Source: Prevotella intermedia ATCC 25611 = DSM 20706
GTDB taxonomy: Bacteria; Bacteroidota; Bacteroidia; Bacteroidales; Bacteroidaceae
Assembly: GCF_001953955.1 (NCBI RefSeq)
Contig: NZ_CP019300.1
Coordinates: 1,674,001 to 1,738,000, forward strand
DNA length: 64,000 bases
Direction: 5' to 3'
The notes under the pieces were generated by a model. It was given only the letters and a program-made list of their open reading frames with translations, was not told where the DNA came from and did no database searches. Of this stretch, positions 1 to 64,000 are shown in pieces. A program made the position numbers and the translations under genes. Every line of letters starts with the position of its first letter. Within the stretch, counting starts at the first letter, position 1.

Positions 1-532
1 CGATGGCTACTATAACACCATACACGATAAAATCATAGCGTACCCCAAAGGACAGCAATTCCGATGGACGATGCTCAATCTTGGGCGTGTTCACATTACG
101 GGAGTAGACGTTATGGGGTCGATAGCGTTACAACCGCTTAGCGATTTCTTGATTACGGCACGCTTGCAATACACTTACCAAGACGCACGCGACGTTACCG
201 ACGCTTCCGACACGTTCTTCAAGCACCAAATTCCGTATATTCCGTACAACAGCGGCTCTGCTATCGTGAACCTTGCTTACCGCAATTGGACGCTCAACTA
301 CAGCTTTATCTATTCGGGTAAACGCTATAACCAGCAAGAAAACATACCGAACAACTATATGCAACCATGGTACACGAGCGACGTAAGTCTGCAATACGAC
401 TTCAAAATCTTCGGTACAAAGTGCAGGACGATGTTGGAAATAAACAATATTCTTGACCAAAAGTACGACGTTATCCTCAATTATCCAATGCCAGGCATCA
501 ACGGCGTAGTTGGATTACAAGTAGAACTATAA
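1..532 (+). CDS. TonB-dependent outer-membrane receptor, C-terminal part (BtuB-like)
   Basis: The reading frame is open from the left edge (codons begin at base 2) to a stop at 532, so only the last ~176 residues of a longer protein are present. They show the alternating aromatic and polar beta-strands of a TonB-dependent receptor barrel and end in strand-type residues (GVVGLQVEL), with the YDV..NYPMPG motif common near the end of Bacteroidetes receptors. Such receptors import ligands across the outer membrane using TonB energy. The next gene, 15 bp downstream, is a BtuG-like surface lipoprotein, so a corrinoid (vitamin B12) receptor BtuB is the best guess. That is inference from context: the plug domain and any B12 riboswitch would lie outside the window. 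A different ligand such as haem is possible. Confidence 0.85.
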   Translation, partial: DGYYNTIHDKIIAYPKGQQFRWTMLNLGRVHITGVDVMGSIALQPLSDFLITARLQYTYQDARDVTDASDTFFKHQIPYIPYNSGSAIVNLAYRNWTLNYSFIYSGKRYNQQENIPNNYMQPWYTSDVSLQYDFKIFGTKCRTMLEINNILDQKYDVILNYPMPGINGVVGLQVEL

Positions 533-547
533 CAAAACGAACAGACT

Positions 548-1666
548 ATGATGAAGCTAAAACATATTATTTACGGTTTACTGGTGGTTCTTTTAGTAGC
601 TTCTTGCCGCGAAGACGATACCATTATTTACCCTTCCGAGCATAACATCGGCGAAGTAACGCACACGAAATATGCAGGTCTTTACATCTTGAACGAGGGC
701 AATATGGGTTCCAACAAGGCAACATTAGACTTCTTGGACTTAGATTCAGGAAAGTATTATCGCAATATTTACCCTTCGCGCAACCCCAATCAAATCAAGG
801 AACTGGGCGATGTGGGCAACGATGTTCAGATTTACGGAAACAGTTTGTGGATTGTTATCAACCAATCGAACAAGGTTGAAGTTGCCAATGCCCACACTGC
901 GGTAAGCAGGGGGCACGTAGACATTCCCAACTGTCGCTATTTGGCATTTCAAGGAAAGTATGCCTACGTCAGCTCATATGTAGGAAAGATAAGCGAAAAG
1001 AGCGTTTTGGGTGCCGTTTATAAAGTAGACACCGCCACATTGAAGGTTGTAGACAAGTGCACGGTGGGTTATCAGCCCGAAGAACTTGTAGTGCAAGATG
1101 GCAAAATATACGTTGCCAACAGCGGAGGCTACAACGGAATGTCGTCGTTGGGCTACGACCGCACCGTGAGCGTGATTGATTTAAACACCTTCAAGGTTAC
1201 GAAAACCATTGATGTAGGCGTCAATCTGTTCCGACTTCGCAGCGATAAATACGGTAAATTGTGGGTTTCGTCGCGTGGCGACTACGACCAAACACCTTCA
1301 AACCTCTATGTTATGGACAACGACAAGGTGGAAGATGTGCTGAATATAAAGATAGACGGCTTCGATATGATAGGCGATTCGCTTGTTTCTTATACCAACC
1401 AGCAGGGCAAACCCATATTCAAGGTGGTAGATATACGCACCCACAAGGTAGTGAACAGCAACTTCCTGAAGGTACCAGAGAAGACTCCGATAAAGATTGC
1501 CTACGGTTTGATAATCCACCCCATTACCGGCGACATCTATGTAATGGACGCAACCAACTATGTTTCAAGCGGAAAACTATTCTGTTTCGATAAATATGGA
1601 AATTACAAATGGCACACGCTCACGGGCGATATACCGGGGCACGGGTGCTTTTTATTAAGAAACTAA
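548..1666 (+). CDS. BtuG-like surface beta-propeller lipoprotein (YncE/DUF5074 type)
   Basis: This is a 372-residue lipoprotein. Residues 1-20 form a signal peptide ending in a lipobox (LLVASC, Cys at about 20). The rest shows seven-bladed propeller character, with repeated blades such as YVANSGG and DRTVSVIDLNTFKVTKTIDVG, typical of YncE/YVTN proteins. In Bacteroides, BtuG is a surface lipoprotein of this build that binds cobalamin very tightly and passes it to BtuB. The pairing here with an upstream TonB receptor (15 bp gap) is the same arrangement. The opening LYILNEGNMGSNKATLDF is typical of the Bacteroidetes subfamily. Family assignment is firm; cobalamin as ligand is inferred from the pairing. 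Start chosen at the first ATG of a double Met. Confidence 0.8.
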   Translation: MMKLKHIIYGLLVVLLVASCREDDTIIYPSEHNIGEVTHTKYAGLYILNEGNMGSNKATLDFLDLDSGKYYRNIYPSRNPNQIKELGDVGNDVQIYGNSLWIVINQSNKVEVANAHTAVSRGHVDIPNCRYLAFQGKYAYVSSYVGKISEKSVLGAVYKVDTATLKVVDKCTVGYQPEELVVQDGKIYVANSGGYNGMSSLGYDRTVSVIDLNTFKVTKTIDVGVNLFRLRSDKYGKLWVSSRGDYDQTPSNLYVMDNDKVEDVLNIKIDGFDMIGDSLVSYTNQQGKPIFKVVDIRTHKVVNSNFLKVPEKTPIKIAYGLIIHPITGDIYVMDATNYVSSGKLFCFDKYGNYKWHTLTGDIPGHGCFLLRN

Positions 1667-1680
1667 AAAGTATATACACA

Positions 1681-2694
1681 ATGAGAAGATTTTATTTATC
1701 AATGGCATTCGTGTCATTATCGGCACTTGGATTTGCTCAGAACTCGCCTTACATAAAGGCAGTAGACGAGTATGTGCCCGCACCAGGACAATTTGTAAAC
1801 GAGTTGCCTAAACTTAGTGAGAACGATACGCCCGAAACGGCAGCACAAGCCTGCACAAAAGAACTTGCAGGCGAAAAGCAAAAAGGTGTTGTTACGTTAG
1901 GTGCTTACGGTGGTTACATCACCTTTCACTTCGACCACCCTGTGATAAACGTTGAGGGTGCGCCCGATTTCGTTGTCTACGGCAATGCTTTTGACGGTAG
2001 TTCAGAGCCAGGAATAGTAATGGTAATGAAGGACGAAAACGGCAACGGAAAGCCCGACGACACGTGGTACGAACTGTCGGGAAGTGCCGATGTAGACAGT
2101 GTAGGCAAGGTGATATACAATTACGAAATCACCTATACGCCAAACCCGATGCAGCCAATACCTTGGACCGACAACCAAGGCCATAGCGGAGCAGTTCAGA
2201 GAGTGGGCGGCGACTATGGTCATTTCCAAGAATATTACCCACTTTGGATAAACAAACCGCTCACATTTAAAGGCACGTTGCTGCCCAAAAACAGTTATTT
2301 CAACAGTCAAGGTTGGTGGGTACAGAATGCTTTGCGCTATGGCTATGTAGACAATCTGCCTAACGATAAGACCGAAGGCTTTAACATAGAGAATGCAGTA
2401 GATGCCAACAGAAAGCCTGTTAAGTTAGACCAGATAGAATTCGTGCGTGTATATTGTGCCGTAAACGACCAATGCCCTAAGCCAAACTGGGTGGGAGAAC
2501 TTTCTACTGAAGTAAAAGGTGCGGAAGACTTGCACCCTACTGCTGACAAGATAGATGCACCACTCAATTCAAACGAGGAAACAACCGTAATGGCTATTTA
2601 CACCATTGAAGGCAAGCAAATAAAGGAATTGCAACGCGGACTGAACATCGTGAAGTTGGCAAACGGCAAAGTAAGAAAGGTTTTAGTGAAGTAA
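1681..2694 (+). CDS. Secreted cell-surface protein with T9SS-type C-terminal tail
   Basis: This 337-residue protein starts with a cleavable signal peptide (MRRFYLSMAFVSLSALGFAQ). I chose the ATG at 1681 because the upstream in-frame ATG at 1609 lies inside the previous gene and would bury the signal peptide. The body (residues 25-290) is a beta-rich domain with Asp/Asn-rich loops (DENGNGKPDDTWYEL) that resemble calcium-binding turns. The C-terminus (MAIYTIEGKQIKELQRGLN then VRKVLVK) is the short tail typical of proteins exported by the type IX secretion system. It is third in the operon after the TonB receptor and the BtuG-like lipoprotein (14 bp gap) and is followed by a terminator, so it probably helps capture the same ligand. 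I know no biochemical function for the family. Confidence 0.75.
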   Translation: MRRFYLSMAFVSLSALGFAQNSPYIKAVDEYVPAPGQFVNELPKLSENDTPETAAQACTKELAGEKQKGVVTLGAYGGYITFHFDHPVINVEGAPDFVVYGNAFDGSSEPGIVMVMKDENGNGKPDDTWYELSGSADVDSVGKVIYNYEITYTPNPMQPIPWTDNQGHSGAVQRVGGDYGHFQEYYPLWINKPLTFKGTLLPKNSYFNSQGWWVQNALRYGYVDNLPNDKTEGFNIENAVDANRKPVKLDQIEFVRVYCAVNDQCPKPNWVGELSTEVKGAEDLHPTADKIDAPLNSNEETTVMAIYTIEGKQIKELQRGLNIVKLANGKVRKVLVK

Positions 2695-2719
2695 AACAAG
2701 CATAAAACAACTTATACAA

Positions 2720-2757
2720 TGAAGAGGAAACGGCAGCTTGCCTTTCCTCTTTTTTTG
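2720..2757 (+). terminator. Rho-independent terminator after the BtuB/BtuG-like operon
   Basis: AAGAGGAAA at 2722 pairs with TTTCCTCTT at 2743, with a small inner stem (GGCA/TGCC), followed by a run of T. It ends the operon of the three upstream plus-strand genes. Confidence 0.85.
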
Positions 2758-2854
2758 TTTCTGCTTTCGTGCAAATGCGAGAATTTTCGATACCCTAAAT
2801 GGTATTGATTTCCTTTCCTACTCGTACAAGAAACTGAGAAAACAGATTCAATTT

Positions 2855-3040
2855 TGTAAAGATAATTACCTTAAAAAATGATAACTGCGCTTTGACGTTG
2901 CGAAAGCGTAGGTTTTGCAATGCAAAACAGCCGCTTTTACCGTGCAAAACCTACGCTTTTAGAACGCAAAACAATAGGTTTTGTAATGCGCTGACAATAA
3001 ATCAGTTACACAAGAGATATGCTTGTGAAAAATCTTTACA
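2855..3040 (+). repeat. 186-bp dispersed element, copy 1 (type I), with four 22-bp units
   Basis: The ends are inverted (TGTAAAGAT at 2855, ATCTTTACA to 3040). The core is four consecutive 22-bp units starting at 2900, 2922, 2944 and 2966, each of the form GCAAAAC...GCTTTT. Unit 1 (GCGTAGGTTTTGC) can pair perfectly with unit 3 (GCAAAACCTACGC). The same 186-bp length recurs at 8449, 16262, 46985 (inverted) and 52523. It lies between the terminator at 2720 and the tRNA terminator, in a convergent gap. The weak ORF crossing it is not a gene. Confidence 0.9.
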
Positions 3041-3098
3041 GTTATTCTAATGAAGTTCAGTTATGTTTCGTATGCAACAAAAGCCAAATTGGGTATAA

Positions 3099-3134
3099 AC
3101 AAAAAGGAGGATTTCGTTACCGAAATCCTCCTTG
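3099..3134 (-). terminator. Terminator of tRNA-Lys
   Basis: On the minus strand, just after the tRNA, AAGGAGGATTTCG pairs with CGAAATCCTCCTT (13 bp, 4-nt loop), followed by TTTTTG. It is a textbook intrinsic terminator. Confidence 0.9.
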
Positions 3135-3207
3135 TGATTCGCATGGGGCTCGAACCCATGACCCCAACATTAAAAGTGTTGTGCTCTACCAACTGAGCTA
3201 GCGAATC
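3135..3207 (-). tRNA. tRNA-Lys (anticodon TTT)
   Basis: Read on the minus strand the gene has acceptor stem GATTCGC/GCGAATC, D-loop sequence AGCTCAGTTGGTAGAGC, anticodon arm CAACA-CTTTTAA-TGTTG with anticodon TTT, and T-arm GGGTTCGAGCCC. The discriminator base is A and CCA is not encoded. It is transcribed alone, with its own promoter 30 bp upstream and terminator directly downstream. Confidence 0.97.
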
Positions 3208-3236
3208 TTACCAAACTTTCTTTTCAAAAGCGAGTG

Positions 3237-3268
3237 CAAAGGTACTGTTTTTTTTCGACACAGCCAAA
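3237..3268 (-). promoter_or_regulatory. Promoter of tRNA-Lys
   Basis: On the minus strand, TTTG (3268-3265), a 20-bp spacer and TACCTTTG (3244-3237) match the Bacteroidetes primary-sigma consensus TTTG-N19-21-TAnnTTTG exactly. The tRNA 5' end lies 30 bp downstream. Confidence 0.85.
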
Positions 3269-3375
3269 TTATTCGCAAAATTTTTATTCATTTTTATAAG
3301 TTTGCCACTTTGCAGAACGGCTGCTACTTGCAAACAAACAAGTATCAAGGCTATGTGAAACACTGCAATACAGCT

Positions 3376-4482
3376 TTATCCTTGCGAACTCTCGGCACTC
3401 GTTTCTGTTTCCACCTCTTCCTCTTTTGTTACGTAGCGTTTCCAGTAAGCAATGATGAGGGTTGTTAATGGCAAGGCAATTATCAAGCCTATGAAACCTA
3501 ACAGTGCTCCCCACACAGAAAGCGAAAGCAGCAAGATTGCTGGGTTGAGGTTCATAGCCTTTCCCATTATCTTTGGCGTTACTACCAAGTCGCAAAGCAC
3601 TTGGATAATAGCAAAAACAAGCGTTGCAGTTCCAAACACCACCCAGAAGTTCTGCCCCGTATCGGCAGCCTTGAGCAGCGACAGGAATGCCATCGGAATA
3701 AATGCCAATGCGTGCATATAGGGGATTAAAGTCAGCACACCAATCAATATGCCCATACCAATAGCAATTGGAAAGTCGATAATGGTAAACCCGATGCAGA
3801 ACAAAATGCCCATAGTGAGTGCCACCAAGCCTTGTCCACGAATGTAATTATTCAGTTCTGCTGCTACATCTTGCATCAAGTCTGTCCAGAAAGGGCGATG
3901 CTTCTGTGGGAAAATCCTAATGAAGTTCTTAACCAGAAACTCGTAGTCGAGCAATATAAAGAATAAATATAATAAGGTGATGAACGATGCTATGATGCTT
4001 ATAACCACGCTTGCCGTCTGCCCCAAGAACGAGAAGAACTTGGGTATGGAGTTCTTTACAGTTTCTGTAAACTCGGTACTGTTGAGGTAACGGTGTATCT
4101 GTGGCTGATACTCTTGTATCCATTCACGAACCATATTCGTAATGCTGTTGCCACTTGTAGTACGCTGCACATATTTGTTTGCCACAACACTGAGTTTCTC
4201 TGCTTGGTCTATCATTGGCGGAACAATGGTGTAGACAACGCCAGTAATAACCGCTACCACCAGCAACATTGTGATAATGACGGCTATTGCTCGTATCTTG
4301 ACTTTCAGTTTGTACTGCACGAACTTCACGACAGGGTCGAGCAGGTAGGCAAGAAACCATGCTACGAAGAATGGCAACAATACGTGGCTAAGATAATTTA
4401 CAACATAAAGCACGGCAAATACCAAAACCGCTACCAAGAACCAGCGTATGAATTTGTCGAAAGTAATCTTCTCATCAAACAT
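3376..4482 (-). CDS. AI-2E family transporter (PerM/YhhT type membrane protein)
   Basis: This is a 368-residue integral membrane protein with about seven to eight hydrophobic segments. The order is typical of the AI-2E/PerM family: paired N-terminal helices (residues 12-75), a periplasmic stretch (about 85-140), then a C-terminal bundle with the GLVALTMGILF and LTLIPYMHALAFIP regions. Family members export various small molecules or ions; the AI-2 link applies only to some, so the substrate is unknown. The C-terminus is short and acidic (EEEVETETSAES). It follows tdk by 36 bp on the same strand and is probably co-transcribed with it. No fault is seen in the frame. Confidence 0.85.
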   Translation of the reverse strand: MFDEKITFDKFIRWFLVAVLVFAVLYVVNYLSHVLLPFFVAWFLAYLLDPVVKFVQYKLKVKIRAIAVIITMLLVVAVITGVVYTIVPPMIDQAEKLSVVANKYVQRTTSGNSITNMVREWIQEYQPQIHRYLNSTEFTETVKNSIPKFFSFLGQTASVVISIIASFITLLYLFFILLDYEFLVKNFIRIFPQKHRPFWTDLMQDVAAELNNYIRGQGLVALTMGILFCIGFTIIDFPIAIGMGILIGVLTLIPYMHALAFIPMAFLSLLKAADTGQNFWVVFGTATLVFAIIQVLCDLVVTPKIMGKAMNLNPAILLLSLSVWGALLGFIGLIIALPLTTLIIAYWKRYVTKEEEVETETSAESSQG

Positions 4483-4518
4483 ATTTTCTTCCTTATTAAG
4501 TTATCTGAATAAATCTTC

Positions 4519-5127
4519 TCAAGGGTTGGACTGCTTCCGCTGCGTCTCCTCTGCCAATGCTTTTTGGTAGCATTCCCTGCACAAGGGCTCGTATTCCATC
4601 TGTTCGCCGAGCATTACACGGTGGTCGTTGTCTACCAAGCGATGGCTCGCATAGGCGAGTGCACCGCACTTCACGCAGATGGCATGCACCTTTGTAACTT
4701 GGTCGGCAATGGCACAAAGGGAAGGAATAGGGCCAAACGGCACACCTTTAAAGTCCATATCAAGTCCTGCTACGATTACTCTGACGCCATTGTTTGCCAA
4801 TTGGTTGCAAATATCAACAAGTCCTTCGTCCAAGAATTGCGCCTCATCGATGCCGACAACTTCTATATCGGAAGCCAGCAGCAATATGTTTCCCGATGAA
4901 TTAATAGGCGTAGAACGAATGGCGTTTTGGTCGTGGCTCACTACATCTTCTTCCGAATAGCGCACGTCGATGGCAGGTTTGAATATCTCAACCTTCTGTT
5001 TTGCAAATTTAGCACGCTTCATTCTGCGGATTAGCTCTTCGGTTTTGCCAGAGAACATACTACCGCAAATAACTTCAATACGTCCCTGGCGGCGTCTTTC
5101 GCCATTTAAATTGTCTATTGCTACCAT
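4519..5127 (-). CDS. tdk: Thymidine kinase
   Basis: This 202-residue protein is a type II thymidine kinase, which phosphorylates thymidine (and deoxyuridine) to the monophosphate with ATP for pyrimidine salvage. Seen in the sequence: P-loop [11 protein letters not shown] (residues ~22-32), DE box IDEAQF (~94-99), lasso-loop residues around FGPIPSL, and the four-cysteine structural zinc site (CVKCG near 153 and CREC near 188). Length fits the family. The promoter box TATATTTG lies 9 bp above the ATG, so it is separate from manA upstream. The AI-2E family permease follows. Confidence 0.95.
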
Positions 5128-5135
5128 AATTGTTG

Positions 5136-5143
5136 CAAATATA
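5136..5143 (-). promoter_or_regulatory. -7 box upstream of tdk
   Basis: TATATTTG on the minus strand matches TAnnTTTG. It sits just above the tdk start, in the 60-bp gap after manA. No clear TTTG is seen at -33, so this is a weaker call. Confidence 0.5.
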
Positions 5144-5187
5144 GATAAATTATCCGATAAATCGATATTCGTGTTTCTGAAAGGTTG

Positions 5188-6147
5188 TTAAACGAAAGTT
5201 TCCAAGAATTTTACCGTTCCCGATACGTTCAATGTCTGTGTTGTAGCTGGCAAAAGCACGGTTTCGCCTGCTCGCAGTTGCGTTTCGGCATCGCCAGTGC
5301 TAAGCGTACACTCACCAGACAACGCTATCAGCACGACAAACGAGTCGAGTTCGCTGTAATCGAGCAACATTGGCTCGTCGAGGTCGTAAACCGATGTCGC
5401 GAAATGTGCACACTGTGCCAACTCCACGCCTTCGTTCTTGCGGGCTTCGTACTTTGTCCGATAATCGTTCTCAACGCTATAATCAATACATTCCGCTGCT
5501 GCTTCGGTATGCAATTGCCGATAATTTCCGTCTTTATCTTTGCGTTTAAAATCGTAAATACGATAGGTTATGTCGCTCGTTTCTTGTATTTCAGCCAAAA
5601 AAGTGCCCGCTCCTATAGAGTGAATGCGCCCTGCAGGCAGATAAAAGACATCGCCCTCGCCCACTCTATATTCGCACAGTACGTCGGTAATGGTGTCGTT
5701 TTCCACCATCGCCTTGTATTCTTCGGGCGTAATAGTACGTTTTAGTCCACTCAATAAGGTTGCATCAGGCGCACTTTCCATAATATACCACATCTCCGTC
5801 TTACCACGCTTCAGCCCTTTTGCCTTTGCTTGTTCGTCGTTGGGGTGTACTTGTATGGACAGTTGCTTGCTGGCATCTATGAACTTTATGAGCAGCGGAA
5901 ACTCGTTGCCGAAACGCTCATAGTTCTCTTTTCCCACAAGGTCGCCCTTCAACAAAGCCACCAAGTCGTTGAGTTTCATACCTTCGTATTGTCCATTGGC
6001 AACAATGCTCTCGTTGTCTTTCACGCCAGAAACCTCCCAACTCTCGCCTACTTGTTCCATATCGGCGTCGAGTTGCTTGAAAGGTATTATCTTATTACCG
6101 CCCCACAAGACTTGTTTCAATATAGGGCGAAACTTTATTATTTCCAT
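5188..6147 (-). CDS. manA: Mannose-6-phosphate isomerase, class I
   Basis: This 319-residue protein is a short cupin-type phosphomannose isomerase, interconverting fructose-6-phosphate and mannose-6-phosphate. It therefore feeds GDP-mannose and glycan synthesis or mannose use. Zinc-site residues are visible: IQVHPND (about residue 99) and KTEMWYI (about 115), followed by YLPAGRIHSIGAGT (~169-182), which holds the late histidine ligand. Length matches the Bacillus-type short form rather than the ~390-residue enterobacterial one. A TATCTTTG box on the minus strand at 6184-6191 lies above the start. It is followed by tdk, which appears to have its own promoter. Confidence 0.93.
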   Translation of the reverse strand: MEIIKFRPILKQVLWGGNKIIPFKQLDADMEQVGESWEVSGVKDNESIVANGQYEGMKLNDLVALLKGDLVGKENYERFGNEFPLLIKFIDASKQLSIQVHPNDEQAKAKGLKRGKTEMWYIMESAPDATLLSGLKRTITPEEYKAMVENDTITDVLCEYRVGEGDVFYLPAGRIHSIGAGTFLAEIQETSDITYRIYDFKRKDKDGNYRQLHTEAAAECIDYSVENDYRTKYEARKNEGVELAQCAHFATSVYDLDEPMLLDYSELDSFVVLIALSGECTLSTGDAETQLRAGETVLLPATTQTLNVSGTVKFLETFV

Positions 6148-6183
6148 TCTTTAATAGGTTATTCTTCGTTTATCAGTAAGGTG

Positions 6184-6191
6184 CAAAGATA
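6184..6191 (-). promoter_or_regulatory. -7 box upstream of manA
   Basis: TATCTTTG on the minus strand lies 36 bp above the manA ATG and matches TAnnTTTG. No convincing -33 box is seen. It is divergent from the deaD promoter at 6254. Confidence 0.55.
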
Positions 6192-6253
6192 CAACTTTTG
6201 CACAAAAAAATCATAATAAACGAGTAGAAACATTGTATATCAAATATTTTCAG

Positions 6254-6459
6254 TACCTTTGCACCGTTCAAACAGAGTGTTGTCTATTATGGCTGGCTGA
6301 CAACCGATTGGGTGAACGAGTAATAATAGACAAAAGTTTGAGTGGGTTATAGCATTTAAAGTTTCTGACATTTAGGTTGAAACACATCGCTACGGTGTGT
6401 TTAGATGGCATTGTCTTTAATTGTATGGTCTGTTCAGACTTTCATAAAAAAGAAACAGT
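6254..6459 (+). promoter_or_regulatory. Promoter and ~190-nt structured leader of the DEAD-box helicase gene
   Basis: TACCTTTG (6254-6261) is a good -7 box; start should be near 6268. The leader up to the start codon at 6460 has no ORF. It can fold into a stem TGTCTATTAT/ATAATAGACA (6281-6290 with 6323-6332), a hairpin AACACATCG-cta-CGGTGTGTT (6381-6401) and a short stem GTCTG-tt-CAGAC (6428-6439). Long structured leaders are common on cold-induced helicase genes, so temperature or self-regulation is a reasonable inference. Confidence 0.6.
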
Positions 6460-8361
6460 TTGAAAACATTTGAAGAATTAGGCGTTAGCGAAGAGATTCG
6501 CCGCGCTATTGAAGAGCTCGGTTTTGAACAACCGATGCCAGTTCAGGAAGCAGTTATCCCTTATTTGTTGGGCAATGGTAACGACGTAATAGCACTCGCA
6601 CAGACGGGTACAGGTAAGACCGCAGCATACGGAATACCAGTCTTGCAGAAAGTAGACCCAACGCAGAAAGAAACCCAGGCACTTATTCTCAGTCCGACAC
6701 GCGAACTCTGTCTGCAGATTGCCGACGACCTTTCCGATTTCTCTAAATACATCGACGGACTTCACGTTGCAGCAGTTTACGGTGGTGCATCTATCGAAAT
6801 GCAAAGTCGCCAACTTCGTAAGGGAGCGCAAATCATCGTGGCTACCCCCGGTCGTCTTATCGACTTGATGAAGCGAGGCGTAGCTAAGCTCGACACTGTG
6901 AACAACGTTGTGCTCGACGAAGCTGACGAAATGCTGAATATGGGCTTCTCTGAAAGCATCAATGCCATATTCGAGGGCGTTCCGTCAGACCGCAACACGC
7001 TGTTGTTCTCTGCTACAATGAGCCGTGAAATAGAGAAGATTGCCAAAAGCTATCTACACGATTACAAGGAAATAGTAGTGGGTAGCCGCAACGAAGGAGC
7101 CGAAAAGGTGAACCATATATATTATATGGTACACGCAAAGGACAAGTATTTGGCACTGAAACGCATCGTAGACTACTACCCAAGCATATTTGCGATTATC
7201 TTCTGTCGCACGAAGGTGGAGACACAAGAGATTGCCGACAAGCTGATTCGCGACGGATACAATGCAGAAGCCTTGCACGGCGACCTCAGTCAGCAGCAGC
7301 GCGACCTGACAATGCAGAAGTTCCGCCAGCACAATGTGCAATTCCTCGTGGCTACCGACGTTGCCGCTCGTGGATTGGACGTAGACGATTTGACCCACGT
7401 CATCAACTACGGATTGCCCGACGATATTGAAAGCTACACCCACCGAAGCGGTCGTACAGGTCGTGCAGGCAAGAAGGGCACGTCTATTTCGATTATCCAC
7501 ACACGCGAACGCTACAAGGTAAAGGCTATCGAGAAAATCATTCAGAAGGAGTTTGTAGACGGTACGCTGCCTGCAGCAAAGGATATTTGCAGCAAACAAC
7601 TCTACAAAGTGATGGACCAAATTCTGAAAGTAGACGTGAACGAAGAGGAGATTGAGCCGTTCCTAAAGGACATTTACCGCCATTTCGAGTATATCGACAA
7701 GGAAGATATTATAAAGAAAATCATCAGTATGACTTTCAATCGCTTCTTGGAATACTACGCCAATGCTCCCGAAATAGAAAAACCATCGGGCAAGCGCAGC
7801 GACCGAGAAGGCGAACGCGGCAGCCGCAGCAGTCGTGGCGAGCGCACCCGAAAAGCCCCACGCACCCCTGAAGCAGGCTACAAGCGTTTGTTCATCAACC
7901 TTGGAAAAGACGATGGGTTCTACCCTGGTGAGGTAATGCAGTTCATAAACAAGAACGTACACGGTCGTCAAGAAGTGGGACACATCGATTTGCTCGGCAA
8001 ATTCTCTTACATAGAAGTTCCCGAAAAAGATGCCAACAAGGTGATGAAAGCCCTTAATGGAACCACCTACAAAAAGCGTGAAGTGCGTTGCAACGATGCC
8101 GAAGAAGGCGGACACGGCCGTGGTAGTCGCAGCAATGGCGAACGTCGAGGCAAGCGAAACGATGACGAAACCAACAACCGCCGTTCTAACAGCAACCGTA
8201 AGGAACGCAGCAGCAAGCCGAAGCGCAACGCTCGTCCACAGCAAGAAACACCTACAACAGGCGATTGGCGACAATTCTTCCAGCACGATACCAAGTTAAA
8301 AGGCGAGATTCCAGATTTCTCGGAAGAAGGTTGGGCAAGAAGAAAACCAAAGAAGAAGTAA
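6460..8361 (+). CDS. deaD: DEAD-box ATP-dependent RNA helicase with DbpA-type RNA-binding domain
   Basis: This 633-residue helicase unwinds RNA for ribosome assembly, mRNA turnover and cold adaptation. Motifs in order: Q motif (QPMPVQE, ~27-33), Walker A AQTGTGKT (~48-55), PTREL, TPGR, DEAD (~150-153), SAT (~182), HGDLSQQQRD, ARGLDV, and HRSGRTGRAG (~322-331). A DbpA-like RNA-binding domain (RLFINLGKDDGFYPGE onward, ~476-550) and a basic Arg/Ser/Asn-rich tail follow. The start is TTG at 6460, giving the family-typical opening MKTFEELGV; no ATG in frame gives the N-terminus. The gene stands alone with its own promoter, long leader and terminator. CshA would be an equivalent name. Confidence 0.95.
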   Translation: MKTFEELGVSEEIRRAIEELGFEQPMPVQEAVIPYLLGNGNDVIALAQTGTGKTAAYGIPVLQKVDPTQKETQALILSPTRELCLQIADDLSDFSKYIDGLHVAAVYGGASIEMQSRQLRKGAQIIVATPGRLIDLMKRGVAKLDTVNNVVLDEADEMLNMGFSESINAIFEGVPSDRNTLLFSATMSREIEKIAKSYLHDYKEIVVGSRNEGAEKVNHIYYMVHAKDKYLALKRIVDYYPSIFAIIFCRTKVETQEIADKLIRDGYNAEALHGDLSQQQRDLTMQKFRQHNVQFLVATDVAARGLDVDDLTHVINYGLPDDIESYTHRSGRTGRAGKKGTSISIIHTRERYKVKAIEKIIQKEFVDGTLPAAKDICSKQLYKVMDQILKVDVNEEEIEPFLKDIYRHFEYIDKEDIIKKIISMTFNRFLEYYANAPEIEKPSGKRSDREGERGSRSSRGERTRKAPRTPEAGYKRLFINLGKDDGFYPGEVMQFINKNVHGRQEVGHIDLLGKFSYIEVPEKDANKVMKALNGTTYKKREVRCNDAEEGGHGRGSRSNGERRGKRNDDETNNRRSNSNRKERSSKPKRNARPQQETPTTGDWRQFFQHDTKLKGEIPDFSEEGWARRKPKKK

Positions 8362-8380
8362 CTTTACTCCACAATAACAC

Positions 8381-8416
8381 AAAAGACACCCCATTTGCTT
8401 GAGGTGTCTTTTTTTT
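8381..8416 (+). terminator. Terminator of the helicase gene
   Basis: AAAAGACACC (8381) pairs with GGTGTCTTTT (8403), followed by TTTTTT. It lies 20 bp after the stop codon. Confidence 0.85.
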
Positions 8417-8448
8417 ATCTAAATCGTAAGGGTTCTTCGGTCTAACTT

Positions 8449-8634
8449 TGTAAAAATAATTCTCTTAAAAAGTGATAACTGCGCTTTGACGTTGCGAAAG
8501 CGGCTCTTTTGCGATGCAAAACCTACGCTTTTACCGTGCAAAACAGCCGCTTTTGGAGCGCAAAACAATAGGTTTTGTAATACGTTGATGTATAATGAGT
8601 TACACAATAGTCATACTTGCGAAAAATATTTACA
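8449..8634 (+). repeat. 186-bp dispersed element, copy 2 (type II)
   Basis: It has the same length and ends (TGTAAAAAT ... ATATTTACA) as copy 1. The four 22-bp units are present but the modules are exchanged. Unit 1 carries GCGGCTCTTTTGC, unit 2 the CCTACGC module, and unit 3 the CAGCCGC module, so unit 1 again pairs with unit 3. It sits between two convergent genes. Confidence 0.9.
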
Positions 8635-8669
8635 TCGTTTTCGTTCATAAAGGTGGTATATTTACCAAC

Positions 8670-8711
8670 AAAGAGTGCTACTTCCACAATGTGAAAGCAG
8701 CACTCTCTTTT
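8670..8711. terminator. Bidirectional hairpin between convergent genes
   Basis: AAAGAGTGCT (8670) pairs with AGCACTCTCTTTT (8699). A T-run follows on the plus strand and a weaker one on the minus strand. It could end the large minus-strand gene whose stop is at 8780. Confidence 0.55.
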
Positions 8712-8779
8712 GTACTTGAAACTTGTTTTACAGCTCTGTGCTTGTTAAATCAAATTACAAGTTAGCTTGTAAAACACGT

Positions 8780-11700
8780 TTATTTTACCACGCATTTCTT
8801 GCCATTAATGATATATACGCCACGCTTCAGACCATTCTTGTCTTTGGCACCCGTACGTACTCTGACGCCGTTGATGTTCGTTATATCGTATGACGAAGGA
8901 GTTTCCTCGACCGAATTAACGGAAGTTGCACTGGTAGAGGCATCGTTAGAGAAGCCCGACTCATTAACCTCGCCGTCCTTAGATGTGTACACGACGGTAA
9001 CATTGTACACGTGGTCGCCCGATACACGACTGTTGGTATAAGTCTGTTGGTTGCCTTTTACGCTGGCAATCTTCTTTCCGTCTCGATAGATAACGTATTC
9101 TGTTATATCATCGTCAGCACCTGTTGACACCTGTTCGTAGCTTACATCATCGACGCCGAAGATATAAGATTTGCCCTTAGGCGTGTTATGATGAATGGCA
9201 AAATACTTTGCACCTTCTGGAACCTCAACGGTAATGTATTTCCAGTTGGCACTTTCGTTGTAGGCAATGGTTCCATCTGCCTTTTCGCTCTTTATCTTAA
9301 CGAAATTGGCAGTGTCGGCACCTTCTGTCGAATAAAGAATATCGAAGTGCTCAGCATAACTCGTATCGCCTGTGCGAGTGGCGATGTTCATCACATAGAA
9401 CGTTACTTCCTGCTTTCTGCCAGACAATCGTGGAGAGATGAGCCAGTTGTTTTGTGCTACGAATTTACGATTTGAATCGTATCCATAAACAGCTGCAGCA
9501 TATTGGTTGCCACCGTGAGGAGCCAGTCCTGGATTCACGTTTGTCATATCTTCAATCCACCAATTAGGGTTGAAAGCAGTAAAGGCGAAAGGTTCTCCCT
9601 GTCCAGGGAATGTTGAAGAGGGCTGTAATGCGCCTGCCATACCCTTATCGCCATCAACCATCGTCCAAGGCGTCATATTCTTTGCGAACGGAGCATAGCC
9701 TTCAAAACCATCGTCGATTCGTTCGGGTTCTGGCAATACAGGGCATCCCCAAGTGAGCACGACCTTGTTATCAGCAACTACCTCTGCCTTAAGGTCATTT
9801 ATTCTGCCGTATGGCGAAGGTACAACCTTGACTGTTTTGGTTTCTGTTTCGTTATCGGTGAGCTGCATATCACCATCGTATATTATCATGGCTTTCACCT
9901 GTAACGATGTAGCCTGCTCGTTGATAGCAACAGGTAGCTTCAAAGATATTGTATCGGTTGCCATCGGAGAAAGCTCTTTGAGTCTGCTAACTGCATCGCA
10001 CTGGTTGCCATTTATGTAGAGAAGGGCAAAGTATCTGCTTACCGTTGCAGCTCCAAGATTCTTCACAACCATTTTAACTGTTCCCTTCTTGCCTGCCACA
10101 ACGCTTTCTGGTGCCTCGATGCTTACTGCTGCGAGGTTACGTTCGAGCTGGTTGATAATGTTTATATTGTCTACTCCAATAAACACTTTAGAACCTTCGG
10201 CTACTCCATCGAACTTCACAATGATGTATCGTTCTTTTGCGTAGGCACTCAAATCAACCGTCTGACGTTCCCAGCCGTTCTTTGTTGTCTTGCTAAGGTC
10301 ATACTGTGCTGCTGTATGGTCTTTGCCATCGGGTGTCTGCACCAATACTTTCAGTGTGGCTTCGTTGCCTATCAAAGAGTAAAGGTCGAAGAATAATTTA
10401 GGATTTGTAGCCCCTGAAAGAGCAACCTTCGGCATATTGACCGAAGTTTCATCACCCTTTTGTATGGTAAACTCTACATCTTTTCCAGCATATTCTTCAA
10501 CATAGTTTGCCCAAACGAGGCTACCGCCGTCGTTATCAGAAGCAGCATCGGGAACTACACGCCACGCAGCTGCCGTTTTACGACTGTTGTATTGTTCGTT
10601 GCCTAACAAGGAAGCAAAACCATTGTCTAACTGTCCGCCCTTCATACTCTCTTTGAAAGGTAGCGGAATGCACGGACCTACTACCACTCCACGAGCAGTA
10701 ACATAGTCGCTCTGCCCACCGTCGCCGTTGGCTCTGACGGCAAACCACGCCAAGGTTTGAGTCTTTCCGTCTTCCATTGTGGTTTTGTTAGGGTCAAAAG
10801 GTATAGTTGTGCTTGTTTCGCCAGGGTTGCTTGTCGTCAGCGAGTCGCTCAACTCGTATCCGAACTCGCCCTTCTCAAGTGCAAAGAACGTTACGCTGAC
10901 ACCTTCTGGGTCGAAATATCCACCGTTGGCTCCCGTTGATTTAAAGGTGTCCCACACTGCTTTCAGCTTCGTTCCTTCGTCCGTAAACACAATGCCCGTA
11001 GGATTATGAGGACGGTCTAGTCCTATAAATGCCCTGCCTGCAGACTTGCGTCCGATATGCCCATCAAGGAAAGGCGCAATGGTATAGGTGTGGAAGCCAC
11101 CTGCCGGAACGTCTTTGTCTGTCCATTCCACTCGTGTGCCTGGCGTTGATGCGTCAAGGCGGGCTACCTGCATTCCATCTCTGCTTACAACAAAGCTGTC
11201 TACGCGGTTCAACATCGCCCCGTTGAGGCTGACACTCGGAGTGATAAAGCTGACGGTTGCTTGTAGTACACCTTTTTGTGCAGGGGTAATTGTCAGCGAT
11301 TTTACCGAATCGGGAGCCGCAGCGTATGCGGTTTTGGTAATAGTAATGCTGTCTACAGCTATCTGATACTTGTCTTTGGCACTGGTATTATCGTGGAAAC
11401 CAATATAGAAGTTGCCGTTTGCATCGGGAATAATATCAGCAGTGCATACTTGCCACTGTCCGTTGGTTTCTGAAAAGTCAGGAGTGAAAGTCTTTATTAA
11501 GGTGTTTGTCAGTTGTTCAGGATTGTTTCCCTTTCCCCACTTTACCTCGAGCGTGTTTCTATGCGTGTCCATTATATTACGCACTTTAAACGCTACTGTG
11601 TAAACACGGTCTGATGTTAGATGTATAGGAGGCGTTACAAGCCAGTCGTCGCTGGCTATTGTAGCGTGCGTTTGATGGCTCATGGCACCATAACCCAACA

Positions 11701-13324
11701 CTCCGTTACACCACCATGTGAACTTGTCGTTGTTTGCATCAATTACTTTGAACATTGACAAAGCAGACGCTCCTTCAAATCTATAACTCCAGTCAGGTTC
11801 TATAGCTGAACCTGCTACCACGGGAGCAGTGTTAGCCCAGCGGCTGCCCTTTACATCGCCACTGATTGCTCTGACCGCATATATATAGCTTGCCTGTTGC
11901 GCTGCTGAGACATCATCGGTGCATGATGTGCTGCTAATGCCTATCGCCACATTTGTGGTGTCGCGCCCTTGTATGCGTATTACATCATAGGTCAGAGTGC
12001 CAAGTGTACCATGATGAATGCCTGCCGTAGGTTCAGTCCATGTTATTGTTACCACACCATTTGCCAATGTTGCTGTAGGATTGCCTACTGTTTCTGGCTC
12101 ATCAAATCCAATCCATTGCTTGACGGTAGTTGCTGGCGATGTTCCTGCAGAGTTTGATGCAATAACCACAAAGCTGTATTCGCCACTATTTGATAACTGA
12201 ACAGGTTTGCTGATAGCTGCACCAGATTGAGCTGTGCCCGTAGCCAATTGAGTTCCATTGGCTGTAATAACATAATCAACATTCCCGTGCAGATTATCTC
12301 CTCCGACTGTCTTAGTGGGCAAAGTAAAACTCACAGTACCATTAAAGCTTGTTCCGTTGAATGTTACTGCCAACTGAGATACAGCAGCAGGTGCGTCACT
12401 ATCGGCTGGAGCAGGAGCTATCGCCATACCATACAGCGTGATATTGGTATCGGCTATTTTTGTAACAGCACCTGTAGTCAAATCAACCGTGTAGAGAGCA
12501 GTGTTATAGTCCTTGTCTTGCGCATACCAATAAAAAGTATTATCCTTTGGATCTATTTCTCCCGTTTGGAAGTAAGGGCCTCCCCAATCGTCTGTTAGTT
12601 CAATACCAGTTGAACCAATTTTAGTTTCTACGCCATCGGTTGTAGAGATTTTATAAAGAATACCATCTGAAGCTATACCATAAAGGCGATTATCAGATGT
12701 TACGCCCATAGCCACATACTTACGCGTGGTCGTTCCAAACGCAGTACGTTTGCGTATGCGGTAGTCTACTGTACCCAACTCGTATTGTTGATTGCTGGCA
12801 GTACTGTTGTAGAATTCTCCATACACCGTACCGTCTTTTGCCTGTGCTGTTTCCAATGCCGCAAGCGAGAAATCATTATAATTCTTTCCGCTACCTTCCC
12901 ACGTGGAGAGGTCGTAGGTATAAAGCGTTAGTTCTCCACTTCCCACGCCATAACGTTGGAAATCTACCGTATACAGTTTGCCGTCGGCTATCTGTACACC
13001 GTTTTTGGCAATGCGTTGGGCTTGCTTCCCCAGTTGGGTAAAGCTTATCTTGCCCCCTGTACTTTGAGGATGGAAAGAATAATAGCCCCATTCCCCGTTA
13101 ATAGTAGCGTTACCCCAAAGCGTAACAGAGGGGTCGATGGCTCTCGGTGCCCCATTAGACGCCTTGCGGACGATTGATTTCCCCAATGGAGTAAGGCGCA
13201 TCGGCAGCCTTTCAGACTGTGTTGGGTTTGGTTTCGTCAATCTATGGGCTTTTTGTGCCACACTGACTGTTGAAGTAAACAGACCCACTGCTGATAAAAT
13301 GATAGTAGTAAGTGCTTTTTTCAT
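8780..13324 (-). CDS. Large secreted adhesin-like protein (choice-of-anchor J / fibronectin III), T9SS tail
   Basis: This 1514-residue protein has a signal peptide (MKKALTTIILSAVGLFTSTVS, cleaved near AQ24). Residues ~50-310 look like a beta-propeller (repeated LYTYDLSTWEG and LYTVDLTTG blades). Fibronectin-III-like modules follow (~315-505), then a choice-of-anchor J / cleaved-adhesin domain (~515-680, SDDWLVTPPIHL), more Fn3 and jelly-roll segments, a CARDB-like domain (~1075-1180, VVKNLGAATVSRYFALLY) and a second anchor-J domain (~1205-1385, NNWLISPRL). The tail (ITNINGVRVRTGAKDKNG ... VYIINGKKCVVK) is T9SS-like. Anchor-J modules occur in the haemagglutinin/adhesin regions of Porphyromonas gingipains and HagA, so host or matrix binding is plausible. 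No protease motif is seen. It is monocistronic; no clean promoter was found above it. Confidence 0.85.
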   Translation of the reverse strand: MKKALTTIILSAVGLFTSTVSVAQKAHRLTKPNPTQSERLPMRLTPLGKSIVRKASNGAPRAIDPSVTLWGNATINGEWGYYSFHPQSTGGKISFTQLGKQAQRIAKNGVQIADGKLYTVDFQRYGVGSGELTLYTYDLSTWEGSGKNYNDFSLAALETAQAKDGTVYGEFYNSTASNQQYELGTVDYRIRKRTAFGTTTRKYVAMGVTSDNRLYGIASDGILYKISTTDGVETKIGSTGIELTDDWGGPYFQTGEIDPKDNTFYWYAQDKDYNTALYTVDLTTGAVTKIADTNITLYGMAIAPAPADSDAPAAVSQLAVTFNGTSFNGTVSFTLPTKTVGGDNLHGNVDYVITANGTQLATGTAQSGAAISKPVQLSNSGEYSFVVIASNSAGTSPATTVKQWIGFDEPETVGNPTATLANGVVTITWTEPTAGIHHGTLGTLTYDVIRIQGRDTTNVAIGISSTSCTDDVSAAQQASYIYAVRAISGDVKGSRWANTAPVVAGSAIEPDWSYRFEGASALSMFKVIDANNDKFTWWCNGVLGYGAMSHQTHATIASDDWLVTPPIHLTSDRVYTVAFKVRNIMDTHRNTLEVKWGKGNNPEQLTNTLIKTFTPDFSETNGQWQVCTADIIPDANGNFYIGFHDNTSAKDKYQIAVDSITITKTAYAAAPDSVKSLTITPAQKGVLQATVSFITPSVSLNGAMLNRVDSFVVSRDGMQVARLDASTPGTRVEWTDKDVPAGGFHTYTIAPFLDGHIGRKSAGRAFIGLDRPHNPTGIVFTDEGTKLKAVWDTFKSTGANGGYFDPEGVSVTFFALEKGEFGYELSDSLTTSNPGETSTTIPFDPNKTTMEDGKTQTLAWFAVRANGDGGQSDYVTARGVVVGPCIPLPFKESMKGGQLDNGFASLLGNEQYNSRKTAAAWRVVPDAASDNDGGSLVWANYVEEYAGKDVEFTIQKGDETSVNMPKVALSGATNPKLFFDLYSLIGNEATLKVLVQTPDGKDHTAAQYDLSKTTKNGWERQTVDLSAYAKERYIIVKFDGVAEGSKVFIGVDNINIINQLERNLAAVSIEAPESVVAGKKGTVKMVVKNLGAATVSRYFALLYINGNQCDAVSRLKELSPMATDTISLKLPVAINEQATSLQVKAMIIYDGDMQLTDNETETKTVKVVPSPYGRINDLKAEVVADNKVVLTWGCPVLPEPERIDDGFEGYAPFAKNMTPWTMVDGDKGMAGALQPSSTFPGQGEPFAFTAFNPNWWIEDMTNVNPGLAPHGGNQYAAAVYGYDSNRKFVAQNNWLISPRLSGRKQEVTFYVMNIATRTGDTSYAEHFDILYSTEGADTANFVKIKSEKADGTIAYNESANWKYITVEVPEGAKYFAIHHNTPKGKSYIFGVDDVSYEQVSTGADDDITEYVIYRDGKKIASVKGNQQTYTNSRVSGDHVYNVTVVYTSKDGEVNESGFSNDASTSATSVNSVEETPSSYDITNINGVRVRTGAKDKNGLKRGVYIINGKKCVVK

Positions 13325-13398
13325 ATAATGTTAAAATGATAGATTTGTATTAATGCAAGAGATAAAGTACTTTCATTAAATCCTCTAAAAGAAATTTT

Positions 13399-13461
13399 AA
13401 GGCATACTCTAAAACTTCTCTGTTATGGAAAACCATACAAGATTATTTTAGAATATGCCTT
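13399..13461. repeat. 63-bp inverted-repeat element, AAGGCA...TCTAAAA type
   Basis: AAGGCATACTCTAAAA at 13399 is matched by TTTTAGAATATGCCTT at 13446, with an inner TATGG/CCATA stem. Closely similar arms occur at 59418-59465, and looser ones at 57568-57637. It can serve as terminator for the minus-strand gene ending at 13541, but the shared arm sequence suggests a small repeat family. Confidence 0.6.
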
Positions 13462-13470
13462 ATATAATTA

Positions 13471-13504
13471 CCACTCGTGGCTTATCTTTGCATACCACTC
13501 GTGG
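13471..13504 (+). promoter_or_regulatory. Possible promoter flanked by two CCACTCGTGG palindromes
   Basis: CCACTCGTGG occurs at 13471 and again at 13495, exactly 24 bp apart. TATCTTTG (13483-13490), a plus-strand -7 box, lies between them. Transcription would run rightwards, antisense into the end of the gene at 13541. There is no plus-strand ORF to receive it. Meaning unknown. Confidence 0.35.
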
Positions 13505-13540
13505 AATAGAGCAATGCCTATTCGTTGATTGCGAAAGGTT

Positions 13541-15943
13541 TTACTTCTTCAACACTTTCTTTCCGTTTACGATGTAAACACCAGCTGGCAAGTTTTCGAA
13601 CTTGGTATTGAGACGAACGCCTTGCAAGGTATAGATAACCTTAGCTGCTGTGTCTACTGTCTGAACGTTGATACCAGATGGTTTCCATGTACCGTGCAAG
13701 TGAATGCTAGCAGTAGCACCTGCTGCGAGCAATTTGTCTCTCGCTTCTTTAGCTTCTTCCTGCGACATGTTTTCCTTTATGATACATGGAGCACTCTCAA
13801 CAAGCTCTTTAGCCTTTATCAAAGTTAGACCTGTGAGCTCTTTCACAATCTTGGTTACTGCAATTAAGTTGTTGCCATAAGATTCCAATACCAAGTCGTA
13901 GGTTTCTGGTGCATCGTTAGGTTGGATAGTTACCCAATCGGTTACGACCTTGCCGTTTGAACCAAAGAGAGATTGGAAAGTATAGCTACCTTTCTTGAGT
14001 TCCTTCCACTCTGTACCTTCAGGAGATACGATTTTACAGTCAGTAAATTCAGGAACATATCCTAATCTACCCATACTACCTTTGTACTCGTCCTTTTCTG
14101 TTCCATTACCCTTAACGCGCACGTTACATTTGTTGAATTTCCAACGGCCACTGGTGATACCATTCACACCACCGCTAATTTCCAAAGAACAACCGTCCAC
14201 AGTAATAGTACCAGGGTTGAGAATACCATAGCAGTAGTCTTCATTACCTGACATCGCACCATTTATTGTAAGCTTGCCTGCGCCAGTGAAAGTAAGTTTT
14301 TCATAATTAACCATACCACCGCTCTTTTCTGAAGTGATGGTATTTTCACCGATGAGCTTAATTGTCAAACCTTTGACAGATGTCCAAAGACCAACGCCAG
14401 CAGCCTTCTCTGCAGTGGTGGTAATTGTAGCATTGTCGAAAGTGAGTGTATTTGTTGCAGGGTCATAAGCAGCCTTACCCTTTACACCTTCTATGGCTGT
14501 CAAATCTCCACAGTTTTCAGAAGTAATCTTCTTTCCACCAATCAGAATGTTATAGTTCTCTGGTGTAGTGTTAGGTTTGATAGTTACCCAATCGGTTACA
14601 ACCTTGCCGTTTGCAAAGAGAGAGTAGTAAATATAGCCGCTCTTATCAAGCTTCTTCCATTCTGTACCTTCTGGAGTAACGATTTTACAGTCGGTAAATT
14701 CAGGAATATACGAAACTCTACCGATGCTACCCTTAAATTCGTCCTTAGTTGTGCCACCACCCTGGATACGCACGTTGCACTTATTGAACTTCCAACGACC
14801 ACTGGTGATACCATTCACACCACCGCTAATTTCCAAAGTACAACCGTCTACAGTAACAGTACCTGGGTTGAGGAAGCCATAGCAATAATCTTCATTACCT
14901 GACGTTGCACCAGTTATCTTGAGCTTACCAGTACCTGTGAAAGTAAGTTTATCATAATTAACCATACCACCTCTCTTTTCTGAACTGATGGTGTTATCAC
15001 CGATAAGCTTAATGGTCATATCTTTGACAGATGTCCACAGACCAGCAGCTTTATCTGCTGTAGTGGCGATAGTAGCATTTTCAAGAGTGAGTGTGTTTGT
15101 TGCTGGGTCAAAAGCAGCCTTACCTTTCACACCTTCTATGGCTGTCAAATCGCCACAGTTCTCAGAAGTTACACGCTGACCACAAATCAGAATATTATAG
15201 TTTTCTGGCGCAGCATTAGGTTTGATAGTTACCCAATCGGTTACGACCTTGCCGTTTGCAAAGAGAGATTGGAAAGTGTAACCACTCTTTTTAAGCTCTT
15301 TCCATTCTGCACCCACAGGAGCAGTGATTTTACAGTCGGTAAATTCAGGAACATATCCTAATCTACCCATACTGCCCTTGTATTCGTCCTTGGTTGTTCC
15401 GTTACCCTTAACGCGCACGTTACACTTGTTGAACTTCCAACGACCACTGGTGATACCATTCACACCACCACTGATTTCCAAAGTACAACCGTCCACAGTA
15501 ACAGTACTTGGGTTAAGGATACCATAGCAATAGTCTTCATTACCCGACATTGCTCCAGTTATGGTAAGCTTGCCCTTACCTGTGAAAGTAAGTTTTTCGT
15601 AATTAACCATACCACCACTCTTCTCTGAAGTAATGGCATTCTCGCCGATGAGGACTACTTTCAAATCCTTGATAGAGTTCCAAAGACCAACGCCAGCAGC
15701 CTTCTCCGCTGTAGTGGTAATAGTAGCATTGTCGAGCGTGAGCGTGTTCGTTTCAGGGTCGTAGTTCGCCTTACCCTTCACACCGTCTATGGCTGTCAAG
15801 TCGCCACAGTTCTCAGAAGTTACTCGCTTTCCGCCAATCAGAAGATTGTAGTTTTCTGCCTGCACGTGCTGTGGCAGAACGAAAGCAGTAACGAACAGTG
15901 CGACCACAGCCGCATACATGTTCCTAAGTAAATTGTTTTTCAT
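13541..15943 (-). CDS. Secreted three-repeat protein fused to a ribosomal L7/L12-like domain, T9SS tail
   Basis: This 800-residue protein has a signal peptide (1-29, cut near VQA-EN). Three tandem repeats of 217, 215 and 218 residues follow (about 30-246, 247-461, 462-679). Each opens with ENYN-L-I-GG/CG, holds YDPxTNTLT and several conserved Cys, and looks like a beta-helix. Residues ~682-750 match the ribosomal L7/L12 C-terminal fold: IAVTKIVKELTGLTLIKAKE, then LVESAP, then a helix and AGATASIHLH, including the GL..AK.LVE signature. The last ~50 residues end in AGVYIVNGKKVLKK, a T9SS-style tail. An L7/L12 domain normally binds translation factors in the cytoplasm, so its place in an exported protein is odd. 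Function unknown; a good promoter lies at 16046-16077. Confidence 0.85.
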   Translation of the reverse strand: MKNNLLRNMYAAVVALFVTAFVLPQHVQAENYNLLIGGKRVTSENCGDLTAIDGVKGKANYDPETNTLTLDNATITTTAEKAAGVGLWNSIKDLKVVLIGENAITSEKSGGMVNYEKLTFTGKGKLTITGAMSGNEDYCYGILNPSTVTVDGCTLEISGGVNGITSGRWKFNKCNVRVKGNGTTKDEYKGSMGRLGYVPEFTDCKITAPVGAEWKELKKSGYTFQSLFANGKVVTDWVTIKPNAAPENYNILICGQRVTSENCGDLTAIEGVKGKAAFDPATNTLTLENATIATTADKAAGLWTSVKDMTIKLIGDNTISSEKRGGMVNYDKLTFTGTGKLKITGATSGNEDYCYGFLNPGTVTVDGCTLEISGGVNGITSGRWKFNKCNVRIQGGGTTKDEFKGSIGRVSYIPEFTDCKIVTPEGTEWKKLDKSGYIYYSLFANGKVVTDWVTIKPNTTPENYNILIGGKKITSENCGDLTAIEGVKGKAAYDPATNTLTFDNATITTTAEKAAGVGLWTSVKGLTIKLIGENTITSEKSGGMVNYEKLTFTGAGKLTINGAMSGNEDYCYGILNPGTITVDGCSLEISGGVNGITSGRWKFNKCNVRVKGNGTEKDEYKGSMGRLGYVPEFTDCKIVSPEGTEWKELKKGSYTFQSLFGSNGKVVTDWVTIQPNDAPETYDLVLESYGNNLIAVTKIVKELTGLTLIKAKELVESAPCIIKENMSQEEAKEARDKLLAAGATASIHLHGTWKPSGINVQTVDTAAKVIYTLQGVRLNTKFENLPAGVYIVNGKKVLKK
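13694..13900 (-). other. Segment encoding the L7/L12-like C-terminal domain
   Basis: Codons for residues ~682-750 of the repeat protein. Alignment by eye with the usual L7/L12 C-terminal domain: valine/isoleucine-rich first strand, helix VTKIVKELTGL, LxxAKELVESAP, helix with EEAKEARDKLLAAG, final strand ATASIHLH. All elements are in the right order and spacing. Confidence 0.75.
13907..15856 (-). repeat. Three in-gene tandem repeats of ~650 bp
   Basis: Unit boundaries in the gene are about 15856-15206, 15205-14561 and 14560-13907. The units are nearly identical over long stretches, for example the segments encoding EISGGVNGITSGRWKFNKCN. Such identity implies recent duplication or gene conversion and allows copy-number change. 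Confidence 0.9.
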
Positions 15944-16045
15944 TGTTCTAAACGCGCCTCTCCATAATCCCTTTGCGTAAAGGGAAACGCCTTACCGAGG
16001 CAGGGGCATTTTGATTAATTAATTAATTGTTTAGCTATCTGGTTG

Positions 16046-16077
16046 CAAATATAACCTTTTTTTTTAATTTGTGCAAA
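16046..16077 (-). promoter_or_regulatory. Promoter of the L7/L12-fusion gene
   Basis: TTTG (16077-16074), 20 bp, then TATATTTG (16053-16046) on the minus strand: a complete match to the Bacteroidetes consensus. The leader to the ATG at 15943 is about 95 nt and contains a GC-rich stretch. Confidence 0.85.
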
Positions 16078-16261
16078 AGTATAGGACTATTATTGAAAGA
16101 AACAACAAAAACCAATACTTTTCTTATTCTTTATTGCAGTCTGAAAAAAAGCCTAATAACACAAGAACATCTGTGGGATTATCTTTAAATGGAAAAGCCT
16201 AAATCGTCTTTAAAAAATGCTATTCCCTTAATGGAATAAAGGGGAGTTTTCGCTTTTATTT

Positions 16262-16447
16262 TGTAAAGATAATTCTGTTAAAAAGTGATAACTGCGTTTT
16301 GACATTGCAAAAGCGTAGGTTTTACCGACCAAAACAGCCGCTTTTACCGTGCAAAACCTACGCTTTTAGAACGCAAAACAATAGGTTTTATAATACATTG
16401 ATAAACAAACAATTAGACAATAGTTATTCTTGTGAAAAATATTTACA
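16262..16447 (+). repeat. 186-bp dispersed element, copy 3 (type I)
   Basis: It has the same length, the ends TGTAAAGAT and ATATTTACA, and type I module order. Unit 1 (AAGCGTAGGTTTTAC) is slightly decayed but still pairs with unit 3 (CAAAACCTACGC). This copy lies between divergent promoters, unlike most others. Bases 16078-16261 left of it hold a short inverted repeat near 16221 and nothing else recognisable. Confidence 0.9.
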
Positions 16448-16536
16448 CATCTTCCGCCTTTTTTCATTAATATAAACAGCAATACATACTGCCATAACTC
16501 TTATTTTATACTACAACAATTTACCCATTTTTGAGT

Positions 16537-16568
16537 ATTGCCCAGACCGTTGTATTTTCTTATTTTTG
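16537..16568 (+). promoter_or_regulatory. Promoter of the TonB/M16 operon
   Basis: ATTG (16537-16540), 20-bp spacer, TATTTTTG (16561-16568). The ATG follows 24 bp later. Confidence 0.7.
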
Positions 16569-16591
16569 CAGTTTCAAATGTCAAATGCTAA

Positions 16592-19321
16592 ATGAGGCGA
16601 ACAAGATACATACTTTTTTCTATATTTGTTTTTCACGCCATTATAGGTTTTGCACAAGATATAACAGGTGGACTTGTCTTGGAAAACCTTACACACCAAC
16701 CAGTTATAGGGGCTTCCATTACGCTTGCTGAAACCAAGAATGTAGTGGCAATAACCGATATGAACGGACGCTTTACGGCGAAAAACATAAATGGAAAAAC
16801 TATCCGTATAAGCTATATCGGATTTAAGCCATTGGTTGCAAAAGCTACCAAAGATGCTACCTACTATTTAGTAGAAGACACAAACGCATTGGCAGAAGTG
16901 GTGGTTACGGCTCAAGAGTCGCGCGGATTGGCTTCTGCCTCTACCATTGGAAAGAAGGCTATGGAGCATTTGCAGCCTTCCACCTTCTCCGACTTGTTGG
17001 AATTGCTGCCTGGTGGACGTTCTGCCGACCCATCGCTGAATAACCCGAACAGCATTCGGCTGCGCGAAGCGGCATCGAACAGTGGTGCAAACTATGCCAC
17101 TTCGTCGCTTGGAACCAGTTTCGTCATCGACGGAGCACCCGTTTCGAACAATGCCAACATGCAGTATATGAAAGGGGCTTGGGACTCGCCTGTTACCAAT
17201 CGCGACTTTACCAATAAGGGCATTGATATGAGAACCATATCGACCGACGATATTGAAAAGGTGGAAATAGTGCGTGGTATTCCTTCCGTGGAATACGGCG
17301 ACCTTACCACGGGACTTGTAAAGATAGAACGCCGTCGTGGTGGCAGCAATCTGAGTGCCCGTTTAAAAGCCGATATGAGCAGCAAACTCTTCTATTTGGC
17401 AAAGGGTTTCGAGTTCGGAAAGCGTTGGACACTTAACATTAGTGCCGACTATCTTGATGCCAATCGCGACCCACGCAATTCGTTGGAGCGTTACTCGCGC
17501 GTTACTTTCTCGGCTCGTAGTGGCGCAACTTGGACAAAAAACAACTATACGCTGAAGTGGACAAACAACTTCGACTATGGCGGTTCGTTCGACGGTGAGA
17601 AGTTAGACCCTGACTTGAACAAAGGAAAAATAGACACTTACAAATCGAAGTACAACCGTTTCGCCTTCAATACGGCACTCAACGTAGCATTCAAACACAA
17701 ACTCTGGTTGAAGTCTGTAAACGCTACGCTCTCTTCAAGTTATCAGCACGATGTCATTTCGCGCACACGTTTGGTGCAATTATCGCAAATGACGCCTGCT
17801 GTAACTACCACTGAGGAAGGCGAATACAACGTTCCCATTCTGCCCTACACCTATTATGGCACCCAAGATGTAGACGGAAAGCCGCTCAATATATTTGCCC
17901 AGCTGAATGCAAAACTGCAGGTTCCATCTACCATCATAGCCAATACGTTGCTTGTTGGTGCATCTTGGACACTGGATAAGAACTATGGCGACGGACAGAT
18001 ATTCGACCCTCTGCGTCCACCTTATACAGGTATTTCCGTCCGACAGCGCAAACTTTCAACTATTCCAGCCATGAGTACGCTTGCCGTTTATGCTGAGGAG
18101 CAGCTGCGCATACCCTTTGCACGCCACACGTTTGAACTAAATGGAGGTATCAGAGCGAGCCAAATGCTTAATCTGCCCACTTCTTACACTATGCACGGAC
18201 ATTGGTATTTCGACCCACGAATGAATCTTGGGTGGTCGTTTCCGCAATTCAAGATAGGTAAATGGGCAACAAACGTCCGCGTACAAGGCGGTGTAGGTCA
18301 GCACACGAAGAATCCAACGATGGAGTATCTCTACCCCGACCCACGCTATTTAGACATTGTGCAGCTCAGCTACTACCACCCCAACAACGATTACAGGGTC
18401 ATCAACGTGCGCACATTCGTTATCGATGCCACCAACAAGGCATTGAAACCAGCCCGCAATCTGAAGTGGGAGTTTGGCACAGACATAAATATAGCAGGCA
18501 ACAACTTCTCTGTTACCTACTTCAAAGAGAATATGACGTCGGGATTCCGCAGCAACACCGTTTACCGTCCCTACACATTCAAGCAATACGACACATCAGG
18601 TATCGACCCCAACAGCATAACGGCTGCACCCGATGTTGCTACCCTACCCTATACCATGGTGCAGGAATTGTTTGGACGAAACGAATATACCAACGGCAGT
18701 CAGACGTTAAAGCGAGGCGTAGAATATACCTTCGCCACACGCCGCATACCGTCGTTGCACACCCGACTTACGGTAAACGGAGCATGGTTCAGAACCATTT
18801 ACCGCAATTCGCAGGTCGTTGCCTACCGTCCTTCAGCGGTTATCGACAACAAACAGATACAGTATGTTGGCTTATACCGCGACAACGACGGTGTGAAAAA
18901 CGAAATGGCAAATACCAATTTCACGTTCGACACCGACATTCCAAAGCTCCGTTTGGGCTTTTCGCTATCGGCTCAGTGCCTTTGGTTCAGCTCTACACAG
19001 CGACTTCCGTTAAGCAACGAACCCGACCAATATATCTCGCCCGACGGCACGATACACGATTGGCAAAAGGAATATGCAAACGACACGTATCTGCGCTTTC
19101 TCGTTCGCAACCACTCGGCAGTTGAATACAAAAAATATATCGTACCTTTTTCTATGAATTTGAACTTAAAGGTAACGAAGAAGTTGCTCAACGACCGCCT
19201 CAACATTGCGATGTTCTGCAACAGAATCTTAGACTACACCCCTGATTACGAACAAAACGGCATCAAGATAAGACGCAGCGTGCGCCCTTATTTTGGCTTG
19301 GAAATCAATGCAAAATTATGA
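16592..19321 (+). CDS. TonB-dependent receptor with carboxypeptidase-regulatory N-domain
   Basis: This 909-residue outer-membrane receptor has a signal peptide (1-22, to FAQ). A carboxypeptidase-D regulatory-like beta-sandwich follows (~23-105, VIGASITLAETKNVVAITDMNGRF), then the linker VVVTAQES, a plug domain (~115-240, with FVIDGAPV and IEKVEIVRGIPSVEYGD) and a long beta-barrel to the C-terminal strand (YFGLEINAKL). It imports an unknown ligand. No SusD homologue is next to it, so it is not a standard polysaccharide-utilization pair. It heads an operon with a lipoprotein (4-bp overlap), an outer-membrane protein, a DUF4876 protein and an M16 peptidase, which points to a protein or peptide-borne ligand, perhaps a metal source. 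Confidence 0.93.
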   Translation: MRRTRYILFSIFVFHAIIGFAQDITGGLVLENLTHQPVIGASITLAETKNVVAITDMNGRFTAKNINGKTIRISYIGFKPLVAKATKDATYYLVEDTNALAEVVVTAQESRGLASASTIGKKAMEHLQPSTFSDLLELLPGGRSADPSLNNPNSIRLREAASNSGANYATSSLGTSFVIDGAPVSNNANMQYMKGAWDSPVTNRDFTNKGIDMRTISTDDIEKVEIVRGIPSVEYGDLTTGLVKIERRRGGSNLSARLKADMSSKLFYLAKGFEFGKRWTLNISADYLDANRDPRNSLERYSRVTFSARSGATWTKNNYTLKWTNNFDYGGSFDGEKLDPDLNKGKIDTYKSKYNRFAFNTALNVAFKHKLWLKSVNATLSSSYQHDVISRTRLVQLSQMTPAVTTTEEGEYNVPILPYTYYGTQDVDGKPLNIFAQLNAKLQVPSTIIANTLLVGASWTLDKNYGDGQIFDPLRPPYTGISVRQRKLSTIPAMSTLAVYAEEQLRIPFARHTFELNGGIRASQMLNLPTSYTMHGHWYFDPRMNLGWSFPQFKIGKWATNVRVQGGVGQHTKNPTMEYLYPDPRYLDIVQLSYYHPNNDYRVINVRTFVIDATNKALKPARNLKWEFGTDINIAGNNFSVTYFKENMTSGFRSNTVYRPYTFKQYDTSGIDPNSITAAPDVATLPYTMVQELFGRNEYTNGSQTLKRGVEYTFATRRIPSLHTRLTVNGAWFRTIYRNSQVVAYRPSAVIDNKQIQYVGLYRDNDGVKNEMANTNFTFDTDIPKLRLGFSLSAQCLWFSSTQRLPLSNEPDQYISPDGTIHDWQKEYANDTYLRFLVRNHSAVEYKKYIVPFSMNLNLKVTKKLLNDRLNIAMFCNRILDYTPDYEQNGIKIRRSVRPYFGLEINAKL

Positions 19322-19701
19322 AACAGGTACTTCAGATAATATTTCTTGCACTCATCGGCACAGCTTTAACAGCCTGCCACAATAGCACCGACGACTATAT
19401 GGCTTCGGTTACCATCGTTATCAACGGTGGCGATACTTTGCGAATAGACCGTGTTCAGGCAACCGCCACCATAAGAAACCTCAACACAAAGCAGGTTATC
19501 ACTTCCACAAACTTCAATGGCAACACCCTTAAACAGCAGTTGCTGCGTGGTGCTTATCAGGTTAGTGTAGACGGCAGCATACAATACACCAACCAAAAGC
19601 AGCAAACCCGCATACGTTCGTTTCTCAGTCAGACCGATTTTATTGCCTTTGGCGACAGCGACGACTACACTCTTGAAATGAAACCCATATTTACAGATTA
19701 A
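19318..19701 (+). CDS. Small lipoprotein of the TonB/M16 operon
   Basis: This 127-residue protein has a lipoprotein signal (LIGTALTAC, Cys ~20). The mature part is a small beta-sandwich (VTIVINGGDTLRIDRVQATATIRNL) with a transthyretin-like look and threonine/glutamine-rich strands. The ATG overlaps the receptor stop by 4 bp and the next gene begins directly after its stop, so translation is coupled. It is probably surface-exposed or periplasmic and works with the receptor. No known family is recognised with confidence. Confidence 0.75.
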   Translation: MKQVLQIIFLALIGTALTACHNSTDDYMASVTIVINGGDTLRIDRVQATATIRNLNTKQVITSTNFNGNTLKQQLLRGAYQVSVDGSIQYTNQKQQTRIRSFLSQTDFIAFGDSDDYTLEMKPIFTD

Positions 19702-21210
19702 ATGAGAATACTCCGACTGCTATATATTATAATAGGTGTAGCATCTGGCAACCTTGCCTTCGCGCAAGATTCGGCACGCTATGAGAGGGCAACCATTGCG
19801 AATCTGCCTTGTCGAACAGCTTGGCAGAACCCTGCTGTCTACGGTACTGCCTTTCGGTTTACACAAAACGAACTTATGCTGACAGCCTGTTACTCGCACG
19901 CATCAGCCCCTTTGCTGCTTGAAAAAGGCGACGGACATTCGGCAGCAGAAGCCAAAACCACAGCCTATATTCGCCTTTCCAACCATACAACAGTGTGGGG
20001 TAAAGCAGCATATACAACCAAAAGAACGTCCAACATACGGTGGAACTCCACTTCCGACTACGATTTGCTTGCTCCATACGTACTTGCCGATACCGTAGGA
20101 GGCAACACACAGGGCGAAAGATACACCTTTTCGGGAGGCTACGCCACAGCTATTGGCAAATGGAACGTAGGTGCCGAGATGCTGTTCCGTGCCGAACAAG
20201 AATGGAGAAACCGCGACCCGCGTATGCGTGGCATTGTTTCCGACCTTACAATAAAAGTTGGTGCAGCCTATCAGACCGCAGGCAACTACCAGCTGGGGGC
20301 ATCTCTTTCGGGCAATATATACAAACAATCGAACGATGTAGACCTATACAACGAACAGGGAGGAGCAGCCCAATACGTGATGACGGGGTTGGGAACGCAC
20401 TACAAACGCTTCTCTGGCTTTGCTTCCGATGTAAACTATACGGGTAGTGGAAGTACACTTCTGCTTTCGGCGCAACCGCTTACGCAACGTGGCTTCTATG
20501 GCGATATAACATTAGAGAGCAGCCGTTATAAACGTATCAGCAACGAATACAACTCGTTACCGCTCACAACGTTATACAACAACAATGCAGCTATAACCGC
20601 AGGCTACAGAAACAAGGGCGCAAAAAGCCAATGGGCAACATTCGCGCACTACGCTTTCGACTGCAAGCACGGCGACGAACACGTTGCAGGCGATGCCGTT
20701 GCAGGTGTTTATCCTGTATTGGCAGACCTCACAATGTACAAGCATTACCGCACTACGGCATACGCAGGCGCCATGTTTACTGCTCTTTCAAGAAGTCAAT
20801 GGACTATCGGAGCAAAACTGGGCTACATTTCCAACCGCTCAAAATATGTTTATCCGAGCAGAAAAATAAACTTTTCGCACATTTTCACCGAAGCTACCAC
20901 ACAGTTGTTGTCGCACATTGGCAAACGTTGGCTTACCGATTGCCAACTAACGGCTACTTATTTTGCAAAGGCAAATGCAACCATTGATATGCCATACACC
21001 GATATGGAGCCCTTCTTTGTGCAGATGGTAAACTACAATTATATACAGCAGCGTGCCAGCTATGGGCATATCAACGCCCGATTTCGCACCGACTACAAGC
21101 TCAACAACCCACGTTATGGTATGTTTGCCGAACTACAAGGCGCAACAACCTTCACGTCAGAACATAAAAAACAAACGACGATGAGCCTTACAATGGGGCT
21201 TACGTTCTAA
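19702..21210 (+). CDS. Outer-membrane beta-barrel protein (DUF6850 type)
   Basis: This 502-residue protein has a signal peptide (MRILRLLYIIIGVASGNLAFAQ). Amphipathic beta-strands run through the whole length and it ends in a strand (TMSLTMGLTF), as outer-membrane barrels do. It has no plug or TonB box, so it is not a gated receptor. Order and size match the DUF6850 proteins that accompany DUF4876 proteins and TonB receptors in Bacteroidales, an assignment made from memory of the family. It starts immediately after the stop of the small lipoprotein. Its role may be to scaffold the receptor or to export or bind the ligand. Confidence 0.75.
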   Translation: MRILRLLYIIIGVASGNLAFAQDSARYERATIANLPCRTAWQNPAVYGTAFRFTQNELMLTACYSHASAPLLLEKGDGHSAAEAKTTAYIRLSNHTTVWGKAAYTTKRTSNIRWNSTSDYDLLAPYVLADTVGGNTQGERYTFSGGYATAIGKWNVGAEMLFRAEQEWRNRDPRMRGIVSDLTIKVGAAYQTAGNYQLGASLSGNIYKQSNDVDLYNEQGGAAQYVMTGLGTHYKRFSGFASDVNYTGSGSTLLLSAQPLTQRGFYGDITLESSRYKRISNEYNSLPLTTLYNNNAAITAGYRNKGAKSQWATFAHYAFDCKHGDEHVAGDAVAGVYPVLADLTMYKHYRTTAYAGAMFTALSRSQWTIGAKLGYISNRSKYVYPSRKINFSHIFTEATTQLLSHIGKRWLTDCQLTATYFAKANATIDMPYTDMEPFFVQMVNYNYIQQRASYGHINARFRTDYKLNNPRYGMFAELQGATTFTSEHKKQTTMSLTMGLTF

Positions 21211-21245
21211 ATAAATTATTCAGTAATCAATTAAATAGAAAGAAA

Positions 21246-22469
21246 ATGACAAAGAAAATTTTAATGAGCACAATGCTGCTCTTAGTTATGTGTCTTGATT
21301 TTGTGTCTTGTTCAGACGACAAGGACCAGCCAACAGCAACCTCTTCGGTGGTTATCAATCTTGAAATGCCGCTTACAATCCAAGGCGGAGAGCTCACCGA
21401 TGCACAGATTGTACTTATCAACAAGAAGTCTGCACAACCCTATACAACACAGCAGATTAAGAAAACAGACAACGGTTACACAGCAACCATAGAGAATGTA
21501 CCCGTAGGTTCGTACTCGGTAGTGGCTGTTGGAACTGCCAAATTTACGGCAGACGGCAATCAAACCACCACCCAGGTGAAAGCTACGAACGAGAATGTAG
21601 AGATTGTTGATAACCAATCAGGCAACACCGTTAAGCTCTTGTTCAACGTTTTCACAGGTAAAGAAGGCTTTGTAATCTCTGAAATATTCTTCCGTGGCTC
21701 ACCAAGAGACGGCGGTGCTCCATACAACAGAGACCAATACTTTAAGATTACCAACAACAGCGACCAGATTTTGTATGCCGACAGCATTATTATCATGGAG
21801 TCAGCTTTCAGAAACGACAATCCACAGAAGTATCTGAAGGACTTGCGTAACGAAGGTTTTGCCGCACAAGCCATTTATATGATACCTGGAAGCGGAAAAG
21901 ATGTTCCTGTAAAGCCAGGCGAAAGCCTTTTGATAGCACTGAATGCAAAAGACCATAAATCAGTAAACGGTGCCTCTTTCGACCTCAGCAAGGCTGACTT
22001 TGAGTTCTACGATGAGTCTAAGGTAAGCGTAAAGGACGAGGACAACCCATCTGTCAAGAACCTCGACAAGTGGTATTGCTATACCCAGTCTTTCTTCGTT
22101 CTCAACATGCACGGCAACAATGCCTATGCAATAGCTAAGATTCGTAGCACAAAAGACGACTTCCTAAAGAACAATACGTACGATGCAGAATACTACGCTA
22201 CCAACGGTAAGCTGATGACAACCAAAGCCTACTTCGTTCCAAATGCGTGGATTATTGATGCTGTAAACCTCTCTTACAAGGACAACGACCACCAATGGCG
22301 CGTAATGTCTATATTGCTCGACAAGGGCTATACTTATTGTTCAGACAACAAAAACGACAAGAGCGGTATTGGAACAGCCGTAGTACGCAAAGTGGCAAAC
22401 GGCAAATATGCCGATACCAACAACTCGACCGAAGACTTCACACCGAAGGCTACACCAACCGTCAAGTAA
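21246..22469 (+). CDS. DUF4876 lipoprotein with lamin-tail-like domain
   Basis: This 407-residue lipoprotein has a signal with lipobox LDFVSC (Cys ~22). Residues ~35-105 form a carboxypeptidase-regulatory/prealbumin-like domain (ATIENVPVGSYSVVAVG). Residues ~135-380 begin VISEIFFRGSPRDGG and include QYFKITNNSDQILYADS, the pattern of a lamin-tail-like beta-sandwich. The whole matches DUF4876. It is probably anchored on the outer membrane surface next to the receptor encoded three genes upstream. The gap to the previous gene is 35 bp. It is followed by a strong terminator hairpin before the peptidase gene. Confidence 0.8.
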   Translation: MTKKILMSTMLLLVMCLDFVSCSDDKDQPTATSSVVINLEMPLTIQGGELTDAQIVLINKKSAQPYTTQQIKKTDNGYTATIENVPVGSYSVVAVGTAKFTADGNQTTTQVKATNENVEIVDNQSGNTVKLLFNVFTGKEGFVISEIFFRGSPRDGGAPYNRDQYFKITNNSDQILYADSIIIMESAFRNDNPQKYLKDLRNEGFAAQAIYMIPGSGKDVPVKPGESLLIALNAKDHKSVNGASFDLSKADFEFYDESKVSVKDEDNPSVKNLDKWYCYTQSFFVLNMHGNNAYAIAKIRSTKDDFLKNNTYDAEYYATNGKLMTTKAYFVPNAWIIDAVNLSYKDNDHQWRVMSILLDKGYTYCSDNKNDKSGIGTAVVRKVANGKYADTNNSTEDFTPKATPTVK

Positions 22470-22477
22470 ATTTCTCT

Positions 22478-22520
22478 AAGCTGTTGGAGGCGCGAAAAGC
22501 GTTCTCCAACAGCTTTTTTT
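22478..22520 (+). terminator. Strong internal terminator between the DUF4876 and M16 genes
   Basis: AAGCTGTTGGAG (22478) pairs perfectly with CTCCAACAGCTT (22504), followed by a T-run. The peptidase start codon is at 22536, leaving about 15 bp, too little for a promoter. The peptidase must therefore depend on read-through or on a promoter inside the upstream gene. Confidence 0.9.
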
Positions 22521-22535
22521 CATTATAAAAACATT

Positions 22536-25346
22536 ATGAACAAACTTTTTTCACAGCTGTTTGTCGCACTCCTCCTGCCGCTTTCGCTATCGGCACAGAC
22601 GATGGAGACGGACAAGTCGTACAGAATGGGTAAGCTGGAAAACGGACTTACCTATTATATTCGCCACAATTCTAAAGAACCAAACCTTGCTGATTTCTAC
22701 ATCGCACAGCGTGTTGGGTCTATTCTGGAAGAGCCTCGCCAGCGTGGTTTGGCACATTTCTTGGAACACATGGCGTTCAATGGCACAAAGAACTTTCAAG
22801 GAAAAGGCAGCTCATTGGGCGTTGTGCCTTGGTGCGAAAGCATCGGTGTGAAGTTCGGAACAAACCTAAACGCCTACACCAGCGTAGAACAAACCGTCTA
22901 CAATGTATCTGCCGTTCCTGTAAAACGTGAGGGGATTGTAGATTCTACTTTGCTTATTCTGCACGACTGGAGCCACTTCCTGTTGCTCAACGACGACGAA
23001 ATAGACAAAGAACGTGGTGTTATCCACGAGGAATGGCGCACACGTCGGGCTGGAATGGCTGTGCAACGTATGATGGAACGTGTGCTTCCCGTAGTCTACA
23101 AAGGCACGAAATACGAGGATTGCCTGCCTATTGGCTCGATGGATATTGTAGACAACTTCCCTTATAAAGACCTGCGCGACTACTATCAGAAATGGTATCG
23201 CCCCGACTTGCAAGCCATTATCGTGGTGGGCGACATTGATGTGGACAAGATGGAACAGAAAATCCGCCGCACATTTGCCGACGTTCCGAAGCCCACAAAC
23301 CCTGTCGAAAGAGTTTACTATCCCGTTGCCAACAACGACAAAATGATAGTTGCCATCGACAAAGACACCGAGCAACCCATTATGCTCGTAAATCTCTACA
23401 TGAAACAGGAAGCCACTCCCGACAGCGAAAAGAACCTTGTGGCAACTGCTCGTAAGAGTTATGTAACAGAACTCGTTACCTCTATGATAAACAGTCGCCT
23501 TGCCGACATTAAGAGACAAGCCACACCACCTTTCCACAGTGCATCGGTGGGCGCAGGACAATTCCTTATTTCAAAAACGAAAGATGCCTTTTCGCTTTCG
23601 TTCGGCTGCCTGCAAGAGAACGTGAAAGGTTCGTTCCAAGCTGCCATTGCCGAAACACAGCGTGCCCGACAGCACGGTTTCACGGAAAGCGAATTGCAGC
23701 GTGCAAAGGCAGGATTCCTGAAAGCAGCCGAACGCAGATACACCGAACGCAACGACCGTCGCAACCGTTACTTTGTAAAGGCAGCACTGCAAAACTTCTT
23801 GGCAAGCGAACCGATAACGACAGCCGAATACGATTACAGGCTGATGCAGCAGTTCGACAAGGAAGTTACGCTGACCGACGTGAACAAGGAGGTTGCCGAG
23901 CTTGTTTCAAACAAGAACCAAGTGCTTACGATATATGCGCCCGACAAACCCAACTTCCCCATTGCCGACGCACAAACCTTTGAGAAATATGTGCTCGATG
24001 CGCAAGCAAAGAAGTACGAACCTTACAAGGAGGAGTCTGCAGGAAAAGAACTCATAGACAAACTGCCGAAGAAAGGCAAGATAAAGAGCGAGCAGAACTG
24101 GGGCAAGTTCGGTGCAAAGAAACTTGTATTGAGCAACGGCGTAGAGGTCTATGTGAAGCCTACGGACTATGCAAAAGACCAAATCAGCATGCGTTTCTTC
24201 GGCGAAGGCGGCACATCGCTCTACCCCGACACCGATGCGCTGAATTTCCACATGCTTACAAGTGCCATTACCGATGCAGGAGTGGGCAAGTTCGACAACA
24301 TCCAGCTTAGCCGAATGCTCAGCGGAAAATCGGTTCGCATAAGTCCAAGTATCGGCTACGAAACGCAAGCCATCAACGGCAACTCCTCAGTAAAGGACTT
24401 GCAGACACTCTTGGAACTCACTTACCTTTACTTTACTGCCCCTCGCAAAGATGCAGAAAAGTTCAAAGGCAGCATTGCCACTATGCGCTCGTTCCTCAAA
24501 AACCGCGAAGCCAACCCACAAGTGGCTTACAACGACTCGGTTTCGGCTATTCTTTACGGCAACCACCCACGTTTGCAATCCATTAAGACAAGCAACATCG
24601 ACCGTGTGTCGTACGACCGCATTTGGCAAATCTACAATGAACGCTTCAGCGATGCGTCAGGCTTTAAAATGGTCTTGGTAGGCAACATCGATATGGAAAA
24701 GCTACGCCCACTGCTCTGTCAGTATGTTGCAACACTGCCGTCAAAGGGGAAACGTGATACAGTAAAAGACACTTACCCTGCGGTGCGCGACGCAAACGAA
24801 ACGCATACCTTCAAGAAGAAGATGAACACACCTTCTACCTTGGTGAGCGTTTTCTATACTTTCGACGAACCTTACACGGCAAAGGCTGACCTCGCACTCG
24901 ATGTTTTCAAACGTGTACTGACCATTGCTTACACCGATTCGATACGCGAGGAGAAAGGTGGAACGTATGGCGTAAGCGTGCAGAGCGAACTCGACAGGAA
25001 CTCAAAGCCTACTACCTTGATAAAGATAGGCTTCCGCACCGACCCTGCAAAATACGAAATGCTGATGCCCATCGTTTACAGGCAGATAGAGAACATTGCC
25101 AACAATGGACCGTTGGCAGAGAGTATGGCGAAAGTAAAGACATACCTGCTGAAAGCATACCAACAGAATGCTATCACGAACAACTATTGGGACTATGTTA
25201 TTTACAACTATCTGCGACACGGCGTAGACTTCCACACAGGTTATGAAGACCTTCTGAACGGAATTACTGCGCAAGACATACAGCAGATTGCAAAAGATAT
25301 GCTGAAGTCCAACCGCCGCATCGAAATAACAATGATGCCAGAGTAA
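22536..25346 (+). CDS. M16 family zinc metallopeptidase, two-domain, exported
   Basis: This 936-residue protein has a signal peptide (MNKLFSQLFVALLLPLSLSA). The inverted zinc motif HFLEH is at 74-78, and the third ligand region ERGVIHEEW is near 160. Residues ~20-480 form the catalytic half and ~505-930 the homologous, inactive half without HxxEH, as in PqqL/pitrilysin-type enzymes. M16 enzymes enclose and cut peptides or small proteins. In Pectobacterium, FusC is an M16 protease that processes ferredoxin imported by the TonB receptor FusA, and E. coli PqqL is similar. This operon offers a comparable pairing, so periplasmic processing of an imported protein is a fair inference. A strong terminator precedes it. 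Confidence 0.92.
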   Translation: MNKLFSQLFVALLLPLSLSAQTMETDKSYRMGKLENGLTYYIRHNSKEPNLADFYIAQRVGSILEEPRQRGLAHFLEHMAFNGTKNFQGKGSSLGVVPWCESIGVKFGTNLNAYTSVEQTVYNVSAVPVKREGIVDSTLLILHDWSHFLLLNDDEIDKERGVIHEEWRTRRAGMAVQRMMERVLPVVYKGTKYEDCLPIGSMDIVDNFPYKDLRDYYQKWYRPDLQAIIVVGDIDVDKMEQKIRRTFADVPKPTNPVERVYYPVANNDKMIVAIDKDTEQPIMLVNLYMKQEATPDSEKNLVATARKSYVTELVTSMINSRLADIKRQATPPFHSASVGAGQFLISKTKDAFSLSFGCLQENVKGSFQAAIAETQRARQHGFTESELQRAKAGFLKAAERRYTERNDRRNRYFVKAALQNFLASEPITTAEYDYRLMQQFDKEVTLTDVNKEVAELVSNKNQVLTIYAPDKPNFPIADAQTFEKYVLDAQAKKYEPYKEESAGKELIDKLPKKGKIKSEQNWGKFGAKKLVLSNGVEVYVKPTDYAKDQISMRFFGEGGTSLYPDTDALNFHMLTSAITDAGVGKFDNIQLSRMLSGKSVRISPSIGYETQAINGNSSVKDLQTLLELTYLYFTAPRKDAEKFKGSIATMRSFLKNREANPQVAYNDSVSAILYGNHPRLQSIKTSNIDRVSYDRIWQIYNERFSDASGFKMVLVGNIDMEKLRPLLCQYVATLPSKGKRDTVKDTYPAVRDANETHTFKKKMNTPSTLVSVFYTFDEPYTAKADLALDVFKRVLTIAYTDSIREEKGGTYGVSVQSELDRNSKPTTLIKIGFRTDPAKYEMLMPIVYRQIENIANNGPLAESMAKVKTYLLKAYQQNAITNNYWDYVIYNYLRHGVDFHTGYEDLLNGITAQDIQQIAKDMLKSNRRIEITMMPE

Positions 25347-25354
25347 GACTGAAC

Positions 25355-25396
25355 AGGGCTGCTTTTCACGAAACCGAAAGGCAGCCCTATTATTTT
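25355..25396 (+). terminator. Probable terminator after the M16 gene
   Basis: AGGGCTGC (25355) pairs with GCAGCCCT (25381), extended by TTTTC/GAAAG, then ATTATTTT. The T-run is interrupted, so termination may be partial. Confidence 0.65.
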
Positions 25397-25436
25397 CATT
25401 CACAGCGATTTACGCTACAAAAACATTTCTCTGCCA

Positions 25437-25524
25437 ATTTCTTTACACGTAAATAAATATTTATTTACGTGTAAAGAAATATTTACTTACACGTAGAAAA
25501 AGAATTATTTACGTGTAAATAATT
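25437..25524. repeat. 88-bp palindrome array, ACGTGTAAA type, copy 1
   Basis: ACGT cores lie at 25447, 25467, 25491 and 25511, alternating in direction (TTACACGTAAA / TTTACGTGTAA). Bases 25437-25480 are a perfect 44-bp palindrome. The same array occurs at 39797 and 59535. It lies after the M16 terminator. The rest of the gap to 25615 shows no ORF. Confidence 0.9.
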
Positions 25525-25614
25525 TGCCGATGTGCAGCAAGAACAGCATAGAATCTTGGTATTGACAAGGAGAAAATAGCTGTAAAACGTGCATTGAACC
25601 AACATATTGAAAAC

Positions 25615-25659
25615 AAAAAGAGAGTATACCAAAAGTTTGTTTCGGCATACTCTCTTTTT
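25615..25659. terminator. Orphan intrinsic terminator, possible small-RNA end
   Basis: AAAAAGAGAGTAT (25615) pairs with ATACTCTCTTTTT (25647), a 13-bp stem with T-run on both strands. No coding region ends here: the M16 gene ended 270 bp earlier with its own hairpin. It may close a short untranslated transcript or shield holB from read-through. Confidence 0.7.
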
Positions 25660-25735
25660 CGTACAGTAACTATGCAGGAACAGAAACATTCGCCGAATAG
25701 TTCCATTTTTCGACATATTATTCGTTTTTATTTAT

Positions 25736-25743
25736 TAACTTTG
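25736..25743 (+). promoter_or_regulatory. -7 box upstream of holB
   Basis: TAACTTTG matches TAnnTTTG and lies 75 bp above the holB ATG. The -33 region is AT-rich without a clear TTTG. Confidence 0.6.
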
Positions 25744-25817
25744 CGGTCTAAAGGCTTTTGTAGGAAGAACAAGAAATTTCAGAAGACTTTCAAAGATTTA
25801 AGCAACAAGAGAAAGAA

Positions 25818-26939
25818 ATGGACTTTTCGGAAGTTATAGGACAAGAAGAGGCAAAGCAACGACTGCTGAAAATGGCAGCGGACAAACACGTTCCGCACGC
25901 CCTACTCTTTTGTGGCCCTTATGGTTCGGGCAAGATGGCTCTGGCAATGGCATTTGCAAGCTACCTGCTCGAAACGTCTTCAGCATCGCCTGAAAGCACA
26001 AAGGCTATGCTGAAGAAGTGGGAACACCCCGACCTACACTTCACCTACCCTACCATAAAGTTGCCAAACACGAGTTCGGAATACCAACCCATAAGCAGCG
26101 ACTTTGCCAAGGAATGGCACAAAATGATAATGGAAGGAACCTATTTCAACATTCGCAAATGGATGAACGAAATGGGAGCAACCACACAGCAAGCCATTAT
26201 AACGGGGGCGGAAAGCGACAACATTTCAAGACAACTTGCGCTAAAGTCGAGCCAAGGAGGGTATAAAGTTTCGATAATATGGCTGCCCGAACGAATGAAC
26301 CAGACATCGGCAAACAAGATTTTGAAGCTCTTGGAAGAGCCAACCGAAGGAACGGTGTTCCTAATGGTGAGCGAAGAGCCCGAAAAACTGTTGGAAACGA
26401 TTGTCAGCCGAACACAGCGCATTGATGTAAAACGCATAGACGACGCTGATATAGAAAAAGCATTGATTGCACAACGCGGTCTGGACGCCGACGTAGCCCA
26501 CCGCATAGCAAGAAGAGCGAGAGGCAGTTGGCTGAATGCGATAGAGGAACTGAGCAGCGACAACGAGGCAAAAGAGTTTCTGACACTGTTTCAGCAACTT
26601 ATGCGTTCGTGCTATATGCGGGACATAAAGGCATTGAAACGCTGGAGCGAAGTAGTGGCGGCATTTGGCAGAGAGAAAGAAAGGCGTATGCTGGTGTACT
26701 TCCAACAGCAGGTAAGAGAAAACTTTATGTTCAACTTCCGCAATCCCGAACTGGTTTATATGTCGCTGGAAGAAGAGGAGTTTGCCAAGAACTTCGCACG
26801 CTTCATAAACGAAAAAAACATTATAGAGATAAACGAACTGTTTGGAAAATGCCACAGAGACATCGGACAAAATGCCAATGGCAAAATAGTATTCTACGAT
26901 ATGGCATTGAAAATGATAGTTCTGCTTTTAAGAAAATAA
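25818..26939 (+). CDS. holB: DNA polymerase III delta' subunit (clamp-loader)
   Basis: This 373-residue AAA+ protein is a clamp-loader subunit. It opens with MDFSEVIGQEEAKQRLLKMA, then HALLFCGPYGSGKMALA (~28-44), a P-loop in which the usual Thr/Ser after Lys is Met, as expected for a non-hydrolysing delta' subunit. ILKLLEEPTEGTVFLMVSE (~170-188) and the sensor SRTQRIDVKR (~202) follow, then the helical collar domain. No zinc-binding cysteines are seen in the usual place, again a delta' rather than gamma/tau trait. It is first of holB-ricT-gldH, a gene order common in Bacteroidetes. Confidence 0.92.
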   Translation: MDFSEVIGQEEAKQRLLKMAADKHVPHALLFCGPYGSGKMALAMAFASYLLETSSASPESTKAMLKKWEHPDLHFTYPTIKLPNTSSEYQPISSDFAKEWHKMIMEGTYFNIRKWMNEMGATTQQAIITGAESDNISRQLALKSSQGGYKVSIIWLPERMNQTSANKILKLLEEPTEGTVFLMVSEEPEKLLETIVSRTQRIDVKRIDDADIEKALIAQRGLDADVAHRIARRARGSWLNAIEELSSDNEAKEFLTLFQQLMRSCYMRDIKALKRWSEVVAAFGREKERRMLVYFQQQVRENFMFNFRNPELVYMSLEEEEFAKNFARFINEKNIIEINELFGKCHRDIGQNANGKIVFYDMALKMIVLLLRK

Positions 26940-27024
26940 TATTTGCACATTTCAAACAATATATATACCCTTGCGGAAACAACAGAAAAAGGCGTTCCGA
27001 AAAGCAAGGTCTCAAAGTTAAACA

Positions 27025-28299
27025 ATGGATTATAAAGATATGAAATTTAAGATGTGGACAGGCTGCGACCGCGGTTTGTGCCATCAAGCGTGTGGACGCT
27101 CGGACAAACAGCTGAATACTTTCGACTGGTTGGAAGATGTTCCGGGCAACACAGATACAACCGACCTTGTGGAAGTGCAATTCAAAAACACTCGCAAGGG
27201 ATACTACCACAACGTGAACAACCTTGATTTGCACAAGGGAGACATTGTTGCGGTAGAGGCAAACCCTGGCCACGACATTGGCGTAGTTACACTTACGGGC
27301 AGATTGGTGAAGTTACAACTCAAGAAAGCCAACTGTACGAAATCGCCTGACGATATTAAACGTGTGTATAGAATTGCAAGAGAGGTGGATATGGAGAAAT
27401 ACAAGGAAGCCAAAGCAAGAGAACACAGCACGATGATAGAAAGCAGGCAAATAGCAAAAGCGTTGAACCTGCAAATGAAAATAGGCGATGTGGAATATCA
27501 GGGCGATGGCAACAAAGCCATTTTCTACTACATTGCCGACGAGCGTGTAGACTTCCGACAGCTCATTAAAGACCTTGCTGCAGCCTTCCACGTGCGCATC
27601 GAGATGAAGCAGATAGGTGCTCGGCAAGAAGCAGGACGCATTGGCGGAACAGGTCCGTGCGGCAGAGAGCTTTGCTGTGCTACGTGGATGAAAAACTTTT
27701 CGAGCGTTTCCACCAATGCAGCGCGCTGTCAGGACATTTCGTTAAACCCAACAAAGCTGGCAGGAATGTGCGCCAAACTGAAGTGCTGCCTCAACTACGA
27801 GGTAGACGACTATATGGAATCAAGTAGGAAACTACCTGCAAAAGACATTCATCTGTACACAATGGACACTGAGTATTTCTTGTTTAAGACAGACATTTTG
27901 AACGGTCTTTGCACGTACTCTACCGATAAGAACTTGGCAGTAAATCTTGAAACGATTTCTACAGCACGCGCAAAGGAAATCATAGAAATGAACCGTCAGG
28001 GCGAAAAACCACTTTCGCTGCTGAACAACGGCCAAGCCAAGCCTGCGAAGAAGCCTATCGACCTGTTGGCAGAAGCTGACCTCAGCCGCTTCGACAAGGA
28101 CAAGACAGGCAGAAAGAACAATCGCCGAAACAACAGAAAGAACGGTCAGCCACGGAACCAAGAGCGCAGTCAGCAGAGGGCAAACCCACAAGAGCAGAAC
28201 GGACAACCGCGCCAACGCCGAAACGGAAAGCCCAACAAGCGACCGACGCAGCAAGGCAACCAGCAACCGAGAACACCAAACAACAACGATAATGAATAG
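27025..28299 (+). CDS. ricT: PSP1 domain protein (RicT/YaaT-like), basic Gln/Asn-rich tail
   Basis: This 424-residue protein carries the PSP1 C-terminal domain in residues ~50-275, with the cysteine-rich signature GPCGRELCCATW (~210-221) and MCAKLKCCLNYE (~248-259). In Bacillus, YaaT/RicT uses such cysteines with RicA and RicF to hold Fe-S clusters and guide RNA maturation with RNase Y. Residues ~340-424 are a low-complexity Arg/Asn/Gln/Pro tail that probably binds nucleic acid. It lies 85 bp after holB and overlaps gldH by 8 bp. In this phylum its partners are not known to me, so the molecular role is inferred from Firmicutes. Confidence 0.85.
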   Translation: MDYKDMKFKMWTGCDRGLCHQACGRSDKQLNTFDWLEDVPGNTDTTDLVEVQFKNTRKGYYHNVNNLDLHKGDIVAVEANPGHDIGVVTLTGRLVKLQLKKANCTKSPDDIKRVYRIAREVDMEKYKEAKAREHSTMIESRQIAKALNLQMKIGDVEYQGDGNKAIFYYIADERVDFRQLIKDLAAAFHVRIEMKQIGARQEAGRIGGTGPCGRELCCATWMKNFSSVSTNAARCQDISLNPTKLAGMCAKLKCCLNYEVDDYMESSRKLPAKDIHLYTMDTEYFLFKTDILNGLCTYSTDKNLAVNLETISTARAKEIIEMNRQGEKPLSLLNNGQAKPAKKPIDLLAEADLSRFDKDKTGRKNNRRNNRKNGQPRNQERSQQRANPQEQNGQPRQRRNGKPNKRPTQQGNQQPRTPNNNDNE

Positions 28300-28789
28300 G
28301 AAAGGGCATTCCTTTTCGCACATCATAGCACTTGCAATCGCTGCCATAACAGCGATTGCGTGCAAAGATGCCCGCACCTACGACAGCTATAAAGCCTTGC
28401 CAATCAATGGGTGGGAGCGCAACGACACGGCTGTCTTCTACATTCCACGCCAATGGGAAGGAATGTATAGTATGGACTTGGGCGTAAGGGCATCGCAAAG
28501 CTATCCATACAAGAATATTACGTTCATCGTCGAACGCACCGTAATACACAAGAAAAGAAAGAAACTAACAAGTCGCAGCTACCAAGATACCGTAACTTGC
28601 AACATCATAAACGACGATGGAAGATTGGCAGGAAAGCGCGGAATTACAACAAGCGAGATACAACAACGCATTGCCATTTTTCCACTAAAACGCAACGATT
28701 CGCTCCGCATTTCAGTGCGCCACATCATGAGCAAGGAACTGCTTCAGGGCATAAGCGATGTAGGAATACGAATCATAAAACGCAGATAA
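28292..28789 (+). CDS. gldH: Gliding motility lipoprotein GldH
   Basis: This 165-residue lipoprotein has a signal ending AAITAIAC (Cys ~24). Its all-beta core (VFYIPRQWEGMYSMDLGVR, then TFIVERTV) and the final GISDVGIRIIKR match GldH. In Flavobacterium gldH is needed for gliding, and homologues occur in non-gliding Bacteroidales that use type IX secretion. Its ATG overlaps the ricT stop by 8 bp. The presence of proteins with T9SS tails at 1.7, 8.8 and 13.5 kb is consistent with a working T9SS. The penicillin-binding protein that often follows gldH is not here; a sigma-factor gene follows instead. Confidence 0.88.
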   Translation: MNRKGHSFSHIIALAIAAITAIACKDARTYDSYKALPINGWERNDTAVFYIPRQWEGMYSMDLGVRASQSYPYKNITFIVERTVIHKKRKKLTSRSYQDTVTCNIINDDGRLAGKRGITTSEIQQRIAIFPLKRNDSLRISVRHIMSKELLQGISDVGIRIIKRR

Positions 28790-28967
28790 ACAAATAATAA
28801 AGGGTAGATAAACTAAAAGAAACAGGGCATCTAAACAGCTGAGACTTTCCTTTCAATAAGACCGTATCTCCCTTTCAAAGAAGCCAATTCTCCTTTTTCA
28901 AATGGCAGAACGGCTGACAAAACTCTTCTAAAAAGGCGTAAAAAAACATATATTATTCTGTATTTCC

Positions 28968-28998
28968 TTGCTCAACTCACTGTTTTTGTGTACATTTG
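28968..28998 (+). promoter_or_regulatory. Promoter of rpoD
   Basis: TTG (28968-28970), 20 bp, TACATTTG (28991-28998). It lies 29 bp above the ATG. The 170 bp before it (after gldH) show no ORF or clear terminator. Confidence 0.75.
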
Positions 28999-29027
28999 TC
29001 CAATCTTAATATCAATCCACGATACAG

Positions 29028-29891
29028 ATGAGACAACTGAAAATCACCCAGTCGATTACAAATCGAGAAAGCACAGCACTCGAAAAATACCTTCAAGACA
29101 TAAGCCGCGAAGACCTCGTGAGCTTAGATGAAGAAGTTGAGTTAGCACAAAAGATAAGGCAAGGCGATGTAAAAGCCCTCGAAAGGCTTACAAAAGCCAA
29201 TCTACGATTTGTCGTCTCGGTAGCAAAGCAATATCAAAATCAAGGTTTATCGCTTCCAGACCTTATCAACGAAGGCAATTTGGGGCTGATAAAAGCAGCT
29301 AAGAAATACGACGAAACTCGGGGATTTAAGTTCATTTCGTATGCTGTATGGTGGATTCGGCAAAGCATAATGCAAGCCATTTCGGAGCAAAGCAGGCTCG
29401 TACGTGTGCCAATGAACCAAATGGGCTCGATAAACAAGGTACGCAAGGTTATCCATCAGTTTGAACAAGAACACCAACGCTTGCCCAGCATCGACGAAAT
29501 AATGGACGAAGTAGACTTACCGAAAGACAAAATAGCGGAAGTAATGTCTATGATCACAAAGAAAGTATCGATGGACGCTCCTATTTCAAGCGGTGATGAC
29601 GGCAGCTTACTCGATGTATTGCCCAATAAGAACTCCCCTTCTGCCGACGAACAACTGCTGGAAGAAGGATTGAAGAAAGAGATTGAGCGGGCATTGGTAA
29701 CACTTTCAGAGCGCGAACAAACCATCTTGAGAGGATATTTTGGCATCAATCAGCGAGAAATGTCGCTCGAAGAAATAGGCGAACAGACTGGTCTGACACG
29801 CGAACGCGTTAGGCAACTCAAGGAAAAAGCCATAAAACGCCTGCGCCACAACGTAAAAAGCGATTCATTAAAAGGATACTTAGGAGAATAG
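29028..29891 (+). CDS. rpoD: Primary RNA polymerase sigma factor (short Bacteroidetes type)
   Basis: This 287-residue sigma-70 factor is the housekeeping sigma that reads the TTTG/TAnnTTTG promoters seen through the window. Region 1.2 (STALEKYLQDIS, ~16-27), region 2 (NLRFVVSVAKQYQNQGLSLPDLINEGNLGLIKA then KFISYAVWWIRQSI, ~60-125), region 3 (VPMNQMGSINKVRKV) and region 4 (LSLEEIGEQTGLTRERVRQLKEKA type helix-turn-helix, ~245-270) are complete. As in other Bacteroidetes it lacks the long region 1.1 and the non-conserved insert of E. coli RpoD, hence the small size. It has its own promoter. No terminator is visible before the next gene, 56 bp away. Confidence 0.95.
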   Translation: MRQLKITQSITNRESTALEKYLQDISREDLVSLDEEVELAQKIRQGDVKALERLTKANLRFVVSVAKQYQNQGLSLPDLINEGNLGLIKAAKKYDETRGFKFISYAVWWIRQSIMQAISEQSRLVRVPMNQMGSINKVRKVIHQFEQEHQRLPSIDEIMDEVDLPKDKIAEVMSMITKKVSMDAPISSGDDGSLLDVLPNKNSPSADEQLLEEGLKKEIERALVTLSEREQTILRGYFGINQREMSLEEIGEQTGLTRERVRQLKEKAIKRLRHNVKSDSLKGYLGE

Positions 29892-29947
29892 GAATAAAGA
29901 CAAGGGCGACTCTTAAAAAGAAGATTTAGGAAAATAAAAATAAGGAT

Positions 29948-30415
29948 ATGAGATACTACAAATTTGTTTTAATAGCAGTAATGCTATTCGGTCTGACGAC
30001 TACCATAACTGCAAAAGACGCTTACAAAGCCGTAAAGGTTTATATGTTCGGCTTTTCGGCATCGTTCAACGACTCTACCGTGAACTTCACCGATATACAA
30101 GCCGTAGACGCTTACGTTGAAAACAACCACACACACTTCTTGGTAAACCGCGACGAATATTCGTATCAGCTGCGTTATTATATGGAAAGCATACAGCCAG
30201 ACAGCAACCCAACCTGTCTTGTTGTCTATGCCTTGACCCAAAAGAACGCTATAAAAAAGTACTTGAAACTACAAGAGCAGTACACCAAGAAAGCAAAAAT
30301 AAAGTATATTGTCAATGCCATTCCGACATCGAAATTCAGCTTTAAAACGGTGTTGCCAGACGAATTGCAACAACAACTGATACAAGAAAGAGCCGCAAAC
30401 CGCAAGGAAGAGTAA
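29948..30415 (+). CDS. Hypothetical exported protein
   Basis: This 155-residue protein has a signal peptide (MRYYKFVLIAVMLFGLTTTITA). The mature part starts with a beta-strand region (VKVYMFGFSASFNDSTVNFTDI), then holds a helix-rich end with many Lys, Gln and Glu (ELQQQLIQERAANRKEE). No catalytic motif is seen and only one cysteine is present. It sits 56 bp after rpoD and 15 bp before an HprK-like kinase gene, so it is probably the first gene of the kinase/peptidase/PqqD group or a transcriptional follower of rpoD. I recognise no family with a known function. Confidence 0.7.
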   Translation: MRYYKFVLIAVMLFGLTTTITAKDAYKAVKVYMFGFSASFNDSTVNFTDIQAVDAYVENNHTHFLVNRDEYSYQLRYYMESIQPDSNPTCLVVYALTQKNAIKKYLKLQEQYTKKAKIKYIVNAIPTSKFSFKTVLPDELQQQLIQERAANRKEE

Positions 30416-30430
30416 AGAAAACCATAAACA

Positions 30431-31321
30431 ATGCAAGCACACAACTTTAAAATAGCAGAGCTAAATGTTCGCATTGTCTTTGCCGGCAGCGAGAAAAACA
30501 GCATAAAACTTCTACCGTCGTTTGCTCCGTTCAGCACGGAAGCATTCAAGGAAGACTTGTTTTTCCAGCTCACAGTGGACGACCAACTACGCCCAGTGCC
30601 CAAGGAAGAACGGAAACACATACGCAATTTCGACACGGGAAACGGCGATACGATAGTCGATAAATTGGAAGACGGCGGCTACCAATACATTATAAAAGAT
30701 ATAAAAGGGGCTGACTGCTGCTTGCTGATAACCAACAAGGACTTCTCCGACTGCCGTTGTGCACTCAACGGAAACTACAATATGCGCAGCTTCGGACTGA
30801 ATAACGCCCTCATGTTGATATTTGCTTTCGCTGGTGCGCACAAGCAAACGCTGCTGATACACGCATCGCTGGTGCGCAACAACAATTTCGGCTATGCGTT
30901 CATTGCAAAGAGTGGCACGGGAAAATCCACTCAAGTAAGTATGTGGCTAAGGCATATAGCAGGGTCAGACCTTATGAACGACGACAATCCCATTATTCGA
31001 TGCATCGACAACGAGTTTTGGATTTTCGGCAGTCCGTGGAGCGGAAAGACGCCGTGTTATAGGAATATAAAAGCCCGACTTGGTGCCATCACGCGCATAG
31101 ACCGCGCCACCACCAACTCCGTAGACAAACTTCCGCCTATTCAGGCATTTGCTTCGTTGCTGCCATCGTGTTCAAGTATGAAGTGGGATTCTGATATTTA
31201 CAATGCCATCTGCGATACTATAACAAAGATAGTGGAAACAACAGGCATCTACACGCTGCACTGCCTGCCCAACAAAGAGGCGGCTGAAGTGTGTTACAAG
31301 GCAATAAGCAAAGTACAATAA
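30431..31321 (+). CDS. HprK-like serine kinase family protein
   Basis: This 296-residue protein has a P-loop AKSGTGKSTQVSMWL (~157-171) preceded by LLIHASLVRNNNFGYAFI, and a later FGSPWSGKTPCYRN block. This is the layout of the HPr-kinase-related kinases found in peptide-modification (RiPP) gene clusters, where they phosphorylate or otherwise activate a peptide. It lacks the full N-terminal domain of HPr kinase/phosphorylase. Its stop overlaps the ATG of the peptidase gene by 1 bp, and a PqqD gene follows, so the three act together. The substrate is unknown; a Cys-rich exported protein is encoded convergently 0.1 kb beyond pqqD. Confidence 0.78.
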   Translation: MQAHNFKIAELNVRIVFAGSEKNSIKLLPSFAPFSTEAFKEDLFFQLTVDDQLRPVPKEERKHIRNFDTGNGDTIVDKLEDGGYQYIIKDIKGADCCLLITNKDFSDCRCALNGNYNMRSFGLNNALMLIFAFAGAHKQTLLIHASLVRNNNFGYAFIAKSGTGKSTQVSMWLRHIAGSDLMNDDNPIIRCIDNEFWIFGSPWSGKTPCYRNIKARLGAITRIDRATTNSVDKLPPIQAFASLLPSCSSMKWDSDIYNAICDTITKIVETTGIYTLHCLPNKEAAEVCYKAISKVQ

Positions 31322-31806
31322 TGCCGATAAACAGCACAGAAACAACGAAGGTTCAGTTTGAAAATGCAGTCTTCCTGCCCGAAATAGTGAAGATGCTGAA
31401 CGAAGGGCACACCGTTACGCTCACGTTGCGAGGCAACTCTATGCGACCGTTTTTAGAGGATTGCCGCGACAAAGCCCTATTCGTAAAGCCCACAACCATC
31501 GCCGTTGGCGACCCTGTTTTGGCAGAAATAGCCCCTAAACACTTTGTGTTGCACCGCATTGTAGCCATCAATGGCGAAGCCGTTACACTGTTAGGCGACG
31601 GCAATCTATCAACAGAACACTGCCAAAAGAAAGATATTGTGGGGGCTGTAATCGGCTTTTACAGAAAAGGACGAAACACTTTAGACCGCACCAATGGCTG
31701 GAAATGGCGTTGCTACAGCTATGTATGGACAGGCTTGCGCCCCATACGACGCTATCTGTTAGGTATTTACCGCAGGATATGGATTCCACTTTTCGGAGTC
31801 ATTTAA
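31321..31806 (+). CDS. S24/S26-type peptidase (Ser/His dyad signal-peptidase-like)
   Basis: This 161-residue protein has the nucleophile motif LRGNSMRPFL (Ser ~41) and then VLHRIVAINGEAVTLLGDGN (His ~80). This is the Ser/His arrangement of SipW/ER-type signal peptidases rather than the Ser/Lys of LepB. No N-terminal membrane anchor is seen, but a Trp/Arg-rich hydrophobic stretch lies near the C-terminus (YVWTGLRPIRRYLLGIYRRIW). I chose the ATG at 31321, which overlaps the upstream stop (TAATG), over an in-frame ATG 30 bp earlier inside the kinase gene. It sits between the HprK-like kinase and PqqD genes; cleavage of a modified peptide is the likely job. Confidence 0.8.
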   Translation: MPINSTETTKVQFENAVFLPEIVKMLNEGHTVTLTLRGNSMRPFLEDCRDKALFVKPTTIAVGDPVLAEIAPKHFVLHRIVAINGEAVTLLGDGNLSTEHCQKKDIVGAVIGFYRKGRNTLDRTNGWKWRCYSYVWTGLRPIRRYLLGIYRRIWIPLFGVI

Positions 31807-31835
31807 ATAGAATAATTCAATAAAAACGACAATAA

Positions 31836-32228
31836 ATGAAAACAAAAATAGGTTTCAACCTGCGCCAAGTATGTGGCGAAAACATTATAGTAGCCGAAGG
31901 CGAAGAGAACATAGACTTCAGTAACATCATCTCAATGAACGAGAGTTCGGCTTTTCTTTGGAAAGAAGCGCAGCAATTGGAAAGCTTTACCATAGCCGAC
32001 TTGGTGCGCATTCTCACTGCCGAATACGAGGTAGACGAAGCCACTGCCACCGAAGACGTTACGAAACTGACGGCTCAATGGGGAGCAGCAGGCATTCTTG
32101 AAGGCGACGATATACCCGTTCTTCCAACACAAGAAACTACCGAAAAGCTTTCTGCTACACCCTCTGCACCTGCCGAAGAAGCAGAGAAGAAAGAAAAGAA
32201 AGGATTCTTTAAAAAACTATTTGGATAA
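31836..32228 (+). CDS. PqqD family peptide-binding protein
   Basis: This 130-residue protein has a PqqD-type winged helix in residues 1-92 (ENIIVAEGEENIDFSNIISMNESSAFLW, then VRILTAEYEVDEATATEDVTKL). PqqD domains are the RiPP recognition elements that hold the leader peptide of a precursor for its modifying enzymes. An unusual tail follows: Pro/Ala/Glu-rich, then KKEKKGFFKKLFG, a basic amphipathic end that may touch the membrane. It is last in the kinase-peptidase-PqqD group, 29 bp after the peptidase gene, and is closed by a strong terminator. No radical SAM enzyme or obvious precursor peptide is adjacent. Confidence 0.85.
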   Translation: MKTKIGFNLRQVCGENIIVAEGEENIDFSNIISMNESSAFLWKEAQQLESFTIADLVRILTAEYEVDEATATEDVTKLTAQWGAAGILEGDDIPVLPTQETTEKLSATPSAPAEEAEKKEKKGFFKKLFG

Positions 32229-32235
32229 AGAAAAC

Positions 32236-32272
32236 AAAAACTCCTAACTGCAACAGTTAGGAGTTTTTTATT
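32236..32272. terminator. Bidirectional terminator between pqqD-like and the Cys-repeat gene
   Basis: AAAAACTCCTAACTG (32236) pairs with CAGTTAGGAGTTTTT (32254), 15 bp with a 3-nt loop and T-runs in both directions. It serves both convergent genes. Confidence 0.9.
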
Positions 32273-32290
32273 TTATCGAGAATTAAGAAC

Positions 32291-33037
32291 TTACATATTA
32301 AGATACTGCTGATATTGCTTATCGTTTAAAATCTTCTTCAGCTCAGCAAGATAAGCTGTGCGTCTTGCTTTCATATTCTTTACGTGCTGTGAACCCTCAG
32401 CCATCTTTTGCTTGTCGCACTGAGCACCTTTACCTTTGCATTCAGCGTTACCTTGCTTGCTACATTTTGCATTTTCGCCCTTGCAGTCAGCGTTAGCCTC
32501 CTTGCTGCAGTTAGCATTGCCACCCTTGCATTCAGCATTACCTTGCTTATCACAACGTTTTCCTTCGCCTTTGCATTCAGTATTGCCTTGTTTATCGCAT
32601 TTCTTAGCTTCGCCTTTTTTGCAATCACCTGCACCCATCTTGCAATCACCGTCGGTCTTCTTGCATTCTCTGTTACCTTTATTGCAATCACCTGCAGCTT
32701 GCTTACAATCGCTTCCAGCCTTCTTGCAATCGCCTCCAGCTTGCTTACAGTTACCTTCAGCTTGCTTACAGTTACCTTCAGCCTTCTTACAATTTCTCTT
32801 AGCATGTGGGCAATCAGCAACATCTGCATAGTCCGTATTAAGCTTCAAGAGAGCCTTAGCCTGTTTCTTGTCGAGCTTCAATTCCTTTACAAGCTTATCG
32901 GTAAATGCCTGTGGGTCTACCTTCTTTACTCCTTCAGGACAGTTTGCTACTACTATGTTGTTGTTAGATGCTACCGAAGTTGCAGGTGCAATGGCCAACA
33001 TTCCCATTGCAAATAAACCTAAAATTAATCTTTTCAT
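32291..33037 (-). CDS. Exported cysteine-heptad repeat protein
   Basis: This 248-residue protein has a signal peptide (1-23, to SVAS). Residues ~35-75 are helical (VKELKLDKKQAKALLKLN), then a Cys/Lys/Gly-rich region (~76-210), then a basic helix (MKARRTAYLAELKKILNDKQ) like the Spy/DUF4890 type. There are 20 cysteines. From Cys 2 to Cys 11 the spacing is exactly 7 residues (CKQAEGN, CKKAGSD and so on); afterwards it alternates 8 and 7 (CDKQGNAE, CKGENAK). No CxxC or disulfide-fold pattern known to me fits. Metal binding, or a thiol store in the periplasm, is possible. It faces the PqqD/S26/HprK genes. TATCTTTG at 33134-33141 is its likely -7 box. Confidence 0.85.
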   Translation of the reverse strand: MKRLILGLFAMGMLAIAPATSVASNNNIVVANCPEGVKKVDPQAFTDKLVKELKLDKKQAKALLKLNTDYADVADCPHAKRNCKKAEGNCKQAEGNCKQAGGDCKKAGSDCKQAAGDCNKGNRECKKTDGDCKMGAGDCKKGEAKKCDKQGNTECKGEGKRCDKQGNAECKGGNANCSKEANADCKGENAKCSKQGNAECKGKGAQCDKQKMAEGSQHVKNMKARRTAYLAELKKILNDKQYQQYLNM

Positions 33038-33133
33038 TTTTTGTTGAATCTTTATTATTTTAATTTATTGATACAATCTAAATTCTTTTCTGTTATCTAT
33101 CAGTACTTTTTACACCGATATTTTAATCGATTA

Positions 33134-33141
33134 CAAAGATA
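33134..33141 (-). promoter_or_regulatory. -7 box of the Cys-heptad gene
   Basis: TATCTTTG on the minus strand matches TAnnTTTG. The leader to the ATG at 33037 is about 90 nt and very AT-rich. Confidence 0.6.
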
Positions 33142-33873
33142 CACTTTCTATTTCAATATTGTTTGTAATAAGTTCAATATTTATTTTTTATTCACAATTT
33201 AAGGCAAAACAGATATTAAAATAAGGTATAACAAGCTGTTAAGGTGTACTTGAAGAGTGAGCGAAAGCCATCAGAATTTCTCTTGAATACAGCTTCGATG
33301 TAAGTCTGCCTATACTTAACGCACAAATTCTGCCTATCGCCCTGCATCTTTCCGTCTTAAAAACTGTATAAAAGTGTTTAGTGTAAAAATTCGATTTGAA
33401 CAAGCAAAATAGAGCTGTGAAACACCCAAATAAGCAGTTAATCGTCCAAGAAAAATGTTTTCAGATTCTAAAAGAGCCGCTTTCGCTATGCGAAAGCGGC
33501 TCTTTTACACGGTAAAAGCTACTCTTTTGCAACGCAAGACATACGCTTTTACAAGCCAATTCTACTCTGTACATCATATTTATTGATTGTTTTGCGAACA
33601 CAATCTTTCCATTTCATTGCACAAACATCACACACACAAACATAAACAGCTAATAATTAAGCCATTAAACTTGCACACAAATGCTGCAATTATTTGCAAA
33701 TAATTCTTCTTTCACGCAAAAAAGCCGCCTTCTCGCCGTTGTTTCACGCTTGTTTTTTAACAACTTACTATTCTTATTTTATCTAAATTAACAAATTACA
33801 TAAACCTCTTATCCATTAATTTCTACCACCAAAAATTCGCAAAATGATAATTTACACCCCATATTTTGGCAAC
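33142..33873. other. Non-coding stretch of ~730 bp with one 22-bp array
   Basis: No ORF with coding character is seen on either strand between the Cys-heptad gene and the terminator of the flippase gene. Apart from the array at 33466-33553 the sequence is AT-rich and unstructured. It might hold a decayed gene or an untranslated RNA, but I found no signature of a known RNA. Confidence 0.5.
33466..33553 (-). repeat. Stand-alone 88-bp array of four 22-bp units (GCAAAAG/GCTTTT type)
   Basis: Unit edges fall at 33466, 33488, 33510 and 33532, each 22 bp. The first two units form a perfect hairpin (AAAAGAGCCGCTTTCGC / GCGAAAGCGGCTCTTTT, 17 bp, 3-nt loop). It shares the unit type of the 186-bp elements but lacks their flanks and inverted ends. 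Confidence 0.85.
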
Positions 33874-33925
33874 AAAAAAGCTGCGCACCAATACCTTTAT
33901 TGATGCACAGCTTATATTTTGATAA
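33874..33925 (-). terminator. Terminator of the rlmN-pdxA-flippase operon
   Basis: On the minus strand AAGCTGTGCATCAATA pairs with TATTGGTGCGCAGCTT (small internal mismatch), followed by TTTTTTG. It lies 25-70 bp after the flippase stop. Confidence 0.8.
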
Positions 33926-33947
33926 TGCGTAAGGTCTTTAAATGCTC

Positions 33948-34940
33948 TTATTTCCCTTTAGAAACCTTGATGAGCAGCAGACCTATGGCTGTCCAAATAA
34001 GTTCTCGAAGACGAACGATAAGGGCTACAAAGATGCCTGCATTGGCTGTAAGTCCTAAGCCAGAGACCGACATTAAGAAGCCGCCTTCGCGCCCACCAAG
34101 TTGCAACGGCATGAAAAACAGCATGTTGGCAAACAGCGTTGTAAAGGAGATAATGAGAATACAGTTCAGATAATTCACGCTTGGAAACAACACAAGCAAT
34201 ATGAAAAACACTTCAAGGGCACTGCAAATACGGCACAAAAGTTCGATAAACACCACCGAAAAGAACGTTTTTTTGTCTTGATTGTGCAATGCTGCTATCT
34301 GATGGTCGATGTTTTCCAATCGTTCCCGATTCTCTTCCACATACCTACACGCCCATTTCTTGACGAAAGGAATATACCGCAAGAAGTTCATAACGCGGAC
34401 AGCAAGTCCTTTCTTATAGCCCGAGATGAAGAACCAGATAGCTGTAAGGCAGAAAACACAGCCCACAGAAAGCATAATAGCCATAAAAACACTGACTTGC
34501 TGCGTAAGTATGAAGAGCGGAATGGAAAGCAACCAAAACCAAAAATGGCTGAAAATGTGCGTCATAACAAACAAAAGCACCGACGAGGTTGCACGTTCTA
34601 CGCCAATATGGGGCGACAATTCCATAATGCGATAAGGCTCGCCACCCATCAGTCCACCCGGTGTGGCATAGTTCAAAGCAAACCCTGACACACTGAGTTT
34701 ATAGAGATACCAAAACGGAACCATACGTTTGTCGTCGCCTTTGGTTTGGCTTTTAATGATAATATACCAAGAAGAAGTATTGAAAACATAAAGAAAAGCC
34801 CACAATACAACCACTGCAAAGAACCAATAGCCTGCGTGTTGCAGTCCGCGCCATACTTCGGCAAAGTCCAATTGTGTTACCATTATCACCAAGACCACAA
34901 TACCGAAGAGGAAAAAACCGTTTTGATATTTCTTTTTCAT
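33948..34940 (-). CDS. Flippase-like membrane protein (lysylphosphatidylglycerol synthase TM / UPF0104)
   Basis: This 330-residue protein has about eight membrane helices. It shows the family marks of the LPG-synthase transmembrane region: TPGGLMGGEPYRI (~95-107) and, near the C-terminus, LFFMPLQLGGREGGFLMS, a second glycine-rich turn. Related proteins move lipid-linked groups across membranes; some act as dolichol-phosphate-sugar-type flippases. I start at the ATG at 34940, because the longer frame adds 20 hydrophilic residues before the first helix. It is last in the rlmN-DUF4837-pdxA order, 100 bp after pdxA; that gap holds a short hairpin (GGTAACTC/GAGTTACC, 34973-35016). Substrate unknown. 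Confidence 0.82.
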   Translation of the reverse strand: MKKKYQNGFFLFGIVVLVIMVTQLDFAEVWRGLQHAGYWFFAVVVLWAFLYVFNTSSWYIIIKSQTKGDDKRMVPFWYLYKLSVSGFALNYATPGGLMGGEPYRIMELSPHIGVERATSSVLLFVMTHIFSHFWFWLLSIPLFILTQQVSVFMAIMLSVGCVFCLTAIWFFISGYKKGLAVRVMNFLRYIPFVKKWACRYVEENRERLENIDHQIAALHNQDKKTFFSVVFIELLCRICSALEVFFILLVLFPSVNYLNCILIISFTTLFANMLFFMPLQLGGREGGFLMSVSGLGLTANAGIFVALIVRLRELIWTAIGLLLIKVSKGK

Positions 34941-35040
34941 AGGCTTCTTTCTTTTATAGAAAATAGAAAACGAGGTAACTCCGTCCGTACAAAGCAGCAC
35001 CGAAACTCCGAGTTACCCACGCAACTATCTATCATTTCAA

Positions 35041-36132
35041 TTATTCTTCCTTTCGTTTTGGCACGGCAAAGCGCACCTTCTCGCTGTCGTCGCGACGTTC
35101 TTTGTAGAGTTTTGCCAACGGATTGCCCAACGGTTCATCATATTCTTTGCGATGACGGAAGATGTCTATGGCAAGGAAAATGGCGTGTCGCATAGGCATA
35201 GCATCGGCAACGCCCTTGCCTGCAATACTGAAATTGGCAGGCGTTTCGGGTGCAGTGCGTACCAATGGCAGCCCTGCAAGATAGTTTACGCCCCCTTCTA
35301 CCGTGAGCGAACGGAAAGGAGTGAGTCCCTGTTCATAATACATAGCAAGCACACCGTCGAACTGTTCCCAATCGCTACCACCGAAAAACTTATCCGCAGC
35401 GTATGGTCCGAAAGCCTGTATGCCCTCTTTTTCGAGTGCAGCAATGGCAGGTTCAATCACCTCTTGTTCCTCTGAACCGAGCAAACCATTATCGCCTGCC
35501 TTCGGATTGAGTGCCAAAAGGGCGATGCGCGGATTAGAAATGCGGAAGTCGCGGCGTATGCTATGGTGCAGCAAACGTCCGTTTTCGGTAAGTCCTTCAG
35601 TAGAAATAGACTCTGCAACTTGCTTCAACGGCAGGTTGCGAGTAGCCAAGGCAATGCGTAGTTTCTCGCTTACAAGCATCGAGAGTGTTGGCTCTTCAGC
35701 TGGCAGATGGTCTTCAATGTATCGGCTTTGCCCACTGAAATGGAACTGCTCGCTGTTTTCTATCGGTGCAGTAACCAAGACATCGAAGCCCCCTGCACGG
35801 TAATCAGCCAATGCACGGTCGATTGCGAGCAAGCCTGCGTTGCCCGATTCCTCGGTAGGAACACCGAGTTCCACCTTTATTTCCTCGTCGAAAACAGGTA
35901 TAAAGTTTATTCTATTGTCTTGAACTTCGCTTATATCATTGATGATTGTGAAGGTTGCTTCTATCTCCAAGGCATTGCGATGATACGTAGCAACCTTTGG
36001 AGAGCCATATATAATAGGTGTGCAAAGCTCCAACATCGTTGGTTCTTCAAAGGCTTTGAATATCAGCTCATATCCTATTCCGTTCGTATCGCCGTGCGTA
36101 ATGGCTACTCGGACTTTTCTATTGTTGTTCAT
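35041..36132 (-). CDS. pdxA: 4-hydroxythreonine-4-phosphate dehydrogenase
   Basis: This 363-residue enzyme oxidises 4-phosphohydroxy-L-threonine for pyridoxal-5'-phosphate synthesis in the DXP-dependent route. Visible marks: ITHGDTNGIGYELIFKA (~9-25), TAPIENSEQFHFSGQS (~137-152, the metal-site region), LALNPKAGDNGLLGSEE (~218-234) and GPYAADKFF (~259). Length is slightly above the usual ~330 because of a charged C-terminal tail (KERRDDSEKVRFAVPKRKEE). It sits in an operon after rlmN and DUF4837 and is followed by the flippase. The typical Bacteroidetes form begins with a short MNNN-type opening as here. Confidence 0.95.
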   Translation of the reverse strand: MNNNRKVRVAITHGDTNGIGYELIFKAFEEPTMLELCTPIIYGSPKVATYHRNALEIEATFTIINDISEVQDNRINFIPVFDEEIKVELGVPTEESGNAGLLAIDRALADYRAGGFDVLVTAPIENSEQFHFSGQSRYIEDHLPAEEPTLSMLVSEKLRIALATRNLPLKQVAESISTEGLTENGRLLHHSIRRDFRISNPRIALLALNPKAGDNGLLGSEEQEVIEPAIAALEKEGIQAFGPYAADKFFGGSDWEQFDGVLAMYYEQGLTPFRSLTVEGGVNYLAGLPLVRTAPETPANFSIAGKGVADAMPMRHAIFLAIDIFRHRKEYDEPLGNPLAKLYKERRDDSEKVRFAVPKRKEE

Positions 36133-36163
36133 AACTTATTCTGTATATATGTGTTTCTTGTTT

Positions 36164-37084
36164 TTATTCTTGCTTGTTTCTTGTGTAGAGGGCAGCCTCC
36201 AATCGGCGCACAAGGTTCCGTTTCTTGGTTTCGGGCGCATATACAAAGGCTTCTGCCACTACTATGCGACTGCCTTCGGGCTGCCAATAGGCTACGAAAG
36301 CACCACCCATGGCGTCGTTTTTCATTTCCCAAAGTCCCCGTACCGTTACGGAGTTGCCCCGTTCGTGTGTTACCGAAGCAATGGAAGCGGTTCGCATATA
36401 CATTCCTTTCTGCTCTCCGAGAATGTTTCTTCGCATCACACTGTCGCGCTGTTGGCGGAAATCGCCCTTACCAATGCTGTACAGACAGATATTAACCATA
36501 CCTGACGGTGCGTTGTTCGACAGCCAAAGGAAGTCCTTCCCAACTCTGCTGGCAGTTAAATCGGCAGGTATCTGCATAGCAATGCCAAACATCTTGTGTA
36601 TCGTTGCTTCTGCCTTTGCATTCCGTTGCTTCGCTATATCCGCCTGCGTGCGGTGCAGTTCTACTTTCGTAAGGTAGTTTCGCAAGGTTTGTCCCTCTTT
36701 TTCCAAGAACGCTTTCAGCTTTGGCAACGACGGAGCAGCAACAGTTACGATAACCTGTGGCTGCGCATACACGTTCTGCCTACTGCTTATGCTCACGCCT
36801 TTTTGACGTTGATTGATGGACAGCACAACTATGTTGCGCACCATTTTGCTATCGCCCTGCAACTTATCGGACGCAATTTCCACCACGTCGAACGACGGTT
36901 CTGCCTGCGGTAGCCCCACTATCGGTGCCGAAAGCACGTTGTACAGAAGGCTGTCGCTATCGCCCACCACCACAACTTCGTAGGCTCCGCCGTAGCTTGC
37001 AGGGCGAAACATGCCGTTCTTACAACTCGTCAGCAACAGCATTGCCACGAATGCAACGAGCGAAAGCAGCCTACGCACGTTCAT
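36164..37084 (-). CDS. DUF4837 lipoprotein
   Basis: This 306-residue lipoprotein has a signal ending MLLLTSC (Cys ~21) with YEVVVVGD right after. The DUF4837 body includes LPQAEPSFDVVEIA and EKEGQTLRNYL, and the late block RGLWEMKNDAMGGAFVAYW. Its function is not known. Bacteroidetes commonly keep it between rlmN and pdxA, as here: its first 14 bp overlap the rlmN end, and pdxA begins 31 bp after its stop. It is probably in the inner leaflet of the outer membrane or the periplasmic face. Confidence 0.85.
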   Translation of the reverse strand: MNVRRLLSLVAFVAMLLLTSCKNGMFRPASYGGAYEVVVVGDSDSLLYNVLSAPIVGLPQAEPSFDVVEIASDKLQGDSKMVRNIVVLSINQRQKGVSISSRQNVYAQPQVIVTVAAPSLPKLKAFLEKEGQTLRNYLTKVELHRTQADIAKQRNAKAEATIHKMFGIAMQIPADLTASRVGKDFLWLSNNAPSGMVNICLYSIGKGDFRQQRDSVMRRNILGEQKGMYMRTASIASVTHERGNSVTVRGLWEMKNDAMGGAFVAYWQPEGSRIVVAEAFVYAPETKKRNLVRRLEAALYTRNKQE

Positions 37085-38111
37085 CAGCTATCTTCTTTGC
37101 CGTGGAAAGCAAGCCGCAAGCCGCAAAAATATCTTGCCCACGACTGGCACGTATGGTTGTAAACACGCCATGTTGGGTGAGGTAATTGCGGAACTCCTCC
37201 ATCTTCTTATCGTCTACGCCGTGCAGCGGAACGTTGGGAATGGTGTGGAAGCGAATCAGGTTAATCCTGCAATCCAACCCCTTCAGCAACTTTATGATTT
37301 CCTTTGCGTGGCGTTCCGAATCGTTCACACCCTTGAAAACGATATACTCGAACGACAAGCGGCGTTGGTGCGAGAAGTCGTAATTGCGCAGCAACTCTAC
37401 GATGTCGGCAATCGACATACCACGCTCGCCTGGCATAATCTCTGCCCGCTCGGCAGGAATGGGCGAGTGCATGCTTATTGCAACGTGGCAGTCGCTCTCT
37501 TCAAGAAACCGTTTCAGCTTGGTCTTCACACCGATTGAACTCACCGTAATGCGCTTTGGCGACCACGCATAGCCATAGTCGGCAGTCATTATCTGCGTTG
37601 TTCGCAACACGTTCTCGTAGTTGTCCATCGGTTCGCCCTGCCCCATAAACACGATATTGGTTAGCTTTTCGCGCTCGGGCAGCGAGTATATTTGGTTCAA
37701 TATGTCGGTAGCAGAGAGGTTACCCTCGAAGCCTTGCTTGCCTGTCTGACAGAAAAGACAGTTCATTTTGCAGCCCACTTGCGACGAAACGCAGAGCGTG
37801 GCACGGTCTTCATCAGGTATATACACCGACTCAACAAACTTTCCGTCGTCCGTTGGAAACAGATACTTAATGGTTCCGTCCTTGGAATACTGTGCGTCGA
37901 TGTGCTTCTTGCAACCTATGGTGTAAACCGCTTTCAGCTTTTCGCGATTGGCTTTCGACAGGTTTGTCATCTCGTCAATCGACGTTATATGCTGCGTATA
38001 GAGCCACTTTGCCATTTGTCCGCCCGTAAAGGCAGGCATACCGAGTTCCTTTGCAACCGTTTTCAGTTCCAAAAGGTTCATTCCCATAAGTGGTTTCTTT
38101 GCGACTTCCAT
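37071..38111 (-). CDS. rlmN: Dual-specificity RNA methyltransferase RlmN (radical SAM)
   Basis: This 346-residue radical SAM enzyme methylates C2 of A2503 in 23S rRNA (and A37 of some tRNAs). The iron-sulfur motif reads CKMNCLFC (~113-120), the characteristic CxxxCxxC. TNIVFMGQGEPMDNYENVLR (~148-167) and RITVSSIGV follow. The second catalytic Cys is near the C-terminus (DIFAACGLLS). Length and order fit the family. It is first in the rlmN-DUF4837-pdxA-flippase operon, with a TATCTTTG box at 38137-38144 above the start. Confidence 0.95.
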   Translation of the reverse strand: MEVAKKPLMGMNLLELKTVAKELGMPAFTGGQMAKWLYTQHITSIDEMTNLSKANREKLKAVYTIGCKKHIDAQYSKDGTIKYLFPTDDGKFVESVYIPDEDRATLCVSSQVGCKMNCLFCQTGKQGFEGNLSATDILNQIYSLPEREKLTNIVFMGQGEPMDNYENVLRTTQIMTADYGYAWSPKRITVSSIGVKTKLKRFLEESDCHVAISMHSPIPAERAEIMPGERGMSIADIVELLRNYDFSHQRRLSFEYIVFKGVNDSERHAKEIIKLLKGLDCRINLIRFHTIPNVPLHGVDDKKMEEFRNYLTQHGVFTTIRASRGQDIFAACGLLSTAKKIADERA

Positions 38112-38136
38112 ATCTTGTTCTCTATATATAATGGTG

Positions 38137-38144
38137 CAAAGATA
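38137..38144 (-). promoter_or_regulatory. -7 box upstream of rlmN
   Basis: TATCTTTG on the minus strand, 26 bp above the rlmN ATG. The upstream arm of the promoter overlaps the terminator hairpin of the preceding gene. Confidence 0.6.
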
Positions 38145-38154
38145 ACGAAAAAAT

Positions 38155-38222
38155 AAGGAATAACCACGTTTTTCTGTCGAATAATAGACGAATTACCGAC
38201 AAGAAAACGTGGTTATTCCTTA
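38155..38222 (-). terminator. Long terminator hairpin upstream of rlmN
   Basis: AAGGAATAACCACGTTTT (18 bp) pairs with AAAACGTGGTTATTCCTT across a 30-nt loop, followed on the minus strand by TTATTTTTTC. It ends the lipoprotein gene at 38239. Confidence 0.85.
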
Positions 38223-38238
38223 GCGAAAGCAATGTTTT

Positions 38239-38748
38239 CTAAATCGAAGGCTTCGAAGTGCCGCGCTTGAAAAGCATAGATTCGTTGCCTGTACCGAAAT
38301 ATTTCAATACCAATTCATTCTGATTTACATATTCTAAACAGTGAAGTTGCACTACACTGTGTCCTTTACCGTCTTCCTCTGATGTAGAAAGATACATCTC
38401 GCCATACTCTTCTTTCCAGCCTAAGCCCCATTTTCCTTTTATTATGGTGTCGGTTTTTACTTCCCAATCGCTATATGTTGCCGTTGCTCCACCGTTTATT
38501 CGCTTTCGCACAGCCACCTTCTCATGGGTTTCCAACTGTCCCTTTGGTTTGAAATTATAGGCTACATAGTAGTAAGTTGTCTCACCTTGCTCTTCGTAAA
38601 ACCATTGTCCCAACACTCGTTCATAATAGAGTTTGCGCACAGCAATGGTCTTTTCTTGCTCTGGAGTCAGCTCTGCCTCCTTGTGGCACGACATCAGCGA
38701 CATTGCTATAGCGCAGCAAACCATAAATAAAAATACTACTTTCTTCAT
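38239..38748 (-). CDS. Hypothetical lipoprotein
   Basis: This 169-residue lipoprotein has a signal MKKVVFLFMVCCAIAMSLMSC (lipobox LMSC, Cys ~21). I choose the ATG at 38748; an in-frame ATG seven codons earlier would add residues ahead of the signal. The mature part starts with a helix (TPEQEKTIAVRKLYYERV), then a beta-rich domain with many Trp and Tyr (GQWFYEEQGETTYYYVAYNF, GKWGLGWKEEYGEMYLS). This resembles lipocalin-like 'how much weight is left' sandwiches, but I cannot name a family. It stands alone, ended by the hairpin at 38155. Confidence 0.75.
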   Translation of the reverse strand: MKKVVFLFMVCCAIAMSLMSCHKEAELTPEQEKTIAVRKLYYERVLGQWFYEEQGETTYYYVAYNFKPKGQLETHEKVAVRKRINGGATATYSDWEVKTDTIIKGKWGLGWKEEYGEMYLSTSEEDGKGHSVVQLHCLEYVNQNELVLKYFGTGNESMLFKRGTSKPSI

Positions 38749-38843
38749 AGTTAAATTTCTTTTTATCATTTTTATATAGCTTATAACGAAAGCATAAATG
38801 CTTTATTGTGAAGCCCGAACAAGAAAAATACACACTTTTAGGT

Positions 38844-38875
38844 ATTGCCAAAACGCTGTGTTCTTTCTACTTTTG
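38844..38875 (+). promoter_or_regulatory. Promoter of the methyltransferase gene
   Basis: ATTG (38844-38847), 20 bp, TACTTTTG (38868-38875), then 33 bp to the ATG at 38909. This also argues against the longer reading frame that begins at 38798, upstream of the promoter. Confidence 0.75.
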
Positions 38876-38908
38876 CCTTATCGTAACAAACTAAAAACAA
38901 ACAGAACT

Positions 38909-39721
38909 ATGGAAACAAAACAACTTTCGAGCATACCTGAAACGATGCTGATAACGCTTTGGGCAAAGGCAACCGAAACGGAAGAGGGCAACGGACTGCT
39001 CCACGACGAAATAGCAAGACAGATTATCAGCAACATCGACTACGATTTCACGAAGTTCAAACACGGCAAACTCTCGCAAATAGGTTGCTGCATTCGTGCC
39101 AATCTGATAGACGAAGAGGCGAGAAACTTCCTCAACAAGCACCCCGACGCCATAGTTATACAGCTTGGTGCAGGTCTTGACGCACGCTACCAGCGTATGG
39201 GCTGCCCGCAAGTTACGCAGTGGTTCGACCTCGACCTTGAGGAAGTAATCAACATAAGAGCGCATTTTATGCCCGAAACCGAAAAGAACAGCTACTTGAA
39301 AATGTCGATGTTCGACAGCCAATGGATAGAAAAGGTGAAGGCTTACCACAAGCCTGTGCTGATAATAATAGAAGGTGTGCTGATGTATTTTAAGCCCGAA
39401 CAGGTTAAAAGTTTCTTCCAAATGGTTTGCGAACAGTTGGGTGAGGCTACCGTCTTGTTCGATATGCTTGCCTTCTTCGCACTCAAACACAGCAAGCAGC
39501 ACGAAACCGTGAAGAAGATAAACGGCAACGTACAGTTCCTGTGGTCGGAACTGAACACGAAAGCAATGGAAACGTGGCACGACAAGCTGCACGTTGCCCA
39601 CGAATACTATATGAGCGACTACGACCAAGGGCGTATGCCGCTCGTCTTGCGCTTACTTTACAAGTTGCCTTTCTTTTACAAACGTTTCAATCAGCGCATT
39701 GTGCGAATAGAAATAAAGTAG
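38909..39721 (+). CDS. Class I SAM-dependent methyltransferase (leucine carboxyl methyltransferase-like family)
   Basis: This 270-residue protein belongs to the Tcmp/LCM type methyltransferases (COG3315, O-methyltransferases). Visible marks: motif I VIQLGAGLDARYQRM (~78-92), WFDLDLEEVINIR (~98-110) for the acidic loop, and LIIIEGVLMYFKPEQV (~142-157), the typical GVLMYL step. The acceptor is unknown; relatives methylate carboxyl or hydroxyl groups of small molecules. The start is fixed at 38909 by the promoter just upstream. It is a single gene; the 300-bp gap after it holds palindrome arrays. Confidence 0.85.
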   Translation: METKQLSSIPETMLITLWAKATETEEGNGLLHDEIARQIISNIDYDFTKFKHGKLSQIGCCIRANLIDEEARNFLNKHPDAIVIQLGAGLDARYQRMGCPQVTQWFDLDLEEVINIRAHFMPETEKNSYLKMSMFDSQWIEKVKAYHKPVLIIIEGVLMYFKPEQVKSFFQMVCEQLGEATVLFDMLAFFALKHSKQHETVKKINGNVQFLWSELNTKAMETWHDKLHVAHEYYMSDYDQGRMPLVLRLLYKLPFFYKRFNQRIVRIEIK

Positions 39722-39796
39722 CGTCTGTCTATCCAGCACGACTGCGAAAAACGTGTCTACCGAATCGGTTTGGGCATTCATTTTCGCAATCAGACG

Positions 39797-39893
39797 AATT
39801 ATTTACACGTAAAGAAATATTTATTTACGTGTAGAGAAATATTTACTTACACGTAGAGAAATTATTATTTACACGTAAATAATTTGAGCGACA
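39797..39893. repeat. Palindrome array, ACGTGTAAA type, copy 2
   Basis: ACGT cores lie at 39807, 39827, 39851 and 39873 in alternating direction, closely matching copy 1 (25437). It lies between convergent genes (methyltransferase and galE). Confidence 0.9.
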
Positions 39894-39906
39894 AGAATTT
39901 TTGCAC

Positions 39907-39985
39907 GCCAAAAGCACAGGTATTACAACGAAAGAGCGTATGTTTTGTTGTCCAAAACATAGGCTCTTGTATTATTGTGCTGCAT
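39907..39985. repeat. Degenerate array of ~22-bp units beside the ACGTGTAAA array
   Basis: CCAAAAGC (39908), CGAAAGAG (39929) and CCAAAACA (39952) recur at 21 and 23 bp. GAGCGTATGTTTTG can pair with CAAAACATAGGCTC. It resembles the unit type of the 186-bp elements, so this gap carries two array types side by side. Confidence 0.6.
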
Positions 39986-40021
39986 CGGCAGCAAGTCTTC
40001 AGTAAGGGTTTACAGTGACAA

Positions 40022-41059
40022 TTACATTACGCCGTCTTCGCGAAGCTTCTGTTGCCACTTCCACGCTGAGGCGAGCACGTCCTCCAATGGCGTATCGGCT
40101 TTCCAGCCCAACACCGTGTTGGCTTTGGTGCAATCGCCCCAAATCTTTTCAATATCGCCTTCGCGACGAGGTCCGAACTTCCAATTCACCTTCACACCCG
40201 TGGCCTTTTCAAAGGTAGTTACTATCTCGAGGGTAGAGTTTCCACTACCTGTGCCAATGTTGAAGTATTCTATCTTGTCGGTTTCCTTGTCCAATACGCG
40301 TGCCATAGCCGCTACGTGGGCTTTCGCAAGGTCTACCACATAGATGTAGTCGCGTATGCAAGTGCCGTCTTCGGTGCTGTAATCGTTGCCGAAAATGGTG
40401 AGTTGCTCACGTATTCCCATTGCTGTCTGCGTAACGAAAGGAATAAGGTTGTTGGGCACACCATTGGGCAATTCGCCAATATGTGCCGTTGGGTGTGCGC
40501 CAATCGGGTTGAAATAGCGAAGCACAATGCTCTTAATGGCAGCACCGCTGTGTATGTAATCGTAAATGATTTGTTCGTTTATCTCCTTCGTATTGCCGTA
40601 GGGCGATGTGGCTTTCTGGTGTGGAGCGTCTTCTGTAACGGGCAGATTTTCTTGGTTTGGCTGTCCGTAGACCGTGCAGGAACTTGAGAAAATAATGCCC
40701 TTGACGTTGTATTTAGGCATCATTTCCAACAGGTTGATGAGCGAAACAACATTGTTACGATAGTACATCAATGGCTTTTCAACGCTTTCGCCCACAGCTT
40801 TCGATGCGGCAAAATGGATAATGCCTTCTATGTTGGGGTATTTTTGGAATACACGTTCAGTAGCTTCCTTGTCTTCGAGGTTCACTTCTTCAAAGGCAGG
40901 TCGTATGCCCGTAATCTTCTCGATACCGTCGAGTACTTCTATTTTAGAGTTTGAAAGATTGTCTACTATTACCACATCGTAGCCTGCTTCTTGCAGTTCT
41001 ACGGTTGTATGCGAACCTATAAAGCCTGTACCACCTGTAACTAAAATTGTTTGTTTCAT
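40022..41059 (-). CDS. galE: UDP-glucose 4-epimerase
   Basis: This 345-residue short-chain dehydrogenase-type enzyme interconverts UDP-glucose and UDP-galactose for galactose use and surface glycans. Seen: NAD-binding GGTGFIGSHTTVEL (~8-21), VDNLSNSK, FAASKAVGES (~84-93), FSSSCTVYG (~126-134) with catalytic Ser and YGNTKEINE (Tyr ~154, Lys ~158). RYFNPIGAHPT and the late GPRREGDIEKIWGD complete the family pattern. It has a TATCTTTG box at 41140-41147 on its strand and appears to be monocistronic. Confidence 0.95.
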   Translation of the reverse strand: MKQTILVTGGTGFIGSHTTVELQEAGYDVVIVDNLSNSKIEVLDGIEKITGIRPAFEEVNLEDKEATERVFQKYPNIEGIIHFAASKAVGESVEKPLMYYRNNVVSLINLLEMMPKYNVKGIIFSSSCTVYGQPNQENLPVTEDAPHQKATSPYGNTKEINEQIIYDYIHSGAAIKSIVLRYFNPIGAHPTAHIGELPNGVPNNLIPFVTQTAMGIREQLTIFGNDYSTEDGTCIRDYIYVVDLAKAHVAAMARVLDKETDKIEYFNIGTGSGNSTLEIVTTFEKATGVKVNWKFGPRREGDIEKIWGDCTKANTVLGWKADTPLEDVLASAWKWQQKLREDGVM

Positions 41060-41139
41060 ACCTTTTTATAAATATTTTGCAAGTAACTTGTTCTCGTTTC
41101 TTACGGTAAGAACGAGAGAGTTTTCTGTTTTTATGCCTG

Positions 41140-41147
41140 CAAAGATA
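41140..41147 (-). promoter_or_regulatory. -7 box upstream of galE
   Basis: TATCTTTG on the minus strand, about 80 bp above the galE start; no clear -33 box. Confidence 0.55.
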
Positions 41148-41232
41148 CTGAGAAATTGGCGGTTAAGACCATAAAAGTGGCATAATTTCTTAAAAAAGGT
41201 GCGATTGTACTGCTATAAATAAAAAGTTTTAC

Positions 41233-41240
41233 TAACTTTG
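41233..41240 (+). promoter_or_regulatory. -7 box of the acidic-protein/DUF5103 operon
   Basis: TAACTTTG matches TAnnTTTG and lies 45 bp above the ATG at 41286. Confidence 0.6.
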
Positions 41241-41285
41241 CCATAGTTTAAACAGCATTCAAAAGTTCTTTAAATGTTTTTTATT

Positions 41286-41714
41286 ATGGAACAGACCAAG
41301 CAACAAATTGAACGCTTTCTGAAAAAGATTGCGCAGAAATTTCCTACAACGGAAGCACCGACAACGATGACCGACATTCATTTAAGAGTGTCGCAATTCA
41401 GTGGCGACCTTATGGCTTTCAACGATGAAGGGGAAGAAATAACACGCTGTGTTGTTGAAGAATGGATTGAAAACAACGACGATAACTTCAACGAAAACGT
41501 TACTGCGCTGCTCCGTGCAGAAACGCTGAACCTGAAAGACGTTGTAGACGGCTTTGGCATTATGAAGCCTTACAGCTTGGTTTTGGAAGACGAGGAGGGA
41601 GAAGACATTGCCGAACTCTATGTGGCAGACGACGATACGATTATCGCTGGCGACGAGTTGTTGCCGGGTTTAGAGGAAGACCTCGACGAGTTTTTGAAGA
41701 AACTGTTATCTTAA
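41286..41714 (+). CDS. Hypothetical acidic cytoplasmic protein
   Basis: This 142-residue protein has no signal and a strongly acidic second half (LEDEEGEDIAELYVADDDTIIAG, ending LLPGLEEDLDEFLKKLLS). The first part has an amphipathic helix (QTKQQIERFLKKIAQKF) and a beta segment (TDIHLRVSQFSGDLMAFNDEGEE). No cysteine-based site or catalytic motif is seen. It is followed after 12 bp by a DUF5103 gene, so the two probably share an mRNA. I chose the ATG at 41286 over one four codons earlier. Function unknown. Confidence 0.7.
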   Translation: MEQTKQQIERFLKKIAQKFPTTEAPTTMTDIHLRVSQFSGDLMAFNDEGEEITRCVVEEWIENNDDNFNENVTALLRAETLNLKDVVDGFGIMKPYSLVLEDEEGEDIAELYVADDDTIIAGDELLPGLEEDLDEFLKKLLS

Positions 41715-41726
41715 AGGAAAGGATAT

Positions 41727-42989
41727 ATGCGTATGAGAAAGGGCAGAAACACTGTCTTGCTTCTATTGTCGTTCCTGTTTTCGATGGCTGCCGTAGCGCA
41801 ACGCCACGAAATACTGAACGAAAACATACGGTCGTTGCAGGTTGTAGCGAACAAAGACTGGCTCGCCATGCCCATTATGGAATTGGGAAACGGCGTGTTG
41901 GACATTCATTTCGACGACCTTACACACGAATATCATCGCTATTCCTACAAGTTGGAACATTGCGAAGCCGATTGGAAACCAACAACTTCGCTCTTTGACA
42001 GCGACTATGTGGAAGGCTTTGCGAACGGCAACACGATAGACAACGTAGAGCAGTCACTGCTTACAAATACCATTTACACGCACTATCATCTCAGCATTCC
42101 GAACGAAGTATGCCGTCCGAAGATTTCTGGAAACTATCTGCTTACGATTTACGATGACAACGGAAACGATGCCATAAAGGTTTGCTTTATGGTGAAAGAG
42201 CCTTTCACGCAGTCGATGGGCATAGGTTTGAACGTCGTAACCAATACTGATGCCACCATAAACACGGCACACCAGCAGGTGGAAATGGAACTGAAGTACA
42301 ACAGTTACAACGTAACGAACCCGCAGACACAAATAAAGACGGTGCTGTTGCAGAACAAACGGTGGGACAATGCACGGTGGAATGCAAAGCCGCAATATGT
42401 TATGAGCGACGGTTTGCGCTGGAGCCACAATGCCAACTACATATTTTGGGCAGGCAACGAATACAGGAAGTTCGAGATTTTGTCTACCGATGTAGCCTCA
42501 ACAGGCATCGAACGCATACGTTGGGACGGCGCAGACTTCCACGCTTATCCCTTTATCGCATTGCCAAGGCCAAACTATCTGTACGACGAAGATGCGAACG
42601 GAGCGTTCTTGATACGCAATTCGAACAACTACCACATAAATACGGAAAGCGACTATATGCAGGTTCACTTCCAGTTAAGCTGTCCGCAACCTGTCAAAGG
42701 CGATGTTTACGTGAATGGCGATTGGACTTACGACAGGTTTCTACCGCAGTATAAATTGGCTTACGATGAAGAATCGAAAAGCTATCAGACTGTTATTCCA
42801 CTGAAATTGGGCTATTACAGCTATCAATACATTGTACTGAACGAGAACGGCAGAACCGAAATCATGCCTACGGAAGGCAGCTACTATCAAACCGAAAACA
42901 CTTATCAGGCATTGGTTTACTATCGTGAGCAAGGTGGAAGAACCGACAAATTAGTGGGCTACACGTCGTTTAAGTTTAAAGCAAGATAG
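41727..42989 (+). CDS. DUF5103 domain exported protein
   Basis: This 420-residue protein has a signal peptide (to AAVAQ, ~25). The DUF5103 region follows: IRSLQVVANKDWLAMPIMEL, HRYSYKLEHCEADWKPT and the Fn3-like NYLLTIYDD. A later all-beta half (DVYVNGDWTYDRF, then GYYSYQYIVLNENG) looks like an immunoglobulin-like or carbohydrate-binding E-set fold. The family is common in Bacteroidetes, its role is unknown and the protein is probably periplasmic or on the outer membrane. Two start codons lie six bases apart (41727, 41733); both keep the signal peptide. The gap to the next gene is 54 bp. Confidence 0.82.
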   Translation: MRMRKGRNTVLLLLSFLFSMAAVAQRHEILNENIRSLQVVANKDWLAMPIMELGNGVLDIHFDDLTHEYHRYSYKLEHCEADWKPTTSLFDSDYVEGFANGNTIDNVEQSLLTNTIYTHYHLSIPNEVCRPKISGNYLLTIYDDNGNDAIKVCFMVKEPFTQSMGIGLNVVTNTDATINTAHQQVEMELKYNSYNVTNPQTQIKTVLLQNKRWDNARWNAKPQYVMSDGLRWSHNANYIFWAGNEYRKFEILSTDVASTGIERIRWDGADFHAYPFIALPRPNYLYDEDANGAFLIRNSNNYHINTESDYMQVHFQLSCPQPVKGDVYVNGDWTYDRFLPQYKLAYDEESKSYQTVIPLKLGYYSYQYIVLNENGRTEIMPTEGSYYQTENTYQALVYYREQGGRTDKLVGYTSFKFKAR

Positions 42990-43043
42990 GCTTTAACATC
43001 GTTATTGGCACTTTTCCGCAGCACGTTTTAACAACAAATATAT

Positions 43044-44801
43044 ATGAAAAGAGTTTTATTTGCATTTATGGCATTAGCATTAAGCAGTTTTGGAGCAATG
43101 GCTCAGAACAAGGATATAACAATAACATTGGTAGAAACATCGGACGTTCACGGTTCGTTCTTCCCATACGACTTCATCACGCGCAAGCCAAAAGCAGGGT
43201 CAATGGCAAGGGTTGCTACCTTTGTAAAGGATTTACGACAGAAGCAAGGCGCAGAGAATGTGTATCTTTTAGATAACGGCGACATTCTGCAAGGGCAACC
43301 AATAAGTTATTACTACAACTACATTCAGACACAAAAGGAAAACATTGCTGCCAGCGTATTGAACTTTATGAAGTACGATGCATCGAGTGTTGGCAACCAC
43401 GATATAGAGACTGGGCACACCGTTTACGACAAATGGATACGCAAACTGAACTGTCCGGTGGTGGGAGCAAACATCATTGACACGAAAACACAAAAGCCAT
43501 ACGTGTTGCCTTACACCATTATCAAGAAGAAAAACGGCGTGAAAGTGGCTGTTGTAGGTATGCTTACACCTGCCATTCCCAATTGGTTGGAAGAGGGTTT
43601 GTGGAAAGGTTTGCACTTTGCCGAGATGGTTTCGTCGGCAAAAAAGACCGTTGCAGCATTGCAGGCAAACGAGCAACCCGATGTTATCGTAGGACTTTTC
43701 CACTCTGGTTGGGACGGTGGAATAACGACACCCAACTATGTTGAGGACGCTTCAAAGAAGGTTGCGGAAGAGGTAGACGGCTTCGACGTGGTGTTTTTCG
43801 GGCACGACCACAAGCCACGCAATATAACTGTAACCAACAAGAGCGGCAAGGAAGTGTTGTGTCTCGACCCTGCCAACAATGCACAAAAGGTAGCAGTGGC
43901 AACCATAACCTTATCGCCTGCAAAGAAAAAAGCGAAGAATGGCAAGCGTTTCAACGTTATCAAGAAGTCGGGAGAGGTAGTCAATGTAACTGATTTGGCA
44001 ATAGACGAGCCATTTATGGCACATTTTGAGAACGAAATAAACGAAGTAAAGAGTTGGGCAAACACCGAAATCGGACGCTTTGAAAACACCATCAGCACGA
44101 AAGACTGCTTCTTTGGCAACTCTGCCTTCAACGATTTAATCCTTAATTTAGAGCTTCAAATCACGAAAGCAGATATTGCTTTCAATGCTCCTTTGGGCTT
44201 CAACTCGTCCATTAAAGCCGGTGCAATAACCGTAGGCGATATGTTCAGCCTTTACAAATACGAGAACCAGCTCTACATTATGAAGCTGACAGGCAAGGAA
44301 ATCAAGGACTATTTGGAGATGAGCTATAACCTTTGGGTGAACACAATGAAGTCGGCTGACGACCATTTGCTATTGCTTTCGGAAGACACAAGGGACGATT
44401 CGCAACGCTTAGGCTTTAAAAACTTCTCGTTCAACTTCGACTCTGCTGCAGGAATTGACTATGAAGTGGACGTAACAAAGCCTTATGGGCAGAAGGTAAA
44501 CATACTAAGAATGAGCAACGGACAGCCTTTCGACGAAACAAAATACTATAAGGTAGCCGTAAACAGCTATCGTGGCAATGGCGGAGGAGAGCTCCTTACC
44601 AAGGGCGCAGGCATTCCGCAAGAGCAGTTGAAAAGCCGCATTGTATGGCGAAGCGAGCGCGACCAACGCCATTATCTTATGGAAGAGATTAAGAAAGCGG
44701 GGACATTGAACCCACAACCCAATAATAACTGGAAATTCGTACCTACGGAATGGACCGACAAGGCTGCTGCCCGCGACCGTAAAATACTGTTCGGCGAATA
44801 A
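43044..44801 (+). CDS. Secreted 5'-nucleotidase / metallophosphatase (UshA-like)
   Basis: This 585-residue enzyme has a signal peptide (1-20, AMAQ). The calcineurin-like metallophosphatase core shows the usual blocks: ETSDVHGSFFPYD (~31-43), LLDNGDILQG (~74-83), GNHDIETGH (~118-126), GLFHSGWDGG (~213) and FFGHDHKPRN (~251). The 5'-nucleotidase C-terminal domain runs from ~330 with FNSSIKAG and NSYRGNGGGELLTKG. It dephosphorylates nucleotides in the periplasm for purine and phosphate salvage. Neighbours fit: NudC (NAD hydrolysis to mononucleotides) and a purine permease follow on the same strand within 40 bp each, making a nucleotide-salvage operon. Confidence 0.93.
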   Translation: MKRVLFAFMALALSSFGAMAQNKDITITLVETSDVHGSFFPYDFITRKPKAGSMARVATFVKDLRQKQGAENVYLLDNGDILQGQPISYYYNYIQTQKENIAASVLNFMKYDASSVGNHDIETGHTVYDKWIRKLNCPVVGANIIDTKTQKPYVLPYTIIKKKNGVKVAVVGMLTPAIPNWLEEGLWKGLHFAEMVSSAKKTVAALQANEQPDVIVGLFHSGWDGGITTPNYVEDASKKVAEEVDGFDVVFFGHDHKPRNITVTNKSGKEVLCLDPANNAQKVAVATITLSPAKKKAKNGKRFNVIKKSGEVVNVTDLAIDEPFMAHFENEINEVKSWANTEIGRFENTISTKDCFFGNSAFNDLILNLELQITKADIAFNAPLGFNSSIKAGAITVGDMFSLYKYENQLYIMKLTGKEIKDYLEMSYNLWVNTMKSADDHLLLLSEDTRDDSQRLGFKNFSFNFDSAAGIDYEVDVTKPYGQKVNILRMSNGQPFDETKYYKVAVNSYRGNGGGELLTKGAGIPQEQLKSRIVWRSERDQRHYLMEEIKKAGTLNPQPNNNWKFVPTEWTDKAAARDRKILFGE

Positions 44802-44837
44802 GCCTGAAGCATCGGAAAAAGAGGAAAGGATACGAAA

Positions 44838-45620
44838 ATGAAGTGTTATTGGTTTGTATTCTGCAAGACCGACATTGTATTGGAAAAGACCGCCGACGGT
44901 TATACAATCCCCTTATCAGAGCACTGTCCTACCCCACTGAAAGCGTGGTCGCAGGTATTGGATACAGACCCTATGCCCGACGGAACAAGCGTAAAGGCTG
45001 TAAGCATAGATACGCCGCTGACCGACAACCCAGCGTTCGAGATGTGCGGACTACGCAACAGCTATTACAAACTTGCACAAGCGTTTTACCTGAAAGCAGG
45101 AAAATGCTACGAACTGCTATACTGGAACCAGAACACGCGCTTCTGTGGCGTTTGCGGAGCACCGATGAAACTGAACAGCGAAATATCCAAACGCTGCACA
45201 AACTGTGGCAAAGAGGTTTGGCCACAGGTTTCAACAGCCGTCATTGTATTGGTACATCGTGGCGAAGAAGTGCTTTTGGTGCGTGCCAAAAACTTTAAAG
45301 ACAACCACTACGGCTTAGTTGCAGGCTTCGTGGAAACGGGCGAAACCTTCGAAGAAGCCGTACACAGAGAGGTAATGGAAGAAACTGGAATACAGATAAA
45401 CAACCTCCGATACTTCGGTTCGCAGCCGTGGCCGTACCCTTGCGGCATAATGGTGGGCTACAATGCCGACTACGTTGGAGGCGAGATACAATTGCAATGG
45501 AGCGAGCTTTGCAAGGGCAGTTGGTTCGGAAAAGACAACCTGCCCAACCTGCCGGAGAAGTTATCAATCGCCCGAATGTTGATAGACGATTGGCTTGAAA
45601 ACACGAAAAACAACAAATAA
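44838..45620 (+). CDS. nudC: NAD+ diphosphatase (NADH pyrophosphatase), Nudix
   Basis: This 260-residue Nudix enzyme splits NAD(H) into NMN(H) and AMP, and in some bacteria removes NAD caps from RNA. Seen: a four-cysteine zinc ribbon (CGVCGAP and KRCTNCGKE, ~100-125), the Nudix box GFVETGETFEEAVHREVMEETG (~155-176, complete GX5EX7REUXEEXG pattern), and SQPWPYPCGIM (~187-197), the NADH-pyrophosphatase signature. It lies 36 bp after the 5'-nucleotidase and 26 bp before the purine permease. Confidence 0.95.
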   Translation: MKCYWFVFCKTDIVLEKTADGYTIPLSEHCPTPLKAWSQVLDTDPMPDGTSVKAVSIDTPLTDNPAFEMCGLRNSYYKLAQAFYLKAGKCYELLYWNQNTRFCGVCGAPMKLNSEISKRCTNCGKEVWPQVSTAVIVLVHRGEEVLLVRAKNFKDNHYGLVAGFVETGETFEEAVHREVMEETGIQINNLRYFGSQPWPYPCGIMVGYNADYVGGEIQLQWSELCKGSWFGKDNLPNLPEKLSIARMLIDDWLENTKNNK

Positions 45621-45646
45621 TAATCAAAATACAAACTAAAAAACGT

Positions 45647-46948
45647 ATGAACTTTTTAGAAAAAACATTGGGCTTCGACCCTAAAACTATGAAGTTGCGC
45701 ACCGAACTGATAGCAGGCGTAACAACATTCCTCACTATGAGCTACATTCTGGCAGTGAACCCAGCAATCCTTATGTCTACGGGTATGGACCAAGGTGCAC
45801 TCTTTACTGCCACGGCATTGGCGTCGGCGATAGCCACACTCTTATTGGCGTTTATGGCAAAGTTGCCTTTTGCGCAAGCACCGTCAATGGGTCTCAACGC
45901 ATTCTTTGCCTATACACTTTGTCAGGCAATGGGCTATTCGTGGCAGAACTCGCTCGCCATTCTGCTCATCGAGGGTATCGTGTTCATCTTGATAACGTTC
46001 TTCAACGTGCGTGAAATGATATTCAATGCCATTCCGAACAATCTACGCTATGCCATTTCTGCAGGTATCGGTATGTTCATTGCCTTCATCGGTCTTAAAA
46101 ATGCAGAGATTATCGTATCGAAAGAGGGCACTTTCGTAGGCTTAGGTGCTTTCACCGCACCCTGTCTGCTGGGTATTTTCGCCACCTTACTTAGCGGTGT
46201 GCTTATGGCACGCAACGTTAAGGGTGCGCTATTTTGGGGCATTATTGCCACAACCTTGATAGGAATACCATTGGGCGTTACCGTTTTCCCAGACCATTGG
46301 TTGCCAGTTTCTGCGCCTCAAGATATTTCGCCAATCTTCTGCCAGTTCGATTTTTCAGGTTTATTAAACCTTAAAACAGTTCTTGTTGTCTTCTCATTGC
46401 TAATCGTCAATATCTTCGATACCATCGGAACACTGATGGGTTTGGCTGAAAAAACGGGCATTGTACGCGAAGACGGAAGCATTCCACGTGTCAGCGAAGC
46501 GATGATGAGCGATGCCATTGGTACTACTTGCGGAGCCATGCTCGGTAGTTCTACCATCTCTACCTATATAGAAAGCGCAAGCGGAATAGCCGAAGGAGGT
46601 CACTCAGGTGTAACATCGTTGGTTGTAGGTGCTATGTTCATTTTTGCTTTGTTCCTTTCTCCTATCTTCCTGCTTATTCCGAGTGCTGCTACAAGTGGTG
46701 CCCTCATTATGGTAGGTGTGCTGATGCTCGACTCTGTAAAGAAGATAAACCTACAAGATATGACCGAGGCTTTCCCTGCTTTCATAACAATGATAACGAT
46801 GGTATTGTGCTATTCTATCGCTGATGGCATTTGTCTGGGCATTCTGTCGTTCGTTATTATGAAGCTTTGCACACACCGTTGGAAAGACTTGAACTGGACG
46901 CTTTGCATTCTTTCTATCCTTTTCGTTCTCAACTTTGCATTAGGATAA
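45647..46948 (+). CDS. Purine nucleobase permease (AzgA-like NCS2 family)
   Basis: This 433-residue inner-membrane protein with ~13 helices belongs to the AzgA/PbuG branch of nucleobase:cation symporters. Marks: TFLTMSYILAVNPAIL (~28-43), LPFAQAPSMGLNAFFAY (~74-90, the TM3 signature), and IGTTCGAMLGSSTISTYIESASGIAEGG (~290-317, TM8-TM9 region). It imports hypoxanthine, guanine or adenine with protons. As the last gene after 5'-nucleotidase and NudC it completes a purine salvage operon. No terminator hairpin was seen right after the stop; a 186-bp element begins 36 bp later. Confidence 0.92.
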   Translation: MNFLEKTLGFDPKTMKLRTELIAGVTTFLTMSYILAVNPAILMSTGMDQGALFTATALASAIATLLLAFMAKLPFAQAPSMGLNAFFAYTLCQAMGYSWQNSLAILLIEGIVFILITFFNVREMIFNAIPNNLRYAISAGIGMFIAFIGLKNAEIIVSKEGTFVGLGAFTAPCLLGIFATLLSGVLMARNVKGALFWGIIATTLIGIPLGVTVFPDHWLPVSAPQDISPIFCQFDFSGLLNLKTVLVVFSLLIVNIFDTIGTLMGLAEKTGIVREDGSIPRVSEAMMSDAIGTTCGAMLGSSTISTYIESASGIAEGGHSGVTSLVVGAMFIFALFLSPIFLLIPSAATSGALIMVGVLMLDSVKKINLQDMTEAFPAFITMITMVLCYSIADGICLGILSFVIMKLCTHRWKDLNWTLCILSILFVLNFALG

Positions 46949-46984
46949 AAGCGATATTTATAAACGAAAAGCGAGCAATAAAAG

Positions 46985-47170
46985 TGTAAATATTTTTCGC
47001 AAACATAACTTTTACTTAACTATCTCGCTATCAACACTTTGCAAAACCTATTGTTTTGCATTCCAAAAGCGGCTCTTTTGCACGGTAAAAGCGTAGGTTT
47101 TGCGTTGCAAAAGAGCCGCTTTCGCAGTGTCAAATCGAAATTACCGTTTTCCGTTGGAATTATCTTTACA
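46985..47170 (-). repeat. 186-bp dispersed element, copy 4 (type II), inverted
   Basis: Read on the minus strand it has ends TGTAAAGAT and ATATTTACA and type II module order. Unit 1 GCGGCTCTTTTGC pairs perfectly with unit 3 GCAAAAGAGCCGC; copies 2 and 5 have one mismatch here. Again exactly 186 bp, between convergent genes. Confidence 0.9.
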
Positions 47171-47204
47171 AAACCAAGGCGTATTATTCAAGAAACAAAA
47201 CAGA

Positions 47205-47238
47205 AAAGGCCGCAGCCCCGAAAGGTTGCGACCTTTTA
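47205..47238 (-). terminator. Terminator of the DASS carrier gene
   Basis: On the minus strand AAAAGGTCGCAACC pairs with GGGGCTGCGGCCTTTT (some mismatch), ending in TTTTCTGTTTTG. It lies 20-50 bp after the stop. Confidence 0.7.
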
Positions 47239-47257
47239 TTTTCAGTATGTATATTGA

Positions 47258-48724
47258 TTATCCTAAGAGGTGCAACTCGCCCACGACGAACAAGAGACCA
47301 TAACCCAATACGATGGAAATGATACCACAGGTAATACCTGTCTTCAACATATCTTTCTGTTCTACCAAACCTGTTGAGTAAGCAATGGCATTTGGAGGAG
47401 TAGAGATAGGCAAACACATAGCAGTAGAAGCGGCTATCGCCACACCGAGAAGCACGGTGCTGGTGCCACCGATAACATCGAGCTTGTCGCCCATAGCACG
47501 GCAAACTACAGCCAAAATAGGCATCAGAAGGGCTGCCGTAGCGGTGTTGGAAATAAAGTTCGACAAGAAGTAACAGATAAGTCCAGACACGATGAGAATA
47601 ACAATAGGACTCCAACTGCCGAACGGTATGCTTTCAATGGCAACATCAGCCAATCCGGAACCGTTCATACCAAGACCGAGTGCAAAACCTCCAGCTACCA
47701 TCCAGATAACACTCCAGTCGATTTGCTGCAAGTCTTTCGCATTGATAACGCCTGTTATGGCGAAGATTCCCATCGGTATCATCGACACGGTGTTTGTGTT
47801 TATGCCCGTAATTTCTTTCGGAATAATCCAAAGCAAAATCGTTATGATGAAAGTGGCAATTACTACGTACATACGCCAACCACGGTGTATTTCGCCTTTA
47901 ATCTCCAATTCGATGGTTTTCTTGCTGAATGGGAAGAAGTAAAGAATCACGCGCCAGCAGATAAGAAGCAAGATAACGACAAGCGGACCCATAATAAGCA
48001 TCCACTGACCGAAGCTGATTCCTAAGTTCAAACCATCAGGGTCGTTCAGGAATTTCATTGCAATCATGTTCGGAGGAGTACCGATAGGCGTGCCGATACC
48101 GCCCAAGTTGGCAGCCAGCGGAATAGACATTGTGAGTGCGATACGCCCCTTTCCGTTTGCAGGCAACGATGCAAACACAGGTGCCAAGAACGTCAGCATA
48201 AGGGCAGCAGTCGCTGTATTCGAGATAAACATCGAGAAAATACCTGTTATGAATAGGAAACCGAGCAGCACATTCTCGCTCTTGTTTCCGAAAGGACGTA
48301 TCATATTCTTAGCCAACAGCGTGTCAAGACCCGACTTCGACGCAGCAATGGCAAGAATAAAACCAGCCAAGAACAACATAATAATAGGGTCGGCAAACGA
48401 TGCCATAATCTCTTTCGATTTCAACAGTTCCCCTATTCCATCGCCTTTGAAGAATTGGAACGAGTTTTCCGACACTGATACACACATTATAGTCATAATA
48501 GCCAACGACGTTGCCCACGCGGGAATACACTCGGTTAGCCAAGAAAGCGTTGCAAAAACAAAAATGGCAATGATGCGTTGCTGCACAACGGTGAGTCCAT
48601 CAATATCGAACACTGAGATGGGAAGGTTCCAAACTACGGCTGTTATCAGCACAATTCCCAATAGCTGCCACACTTTCTTCATCTCAATGTGAGCAGACAG
48701 TGTGTTTAAATTATTCTCTAACAT
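47258..48724 (-). CDS. Sodium:dicarboxylate-type carrier (DASS/SLC13 family)
   Basis: This 488-residue membrane protein has about eleven helices and two internal repeats. Family marks: FISNTATAALMLTFLAPVF (~160-180) and its counterpart FISNTATAALLMPIL (~390-405), the SNT motifs that bind Na+ and the dicarboxylate carboxyls. A conserved GGIGTPIGTPPNMIAMKFL (~212-230) is also present. It imports succinate, fumarate or citrate-like substrates. The N-terminus carries ~14 polar residues before MKKVWQLLGIVL; either start is possible. It is monocistronic with a terminator at 47205. Confidence 0.92.
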   Translation of the reverse strand: MLENNLNTLSAHIEMKKVWQLLGIVLITAVVWNLPISVFDIDGLTVVQQRIIAIFVFATLSWLTECIPAWATSLAIMTIMCVSVSENSFQFFKGDGIGELLKSKEIMASFADPIIMLFLAGFILAIAASKSGLDTLLAKNMIRPFGNKSENVLLGFLFITGIFSMFISNTATAALMLTFLAPVFASLPANGKGRIALTMSIPLAANLGGIGTPIGTPPNMIAMKFLNDPDGLNLGISFGQWMLIMGPLVVILLLICWRVILYFFPFSKKTIELEIKGEIHRGWRMYVVIATFIITILLWIIPKEITGINTNTVSMIPMGIFAITGVINAKDLQQIDWSVIWMVAGGFALGLGMNGSGLADVAIESIPFGSWSPIVILIVSGLICYFLSNFISNTATAALLMPILAVVCRAMGDKLDVIGGTSTVLLGVAIAASTAMCLPISTPPNAIAYSTGLVEQKDMLKTGITCGIISIVLGYGLLFVVGELHLLG

Positions 48725-48828
48725 GGTAAAAATTTAATTAGTTAAAAATGATTGTTTATATAGTTACTTAAATTGGCTACTAAATTACGAAAAAGTTTGT
48801 ATTCTTACAAAAATCGAAACATTTTTTG

Positions 48829-48836
48829 TACTTTTG
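48829..48836 (+). promoter_or_regulatory. -7 box of the ABC binding-protein operon
   Basis: TACTTTTG matches TAnnTTTG and lies 19 bp above the ATG at 48856. It rules out the longer in-frame start at 48826, which would precede the transcript. Confidence 0.65.
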
Positions 48837-48855
48837 TCGAAAATATTCTTTCACT

Positions 48856-49974
48856 ATGCGAAAATCATTGATTCTATACCTCTTATTATTAAGTCTGTGC
48901 TTCGGTTGTAGCAACAACAAAGCCAAAATGGCGAATACCAACGCTCCAACAGACAGCACATTGTTATTTAAATATGCCGAGAATATAAAAATGGAACGTA
49001 CCTCCGACGGCATCAAGGTAACCCTTTCCAACCCTTGGAAAAAGGGTAAGACACTGCACACCTACTATTTGGTGGAAGATGCAAGCAAGGCTGAGAAGCC
49101 TGCGGACGGCACTCTTGTGCAAGTGCCGATGAAGCGTGGGGTGTTCTTTACAACCGCACACGCCAACCTAATGGAAATGTTGGGTGCGCAAAATGCCATT
49201 GCAGGTGTTGCCGATACGAAATACATGCTGATACCCGACGTACAAAAACGACTTCAAACAAAGACGATTACCGATTGTGGCGATGGTATGAAGCCCGACA
49301 TAGAGAAGATTATCGACATTAAGCCCGACGGTTTGCTGCTCTCACCGTTCGAGAACAGCGGTGGCTACGGCAAGTTAGACGAGATTAAAATCCCTATTAT
49401 CGAATGTGCGGAATATATGGAAACCTCTGCGTTGGGGCGTGCCGAATGGATTAAATTCTATGGTATTCTGTTCGGTTGTCAGCAGTCTGCCGACTCATTA
49501 TTCAAAGTTGTGGAAAGCAACTACCTTGCTTTGAAAGCCAAGGCAAAGAGTTCCAAGCAAACGCTTTCGGTGCTACCCGACCGCAAAACAGGCAGCGTGT
49601 GGTATATGCCGGGCGGCGAAAGCAGCGTGGGCTTGCTCTATAAAGATGCCAACGGCAAGTATGCGTTTGCCGACAACAACAAGAGCGGAAGTCTTGCGCT
49701 GCCTTTTGAAACCGTGTTGGACAAAGCTGGACAGGCTGATTTTTGGGTTTTCAGCTACTATGGTGGCTTCAACAAGCAGCAACTCTTAGCTGAATACCAA
49801 GGCTACACGGCATTAAAACCCTTCAAGACAGGCGAAATCTACGGCTGTCAGGTAGACAAAACGCCCTATTTCGAGGAAGTTAGCTGGCGTCCAGACTGGC
49901 TTTTGTCAGACCTTATCCAACTCTTCCACCCCGATTTAAGGACTGGTTCGATGCGTTATTACCACCGTTTATAA
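48856..49974 (+). CDS. Corrinoid/iron-siderophore ABC transporter substrate-binding lipoprotein (BtuF/FecB-like)
   Basis: This 372-residue lipoprotein has a signal MRKSLILYLLLLSLCFGC (lipobox, Cys ~18). A helical-backbone binding-protein fold follows, with two lobes: IAGVADTKYMLIPDVQKR (~115) and DIEKIIDIKPDGLLLSPFEN (~148-167), then a long linker helix and a second lobe ending SWRPDWLLSDLIQLFHP. These resemble BtuF/FepB-type proteins (PF01497). It is followed after 23 bp by the matching permease. The substrate may be cobalamin, haem or a ferric siderophore. No ATPase gene is next to them. Start set by the promoter at 48829. Confidence 0.88.
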   Translation: MRKSLILYLLLLSLCFGCSNNKAKMANTNAPTDSTLLFKYAENIKMERTSDGIKVTLSNPWKKGKTLHTYYLVEDASKAEKPADGTLVQVPMKRGVFFTTAHANLMEMLGAQNAIAGVADTKYMLIPDVQKRLQTKTITDCGDGMKPDIEKIIDIKPDGLLLSPFENSGGYGKLDEIKIPIIECAEYMETSALGRAEWIKFYGILFGCQQSADSLFKVVESNYLALKAKAKSSKQTLSVLPDRKTGSVWYMPGGESSVGLLYKDANGKYAFADNNKSGSLALPFETVLDKAGQADFWVFSYYGGFNKQQLLAEYQGYTALKPFKTGEIYGCQVDKTPYFEEVSWRPDWLLSDLIQLFHPDLRTGSMRYYHRL

Positions 49975-49997
49975 AATCGGCAGAAACCTTTCAGGCA

Positions 49998-51011
49998 ATG
50001 AAAAAGAATACTTGGGCATTTGTTCTGCTGCCACTTGGCATCGTTATTCTGTTCTTACTGAACCTCTATATTGGTTCAGTACGCATTCCGTTTAACGACA
50101 TTGTGGATATTTTCTTAGGACGATTTGATGGCAAGGAGAGTTGGCGTTTCATCGTTTTAGAGAACCGTTTGCCGCAAGCAATTACGGCTATGTTCTGCGG
50201 TGGAGCACTTGCAGTAAGCGGTTTGATGCTGCAAACCGCCTTCCGAAACCCATTGGCAGGTCCCGACGTGTTCGGTATCAATGCAGGAGCGGGCTTGGGT
50301 GTGGCACTCGTAATGCTGCTTTTGGGTGGCAATGTGTCTACGGTTTTGTTCTCGGTATCGGGCTTTATGGCGGTGTTGGTTGCAGCTTTCGTAGGTGCAA
50401 TGGCAGTAACGGCACTGATATTCTTCTTCTCGCTCATCATCAGAAACAGCGTCTTGCTGCTCATCATCGGCATTATGGTAGGCTATATGTCGTCGTCCGT
50501 GGTGTCGTTGCTCAACTTCTTTGCCACCGAAGAAGGCGTAAAAAGCTACATGATATGGGGTATGGGCAATTTCGGAGGCGTGTCTATGGAACACATTCCT
50601 GTGTTTATGGCGATTGTCAGCATAGGCATTTTCTGTTCGCTGCTACTGATGAAGCCGCTCAACGCCTTGCTGCTTGGAGCGCAGTATGCCGAGAGTTTGG
50701 GCATCAACACACGCCGAACACGCAACTATCTGCTCGTTGTTACAGGGTTGCTGGCAGCCATTACCACTGCTTTCTGCGGTCCAATAGGTTTCATTGGCTT
50801 GGCTGTTCCCCACATTGCGCGCCTCTTGCTGACCACCGAAAACCATCGTCTGCTACTGCCTTCTACCATTCTCAGCGGTGCGTTGATAGCTCTTTTCTGC
50901 AACCTTATTTGCTATTTACCCAGCGAAGGTGGCATTATTCCGCTCAATGCGGTAACGCCTTTAATCGGTGCACCCGTAGTAATTTATGTACTTATGAAGT
51001 CGAAAGGTTAG
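49998..51011 (+). CDS. ABC transporter permease (BtuC/FecCD family)
   Basis: This 337-residue inner-membrane protein has about ten helices, of the BtuC/FecCD type. Visible are RLPQAITAMFCGGALAVSG (~57-75), QTAFRNPLAGPDVFGINAGAGLG (~80-102, the family's signature), the coupling-helix region ARLLLTTENHRLLLPST (~275-291) and GGIIPLNAVTPLIGAPVV. It works with the binding protein directly upstream. Usually an ATPase (BtuD/FecE) follows in the same operon. Here a strong terminator stands at 51028 and the next gene is a uracil permease, so the ATPase must be supplied from elsewhere. Confidence 0.93.
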   Translation: MKKNTWAFVLLPLGIVILFLLNLYIGSVRIPFNDIVDIFLGRFDGKESWRFIVLENRLPQAITAMFCGGALAVSGLMLQTAFRNPLAGPDVFGINAGAGLGVALVMLLLGGNVSTVLFSVSGFMAVLVAAFVGAMAVTALIFFFSLIIRNSVLLLIIGIMVGYMSSSVVSLLNFFATEEGVKSYMIWGMGNFGGVSMEHIPVFMAIVSIGIFCSLLLMKPLNALLLGAQYAESLGINTRRTRNYLLVVTGLLAAITTAFCGPIGFIGLAVPHIARLLLTTENHRLLLPSTILSGALIALFCNLICYLPSEGGIIPLNAVTPLIGAPVVIYVLMKSKG

Positions 51012-51027
51012 CAAAACCCACAGAAAA

Positions 51028-51064
51028 ATAATCCAATAGCTTTTAGCAGTTGGATTATTTTTTG
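51028..51064 (+). terminator. Terminator after the BtuC/FecCD permease
   Basis: AATAATCCAA (51028) pairs with TTGGATTATT (51051), followed by TTTT. It closes the operon after only two genes. Confidence 0.88.
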
Positions 51065-51065
51065 T

Positions 51066-51073
51066 AGCTTTGC
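51066..51073 (+). promoter_or_regulatory. -7 box of the uracil permease gene
   Basis: TAGCTTTG directly follows the T-run of the preceding terminator and lies 49 bp above the ATG at 51122. Confidence 0.6.
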
Positions 51074-51121
51074 AAACAAAATCGGTAGTGGAAGCTATGC
51101 GGTTAATCTAATTTAATAACA

Positions 51122-52336
51122 ATGAACACAACTAATTTATCACCATTCAGACGAACAGTAGTAGGCGTACAATTCCTTTTCGTGGCTTTTGGCGCAACTG
51201 TCCTCGTTCCGTTGCTCGTTGGGCTCGACCCCGCCACTGCCCTTTTCACGGCAGGTATCGGAACTTTCATTTTCCATTTAACCACAAAAGGCAAGGTGCC
51301 CATCTTTCTCGGGTCGTCGTTTGCTTTCATTGCACCAATCATTTCGGCGTCGAAACAATGGGGAATGCCTGGCACATTGGCAGGTATCATTGGCGTTTCG
51401 CTGGTCTATTTCCTTATGTCGGCACTCATTAAATGGCAAGGCAGGAAGCTGCTAAACAGACTTTTTCCACCTGTCGTGATAGGTCCTGTCATCATCTTGA
51501 TTGGTCTTTCGCTCTCGAGTTCGGCAGTAGATATGGCTAAGAACAACTGGCTTTTGGCTGGCATCTCGCTCACAGTGGCTATCTTGGTGCTTACTTTGGG
51601 AAAAGGACTCATCAAGCTCGTGCCCGTAGTTTGTGGCATTGTAGTGGGCTATATTGCAGCAGTTTGTATGGGAGAAGTAGACTTCACGAACGTGGCAGCT
51701 GCACCTTGGTTTGCATTACCACCCGCATTGGCAGACTTCCACCTACCACAATTTGCTTGGGAACCCTTCCTTTTCATGATTCCAGTAGCCATTGCACCCG
51801 TTATCGAGCATATCGGCGACGTTTACGTGGTAGGAGCCGTGGCGCAGAAAGACTTCGTAAAAGACCCCGGACTGCACCGAACAATGCTCGGCGACGGCTT
51901 GGCTTGCCTTGCAGCAAGCTTCTTCGGCGGCCCTCCTGTTACGACTTACAGCGAAGTTACAGGTGCTATGAGCATCACAAAAATCACTCAACCACAGGTT
52001 ATTCGCATTTCGGCAGCCACTGCCATCGTCTTTTCTGTAATCGGAAAGCTCAGTGCCTTGCTGCAAAGCATACCTGCAGCCGTGCTCGGTGGCATTATGT
52101 TGCTGCTCTTTGGTACCATCGCTTCGGTGGGCATACAGAACCTTATACAGCACAAAGTGAACTTGAACCACACCCGAAACACCATCATTATTTCGGTAAC
52201 GCTGACCATTGGTATTGGCGGAGCTATCCTTACTTATGGCAATTTCGCCATGAGTGGCATCGGTCTGTCGGCTATTGTAGGTGTACTTCTTAACCTTGTG
52301 TTGCCACACCCAAAGGAGGAAGAGACGGAAGAATAA
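51122..52336 (+). CDS. uraA: Uracil permease (UraA-like NCS2 transporter)
   Basis: This 404-residue membrane protein with ~14 helices belongs to the UraA/UapA branch of NCS2. Seen: VPLLVGLDPATALFTAGIGTFIF (~28-50), IFLGSSFAFIAPI (~61-73, the TM3 substrate-binding region), IAPVIEHIGDVYVVG (~217-231) with the key Glu, and GDGLACLAASFFGGPPVTTYSE (~255-276) with the second conserved Glu (YSENIG-type position). It imports uracil with a proton for pyrimidine salvage. Single gene between its own promoter and terminator. Confidence 0.92.
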   Translation: MNTTNLSPFRRTVVGVQFLFVAFGATVLVPLLVGLDPATALFTAGIGTFIFHLTTKGKVPIFLGSSFAFIAPIISASKQWGMPGTLAGIIGVSLVYFLMSALIKWQGRKLLNRLFPPVVIGPVIILIGLSLSSSAVDMAKNNWLLAGISLTVAILVLTLGKGLIKLVPVVCGIVVGYIAAVCMGEVDFTNVAAAPWFALPPALADFHLPQFAWEPFLFMIPVAIAPVIEHIGDVYVVGAVAQKDFVKDPGLHRTMLGDGLACLAASFFGGPPVTTYSEVTGAMSITKITQPQVIRISAATAIVFSVIGKLSALLQSIPAAVLGGIMLLLFGTIASVGIQNLIQHKVNLNHTRNTIIISVTLTIGIGGAILTYGNFAMSGIGLSAIVGVLLNLVLPHPKEEETEE

Positions 52337-52378
52337 TACTTTTGTAACACACAACCTACTATAATCCAATATAAAACT

Positions 52379-52419
52379 GCGGGGACAACAATGCTTTTAT
52401 GCTGTTGTCCCCGCTTTTT
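52379..52419 (+). terminator. Terminator of the uracil permease gene
   Basis: GCGGGGACAACA (52379) pairs with TGTTGTCCCCGC (52402), followed by TTTTTG. Confidence 0.93.
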
Positions 52420-52522
52420 GTTGGATATATTGACGAGCGTAAATGCTGGCTTTTTTAGATATTCTAGTATTCTTAGATTTTATAGAATCTTTAGACTAAC
52501 AGATAGGAAATCGCTCTTGTTT

Positions 52523-52708
52523 TGTAAATATAATTCTGAAGGAAAACGATAATTTCGATTTGACGTTGCGAAAGCGGCTCTTTTGCGATGCAAAACCTAC
52601 GCTTTTACCGTGCAAAACAGCCGCTTTTGGAACGCAAAACAATAGGTTTTGCAATGCATTGACAGCAAACAAGTTACACGACAGATATGCTTGTTAAAAA
52701 TATTTACA
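52523..52708 (+). repeat. 186-bp dispersed element, copy 5 (type II)
   Basis: It has perfect 9-bp inverted ends (TGTAAATAT at 52523, ATATTTACA to 52708). Module order equals copy 2. Again 186 bp and between convergent genes. Confidence 0.9.
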
Positions 52709-52781
52709 TACTTTTCGTCTTCTTTCTGCTTATTAAAAAAGAAATATTGCTGTGTTTTCGGTTTGGTCGAACGGCAATTAT

Positions 52782-54101
52782 CTACTTCTGTTGTGGGTAC
52801 ATTGTTACGACGTTTGCGCCTTTTATGTGGCGTTCGAAGTGCGAAATAAGTGCTTCTGAATATTGTTTGTGCTTCACGTCCATAGGTTCGCCGTCCAACT
52901 GAACAGCGTCTATGCCCATATATTTCTTCATAAAGTCGGCAGCAGAACGCTGACTTATATAGTCGGATTCCTCAACGGTGATGGGCACAACTTGGTGGAA
53001 CTGAATGGTGCGGCCGCCTATATTGGCAAACACTTCGTTGGGTACATCGGGCAGCGGACACAGCATCAGCACGGCAAAGAAGTCGGTGGAAGCATCGAAC
53101 GAGAGTTCTTCGCTGTCGCTGTCATTGTAGCTCAGCGTGTCGCCCAGCTGAAACTGGAAGTTGTAATAGGTGTATTGCACCACATCGCGCAGCAAGCGGA
53201 GATACCAATAGTTGCTGTCTTTGCTTAAATCGGCATCGGTTACGTTCCAGTCGGGCGGCAGATACATAACGTATTCAAAGTGTTCCACCACAAAGCCATC
53301 GGTGTATTTGGTTTCGTCGAAAGTTGTTTCGCCATTGTCCGACCGCTTGTAATACTCCTCGTTGGGCACACGAATGGCTCCTGCGCCGACAGTGCAGAGC
53401 GTCCAGTAGTTGTGCTGCTTGGTGGGAGGAATGCTGACAATGTCGATGGGAAAGCCTTCGCCGTCGGTATCGTGCAGCACAGCATCAATCTTTCCGAAGC
53501 GTTCTTCCACGAATTTCCGTAGGTCTGCGCGCTCTTCTGCACTATAACGGGGTAAGGGTTTGTCCTCGTCGGTTTTCTTTTCCAACTGCATATACGATAC
53601 GATATTGCCCAAAATGCGTTCGGGTTCGTCGGAAAAAAGGTAGACAACGCCTATATCTGTCTTGTCTTCCGTCTCGATATAAATGTATTTCTGCGCCAAC
53701 CATATATCCTTAATCAACGAGAACGGCGTGGTAAGATAGCGTGCCTGAATGCCATCGACTGTGGTTACCGACACCGATATGCCTTCTTCGTCGATGCGAT
53801 AAGTATTGAGCTTTAATGTTTTGTGTATCTTTCCGTAAATATAAACATAGTAGGCAAGAATGCAAAACAAGACGATGAACACACCGAGTACGGCAAGTTC
53901 GACGCTTCGCAGACTAAAGAACAAAGGGGATACGAGCAGAATAAGCCAAGAAACAAGCATTTTGCGGGTATGCTGCGCCCACAGTCCGCCAACGGCACGA
54001 GGTATGAACCACCACATAGACTTGTCGCAACGGCTCGCAACTGGCTCGGGATTATCGTGTATCAGCAACTTTAAGGCTTCGTCTCTTGTAATATGCCTCA
54101 T
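52782..54101 (-). CDS. Membrane-anchored SUFU (suppressor of fused) domain protein
   Basis: This 439-residue protein has two N-terminal membrane helices (~45-65 and ~68-90). A beta domain like the bacterial YcxB/PH type follows (~95-180, YRIDEEGISVSVTTVDGIQARY). The C-terminal half (~185-400) reads as a SUFU domain: NYWTLCTVGAGAIRVP, EYVMYLPPDWNV, YWYLRLLRDVVQYTY, FFAVLMLCPLPDV, and TIQFHQVVPITVEESDYI. Bacterial SUFU proteins are often immunity or regulatory proteins near polymorphic toxins, but no toxin gene is seen nearby. The gene ends close to the 186-bp element at 52523. Domain assignment is from residue pattern; function unknown. Confidence 0.75.
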   Translation of the reverse strand: MRHITRDEALKLLIHDNPEPVASRCDKSMWWFIPRAVGGLWAQHTRKMLVSWLILLVSPLFFSLRSVELAVLGVFIVLFCILAYYVYIYGKIHKTLKLNTYRIDEEGISVSVTTVDGIQARYLTTPFSLIKDIWLAQKYIYIETEDKTDIGVVYLFSDEPERILGNIVSYMQLEKKTDEDKPLPRYSAEERADLRKFVEERFGKIDAVLHDTDGEGFPIDIVSIPPTKQHNYWTLCTVGAGAIRVPNEEYYKRSDNGETTFDETKYTDGFVVEHFEYVMYLPPDWNVTDADLSKDSNYWYLRLLRDVVQYTYYNFQFQLGDTLSYNDSDSEELSFDASTDFFAVLMLCPLPDVPNEVFANIGGRTIQFHQVVPITVEESDYISQRSAADFMKKYMGIDAVQLDGEPMDVKHKQYSEALISHFERHIKGANVVTMYPQQK

Positions 54102-54138
54102 CGTGAAAGCAACAAAATAGGGTTGTTATTAAACGTAT

Positions 54139-54172
54139 AAAAGAACGCCCCCGATGCGAAAGCGTTCTTTTA
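54139..54172 (-). terminator. Terminator of the glycosyltransferase gene
   Basis: AAAAGAACGC (54139) pairs with GCGTTCTTTT (54162), with T-run on the minus strand just after the stop at 54185. Confidence 0.8.
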
Positions 54173-54184
54173 CTATGCTGTTAT

Positions 54185-54931
54185 TTACTTCTTTATAGCG
54201 GGGTATTTCCTGAACCAACCGTCCATTCTTAAACGCATCACACCAAAGAAGGCTTCCGAGAATATGCCTCCGCTCATCTTGCTTGTGCCTTCTCGGCGGT
54301 TTACGAAGATAACGGGCACTTCCTTTATCTTGAACCCTATCTTGTGCGCCGTGTACTTCATTTCTATCTGGAAGGCATAGCCCTTGAAGCGTACTTCGTC
54401 GAGCGGAATGGTTTCGAGCACCTTGCGGCGATAGCAGACAAAGCCTGCCGTGGTGTCGTGAACGTGAAATCCGGTTACGAAACGTACATACTTGCTGGCA
54501 AAATAGCTCATCAGGACACGTCCGATGGGCCAGTTCACAACGTTTACGCCGCTGACATAGCGTGAGCCAACAGCCACATCGAAACCCTCGTCGTGCGTAG
54601 CTGCATACAGGCGGGGCAGGTCGTTAGGGTCGTGGCTGAAGTCGGCATCCATCTCGAAAATGTAGTCGTAGCCGTGTTCCAAAGCCCAATGGAAGCCACG
54701 TATATAGGCTGTTCCAAGTCCTAACTTGCCCGAACGCTCAATGATGAACAAACGGTCGGCAAATTCTTCCTTGATTAATCGGTGAACAATCTGCGCCGTT
54801 CCGTCAGGGCTTCCGTCGTCGATGACTAAGATATGGAAACACTTTTCCAAACCGAAAACGGCTCGGATAATCTTCTCCATATTCTCTTTTTCGTTGTATG
54901 TAGGGATTATTACTATGCTGTCGCTTGTCAT
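54185..54931 (-). CDS. Polyprenol-phosphate mannosyltransferase (GT2, DPM1-like)
   Basis: This 248-residue glycosyltransferase family 2 enzyme has IIPTYNEKENMEKII (~8-22), VIDDGSPDGTAQIV (~36-49), and the metal-binding EMDADFSHDPNDLP (~96-109) with DAD, then FVCYRRKVLETI (~165-176). It transfers mannose (or another hexose) from a nucleotide sugar to a polyprenyl phosphate at the inner face of the membrane, feeding protein or surface glycan modification. It has no membrane helix extension, so it is the soluble DPM1 type rather than the longer GtrB-like type. It has a well-formed promoter at 54953-54984. Confidence 0.9.
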   Translation of the reverse strand: MTSDSIVIIPTYNEKENMEKIIRAVFGLEKCFHILVIDDGSPDGTAQIVHRLIKEEFADRLFIIERSGKLGLGTAYIRGFHWALEHGYDYIFEMDADFSHDPNDLPRLYAATHDEGFDVAVGSRYVSGVNVVNWPIGRVLMSYFASKYVRFVTGFHVHDTTAGFVCYRRKVLETIPLDEVRFKGYAFQIEMKYTAHKIGFKIKEVPVIFVNRREGTSKMSGGIFSEAFFGVMRLRMDGWFRKYPAIKK

Positions 54932-54952
54932 ACGTAAATATTTTCTTTACTG

Positions 54953-54984
54953 CAAAAGTAAGACAAATATCCGAATATCCCAAA
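54953..54984 (-). promoter_or_regulatory. Promoter of the glycosyltransferase gene
   Basis: TTTG (54984-54981), 20 bp, TACTTTTG (54960-54953) on the minus strand; ATG 22 bp later. Perfect consensus. Confidence 0.85.
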
Positions 54985-55094
54985 TGTTAGAAACGGTTTG
55001 CGCCTAAAAGGTTGTTAAAAGAGAACGCGGAAACCTATTGTACGGGAAAGGCATCGTGGGGTTTTCTGGCTCTGTTTTCAGATGTATAGTCAGG

Positions 55095-55204
55095 TATGAT
55101 GTCATATTTAAACGGATATGATATCATCTTCTGAGAAATATGACGTCATATTCGGACAAATATGACGTCATTTCCGAGCAAATATGACGTCATATTTTTC
55201 ACCA
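55095..55204. repeat. Palindrome array, ATGACGTCAT type, five units at 22-bp period
   Basis: TATGAYRTCAT starts at 55095, 55117, 55139, 55161 and 55183, an exact 22-bp period over 110 bp, with a possible sixth, weaker unit after it. The cores are TGATGTCA, TGATATCA and TGACGTCA. Single copy in the window. The surrounding gap (54985-55303) has no ORF. Confidence 0.9.
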
Positions 55205-55308
55205 CATCATATCATATTGAAACACAGCATATTACAGATGCGCTTTTTCTACATGGAATATAGCCCGACAACGGCGTTGAAACTAGGGTGAAATTACCCC
55301 TAAAAACG

Positions 55309-55342
55309 AAGAGCCGACACGCTGTACGGCATGTCGGCTCTT
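55309..55342. terminator. Terminator of the EF-G2 gene
   Basis: AAGAGCCGACA (55309) pairs with TGTCGGCTCTT (55332), with CGTTTTT following on the minus strand. Confidence 0.85.
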
Positions 55343-55385
55343 GCTCTTTTTATATGTTTTGCAAATGCAAAAATGTTCTTTCTGT

Positions 55386-57548
55386 CTATTCTTCTTCGTC
55401 CTTAACCTCTGCTTCGTGTTCAGCAATGAGGGTCTGCTGGAGTTCGTTAGGCACGAGTTCGTAGCTTGAGAACTTGGTGGTGAAACTTGCACGGCCACCT
55501 GTCAGCGAACTCAGAGAAATGCTGTAGCTTGCCAATTCCTTCAACGGAATCTTGGCTTGCAGCTTCTGGTAACCCGCTTCGCTGTCCATTCCCATTATCA
55601 TGGCACGGCGTCCTTGCAAGTCGCTCATTACGTCGCCCATGTAATCGCCCGGCACATACACTTCCAAATCGTAGATTGGCTCGAGAATTTTCGGTCCTGC
55701 AATCTTGAAAGCATCAGAGAATGCGTGGCGCGCAGCAAGCGTAAACGAAAGTTCATTAGAGTCTACAGGGTGCATCTTACCGTCGTAAACAACCACTCGC
55801 ACGTCGCGGGCGTAGCTTCCGGTCAATGGTCCACGCTCCATACAGTCCATGATACCTTTCAGAATGGCTGGCATAAAGCGCGTGTCGATGGCTCCGCCGA
55901 CAACAGAATTGATGAATACGAGCTTGCCGCCCCAAGGCATTGTCTTCTCTTCCTTGCCCTTTATGTTCATCTTAAATTCCTGTCCGTTGAACTTATACAT
56001 TGTTGGGTCGGGCATTCCTTCTGCGTATGGCTCTACGATGAGGTGCACTTCGCCGAACTGTCCTGCGCCACCGCTCTGCTTCTTGTGGCGATATTCAGCC
56101 TTTGCCTGCTTGGTAATGGTTTCACGGTAAGGTATGCGTGCTTCCTTGAATACGGTTTGAAGTTTCTCGTTGTTCTCCAAACGCCACTTCAAAGTGCGCA
56201 AGTGGAACTCGCCTTGTCCCTTCACGATGGTCTGGCGCAACTCTTTACTTTGCTCGATAATCCACGTTGGGTCTTCTTGGCGCATCTTCAGCAAGGCCGC
56301 CATGAGCTTTTCGGTTTCCTGAGAGTTCACCGCCTCGATGGCACGCATATATTTCGGGTTGGGATACTTGATGAAATCGAAGTGCTGCTCTACACCCTTA
56401 CCGTTCAATGTATTGCCTGTCTTGACGTCTTTCAGCTTCACCGTACAGCCAATATCGCCTGCATTGAGTTGCTCGACGGGGATACGATTGGCTCCCGCAC
56501 AAGCAAACAGCTGGCCAATGCGTTCCTTTGAGCCTCTGTCTGCGTTGGTCAAGTCGTCGCCAACCTTGATAGAGCCACTCATTACCTTGAAGTAGCTTAC
56601 CTCACCGATATGCGGTTCAACGGCAGTCTTGAAGAAATAAACCGATTCCGCGCCGTTTGGGTCGGGCGTAACTTCCTCGCCGCGTGTGTTGTGTATCTTG
56701 TCCATTTCGCTGACGAAAGGCACAACATTGCCCAAGAACTCCATCAAGCGGCGCACACCCATATCTTTTCCGGCACAAACGCAGAACACTGGGAAGATGC
56801 TGCGTGCCACAAGACCCTTGCGAATGCCCTCGCGCATTTCGTCTTCGGTAAGTGCTTCGGTCTCGAAGAACTTCTCCATCAGCGTTTCGTCGTTCTCGGC
56901 AGCAGCCTCTACCAACGCTTTGTGCAGCTCCATCGCCTTGTCCATTTCCTCGGCAGGTATCTCTTCGATGATAGGAGCACCGCCTTCGGGTTTCCAACTG
57001 TATTTCTTCATCAGCAAGACATCAATGATGCTGTTGAAGCCTGCACCCGTTGCGGTTGGATATTGTATCTGCACACACTTTGAGCCATAGATTTCCTTCA
57101 TGCTGTTCATCACGTTGTCGAAGTCGCATTTATCAGAATCTAATTGATTGACTAAGAAGATTACAGGTTTCTTCAACTTCTCTGTATAGCGGAAGTTGTT
57201 TTGTGTTCCTACTTCAGGGCCGTACTGTCCGTTTATAAGTATAACGGCTTGGTCGGTAACGTTCAGTGCCGTTATCGCTCCCCCCACGAAGTCGTCGCTT
57301 CCCGGACAATCAATTATGTTCAACTTCTTATTGTTCCACTCAACATGAAAAACAGTAGAGAATACTGAGTAGCCATATTCTTGTTCTACTGGAAAATAGT
57401 CGCAAACTGTGTTTTTAGCTTCCACTGTGCCACGGCGTTTGATAATACCCGCGCCAAATAACATACTTTCGGCAAGAGTAGTCTTGCCGCTACCCGCACT
57501 GCCAAGCAATGCAATGTTCTTGATTTCGTTTGTCTGATATACTCTCAT
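55386..57548 (-). CDS. fusA2: EF-G paralogue EF-G2, predicted GTPase-defective
   Basis: This 720-residue protein has all five EF-G domains: G domain with G' (1-280), II (~305-395), III, IV and V to the C-terminus. Key G-domain motifs are changed. The P-loop is GSAGSGKTT, the switch II motif reads DCPGSDDF where active EF-G has DTPGHVDF, so the catalytic His is Ser, and NKxD is NQLD. This matches EF-G2 of Bacteroides thetaiotaomicron (BT2167), reported to work in translation without GTP hydrolysis and to be needed for gut colonization. I start at ATG 57548; a GTG two codons earlier is less likely. The likely -7 box TAGTTTTG lies at 57725-57732. It is divergent from hemW. Confidence 0.9.
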   Translation of the reverse strand: MRVYQTNEIKNIALLGSAGSGKTTLAESMLFGAGIIKRRGTVEAKNTVCDYFPVEQEYGYSVFSTVFHVEWNNKKLNIIDCPGSDDFVGGAITALNVTDQAVILINGQYGPEVGTQNNFRYTEKLKKPVIFLVNQLDSDKCDFDNVMNSMKEIYGSKCVQIQYPTATGAGFNSIIDVLLMKKYSWKPEGGAPIIEEIPAEEMDKAMELHKALVEAAAENDETLMEKFFETEALTEDEMREGIRKGLVARSIFPVFCVCAGKDMGVRRLMEFLGNVVPFVSEMDKIHNTRGEEVTPDPNGAESVYFFKTAVEPHIGEVSYFKVMSGSIKVGDDLTNADRGSKERIGQLFACAGANRIPVEQLNAGDIGCTVKLKDVKTGNTLNGKGVEQHFDFIKYPNPKYMRAIEAVNSQETEKLMAALLKMRQEDPTWIIEQSKELRQTIVKGQGEFHLRTLKWRLENNEKLQTVFKEARIPYRETITKQAKAEYRHKKQSGGAGQFGEVHLIVEPYAEGMPDPTMYKFNGQEFKMNIKGKEEKTMPWGGKLVFINSVVGGAIDTRFMPAILKGIMDCMERGPLTGSYARDVRVVVYDGKMHPVDSNELSFTLAARHAFSDAFKIAGPKILEPIYDLEVYVPGDYMGDVMSDLQGRRAMIMGMDSEAGYQKLQAKIPLKELASYSISLSSLTGGRASFTTKFSSYELVPNELQQTLIAEHEAEVKDEEE

Positions 57549-57567
57549 AACCACGATAGATTAAAAA

Positions 57568-57637
57568 AAGGTTGTTTCTAAAAGGTCTACACGCAGGCAG
57601 CAATCTATTATAGATTTTGGTTTTAGAAGCCCACCTT
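57568..57637. repeat. 70-bp imperfect inverted repeat in the EF-G2 leader
   Basis: AAGGTTGTTTCTAAAA (57568) faces TTTTAGAAGCCCACCTT (57621). The TTCTAAAA inner ends match those of the inverted repeats at 59418 and 13399. It lies in the likely 5' leader of the EF-G2 gene and could fold in the mRNA. Confidence 0.5.
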
Positions 57638-57724
57638 TAGGTTGTTAGTATTATGTTCTGTGTCGAGCGATAAGCAACACTTACCGCTACCGCCGTCTAA
57701 GTTAGGTATTTTCTTTCATACCAC

Positions 57725-57732
57725 CAAAACTA
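57725..57732 (-). promoter_or_regulatory. -7 box upstream of the EF-G2 gene
   Basis: TAGTTTTG on the minus strand matches TAnnTTTG. It would give a leader of ~170 nt that includes the inverted repeat at 57568. No clear -33 box. Confidence 0.45.
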
Positions 57733-57768
57733 TTTACAACATTTTAGCAAAGTATTAAAAGATATTAC

Positions 57769-57776
57769 TACTTTTG
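57769..57776 (+). promoter_or_regulatory. -7 box of hemW
   Basis: TACTTTTG matches TAnnTTTG, 48 bp above the hemW ATG. Confidence 0.6.
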
Positions 57777-57824
57777 CAAGCAAGTAATTATCATTCAGAC
57801 ATAATACATTATATTATATAATAA

Positions 57825-59003
57825 ATGGCAGGGCTCTATATCCATATTCCCTTTTGTGCAAGCCGCTGCATCTATTGTGGCTTCTACTCCACCCTGACGC
57901 CACATGCAGAGAAAGCAGCAGTCGTAGACTTGTATGTAGACGCACTATGCAAGGAAGCAGCAACACAAAGGCATTACATCTTCGGAGAGAAGTCTGACCC
58001 TGTCGAACGACTTGAAACCATCTACTTCGGAGGAGGCACACCATCGCAGCTGCATGCCCACCACATCGAGAAAATATTTCGCTGCATTGCCGAAAACTAT
58101 GCCGACAGAATGGAAAACTACGCCGATATGGAAATAACCCTTGAGTGCAACCCCGACGATATAACCACCGAATATGCCGAAAACCTTAGGCACCTGCCCA
58201 TCAATCGCATATCAATGGGCGCACAGACTTTCTCGGACGAACGCCTGAAGTTTCTCCGCCGACGCCACAAAGCTGCCGATGTGCAGACCGCCATCGACCA
58301 CCTGCACCGTGCAGGCATAGAAAACATTTCCATCGACCTTATGTTTGGCTTCCCAAACGAAACCATAGAGGAATGGCAACTCGACATTGACAAAGCCATT
58401 GCCTTAGACGTTGAACACCTTTCGGCTTACAGTTTGATGTACGAAGAGGGCACTCCGCTTTACCAACTTCTGCAAAAAGGCAAAGTGAAAGATATGGACG
58501 AGGAACTCTATCGCACGATGTACGACACACTTATCGACCGCCTTGCCCTCGCCAACTACGAGCAATACGAAATCAGCAACTTCGCCAAGCTCGACCATAC
58601 CACCGTTTCTCCTTTCCGTTCGCGCCACAACAGTGCCTATTGGGCAAACAAACCCTATCTCGGCATAGGCGCATCGGCACACAGCTACAACCTTTCCACA
58701 CGCCGTTGGAACATAGACAACCTGCAAGAATACATCGACGGCATTACAAACAATCGCCCCATCTACGAGGTGGAAACCATCGACGACGATACACACTACG
58801 ACGATATGGTAACAACAGCCTTGCGGACGAAGAGCGGTATCGACCTTTCCGCACTGCCGTCGCCTTACAAAGAGCACATTGCAAAAGCCTCTGCCCCGCT
58901 CATCTCGCAAGGTCTGCTCGCCATAACCGACAACCATCTGCACCTTACACGCCACGGAATTTACGTCAGCGATTTCGTTATGAGCGAATTAATGTACGTT
59001 TAA
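57825..59003 (+). CDS. hemW: Radical SAM haem chaperone HemW
   Basis: This 392-residue protein opens with YIHIPFCASRCIYCGFYS (~4-21): the radical SAM CxxxCxxC plus the extra Cys-free GFYS typical of HemW, which lacks the fourth Cys of HemN. Later blocks are YFGGGTPSQL (~66-75), ECNPDDI (~105), RISMGAQTFSDERLKFL (~126-142), DLMFGFPNET (~168-177), HLSAYSLMYEEGTPL (~194-208) and a C-terminal winged-helix part. HemW delivers haem to respiratory proteins and is not a coproporphyrinogen oxidase. It is followed by a small membrane-protein gene with its own promoter. Confidence 0.93.
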   Translation: MAGLYIHIPFCASRCIYCGFYSTLTPHAEKAAVVDLYVDALCKEAATQRHYIFGEKSDPVERLETIYFGGGTPSQLHAHHIEKIFRCIAENYADRMENYADMEITLECNPDDITTEYAENLRHLPINRISMGAQTFSDERLKFLRRRHKAADVQTAIDHLHRAGIENISIDLMFGFPNETIEEWQLDIDKAIALDVEHLSAYSLMYEEGTPLYQLLQKGKVKDMDEELYRTMYDTLIDRLALANYEQYEISNFAKLDHTTVSPFRSRHNSAYWANKPYLGIGASAHSYNLSTRRWNIDNLQEYIDGITNNRPIYEVETIDDDTHYDDMVTTALRTKSGIDLSALPSPYKEHIAKASAPLISQGLLAITDNHLHLTRHGIYVSDFVMSELMYV

Positions 59004-59028
59004 AACAGCAGCAAACCATTTTTTTCAT

Positions 59029-59036
59029 TACCTTTG
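59029..59036 (+). promoter_or_regulatory. -7 box of the small membrane-protein gene
   Basis: TACCTTTG matches TAnnTTTG and lies 28 bp above the ATG at 59065, right after the hemW stop. Confidence 0.6.
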
Positions 59037-59064
59037 CACGCAGAACAAACAGAAACTTACATTT

Positions 59065-59388
59065 ATGACAGAACAGGAATTTGAACAACTTTGGCAAGCC
59101 AACCGCCAACAACTGCTCGCAAACGACGAAGAATACCAACGCATAAGCAAAAGCTACACATCGTCGAGTTGGCTCGATTACCTTGTTTCTATTGGCGGAT
59201 TCGTTATCTGCGAAAAGTTTATACAGGGCTTTAACCTTGGCAACGTATGGACATTCCTCCTTGCAGCACTCGGAATGGTCATCGTCTGGTACGGCTTCCG
59301 TTTCATAAAAAGCAGACTAAGCAGCAACAAAACCCTCGAAGAAGTGGAACAACGCATAAAAGAACAATACAAATCTACCTTGCATTAA
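59065..59388 (+). CDS. Small membrane protein, hypothetical
   Basis: This 107-residue protein has a charged N-terminal helix (TEQEFEQLWQANRQQLLANDEEYQRISK), two hydrophobic segments (~37-55 and ~60-78, with a short loop), and a basic/acidic helix after (SRLSSNKTLEEVEQRIKEQ). No motif is recognised. It has its own promoter box and a strong terminator, so it is expressed independently of hemW. Both termini probably face the cytoplasm. Confidence 0.7.
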   Translation: MTEQEFEQLWQANRQQLLANDEEYQRISKSYTSSSWLDYLVSIGGFVICEKFIQGFNLGNVWTFLLAALGMVIVWYGFRFIKSRLSSNKTLEEVEQRIKEQYKSTLH

Positions 59389-59417
59389 CACCCACATAAC
59401 AATATTAAATTAGGTTT

Positions 59418-59470
59418 AAGGCAGCTTCTAAAAATCCAATAAAGGTACTTTTTAGAAACTGCCTTAATTT
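59418..59470 (+). terminator. Terminator, also an AAGGCA...TCTAAAA inverted repeat
   Basis: AAGGCAGCTTCTAAAAA (59418) pairs with TTTTTAGAAACTGCCTT (59449) with one mismatch, then AATTTCG. Its arms resemble those at 13399-13461. Confidence 0.75.
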
Positions 59471-59534
59471 CGTTTTCATACGTGTCTGCAAACTGGCACA
59501 AGCCCCAATAGCTCATTTTTGACGCAGACAATGA

Positions 59535-59622
59535 AATTATCAACACGTTGAGAAATATTTTTCTACACGTAAATAAATTTTTACTTACACGTAAATAAAT
59601 ATTTCTTTACGTGTAAGTAATT
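59535..59622. repeat. 88-bp palindrome array, ACGTGTAAA type, copy 3
   Basis: ACGT cores lie at 59545, 59567, 59589 and 59609 (22, 22, 20 bp apart), with TACACGTAAATAAAT and TTTACGTGTAAG arms as in copies 1 and 2. Between convergent genes. Confidence 0.88.
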
Positions 59623-59689
59623 CGGCAGAACGACTTAACAACAGCTTTATAATATCACAACGCATTGATTATAATCAAGTTAAGAAAGC

Positions 59690-59735
59690 GCATTCCCAGC
59701 CCCGAAAAACGAAGAAAATGGGGCGTGGAAAACGC
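59690..59735 (-). terminator. Probable terminator of the Oar-like gene
   Basis: On the minus strand GCCCC pairs with GGGGC across an A/T-rich loop, extended by TGCGTTTTCC / GGAATGCGC. The T-run is short, so confidence is moderate. Confidence 0.45.
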
Positions 59736-59758
59736 ATTTTCTGCACATTTGTAGTGGC

Positions 59759-62077
59759 TTAGAAACGATTACGCTCGCTCTGTCCTGCTCCTGTTCCTTT
59801 ATATTTACTACGTGCTGTATTGAATTTATAGCGCAAAGTAACATAGAAATCTCGGCTATCGAATTCTTGTTTTATTTCTATGCTTAAGTTATTCGTATAA
59901 AGCAACGATTGATTGGCAGAGCGATTGAAGAGGTCGTTTACGCCTACAGTAACAGAAAGGCGGTCGTTCAAGAATGCTTTTCGTACCGAGAAGTTGAATG
60001 CGGAGGTGCTTCTGATAAGTTCAGTGTTCTCTGTTATACCTTTTGAATTGATTTGCAAGAATGCTTCTGCTGTCCAATCGTGCCTGAATTCAAACGAATT
60101 ATTCCACTTTATTCCCCATATTGGCTTGTTTAAATCGAACTTGCTGCCCAAACGTTCTATGTCGAACCATTGCTTTTGGCAGAATAATGTAAGTTGAGGC
60201 GACCATATACCAATTGTTGGTGCAGCGGTAAGGCTCAGTGTTAAGGCAGGAAACCTTTTGAAATTGCGGTAACGTAGGTTGGTTATATTTTCATCAGTGC
60301 TTTCTTGTTCGTTCCAATACATAATTTTGTTGTGTGTCTGTGTGTAGTTGGCCACAAAAGTAAGCCAGTTCCAACTACTCACAAGCGTAATGTTGTGTAG
60401 TGTTTCTGGCTTCAGCGTAGGGTTACCACTCTGACGCGTAAAGCGGTTTATGTACAACACGTCTGTACCCAACTGATTGTAAGAAGGGCGCGATGTCTTT
60501 ACCGAATAAGAGAGTTGCAAGCCTACTTTCTTTATTTGTGTTGCGAAAGTAAGCGACGGAAACCATTGGTTGTAGGTGCGGCTGTGTTCCGTGCTGTACA
60601 CTCCTTGGTCGTAATAATCGGAATTTACGTGCTCGTAACGCAGTCCTGCCATAAGCTGTCCGATAGGTGTGAGACGGCTATACTCGAAGAAGAAAGCGTT
60701 GTTGCGCTCCTTAATGGTCGATGCAGCATTGGCTACAATGCCTTCTTGGTTAGTGTAACTCTGTTCGTGATTGGTAAAAGTGTTCTCGTTTCCAACCGAT
60801 AAGCTGCCGCCAAACAGTGGGTGAGAGAGCACCAGCTTGGTTGCAAAGAACTTGTTTGCGTGCGTTCCTGCAGATGTTACTGTGCGATTATCGTAGTTGG
60901 CACTTTGCTCTGTCGTTGTGCGAAGTTCGGTCTCTTCTCCATAATAGTAATCGGTATTGAAGTCGATGTTCAGTTTTCCCACCTTTCCAACGTAGTAAGC
61001 AGAAAGGCTTTTATTAGGAATAGCAGTGCTTCTGTTTTGTATTTGCGATTCTATATGGTCGTAGAGCACATTGTTTTTAATTACATCAGTAGAGAATTTA
61101 CCGTGTTCGTAATTTGCCCCAACAAGCAAATTGGAGAAGAAACGTGCACCAATGGCATGGTTAGTATTAAACTCATAAGCTGCCGTAAGCATGTAGTTAT
61201 TATATGTATTGCGAGAACTAAAATCGCTTATCCATTTGTTTGTCCACAAATTGGTTGTCTGCACCTCGTTGGTAGTGGCTAGCCTAGTTAAGTTATTGCT
61301 AAGATTATAAGCCGAACCAGCCGTCAGCTCCAAACCATTGCGGCGATAATACATATTGAGCTGATTGTAAGTGTCCCAGTTTTCCCAATAATAAGCCGAC
61401 GTGCGTGCATCGAAACCAAAGCCGTCGCCTACCTTTCGCACCGTGTGAATGCGGATAACGGCACTCACCGTGGCATCGTAGCGAGCCCCTGGATTAGTTA
61501 TCACCTCGACGTCCTTAATGTCCGACGAGTTAAGACGCTCTATTTCGGTTGCGTCGGTTATCTTTCTGTTGTTTATATAGATAACTGCTACACCACGTCC
61601 GACGACCGAATAGCTGCCTTCCTTGCCCGTCAGCAACGGAATACGCTTGAGAACGTCGTTGCCCGAGCCTGCTTTTGCCAGCGACGAACCAACAATCGTC
61701 GTAACAAGAGCGTCATTTCGTATCGCCATCTTGGGGCGTTGCGCCGTAACGGTTACGCCTTCCATTGCTTTTGCCTCAGCTTTCAGCTGCAAAGTATCAG
61801 CAGCGAGGGGCAAAGAAACGTTGCGCCGTTCGTAGCCTACACCCAAAACGCGCAGAAACACCTGTGCGTCGGCAGACACAGAGAGCTGAAACGCTCCTGC
61901 CTTATCGGTTACTGCGCCCGTAACGAGCGAAGAGTCGCGCACGGAAAGCGCAATAACATTGGCATACTCGATAGGCAAACGCTGCTCGTCGGCTATCCAC
62001 CCACGAATGGTCTGCTGCGCCTTTGCAACGGTAGAAAACAATACCAAGGCTGTAACGATGGCATACAATTTCTTCAT
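59759..62077 (-). CDS. TonB-receptor-like outer-membrane protein (Oar/OMP_b-brl_3 type)
   Basis: This 772-residue protein has a signal peptide (MKKLYAIVTALVLFSTVAKAQ). A carboxypeptidase-regulatory-like domain (~22-105, IRGWIADEQRLPIEYANVIAL) and a plug domain (~110-215, VAVIYINNRKITDATEIERLNSSDIKDVEVITNPG) follow, then the outer-membrane beta-barrel family 3 region to the end (FYVTLRYKFN). Such proteins look like TonB receptors, often without a SusD partner, and may carry peptides or act as surface proteins. I use the ATG at 62077; the longer frame would place 16 residues ahead of the signal. TACCTTTG at 62123-62130 on this strand is the likely promoter box. Monocistronic. Confidence 0.88.
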   Translation of the reverse strand: MKKLYAIVTALVLFSTVAKAQQTIRGWIADEQRLPIEYANVIALSVRDSSLVTGAVTDKAGAFQLSVSADAQVFLRVLGVGYERRNVSLPLAADTLQLKAEAKAMEGVTVTAQRPKMAIRNDALVTTIVGSSLAKAGSGNDVLKRIPLLTGKEGSYSVVGRGVAVIYINNRKITDATEIERLNSSDIKDVEVITNPGARYDATVSAVIRIHTVRKVGDGFGFDARTSAYYWENWDTYNQLNMYYRRNGLELTAGSAYNLSNNLTRLATTNEVQTTNLWTNKWISDFSSRNTYNNYMLTAAYEFNTNHAIGARFFSNLLVGANYEHGKFSTDVIKNNVLYDHIESQIQNRSTAIPNKSLSAYYVGKVGKLNIDFNTDYYYGEETELRTTTEQSANYDNRTVTSAGTHANKFFATKLVLSHPLFGGSLSVGNENTFTNHEQSYTNQEGIVANAASTIKERNNAFFFEYSRLTPIGQLMAGLRYEHVNSDYYDQGVYSTEHSRTYNQWFPSLTFATQIKKVGLQLSYSVKTSRPSYNQLGTDVLYINRFTRQSGNPTLKPETLHNITLVSSWNWLTFVANYTQTHNKIMYWNEQESTDENITNLRYRNFKRFPALTLSLTAAPTIGIWSPQLTLFCQKQWFDIERLGSKFDLNKPIWGIKWNNSFEFRHDWTAEAFLQINSKGITENTELIRSTSAFNFSVRKAFLNDRLSVTVGVNDLFNRSANQSLLYTNNLSIEIKQEFDSRDFYVTLRYKFNTARSKYKGTGAGQSERNRF

Positions 62078-62122
62078 AACTGATATTATCTTATTGTTTA
62101 AATATTTCGTTGTTATTGTCTG

Positions 62123-62130
62123 CAAAGGTA
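62123..62130 (-). promoter_or_regulatory. -7 box of the Oar-like gene
   Basis: TACCTTTG on the minus strand, 45 bp above the ATG at 62077. It supports the shorter start. No clear -33 box. Confidence 0.6.
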
Positions 62131-62356
62131 AGAAAAGAACAATTATTTATAAAAAAAAGCGAATAAACTTTTCTTTTCACTGCGCCTTTTAACCTTTTGG
62201 GAATAATAAGTAGGTGTTCCAAGTAATTATATAAACACGTTACAAGCACACCCCATATATCGATTCCGTTGCAAAAGAAACGTTACCAATGCCCCATCTA
62301 AGCACTCGAAATAAGAAAAAGCACGGTTTAGAAACTAATTATGTCCGTGAAAATTA

Positions 62357-62444
62357 AATTATCTAAGCTTAGAGAAATAATTATCTAACCTTTGATAAGT
62401 ATTTATTTAAGCTTAAAGAAAATTTTATCAAAGCTTTGATAATT
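62357..62444. repeat. 88-bp palindrome array, TAAGCTTA type
   Basis: AAGCTT-type cores lie at 62365, 62387 (AACCTT variant), 62409 and 62431: an exact 22-bp period over four units. Arms are of the form TTATCTAAGCTTAGAGAAATA. Single copy in the window. The remaining gap to the RNase P promoter (62445-62661) holds nothing recognisable. Confidence 0.85.
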
Positions 62445-62661
62445 AAAAAATGTAAGTCAGAAATCGCATTATATACGGCTTCCCGTGAACGTGGAACCTA
62501 TTAACAATAACATTGGAACCATTGCAAGCACACATATCAGCGTCGAAAGCAAGAATACAACTTACTGATTAGCAATCTAACACAGGAATAGTTTTGCCAA
62601 AATCTCTATTATATAAGATATGTATAAGGACAAATATTAACAAAAAATGTAGGAGCAAAAC

Positions 62662-62692
62662 TTTGGCATTTGGCATATTTACGTTATCTTTG
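62662..62692 (+). promoter_or_regulatory. Promoter of the RNase P RNA gene
   Basis: TTTG (62662-62665), 19 bp, TATCTTTG (62685-62692); the predicted start near 62699 agrees with the RNA's P1 stem. Confidence 0.9.
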
Positions 62693-62699
62693 CAATCTA

Positions 62700-63081
62700 A
62701 GGCAGTACTTCGGCACTGTCGCTGGTGTTGCAAGACACGAGAGGAAAGTCCGGGCAGCAAAGAGTATCCTGCTTCCGAAAATGAAAGCTATTGGCAACAG
62801 TAGATGTAGGCAGAAGAAAACAACCGCCTTGGCAACGAGGCAAGGGTGAGAAGGTAGTGTAAGAGACTACCAGCACGTAGGCGACTGCGTGGCTGTGCCG
62901 TTCAGGAGCTGCAAGTTCATGTAAACCGTTGTTTGAGGGTTACTCGCCCAAGCCATACACGGCACAACGGAGGGTAGAACGCTAAAACGCACGGGGCGAC
63001 CCTGCGGTTAGACAGATGACAGGCGTCCTTACTTGTCGAAAGACGGTAAGGAAACAAGACCCGGCTTATAGAAGTACTGTT
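62700..63081 (+). ncRNA. rnpB: RNase P RNA (bacterial class A)
   Basis: This is the catalytic RNA that trims tRNA 5' leaders. The diagnostic GAGGAAAGTCCGGGC is at ~62749 and the late conserved region ACAAGACCCGGCTTAT is at ~63055-63070. P1 is formed by CAGTACTTC (62703) and GAAGTACTG (63071). The internal AGACAGATGACAGGCG and GAAAGACGGTAAGGA regions complete the core. Length ~380 nt fits Bacteroidetes. It has its own excellent promoter; no protein gene overlaps it. Confidence 0.95.
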
Positions 63082-63086
63082 TTACA

Positions 63087-63131
63087 CATACTCGCTGCCT
63101 CCCCCATCGTGGGGAGGGAGTTGAAGTATGA
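63087..63131 (+). terminator. Large hairpin after the RNase P RNA
   Basis: CATACT...GCCTCCCC pairs with GGGGAGGG...AGTATG around a CATCGT loop (inner stem CTCCCC/GGGGAG). No T-run follows, so it may be an RNA-processing or stability hairpin rather than an intrinsic terminator. Confidence 0.5.
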
Positions 63132-63210
63132 GAAAGGTGCTGAACCACACTTAAAGGTTTCAAAACAGCATCGCAGAACAAACAGATTGTAGAACCATTC
63201 CTTGTTTTTT

Positions 63211-63633
63211 ATGGAAGAATTTCAAGATTACAGATACGTATTAGACGATTTTCAGCATCAGGTTGAAAACAAGATAAGAAATCATAAGAACGACCCTGGT
63301 TTCCCACAAATGGACGGAAAGCTGGACGAAGAGGAATTGGGCAACTATCTTTTCGACCACCAAGCCGCACTCGACAGCGAGGGAACGGAACGCACGCAAT
63401 ACACCGTTGCAGGCGTACTGATAACATTGCCCATCATAGTGCTGTCGGCTTTTCAGGAAGAATCGTTGCCCGTGAAAGGCTATCAAGCGGTGCTTCTCGG
63501 TGTTGCCATCGGCTTGCTGCTCTACGTTATCTACCGAGTAGTGATGAAAGCCATTGTGCGTAAGAAGGTGAAACGTGCAAAAGAAGACCACCCAGAAGCT
63601 AGCGCATACGTGGAAAAGGTGATGCGTTTCTAA
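63211..63633 (+). CDS. Hypothetical small membrane protein
   Basis: This 140-residue protein has an acidic/polar N-terminal half (EEFQDYRYVLDDFQHQVENKIRNHKNDPGFPQMDGKLDEEEL, given here in parts: helix 3-20, loop 25-35). It has two membrane helices at ~67-85 and ~92-112 (VAGVLITLPIIVLSA and AVLLGVAIGLLLYVIYRVV), then a basic end (KKVKRAKEDHPEAS). I chose the ATG at 63211; TTG at 63202 is an alternative. No family recognised. It is followed 52 bp later by a YkvA-family gene and may be co-transcribed with it. Confidence 0.7.
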   Translation: MEEFQDYRYVLDDFQHQVENKIRNHKNDPGFPQMDGKLDEEELGNYLFDHQAALDSEGTERTQYTVAGVLITLPIIVLSAFQEESLPVKGYQAVLLGVAIGLLLYVIYRVVMKAIVRKKVKRAKEDHPEASAYVEKVMRF

Positions 63634-63685
63634 CCCATCGGGCAACAATGCCTTCGGCATAAACCTCTAACAACAAAGAAGAAAT

Positions 63686-64000
63686 ATGGAAATTCCAGAT
63701 TTAAGCAAATACAAAGAGAAGTTCACAAAGAACGAATTTATTGAGAAAATACAACGCATAGCCAAACGAGCAGGAGCAAAATTGGTTTATGCTGCATTGA
63801 TATTGTACTACTCTGTTGAAAGCGACAAGGTGTCAATCAAGGACAAAGCCATCATCATCGGGGCACTGGGCTACCTCATAGCACCGCTCGACCTTGTTCC
63901 CGATGCCATTCCGCTCGCTGGATTGGGCGACGACCTCACCGTACTTGTATATGTGTTGCAAAAAATATGGGGCAACATAGACGATGATGTGAAGCAGAAA
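63686..64000 (+). CDS. YkvA family (DUF1232) membrane protein, 3' end outside window
   Basis: 105 codons are present and the frame is open at the window edge. The DUF1232 mark is clear: VSIKDKAIIIGALGYLIAPLD then LVPDAIPLAGLGDDLTVL (~50-87), a hydrophobic hairpin with the conserved D-P-D-P-D-type turn. A helical N-terminal part (KYKEKFTKNEFIEKIQRIAKRAG) precedes it. The role of YkvA proteins is not established; they are small membrane proteins found in many bacteria. It lies 52 bp after the membrane-protein gene at 63211. Confidence 0.85.
   Translation, partial: MEIPDLSKYKEKFTKNEFIEKIQRIAKRAGAKLVYAALILYYSVESDKVSIKDKAIIIGALGYLIAPLDLVPDAIPLAGLGDDLTVLVYVLQKIWGNIDDDVKQK

Follow-up and report, generated by a model that had tools for sequence, protein, structure and literature searches.

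The window, the whole 64-kb stretch of DNA analysed here, carries eleven arrays of short repeated units in its intergenic gaps, all at the places given by the sequence-only reading and all in 22-bp register. Six belong to the GCAAAAC/GCTTTT type, the commonest in this Prevotella intermedia genome, which, matched on its published description, is very probably the repeat PINSR. Those in convergent gaps are an array with units Y'-X-Y-Z (2881..2991, + strand) between an ORF (1609-2694, +) and a tRNA-Lys (-), an array 3' of a DEAD-box helicase gene (8461..8585, +), and two arrays (47034..47152, -, and 52547..52665, +) whose gaps also hold an array in P. falsenii. The array at 16290..16399 (+) occupies a divergent gap; in P. 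falsenii its leader and tail are kept and about three units are lost. The last, in a tandem gap (33465..33566), is rearranged, with units inverted, and was not found in the mapped P. falsenii gap.

ACGTGT-type arrays of four units each lie in a tandem gap (25419..25537) and in two convergent gaps (39780..39898 and 59527..59638); the last of these is matched in P. falsenii by a 22-bp array of CTTATAAG type. A GACGTCAT-type array with five good units and one degenerate unit (55078..55226) is found 3' of EF-G2, where P. falsenii has an array of this type too. Between the EF-G2 stop codon and this array, and outside it, is a terminator-like hairpin of the EF-G2 gene with 14 pairs (55309..55342, -). 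The 3' side of EF-G2 showed no clear excess as a favoured array place (10/67 gaps vs 39/426 others). An AAGCTT-type array with four units (62339..62463) separates an outer-membrane beta-barrel gene (59759-62125, -) from the RNase P RNA (62702-63084, +). A twelfth lag-22 match in the window (28751-28834) is not palindromic (p 0.57) and is probably due to chance. An Rfam scan of the window at gathering score detected RNase P and one tRNA, and nothing else.

The 22-bp period and its sequence types

A first sample of the genome (464 kb, the window plus 20 stretches) was compared with itself at lags 10 to 60, an array being called from at least 28/44 matches at a given lag. Intergenic self-match, with a mean of 0.278, rose to 0.316 at lag 22 and to 0.311 at lag 44. 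Masked letters were scored as matches, so that the array count of each lag includes one extra non-intergenic row; intergenic arrays numbered 48 at lag 22, 42 at lag 44 and 0-1 at any other lag (0 at lag 21 and 1 at lag 23). A second set of 20 stretches gave 49 arrays at lag 22, 44 at lag 44 and at most 1 elsewhere. The sequence-only reading would have fallen had intergenic DNA lacked an excess at 22 bp; the excess is sharp in both samples and, with almost no arrays at other lags, a chance origin was rejected. A further intergenic self-match peak at lag 77 is probably a CRISPR array.

The period is common to unlike sequences in P. intermedia and across Prevotellaceae, as had been proposed from the window, and types met only once or twice in 60% of the genome are laid out like the common ones. 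Two companion claims hold in part. The cores, described as completely different, do differ, but inspection by eye shows an AAATT-like boundary common to the AT-rich types; the ACGTGT and AAGCTT types, also by eye, have a common GAAATATTTAT-like spacer. The unit number is often shared, with exactly four units in 26/28 sampled ACGTGT arrays and a median extent of 102-116 bp in PINSR, ACGTGT and relatives' arrays, but extents are longer in the AAGCTT (median 132 bp), CATACTGAT (244 bp) and 'other' (128 bp) types. Some arrays consist of many near-identical units in the manner of minisatellites, as slippage would give (L073 7423-7772; P. falsenii L202 19763-19971). The placing of all units on one DNA face, offered as the reason for 22, accounts for it poorly, since 10.5 bp per turn allows 21 too, yet lag 21 is rare. 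With far fewer arrays at lags 21 and 23, the exact value points to direct contact between neighbouring subunits.

In Prevotellaceae relatives we found 55 intergenic 22-bp arrays of varied sequence in 41/80 loci, vs 10 at lag 21 and 4 at lag 23. At p<=0.01, 40/55 of these arrays are palindromic, as are 20/31 non-PINSR arrays of P. intermedia and 7/58 arrays of other periods. AAA and TTT lie 10-12 bp apart in 26/41 odd-axis consensus units of the relatives (0.6 after shuffling, which also destroys the palindrome), a spacing that hints at one ancient superfamily. Contig starts from 20 genomes of other Bacteroidales families, several of them short, gave one lag-22 array in 261 kb.

PINSR and ACGTGT arrays

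PINSR was published in 2015 as an intergenic 188-bp repeat of high copy number that is found in P. falsenii, has no terminal inverted repeats of its own and was left without an assigned function (PMC4755523). The repeat described here is likewise intergenic, of about 190 bp, present in high copy and shared with P. falsenii; the available passages of that report contain no 22-bp units, other types or wider spread of the layout. Among 138 aligned P. intermedia copies, the conserved stretch reaches from roughly -117 to +72 relative to the anchor; PINSR has a leader and a tail, and its boundaries are separated by about 190 bp. We counted 151 PINSR-type arrays in 1.614 Mb of P. intermedia and 45 in 400 kb of P. 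falsenii. The unit pattern is abundant in 2/61 genomes searched, P. intermedia (198+180) and P. falsenii G017 (113+99), with 14 matches in G006 and 0-4 in the remaining ones. The sequence-only reading knew of no described element of this kind. This does not hold for the six sites of PINSR type (PMC4755523, in the passages available), and stands for the non-PINSR types and the shared 22-bp layout, which were not found in open-licence PubMed Central literature; the accessible part of PMC12306157 does not mention Prevotella. The shared layout places PINSR within a wider class of 22-bp arrays.

The same gaps were compared in P. falsenii, the sequence-only reading having called for a comparison with related strains: recognisable PINSR is kept at 16/19 mapped PINSR places, and losses of whole units occur. 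At one further mapped place, outside the 16/19, the P. falsenii copy is a separate one in a nearby insert. One orthologous gap retains the layout with its sequence type swapped, the only such swap in the six gaps that were mapped for named non-PINSR types. ISPg3/MITE239-like ends (ACGTGAGTTCGGTATAAG-like) flank both sides of 3/144 PINSR copies in P. intermedia and 5/42 in P. falsenii, and of 3/2000 and 6/2000 random places, respectively. Some copies sit inside a MITE-like element, beyond the published description in the passages available (PMC4755523). IS-shared terminal inverted repeats, the mark of a MITE, are found in this small subset alone and are lacking from PINSR overall, and empty-site alignments gave no clean target-site duplication. 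With IS-like ends confined to this PINSR subset, the arrays are not explained as ends of known insertion sequences, which had been named as a finding that would overturn the earlier interpretation.

PINSR and ACGTGT units differ in what they conserve. In 676 PINSR units, AAA and TTTT reach 96-99% conservation (74% at the first A of AAAA); the A/T tracts alone are conserved and palindromic, and the 7-bp core is variable and not palindromic. Compensatory changes exceed expectation at three arm pairs (12 vs 0.4, 34 vs 19.8 and 102 vs 89.5). Pairing of unit 1 with unit 3 was rejected, as the column signals mostly track subfamilies. ACGTGT units keep TT, TAC, GTA and AA in at least 108/111 filtered units, and in 131/136 without the per-unit filter. 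At their variable arm pairs, compensation is below expectation, as for independently bound half-sites (1 vs 9.2 and 0 vs 5.1 expected in filtered units; 2 vs 12.0 and 1 vs 7.1 in unfiltered ones); one other pair exceeds it (3 vs 0.2, unfiltered). The suggestion of a cooperative dimeric protein is borne out to the extent that ACGTGT unit changes resemble protein sites more than hairpins. Among the matches listed, 38/39 ACGTGT arrays are on the large chromosome (P 9e-5; 4/82 forward matches are not among them), and the largest ACGTGT-free gap, again among the matches listed, is 351 kb long and surrounds the terminus inferred from skew (p 0.026). PINSR is common on chromosome 2, where ACGTGT is nearly absent. 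Identical ACGTGT arrays occur at distant places with different flanks.

Gene context and described repeats

The downstream, often convergent position reported for the window holds in larger samples: 148 PINSR arrays of P. intermedia and P. falsenii lie in 58 convergent, 77 tandem and 13 divergent gaps, and the non-PINSR arrays of both species in 19, 29 and 9, respectively. PINSR and ACGTGT arrays are rarer in divergent gaps (19/168) than expected from the 69 divergent ones among 343 gaps of at least 150 bp (p 0.013), a comparison set drawn from a somewhat smaller sample with array-bearing gaps included. A terminator-like hairpin stands between stop codon and array at 80/185 PINSR and 27/57 other gene ends (43-47%), and is found in 78/303 array-free gaps. 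Arrays themselves generally lack the GC-bearing hairpin with a T run after it that defines an intrinsic terminator; such a structure was seen within the array at 3/185 gene ends beside PINSR and 6/57 beside other types. In tandem gaps, G-T and A-C mismatches on the transcribed strand are about equal in non-PINSR types (99 vs 93) and number 127 vs 97 in PINSR. The evidence points to a role at the DNA rather than the RNA level.

Among described repeats, the BrickBuilt MITE of Porphyromonas gingivalis, compared by its description, shares tandem repeats, a leader and tail, intergenic location and a Bacteroidales host, but has a 23-nt unit, 1 to 22.8 repeats per element in 19 copies of one family, and IS5-type inverted repeats; 22-nt repeats in strain W83 are also mentioned in the passages available (PMC4596501). 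In the first P. intermedia sample a 23-bp period was nearly absent, with one intergenic array at lag 23 against 48 at lag 22. REP/BIME elements resemble the arrays as short palindromes of high copy number, mostly 3' of genes, and some genomes hold several types of them; GTAG or CGTC is found in most tagged REPs, those with GTAG being associated with RAYT transposases, according to the part of the paper available (PMC3733652). GTAG is present inside some PINSR cores. A RAYT (Y1_Tnp) gene had no match in P. intermedia (5/14 control genomes were positive), and RAYT-driven REPs were rejected on this ground. We know of no REP with a fixed four-unit layout at 22 bp. Multi-dimer regulators such as Lrp/AsnC octamers bind operator arrays of repeated dimer sites, and parS, NBS, SBS and matS are dispersed chromosome sites, some of which avoid the terminus region. 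The arrays are similar in consisting of candidate dimer sites, repeated or dispersed, and differ from ordinary operators in their 3'-end position and number of types.

Possible roles of the arrays

A constant layout with changing letters is rare and indicates a physical constraint. The explanation that we favour, with about even odds of being right, is that the arrays act at the DNA level as platforms on which multi-dimer DNA-binding proteins dock cooperatively. Each 22-bp unit would offer two half-sites in opposite orientation about 11 bp apart; contact between neighbouring dimers would fix the period at exactly 22; and the frequency of four units would follow from a closed complex, usually of four dimers on 88 bp. 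The sequence types would each have a protein of their own, these proteins being paralogous or diverged but assembling in one geometry. Protein binding, the four-dimer complex and the paralogs are what we infer; the observed basis is the period, the symmetry, the four-unit ACGTGT arrays, the spread across Prevotellaceae, the position mostly past gene ends and often past a terminator-like hairpin, and the little arm compensation in ACGTGT. Also in favour of docking are the orthologous gap that changes its type and keeps the layout, the near-balance of mismatches in non-PINSR types and the bias of ACGTGT to the large chromosome. Counted against docking are the 15/55 relatives' arrays that are not palindromic at p<=0.01, the longer extents of some types, the near-identical units of long arrays, the restriction of type swaps to one of six mapped gaps, the non-palindromic PINSR core, the compensation at three PINSR arm pairs and one ACGTGT pair, the G-T surplus in PINSR, the MITE-like element around some PINSR copies and the PINSR copy number, which is far above operator expectation.

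The main rival is that the arrays are dispersed repeats, selfish or neutral, which spread through transposition-like copying (in part within MITEs) and tandem duplication of units, with the 22-bp period inherited and no present function. The fixed PINSR boundaries with leader and tail, the subset with IS-like ends, the loss of whole units, the identical ACGTGT arrays in different flanks, the minisatellite-like arrays and the hint of an ancient superfamily all fit such an origin. We nevertheless consider it somewhat unlikely, given that rare types share the layout, that ACGTGT arrays so regularly have four units, that PINSR persists at most mapped P. falsenii places and that ACGTGT nearly avoids chromosome 2 while PINSR does not. 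Bidirectional terminators or mRNA-stabilising 3'-end hairpins, as proposed for many REPs, would explain the palindromes, the scarcity in divergent gaps, the G-T surplus in PINSR and the compensation at its three arm pairs. Such RNA elements are very improbable, since gene ends, EF-G2 included, often have a separate terminator-like hairpin ahead of the array and seldom one within it, ACGTGT arms show little compensation, several types form perfect palindromes with no loop, and a hairpin does not require exactly 22 bp. It is just as doubtful that A/T tracts phased every 11 bp act through static curvature near gene ends with no sequence-specific protein. PINSR, with its conserved tracts and free core, and the AAA/TTT spacing of the relatives' units agree with curved DNA, but phased tracts are missing in GACACGTGTC, GCTTGTAG, TTGGAC and other types, and TAC..GTA in ACGTGT is conserved letter by letter.

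If the arrays are protein docking platforms, we guess that the 3'-end types most likely serve chromosome organisation or the separation of neighbouring transcription units, and that the AAGCTT type may function as an ordinary array of operators. To our knowledge, chromosome organisation and separation in Bacteroidales are poorly understood. A bolder version, which we regard as unlikely, is that Prevotellaceae possess a novel class of chromosome-structuring proteins forming closed four-dimer complexes on 88-bp arrays, with many sequence 'addresses' per genome in a fixed geometry, the ACGTGT address marking the large chromosome and sparing the second chromosome and the terminus region. Arrays that bind host proteins could serve as bait DNA of defined length with which to find those proteins, in bacteria that are abundant in the mouth and gut. 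Candidate binders encoded in P. intermedia are two Lrp/AsnC genes and one ParB gene, fewer than the array types, so that neither family alone explains the types. ParB-like sites were rejected, as the single ParB_N match adjoins a ParA-like ORF (judged by its N-terminus). The array near an Lrp/AsnC gene, considered as a special site, proved to be an ordinary PINSR copy.

The 22-bp period in the genome of P. intermedia

The 22-bp register described in the sequence-only reading was borne out at all eleven window sites, and intergenic DNA has an excess at 22 bp. With an array threshold of 28 matches in 44, we detected 48 intergenic arrays at lag 22 (the lag being the offset at which the DNA matches itself) and 42 at lag 44, against 0-1 at other lags from 10 to 60, in 464 kb of the window's genome. 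Intergenic self-match in these 464 kb has its maxima at lags 22 and 44 and lesser rises at 66 and 77; CRISPR is probably the source of the rise at 77 and perhaps of part of that at 66. A further 400-kb sample gave 49 arrays at lag 22, 44 at lag 44 and at most one at any other lag. The genome consists of two contigs (1.97 and 0.71 Mb), and two chromosomes are reported for P. intermedia (PMC4755523). A sample of 1.614 Mb, some 60% of the genome, holds 213 intergenic arrays with lag 22 or 44. Sorted by short key words, they comprise 151 of the GCAAAAC/GCTTTT type, 28 ACGTGT, 6 AAGCTT, 4 GACGTCAT, 3 TTGGAC, 2 CATACTGAT, 1 CTTATAAG and 18 others, some of which are chance matches.

Four units are present in 26 of the 28 sampled ACGTGT arrays, three in one and five in one; an array near position 1841000 of the large chromosome (C1), outside this sample, has more. 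Genome-wide, among the matches listed, ACGTGT arrays occupy 39 places, 38 on C1 and one on the second chromosome, C2 (P 9e-5 for a spread in proportion to length). As 4 of 82 forward matches lie beyond those listed, one or two further places on C2 are possible; none of the 28 sampled arrays fell in the 212 kb of C2 covered. The largest ACGTGT-free gap on C1 among the matches listed (1.145-1.496 Mb, p 0.026) includes the terminus inferred by GC skew.

The commonest type and a MITE-like carrier of some copies

Alignment of 138 copies of the commonest type from this genome showed conservation over about 189 bp, made up of a leader, four 22-bp units and a tail. Naito et al. named a 188-bp intergenic repeat PINSR; two strains of P. 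intermedia carry it in 177 and 184 copies, and it is present in P. falsenii as well. Their description of it gives terminal inverted repeats as absent and is not known to mention 22-bp units (PMC4755523). From length, place, number and hosts we infer that the commonest array type is PINSR, so for this type the earlier statement that no described element has such a pattern does not hold. Its unit pattern is abundant only in this genome and in P. falsenii (61 genomes searched). The unit kinds most often follow the order X'-Y-X-Z (49 of 87 copies), X'-X-Y-Z (16) or Y'-X-Y-Z (10), and C2 is rich in PINSR (28 arrays in 212 kb).

Naito et al. set PINSR apart from MITEs (PMC4755523), whereas here a minority of copies has MITE-like ends. 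ACGTGAGTTCGGTATAAG-like ends lie on both sides of 3 of 144 copies in P. intermedia and 5 of 42 in P. falsenii, compared with 3/2000 and 6/2000 random, not intergenic, places in the respective genomes. Five of these eight copies measure 453-456 bp and the rest 344, 425 and 542 bp. Three P. falsenii PINSR copies lie in inserts missing at the P. intermedia counterpart, one insert being about 457 bp, and clean target duplications were not seen around these inserts in this comparison. At one P. intermedia locus (L258, 6537) a PINSR lies between two near-identical terminator-like hairpins, and in P. falsenii (L202, 6397-6521) there is an empty site with a single hairpin. At least a minority of PINSR copies can move as cargo of a MITE-like carrier, which is new in this analysis.

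That the arrays are selfish or neutral repeats is the main rival reading, though less probable than platforms for DNA-binding proteins. In 400 kb of P. falsenii, 26 of the 213 arrays could be placed. Among 19 mapped PINSR places, 12 are intact, 4 shortened or degraded yet recognisable and 3 absent. The type is unchanged at three ACGTGT places and at the single GACGTCAT and AAGCTT places mapped. One ACGTGT place is replaced: the counterpart of window 59493-59665 is 129 bp long with a CTTATAAG-type array instead. No counterpart of a probable chance match at window 28753 was found in the P. falsenii gap.

The layout across Prevotellaceae

The 22-bp layout extends across the family. The regions around EF-G2 in 80 named loci of relatives (1.45 Mb) contain 55 intergenic arrays at lag 22, spread over 41 loci, 35 at lag 44 and at most 12 at every remaining lag. 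P. falsenii, to which the window EF-G2 has 98% identity, contributes 4 of the 55, two of them PINSR; other hosts include P. corporis, P. histicola, Segatella copri, Hoylesella marshii, H. timonensis, H. buccalis, Hallella mizrahii and Marseilla massiliensis. Of the 55 lag-22 arrays, 40 are palindromic at p<=0.01; for arrays with a different lag the figure is 7 of 58. The unit sequences are diverse (AAAGGTGGCCTTT, TGACACGTGTCA, GTTCGCGAAC, GCTTGTAGTC and others), with an odd dyad in 33 of the arrays with a clear axis and an even one in 6, and AAA/TTT tracts 10-12 bp apart in 26 of 41 listed odd-dyad units. The ACGTGT type recurs in H. marshii (L149), and a TTTTCACGTAAA-like variant in three more genomes of the genus (14-23 matches per strand). 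Other families of the order yielded one lag-22 array only (261 kb, 20 genomes).

Two arrays from another Bacteroidales family (L174, 8222-8311 and 9622-9767) repeat a CTCACAAGTTTGTCAGTTTTTAC-like unit every 23 bp, possibly a sister layout. At L067, AAGCTT-type arrays at 3757-3928 and 18142-18312, 14 kb apart, resemble with their flanks an inverted repeat by eye, a possible inversion substrate. Very long 22-bp arrays of near-identical units at L073 (7423-7772, about 15 units) and L202 (19763-19971, about 9) are candidates for strain typing.

Arrays as probable DNA elements and their possible binders

The evidence points to arrays acting as DNA rather than RNA. In 111 ACGTGT units (77 distinct) picked by a mismatch filter, TT, TAC, GTA and AA are conserved in at least 108, and compensatory changes at variable arm pairs number 0 versus 5.1 expected and 1 versus 9.2; one pair among 28 tested has an excess (11 versus 6.7, p 0.018). 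Without the per-unit filter (136 units), the same positions are kept in at least 131, two arm pairs give 1 versus 7.1 and 2 versus 12.0 expected, and one pair lies above expectation (3 versus 0.2). PINSR keeps AAA/TTTT, and its core pairs are Watson-Crick in just 35-50%; compensation exceeds expectation at three pairs (12 versus 0.4, 34 versus 19.8, 102 versus 89.5) and falls below it at some of the others. On the transcribed strand in tandem gaps, G-T versus A-C mismatches number 99 versus 93 in non-PINSR arrays and 127 versus 97 in PINSR. Leaving out 12 gene ends too near an array, a separate terminator-like hairpin precedes the array at 80 of 185 (PINSR) and 27 of 57 (other) facing gene ends, as at EF-G2 in the window, and the array itself is terminator-like at 3 of 185 and 6 of 57; array-free gaps have such a hairpin in 78 of 303 cases (first 200 bp only).

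If protein dimers on adjacent palindromes touched, the period would be held at exactly 22 with the sequence free, and such contact is the simplest account of this combination. The four units suggest a closed protein complex. Lrp/AsnC octamers, built of four dimers, are one candidate among possible binders; the genome has two Lrp/AsnC genes, fewer than the array types. Chromosome organisation as the role of such a protein platform is a guess. Of the six AAGCTT arrays, five precede one gene or more (three divergent gaps, two tandem gaps); the window array precedes an outer-membrane beta-barrel gene (Pfam), and two more precede genes that look similar by their N-termini only. From this upstream position and these neighbour genes, the AAGCTT type may be an operator.

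Three other window proteins, all on the minus strand, were observed. A 248-aa protein (32291-33037) with a signal-like N-terminus and a DUF4890 C-terminus contains an extended series of CK-rich repeats, which accounts for the 21/45-bp tandem repeats at 32432-32793. A 439-aa protein (52782-54101) has a SUFU (suppressor of fused) domain. Residues 681-746 of an 800-aa protein (13541-15943) form a ribosomal L7/L12 C-terminal-like domain (PF00542, E 3e-19), an unusual setting for it.
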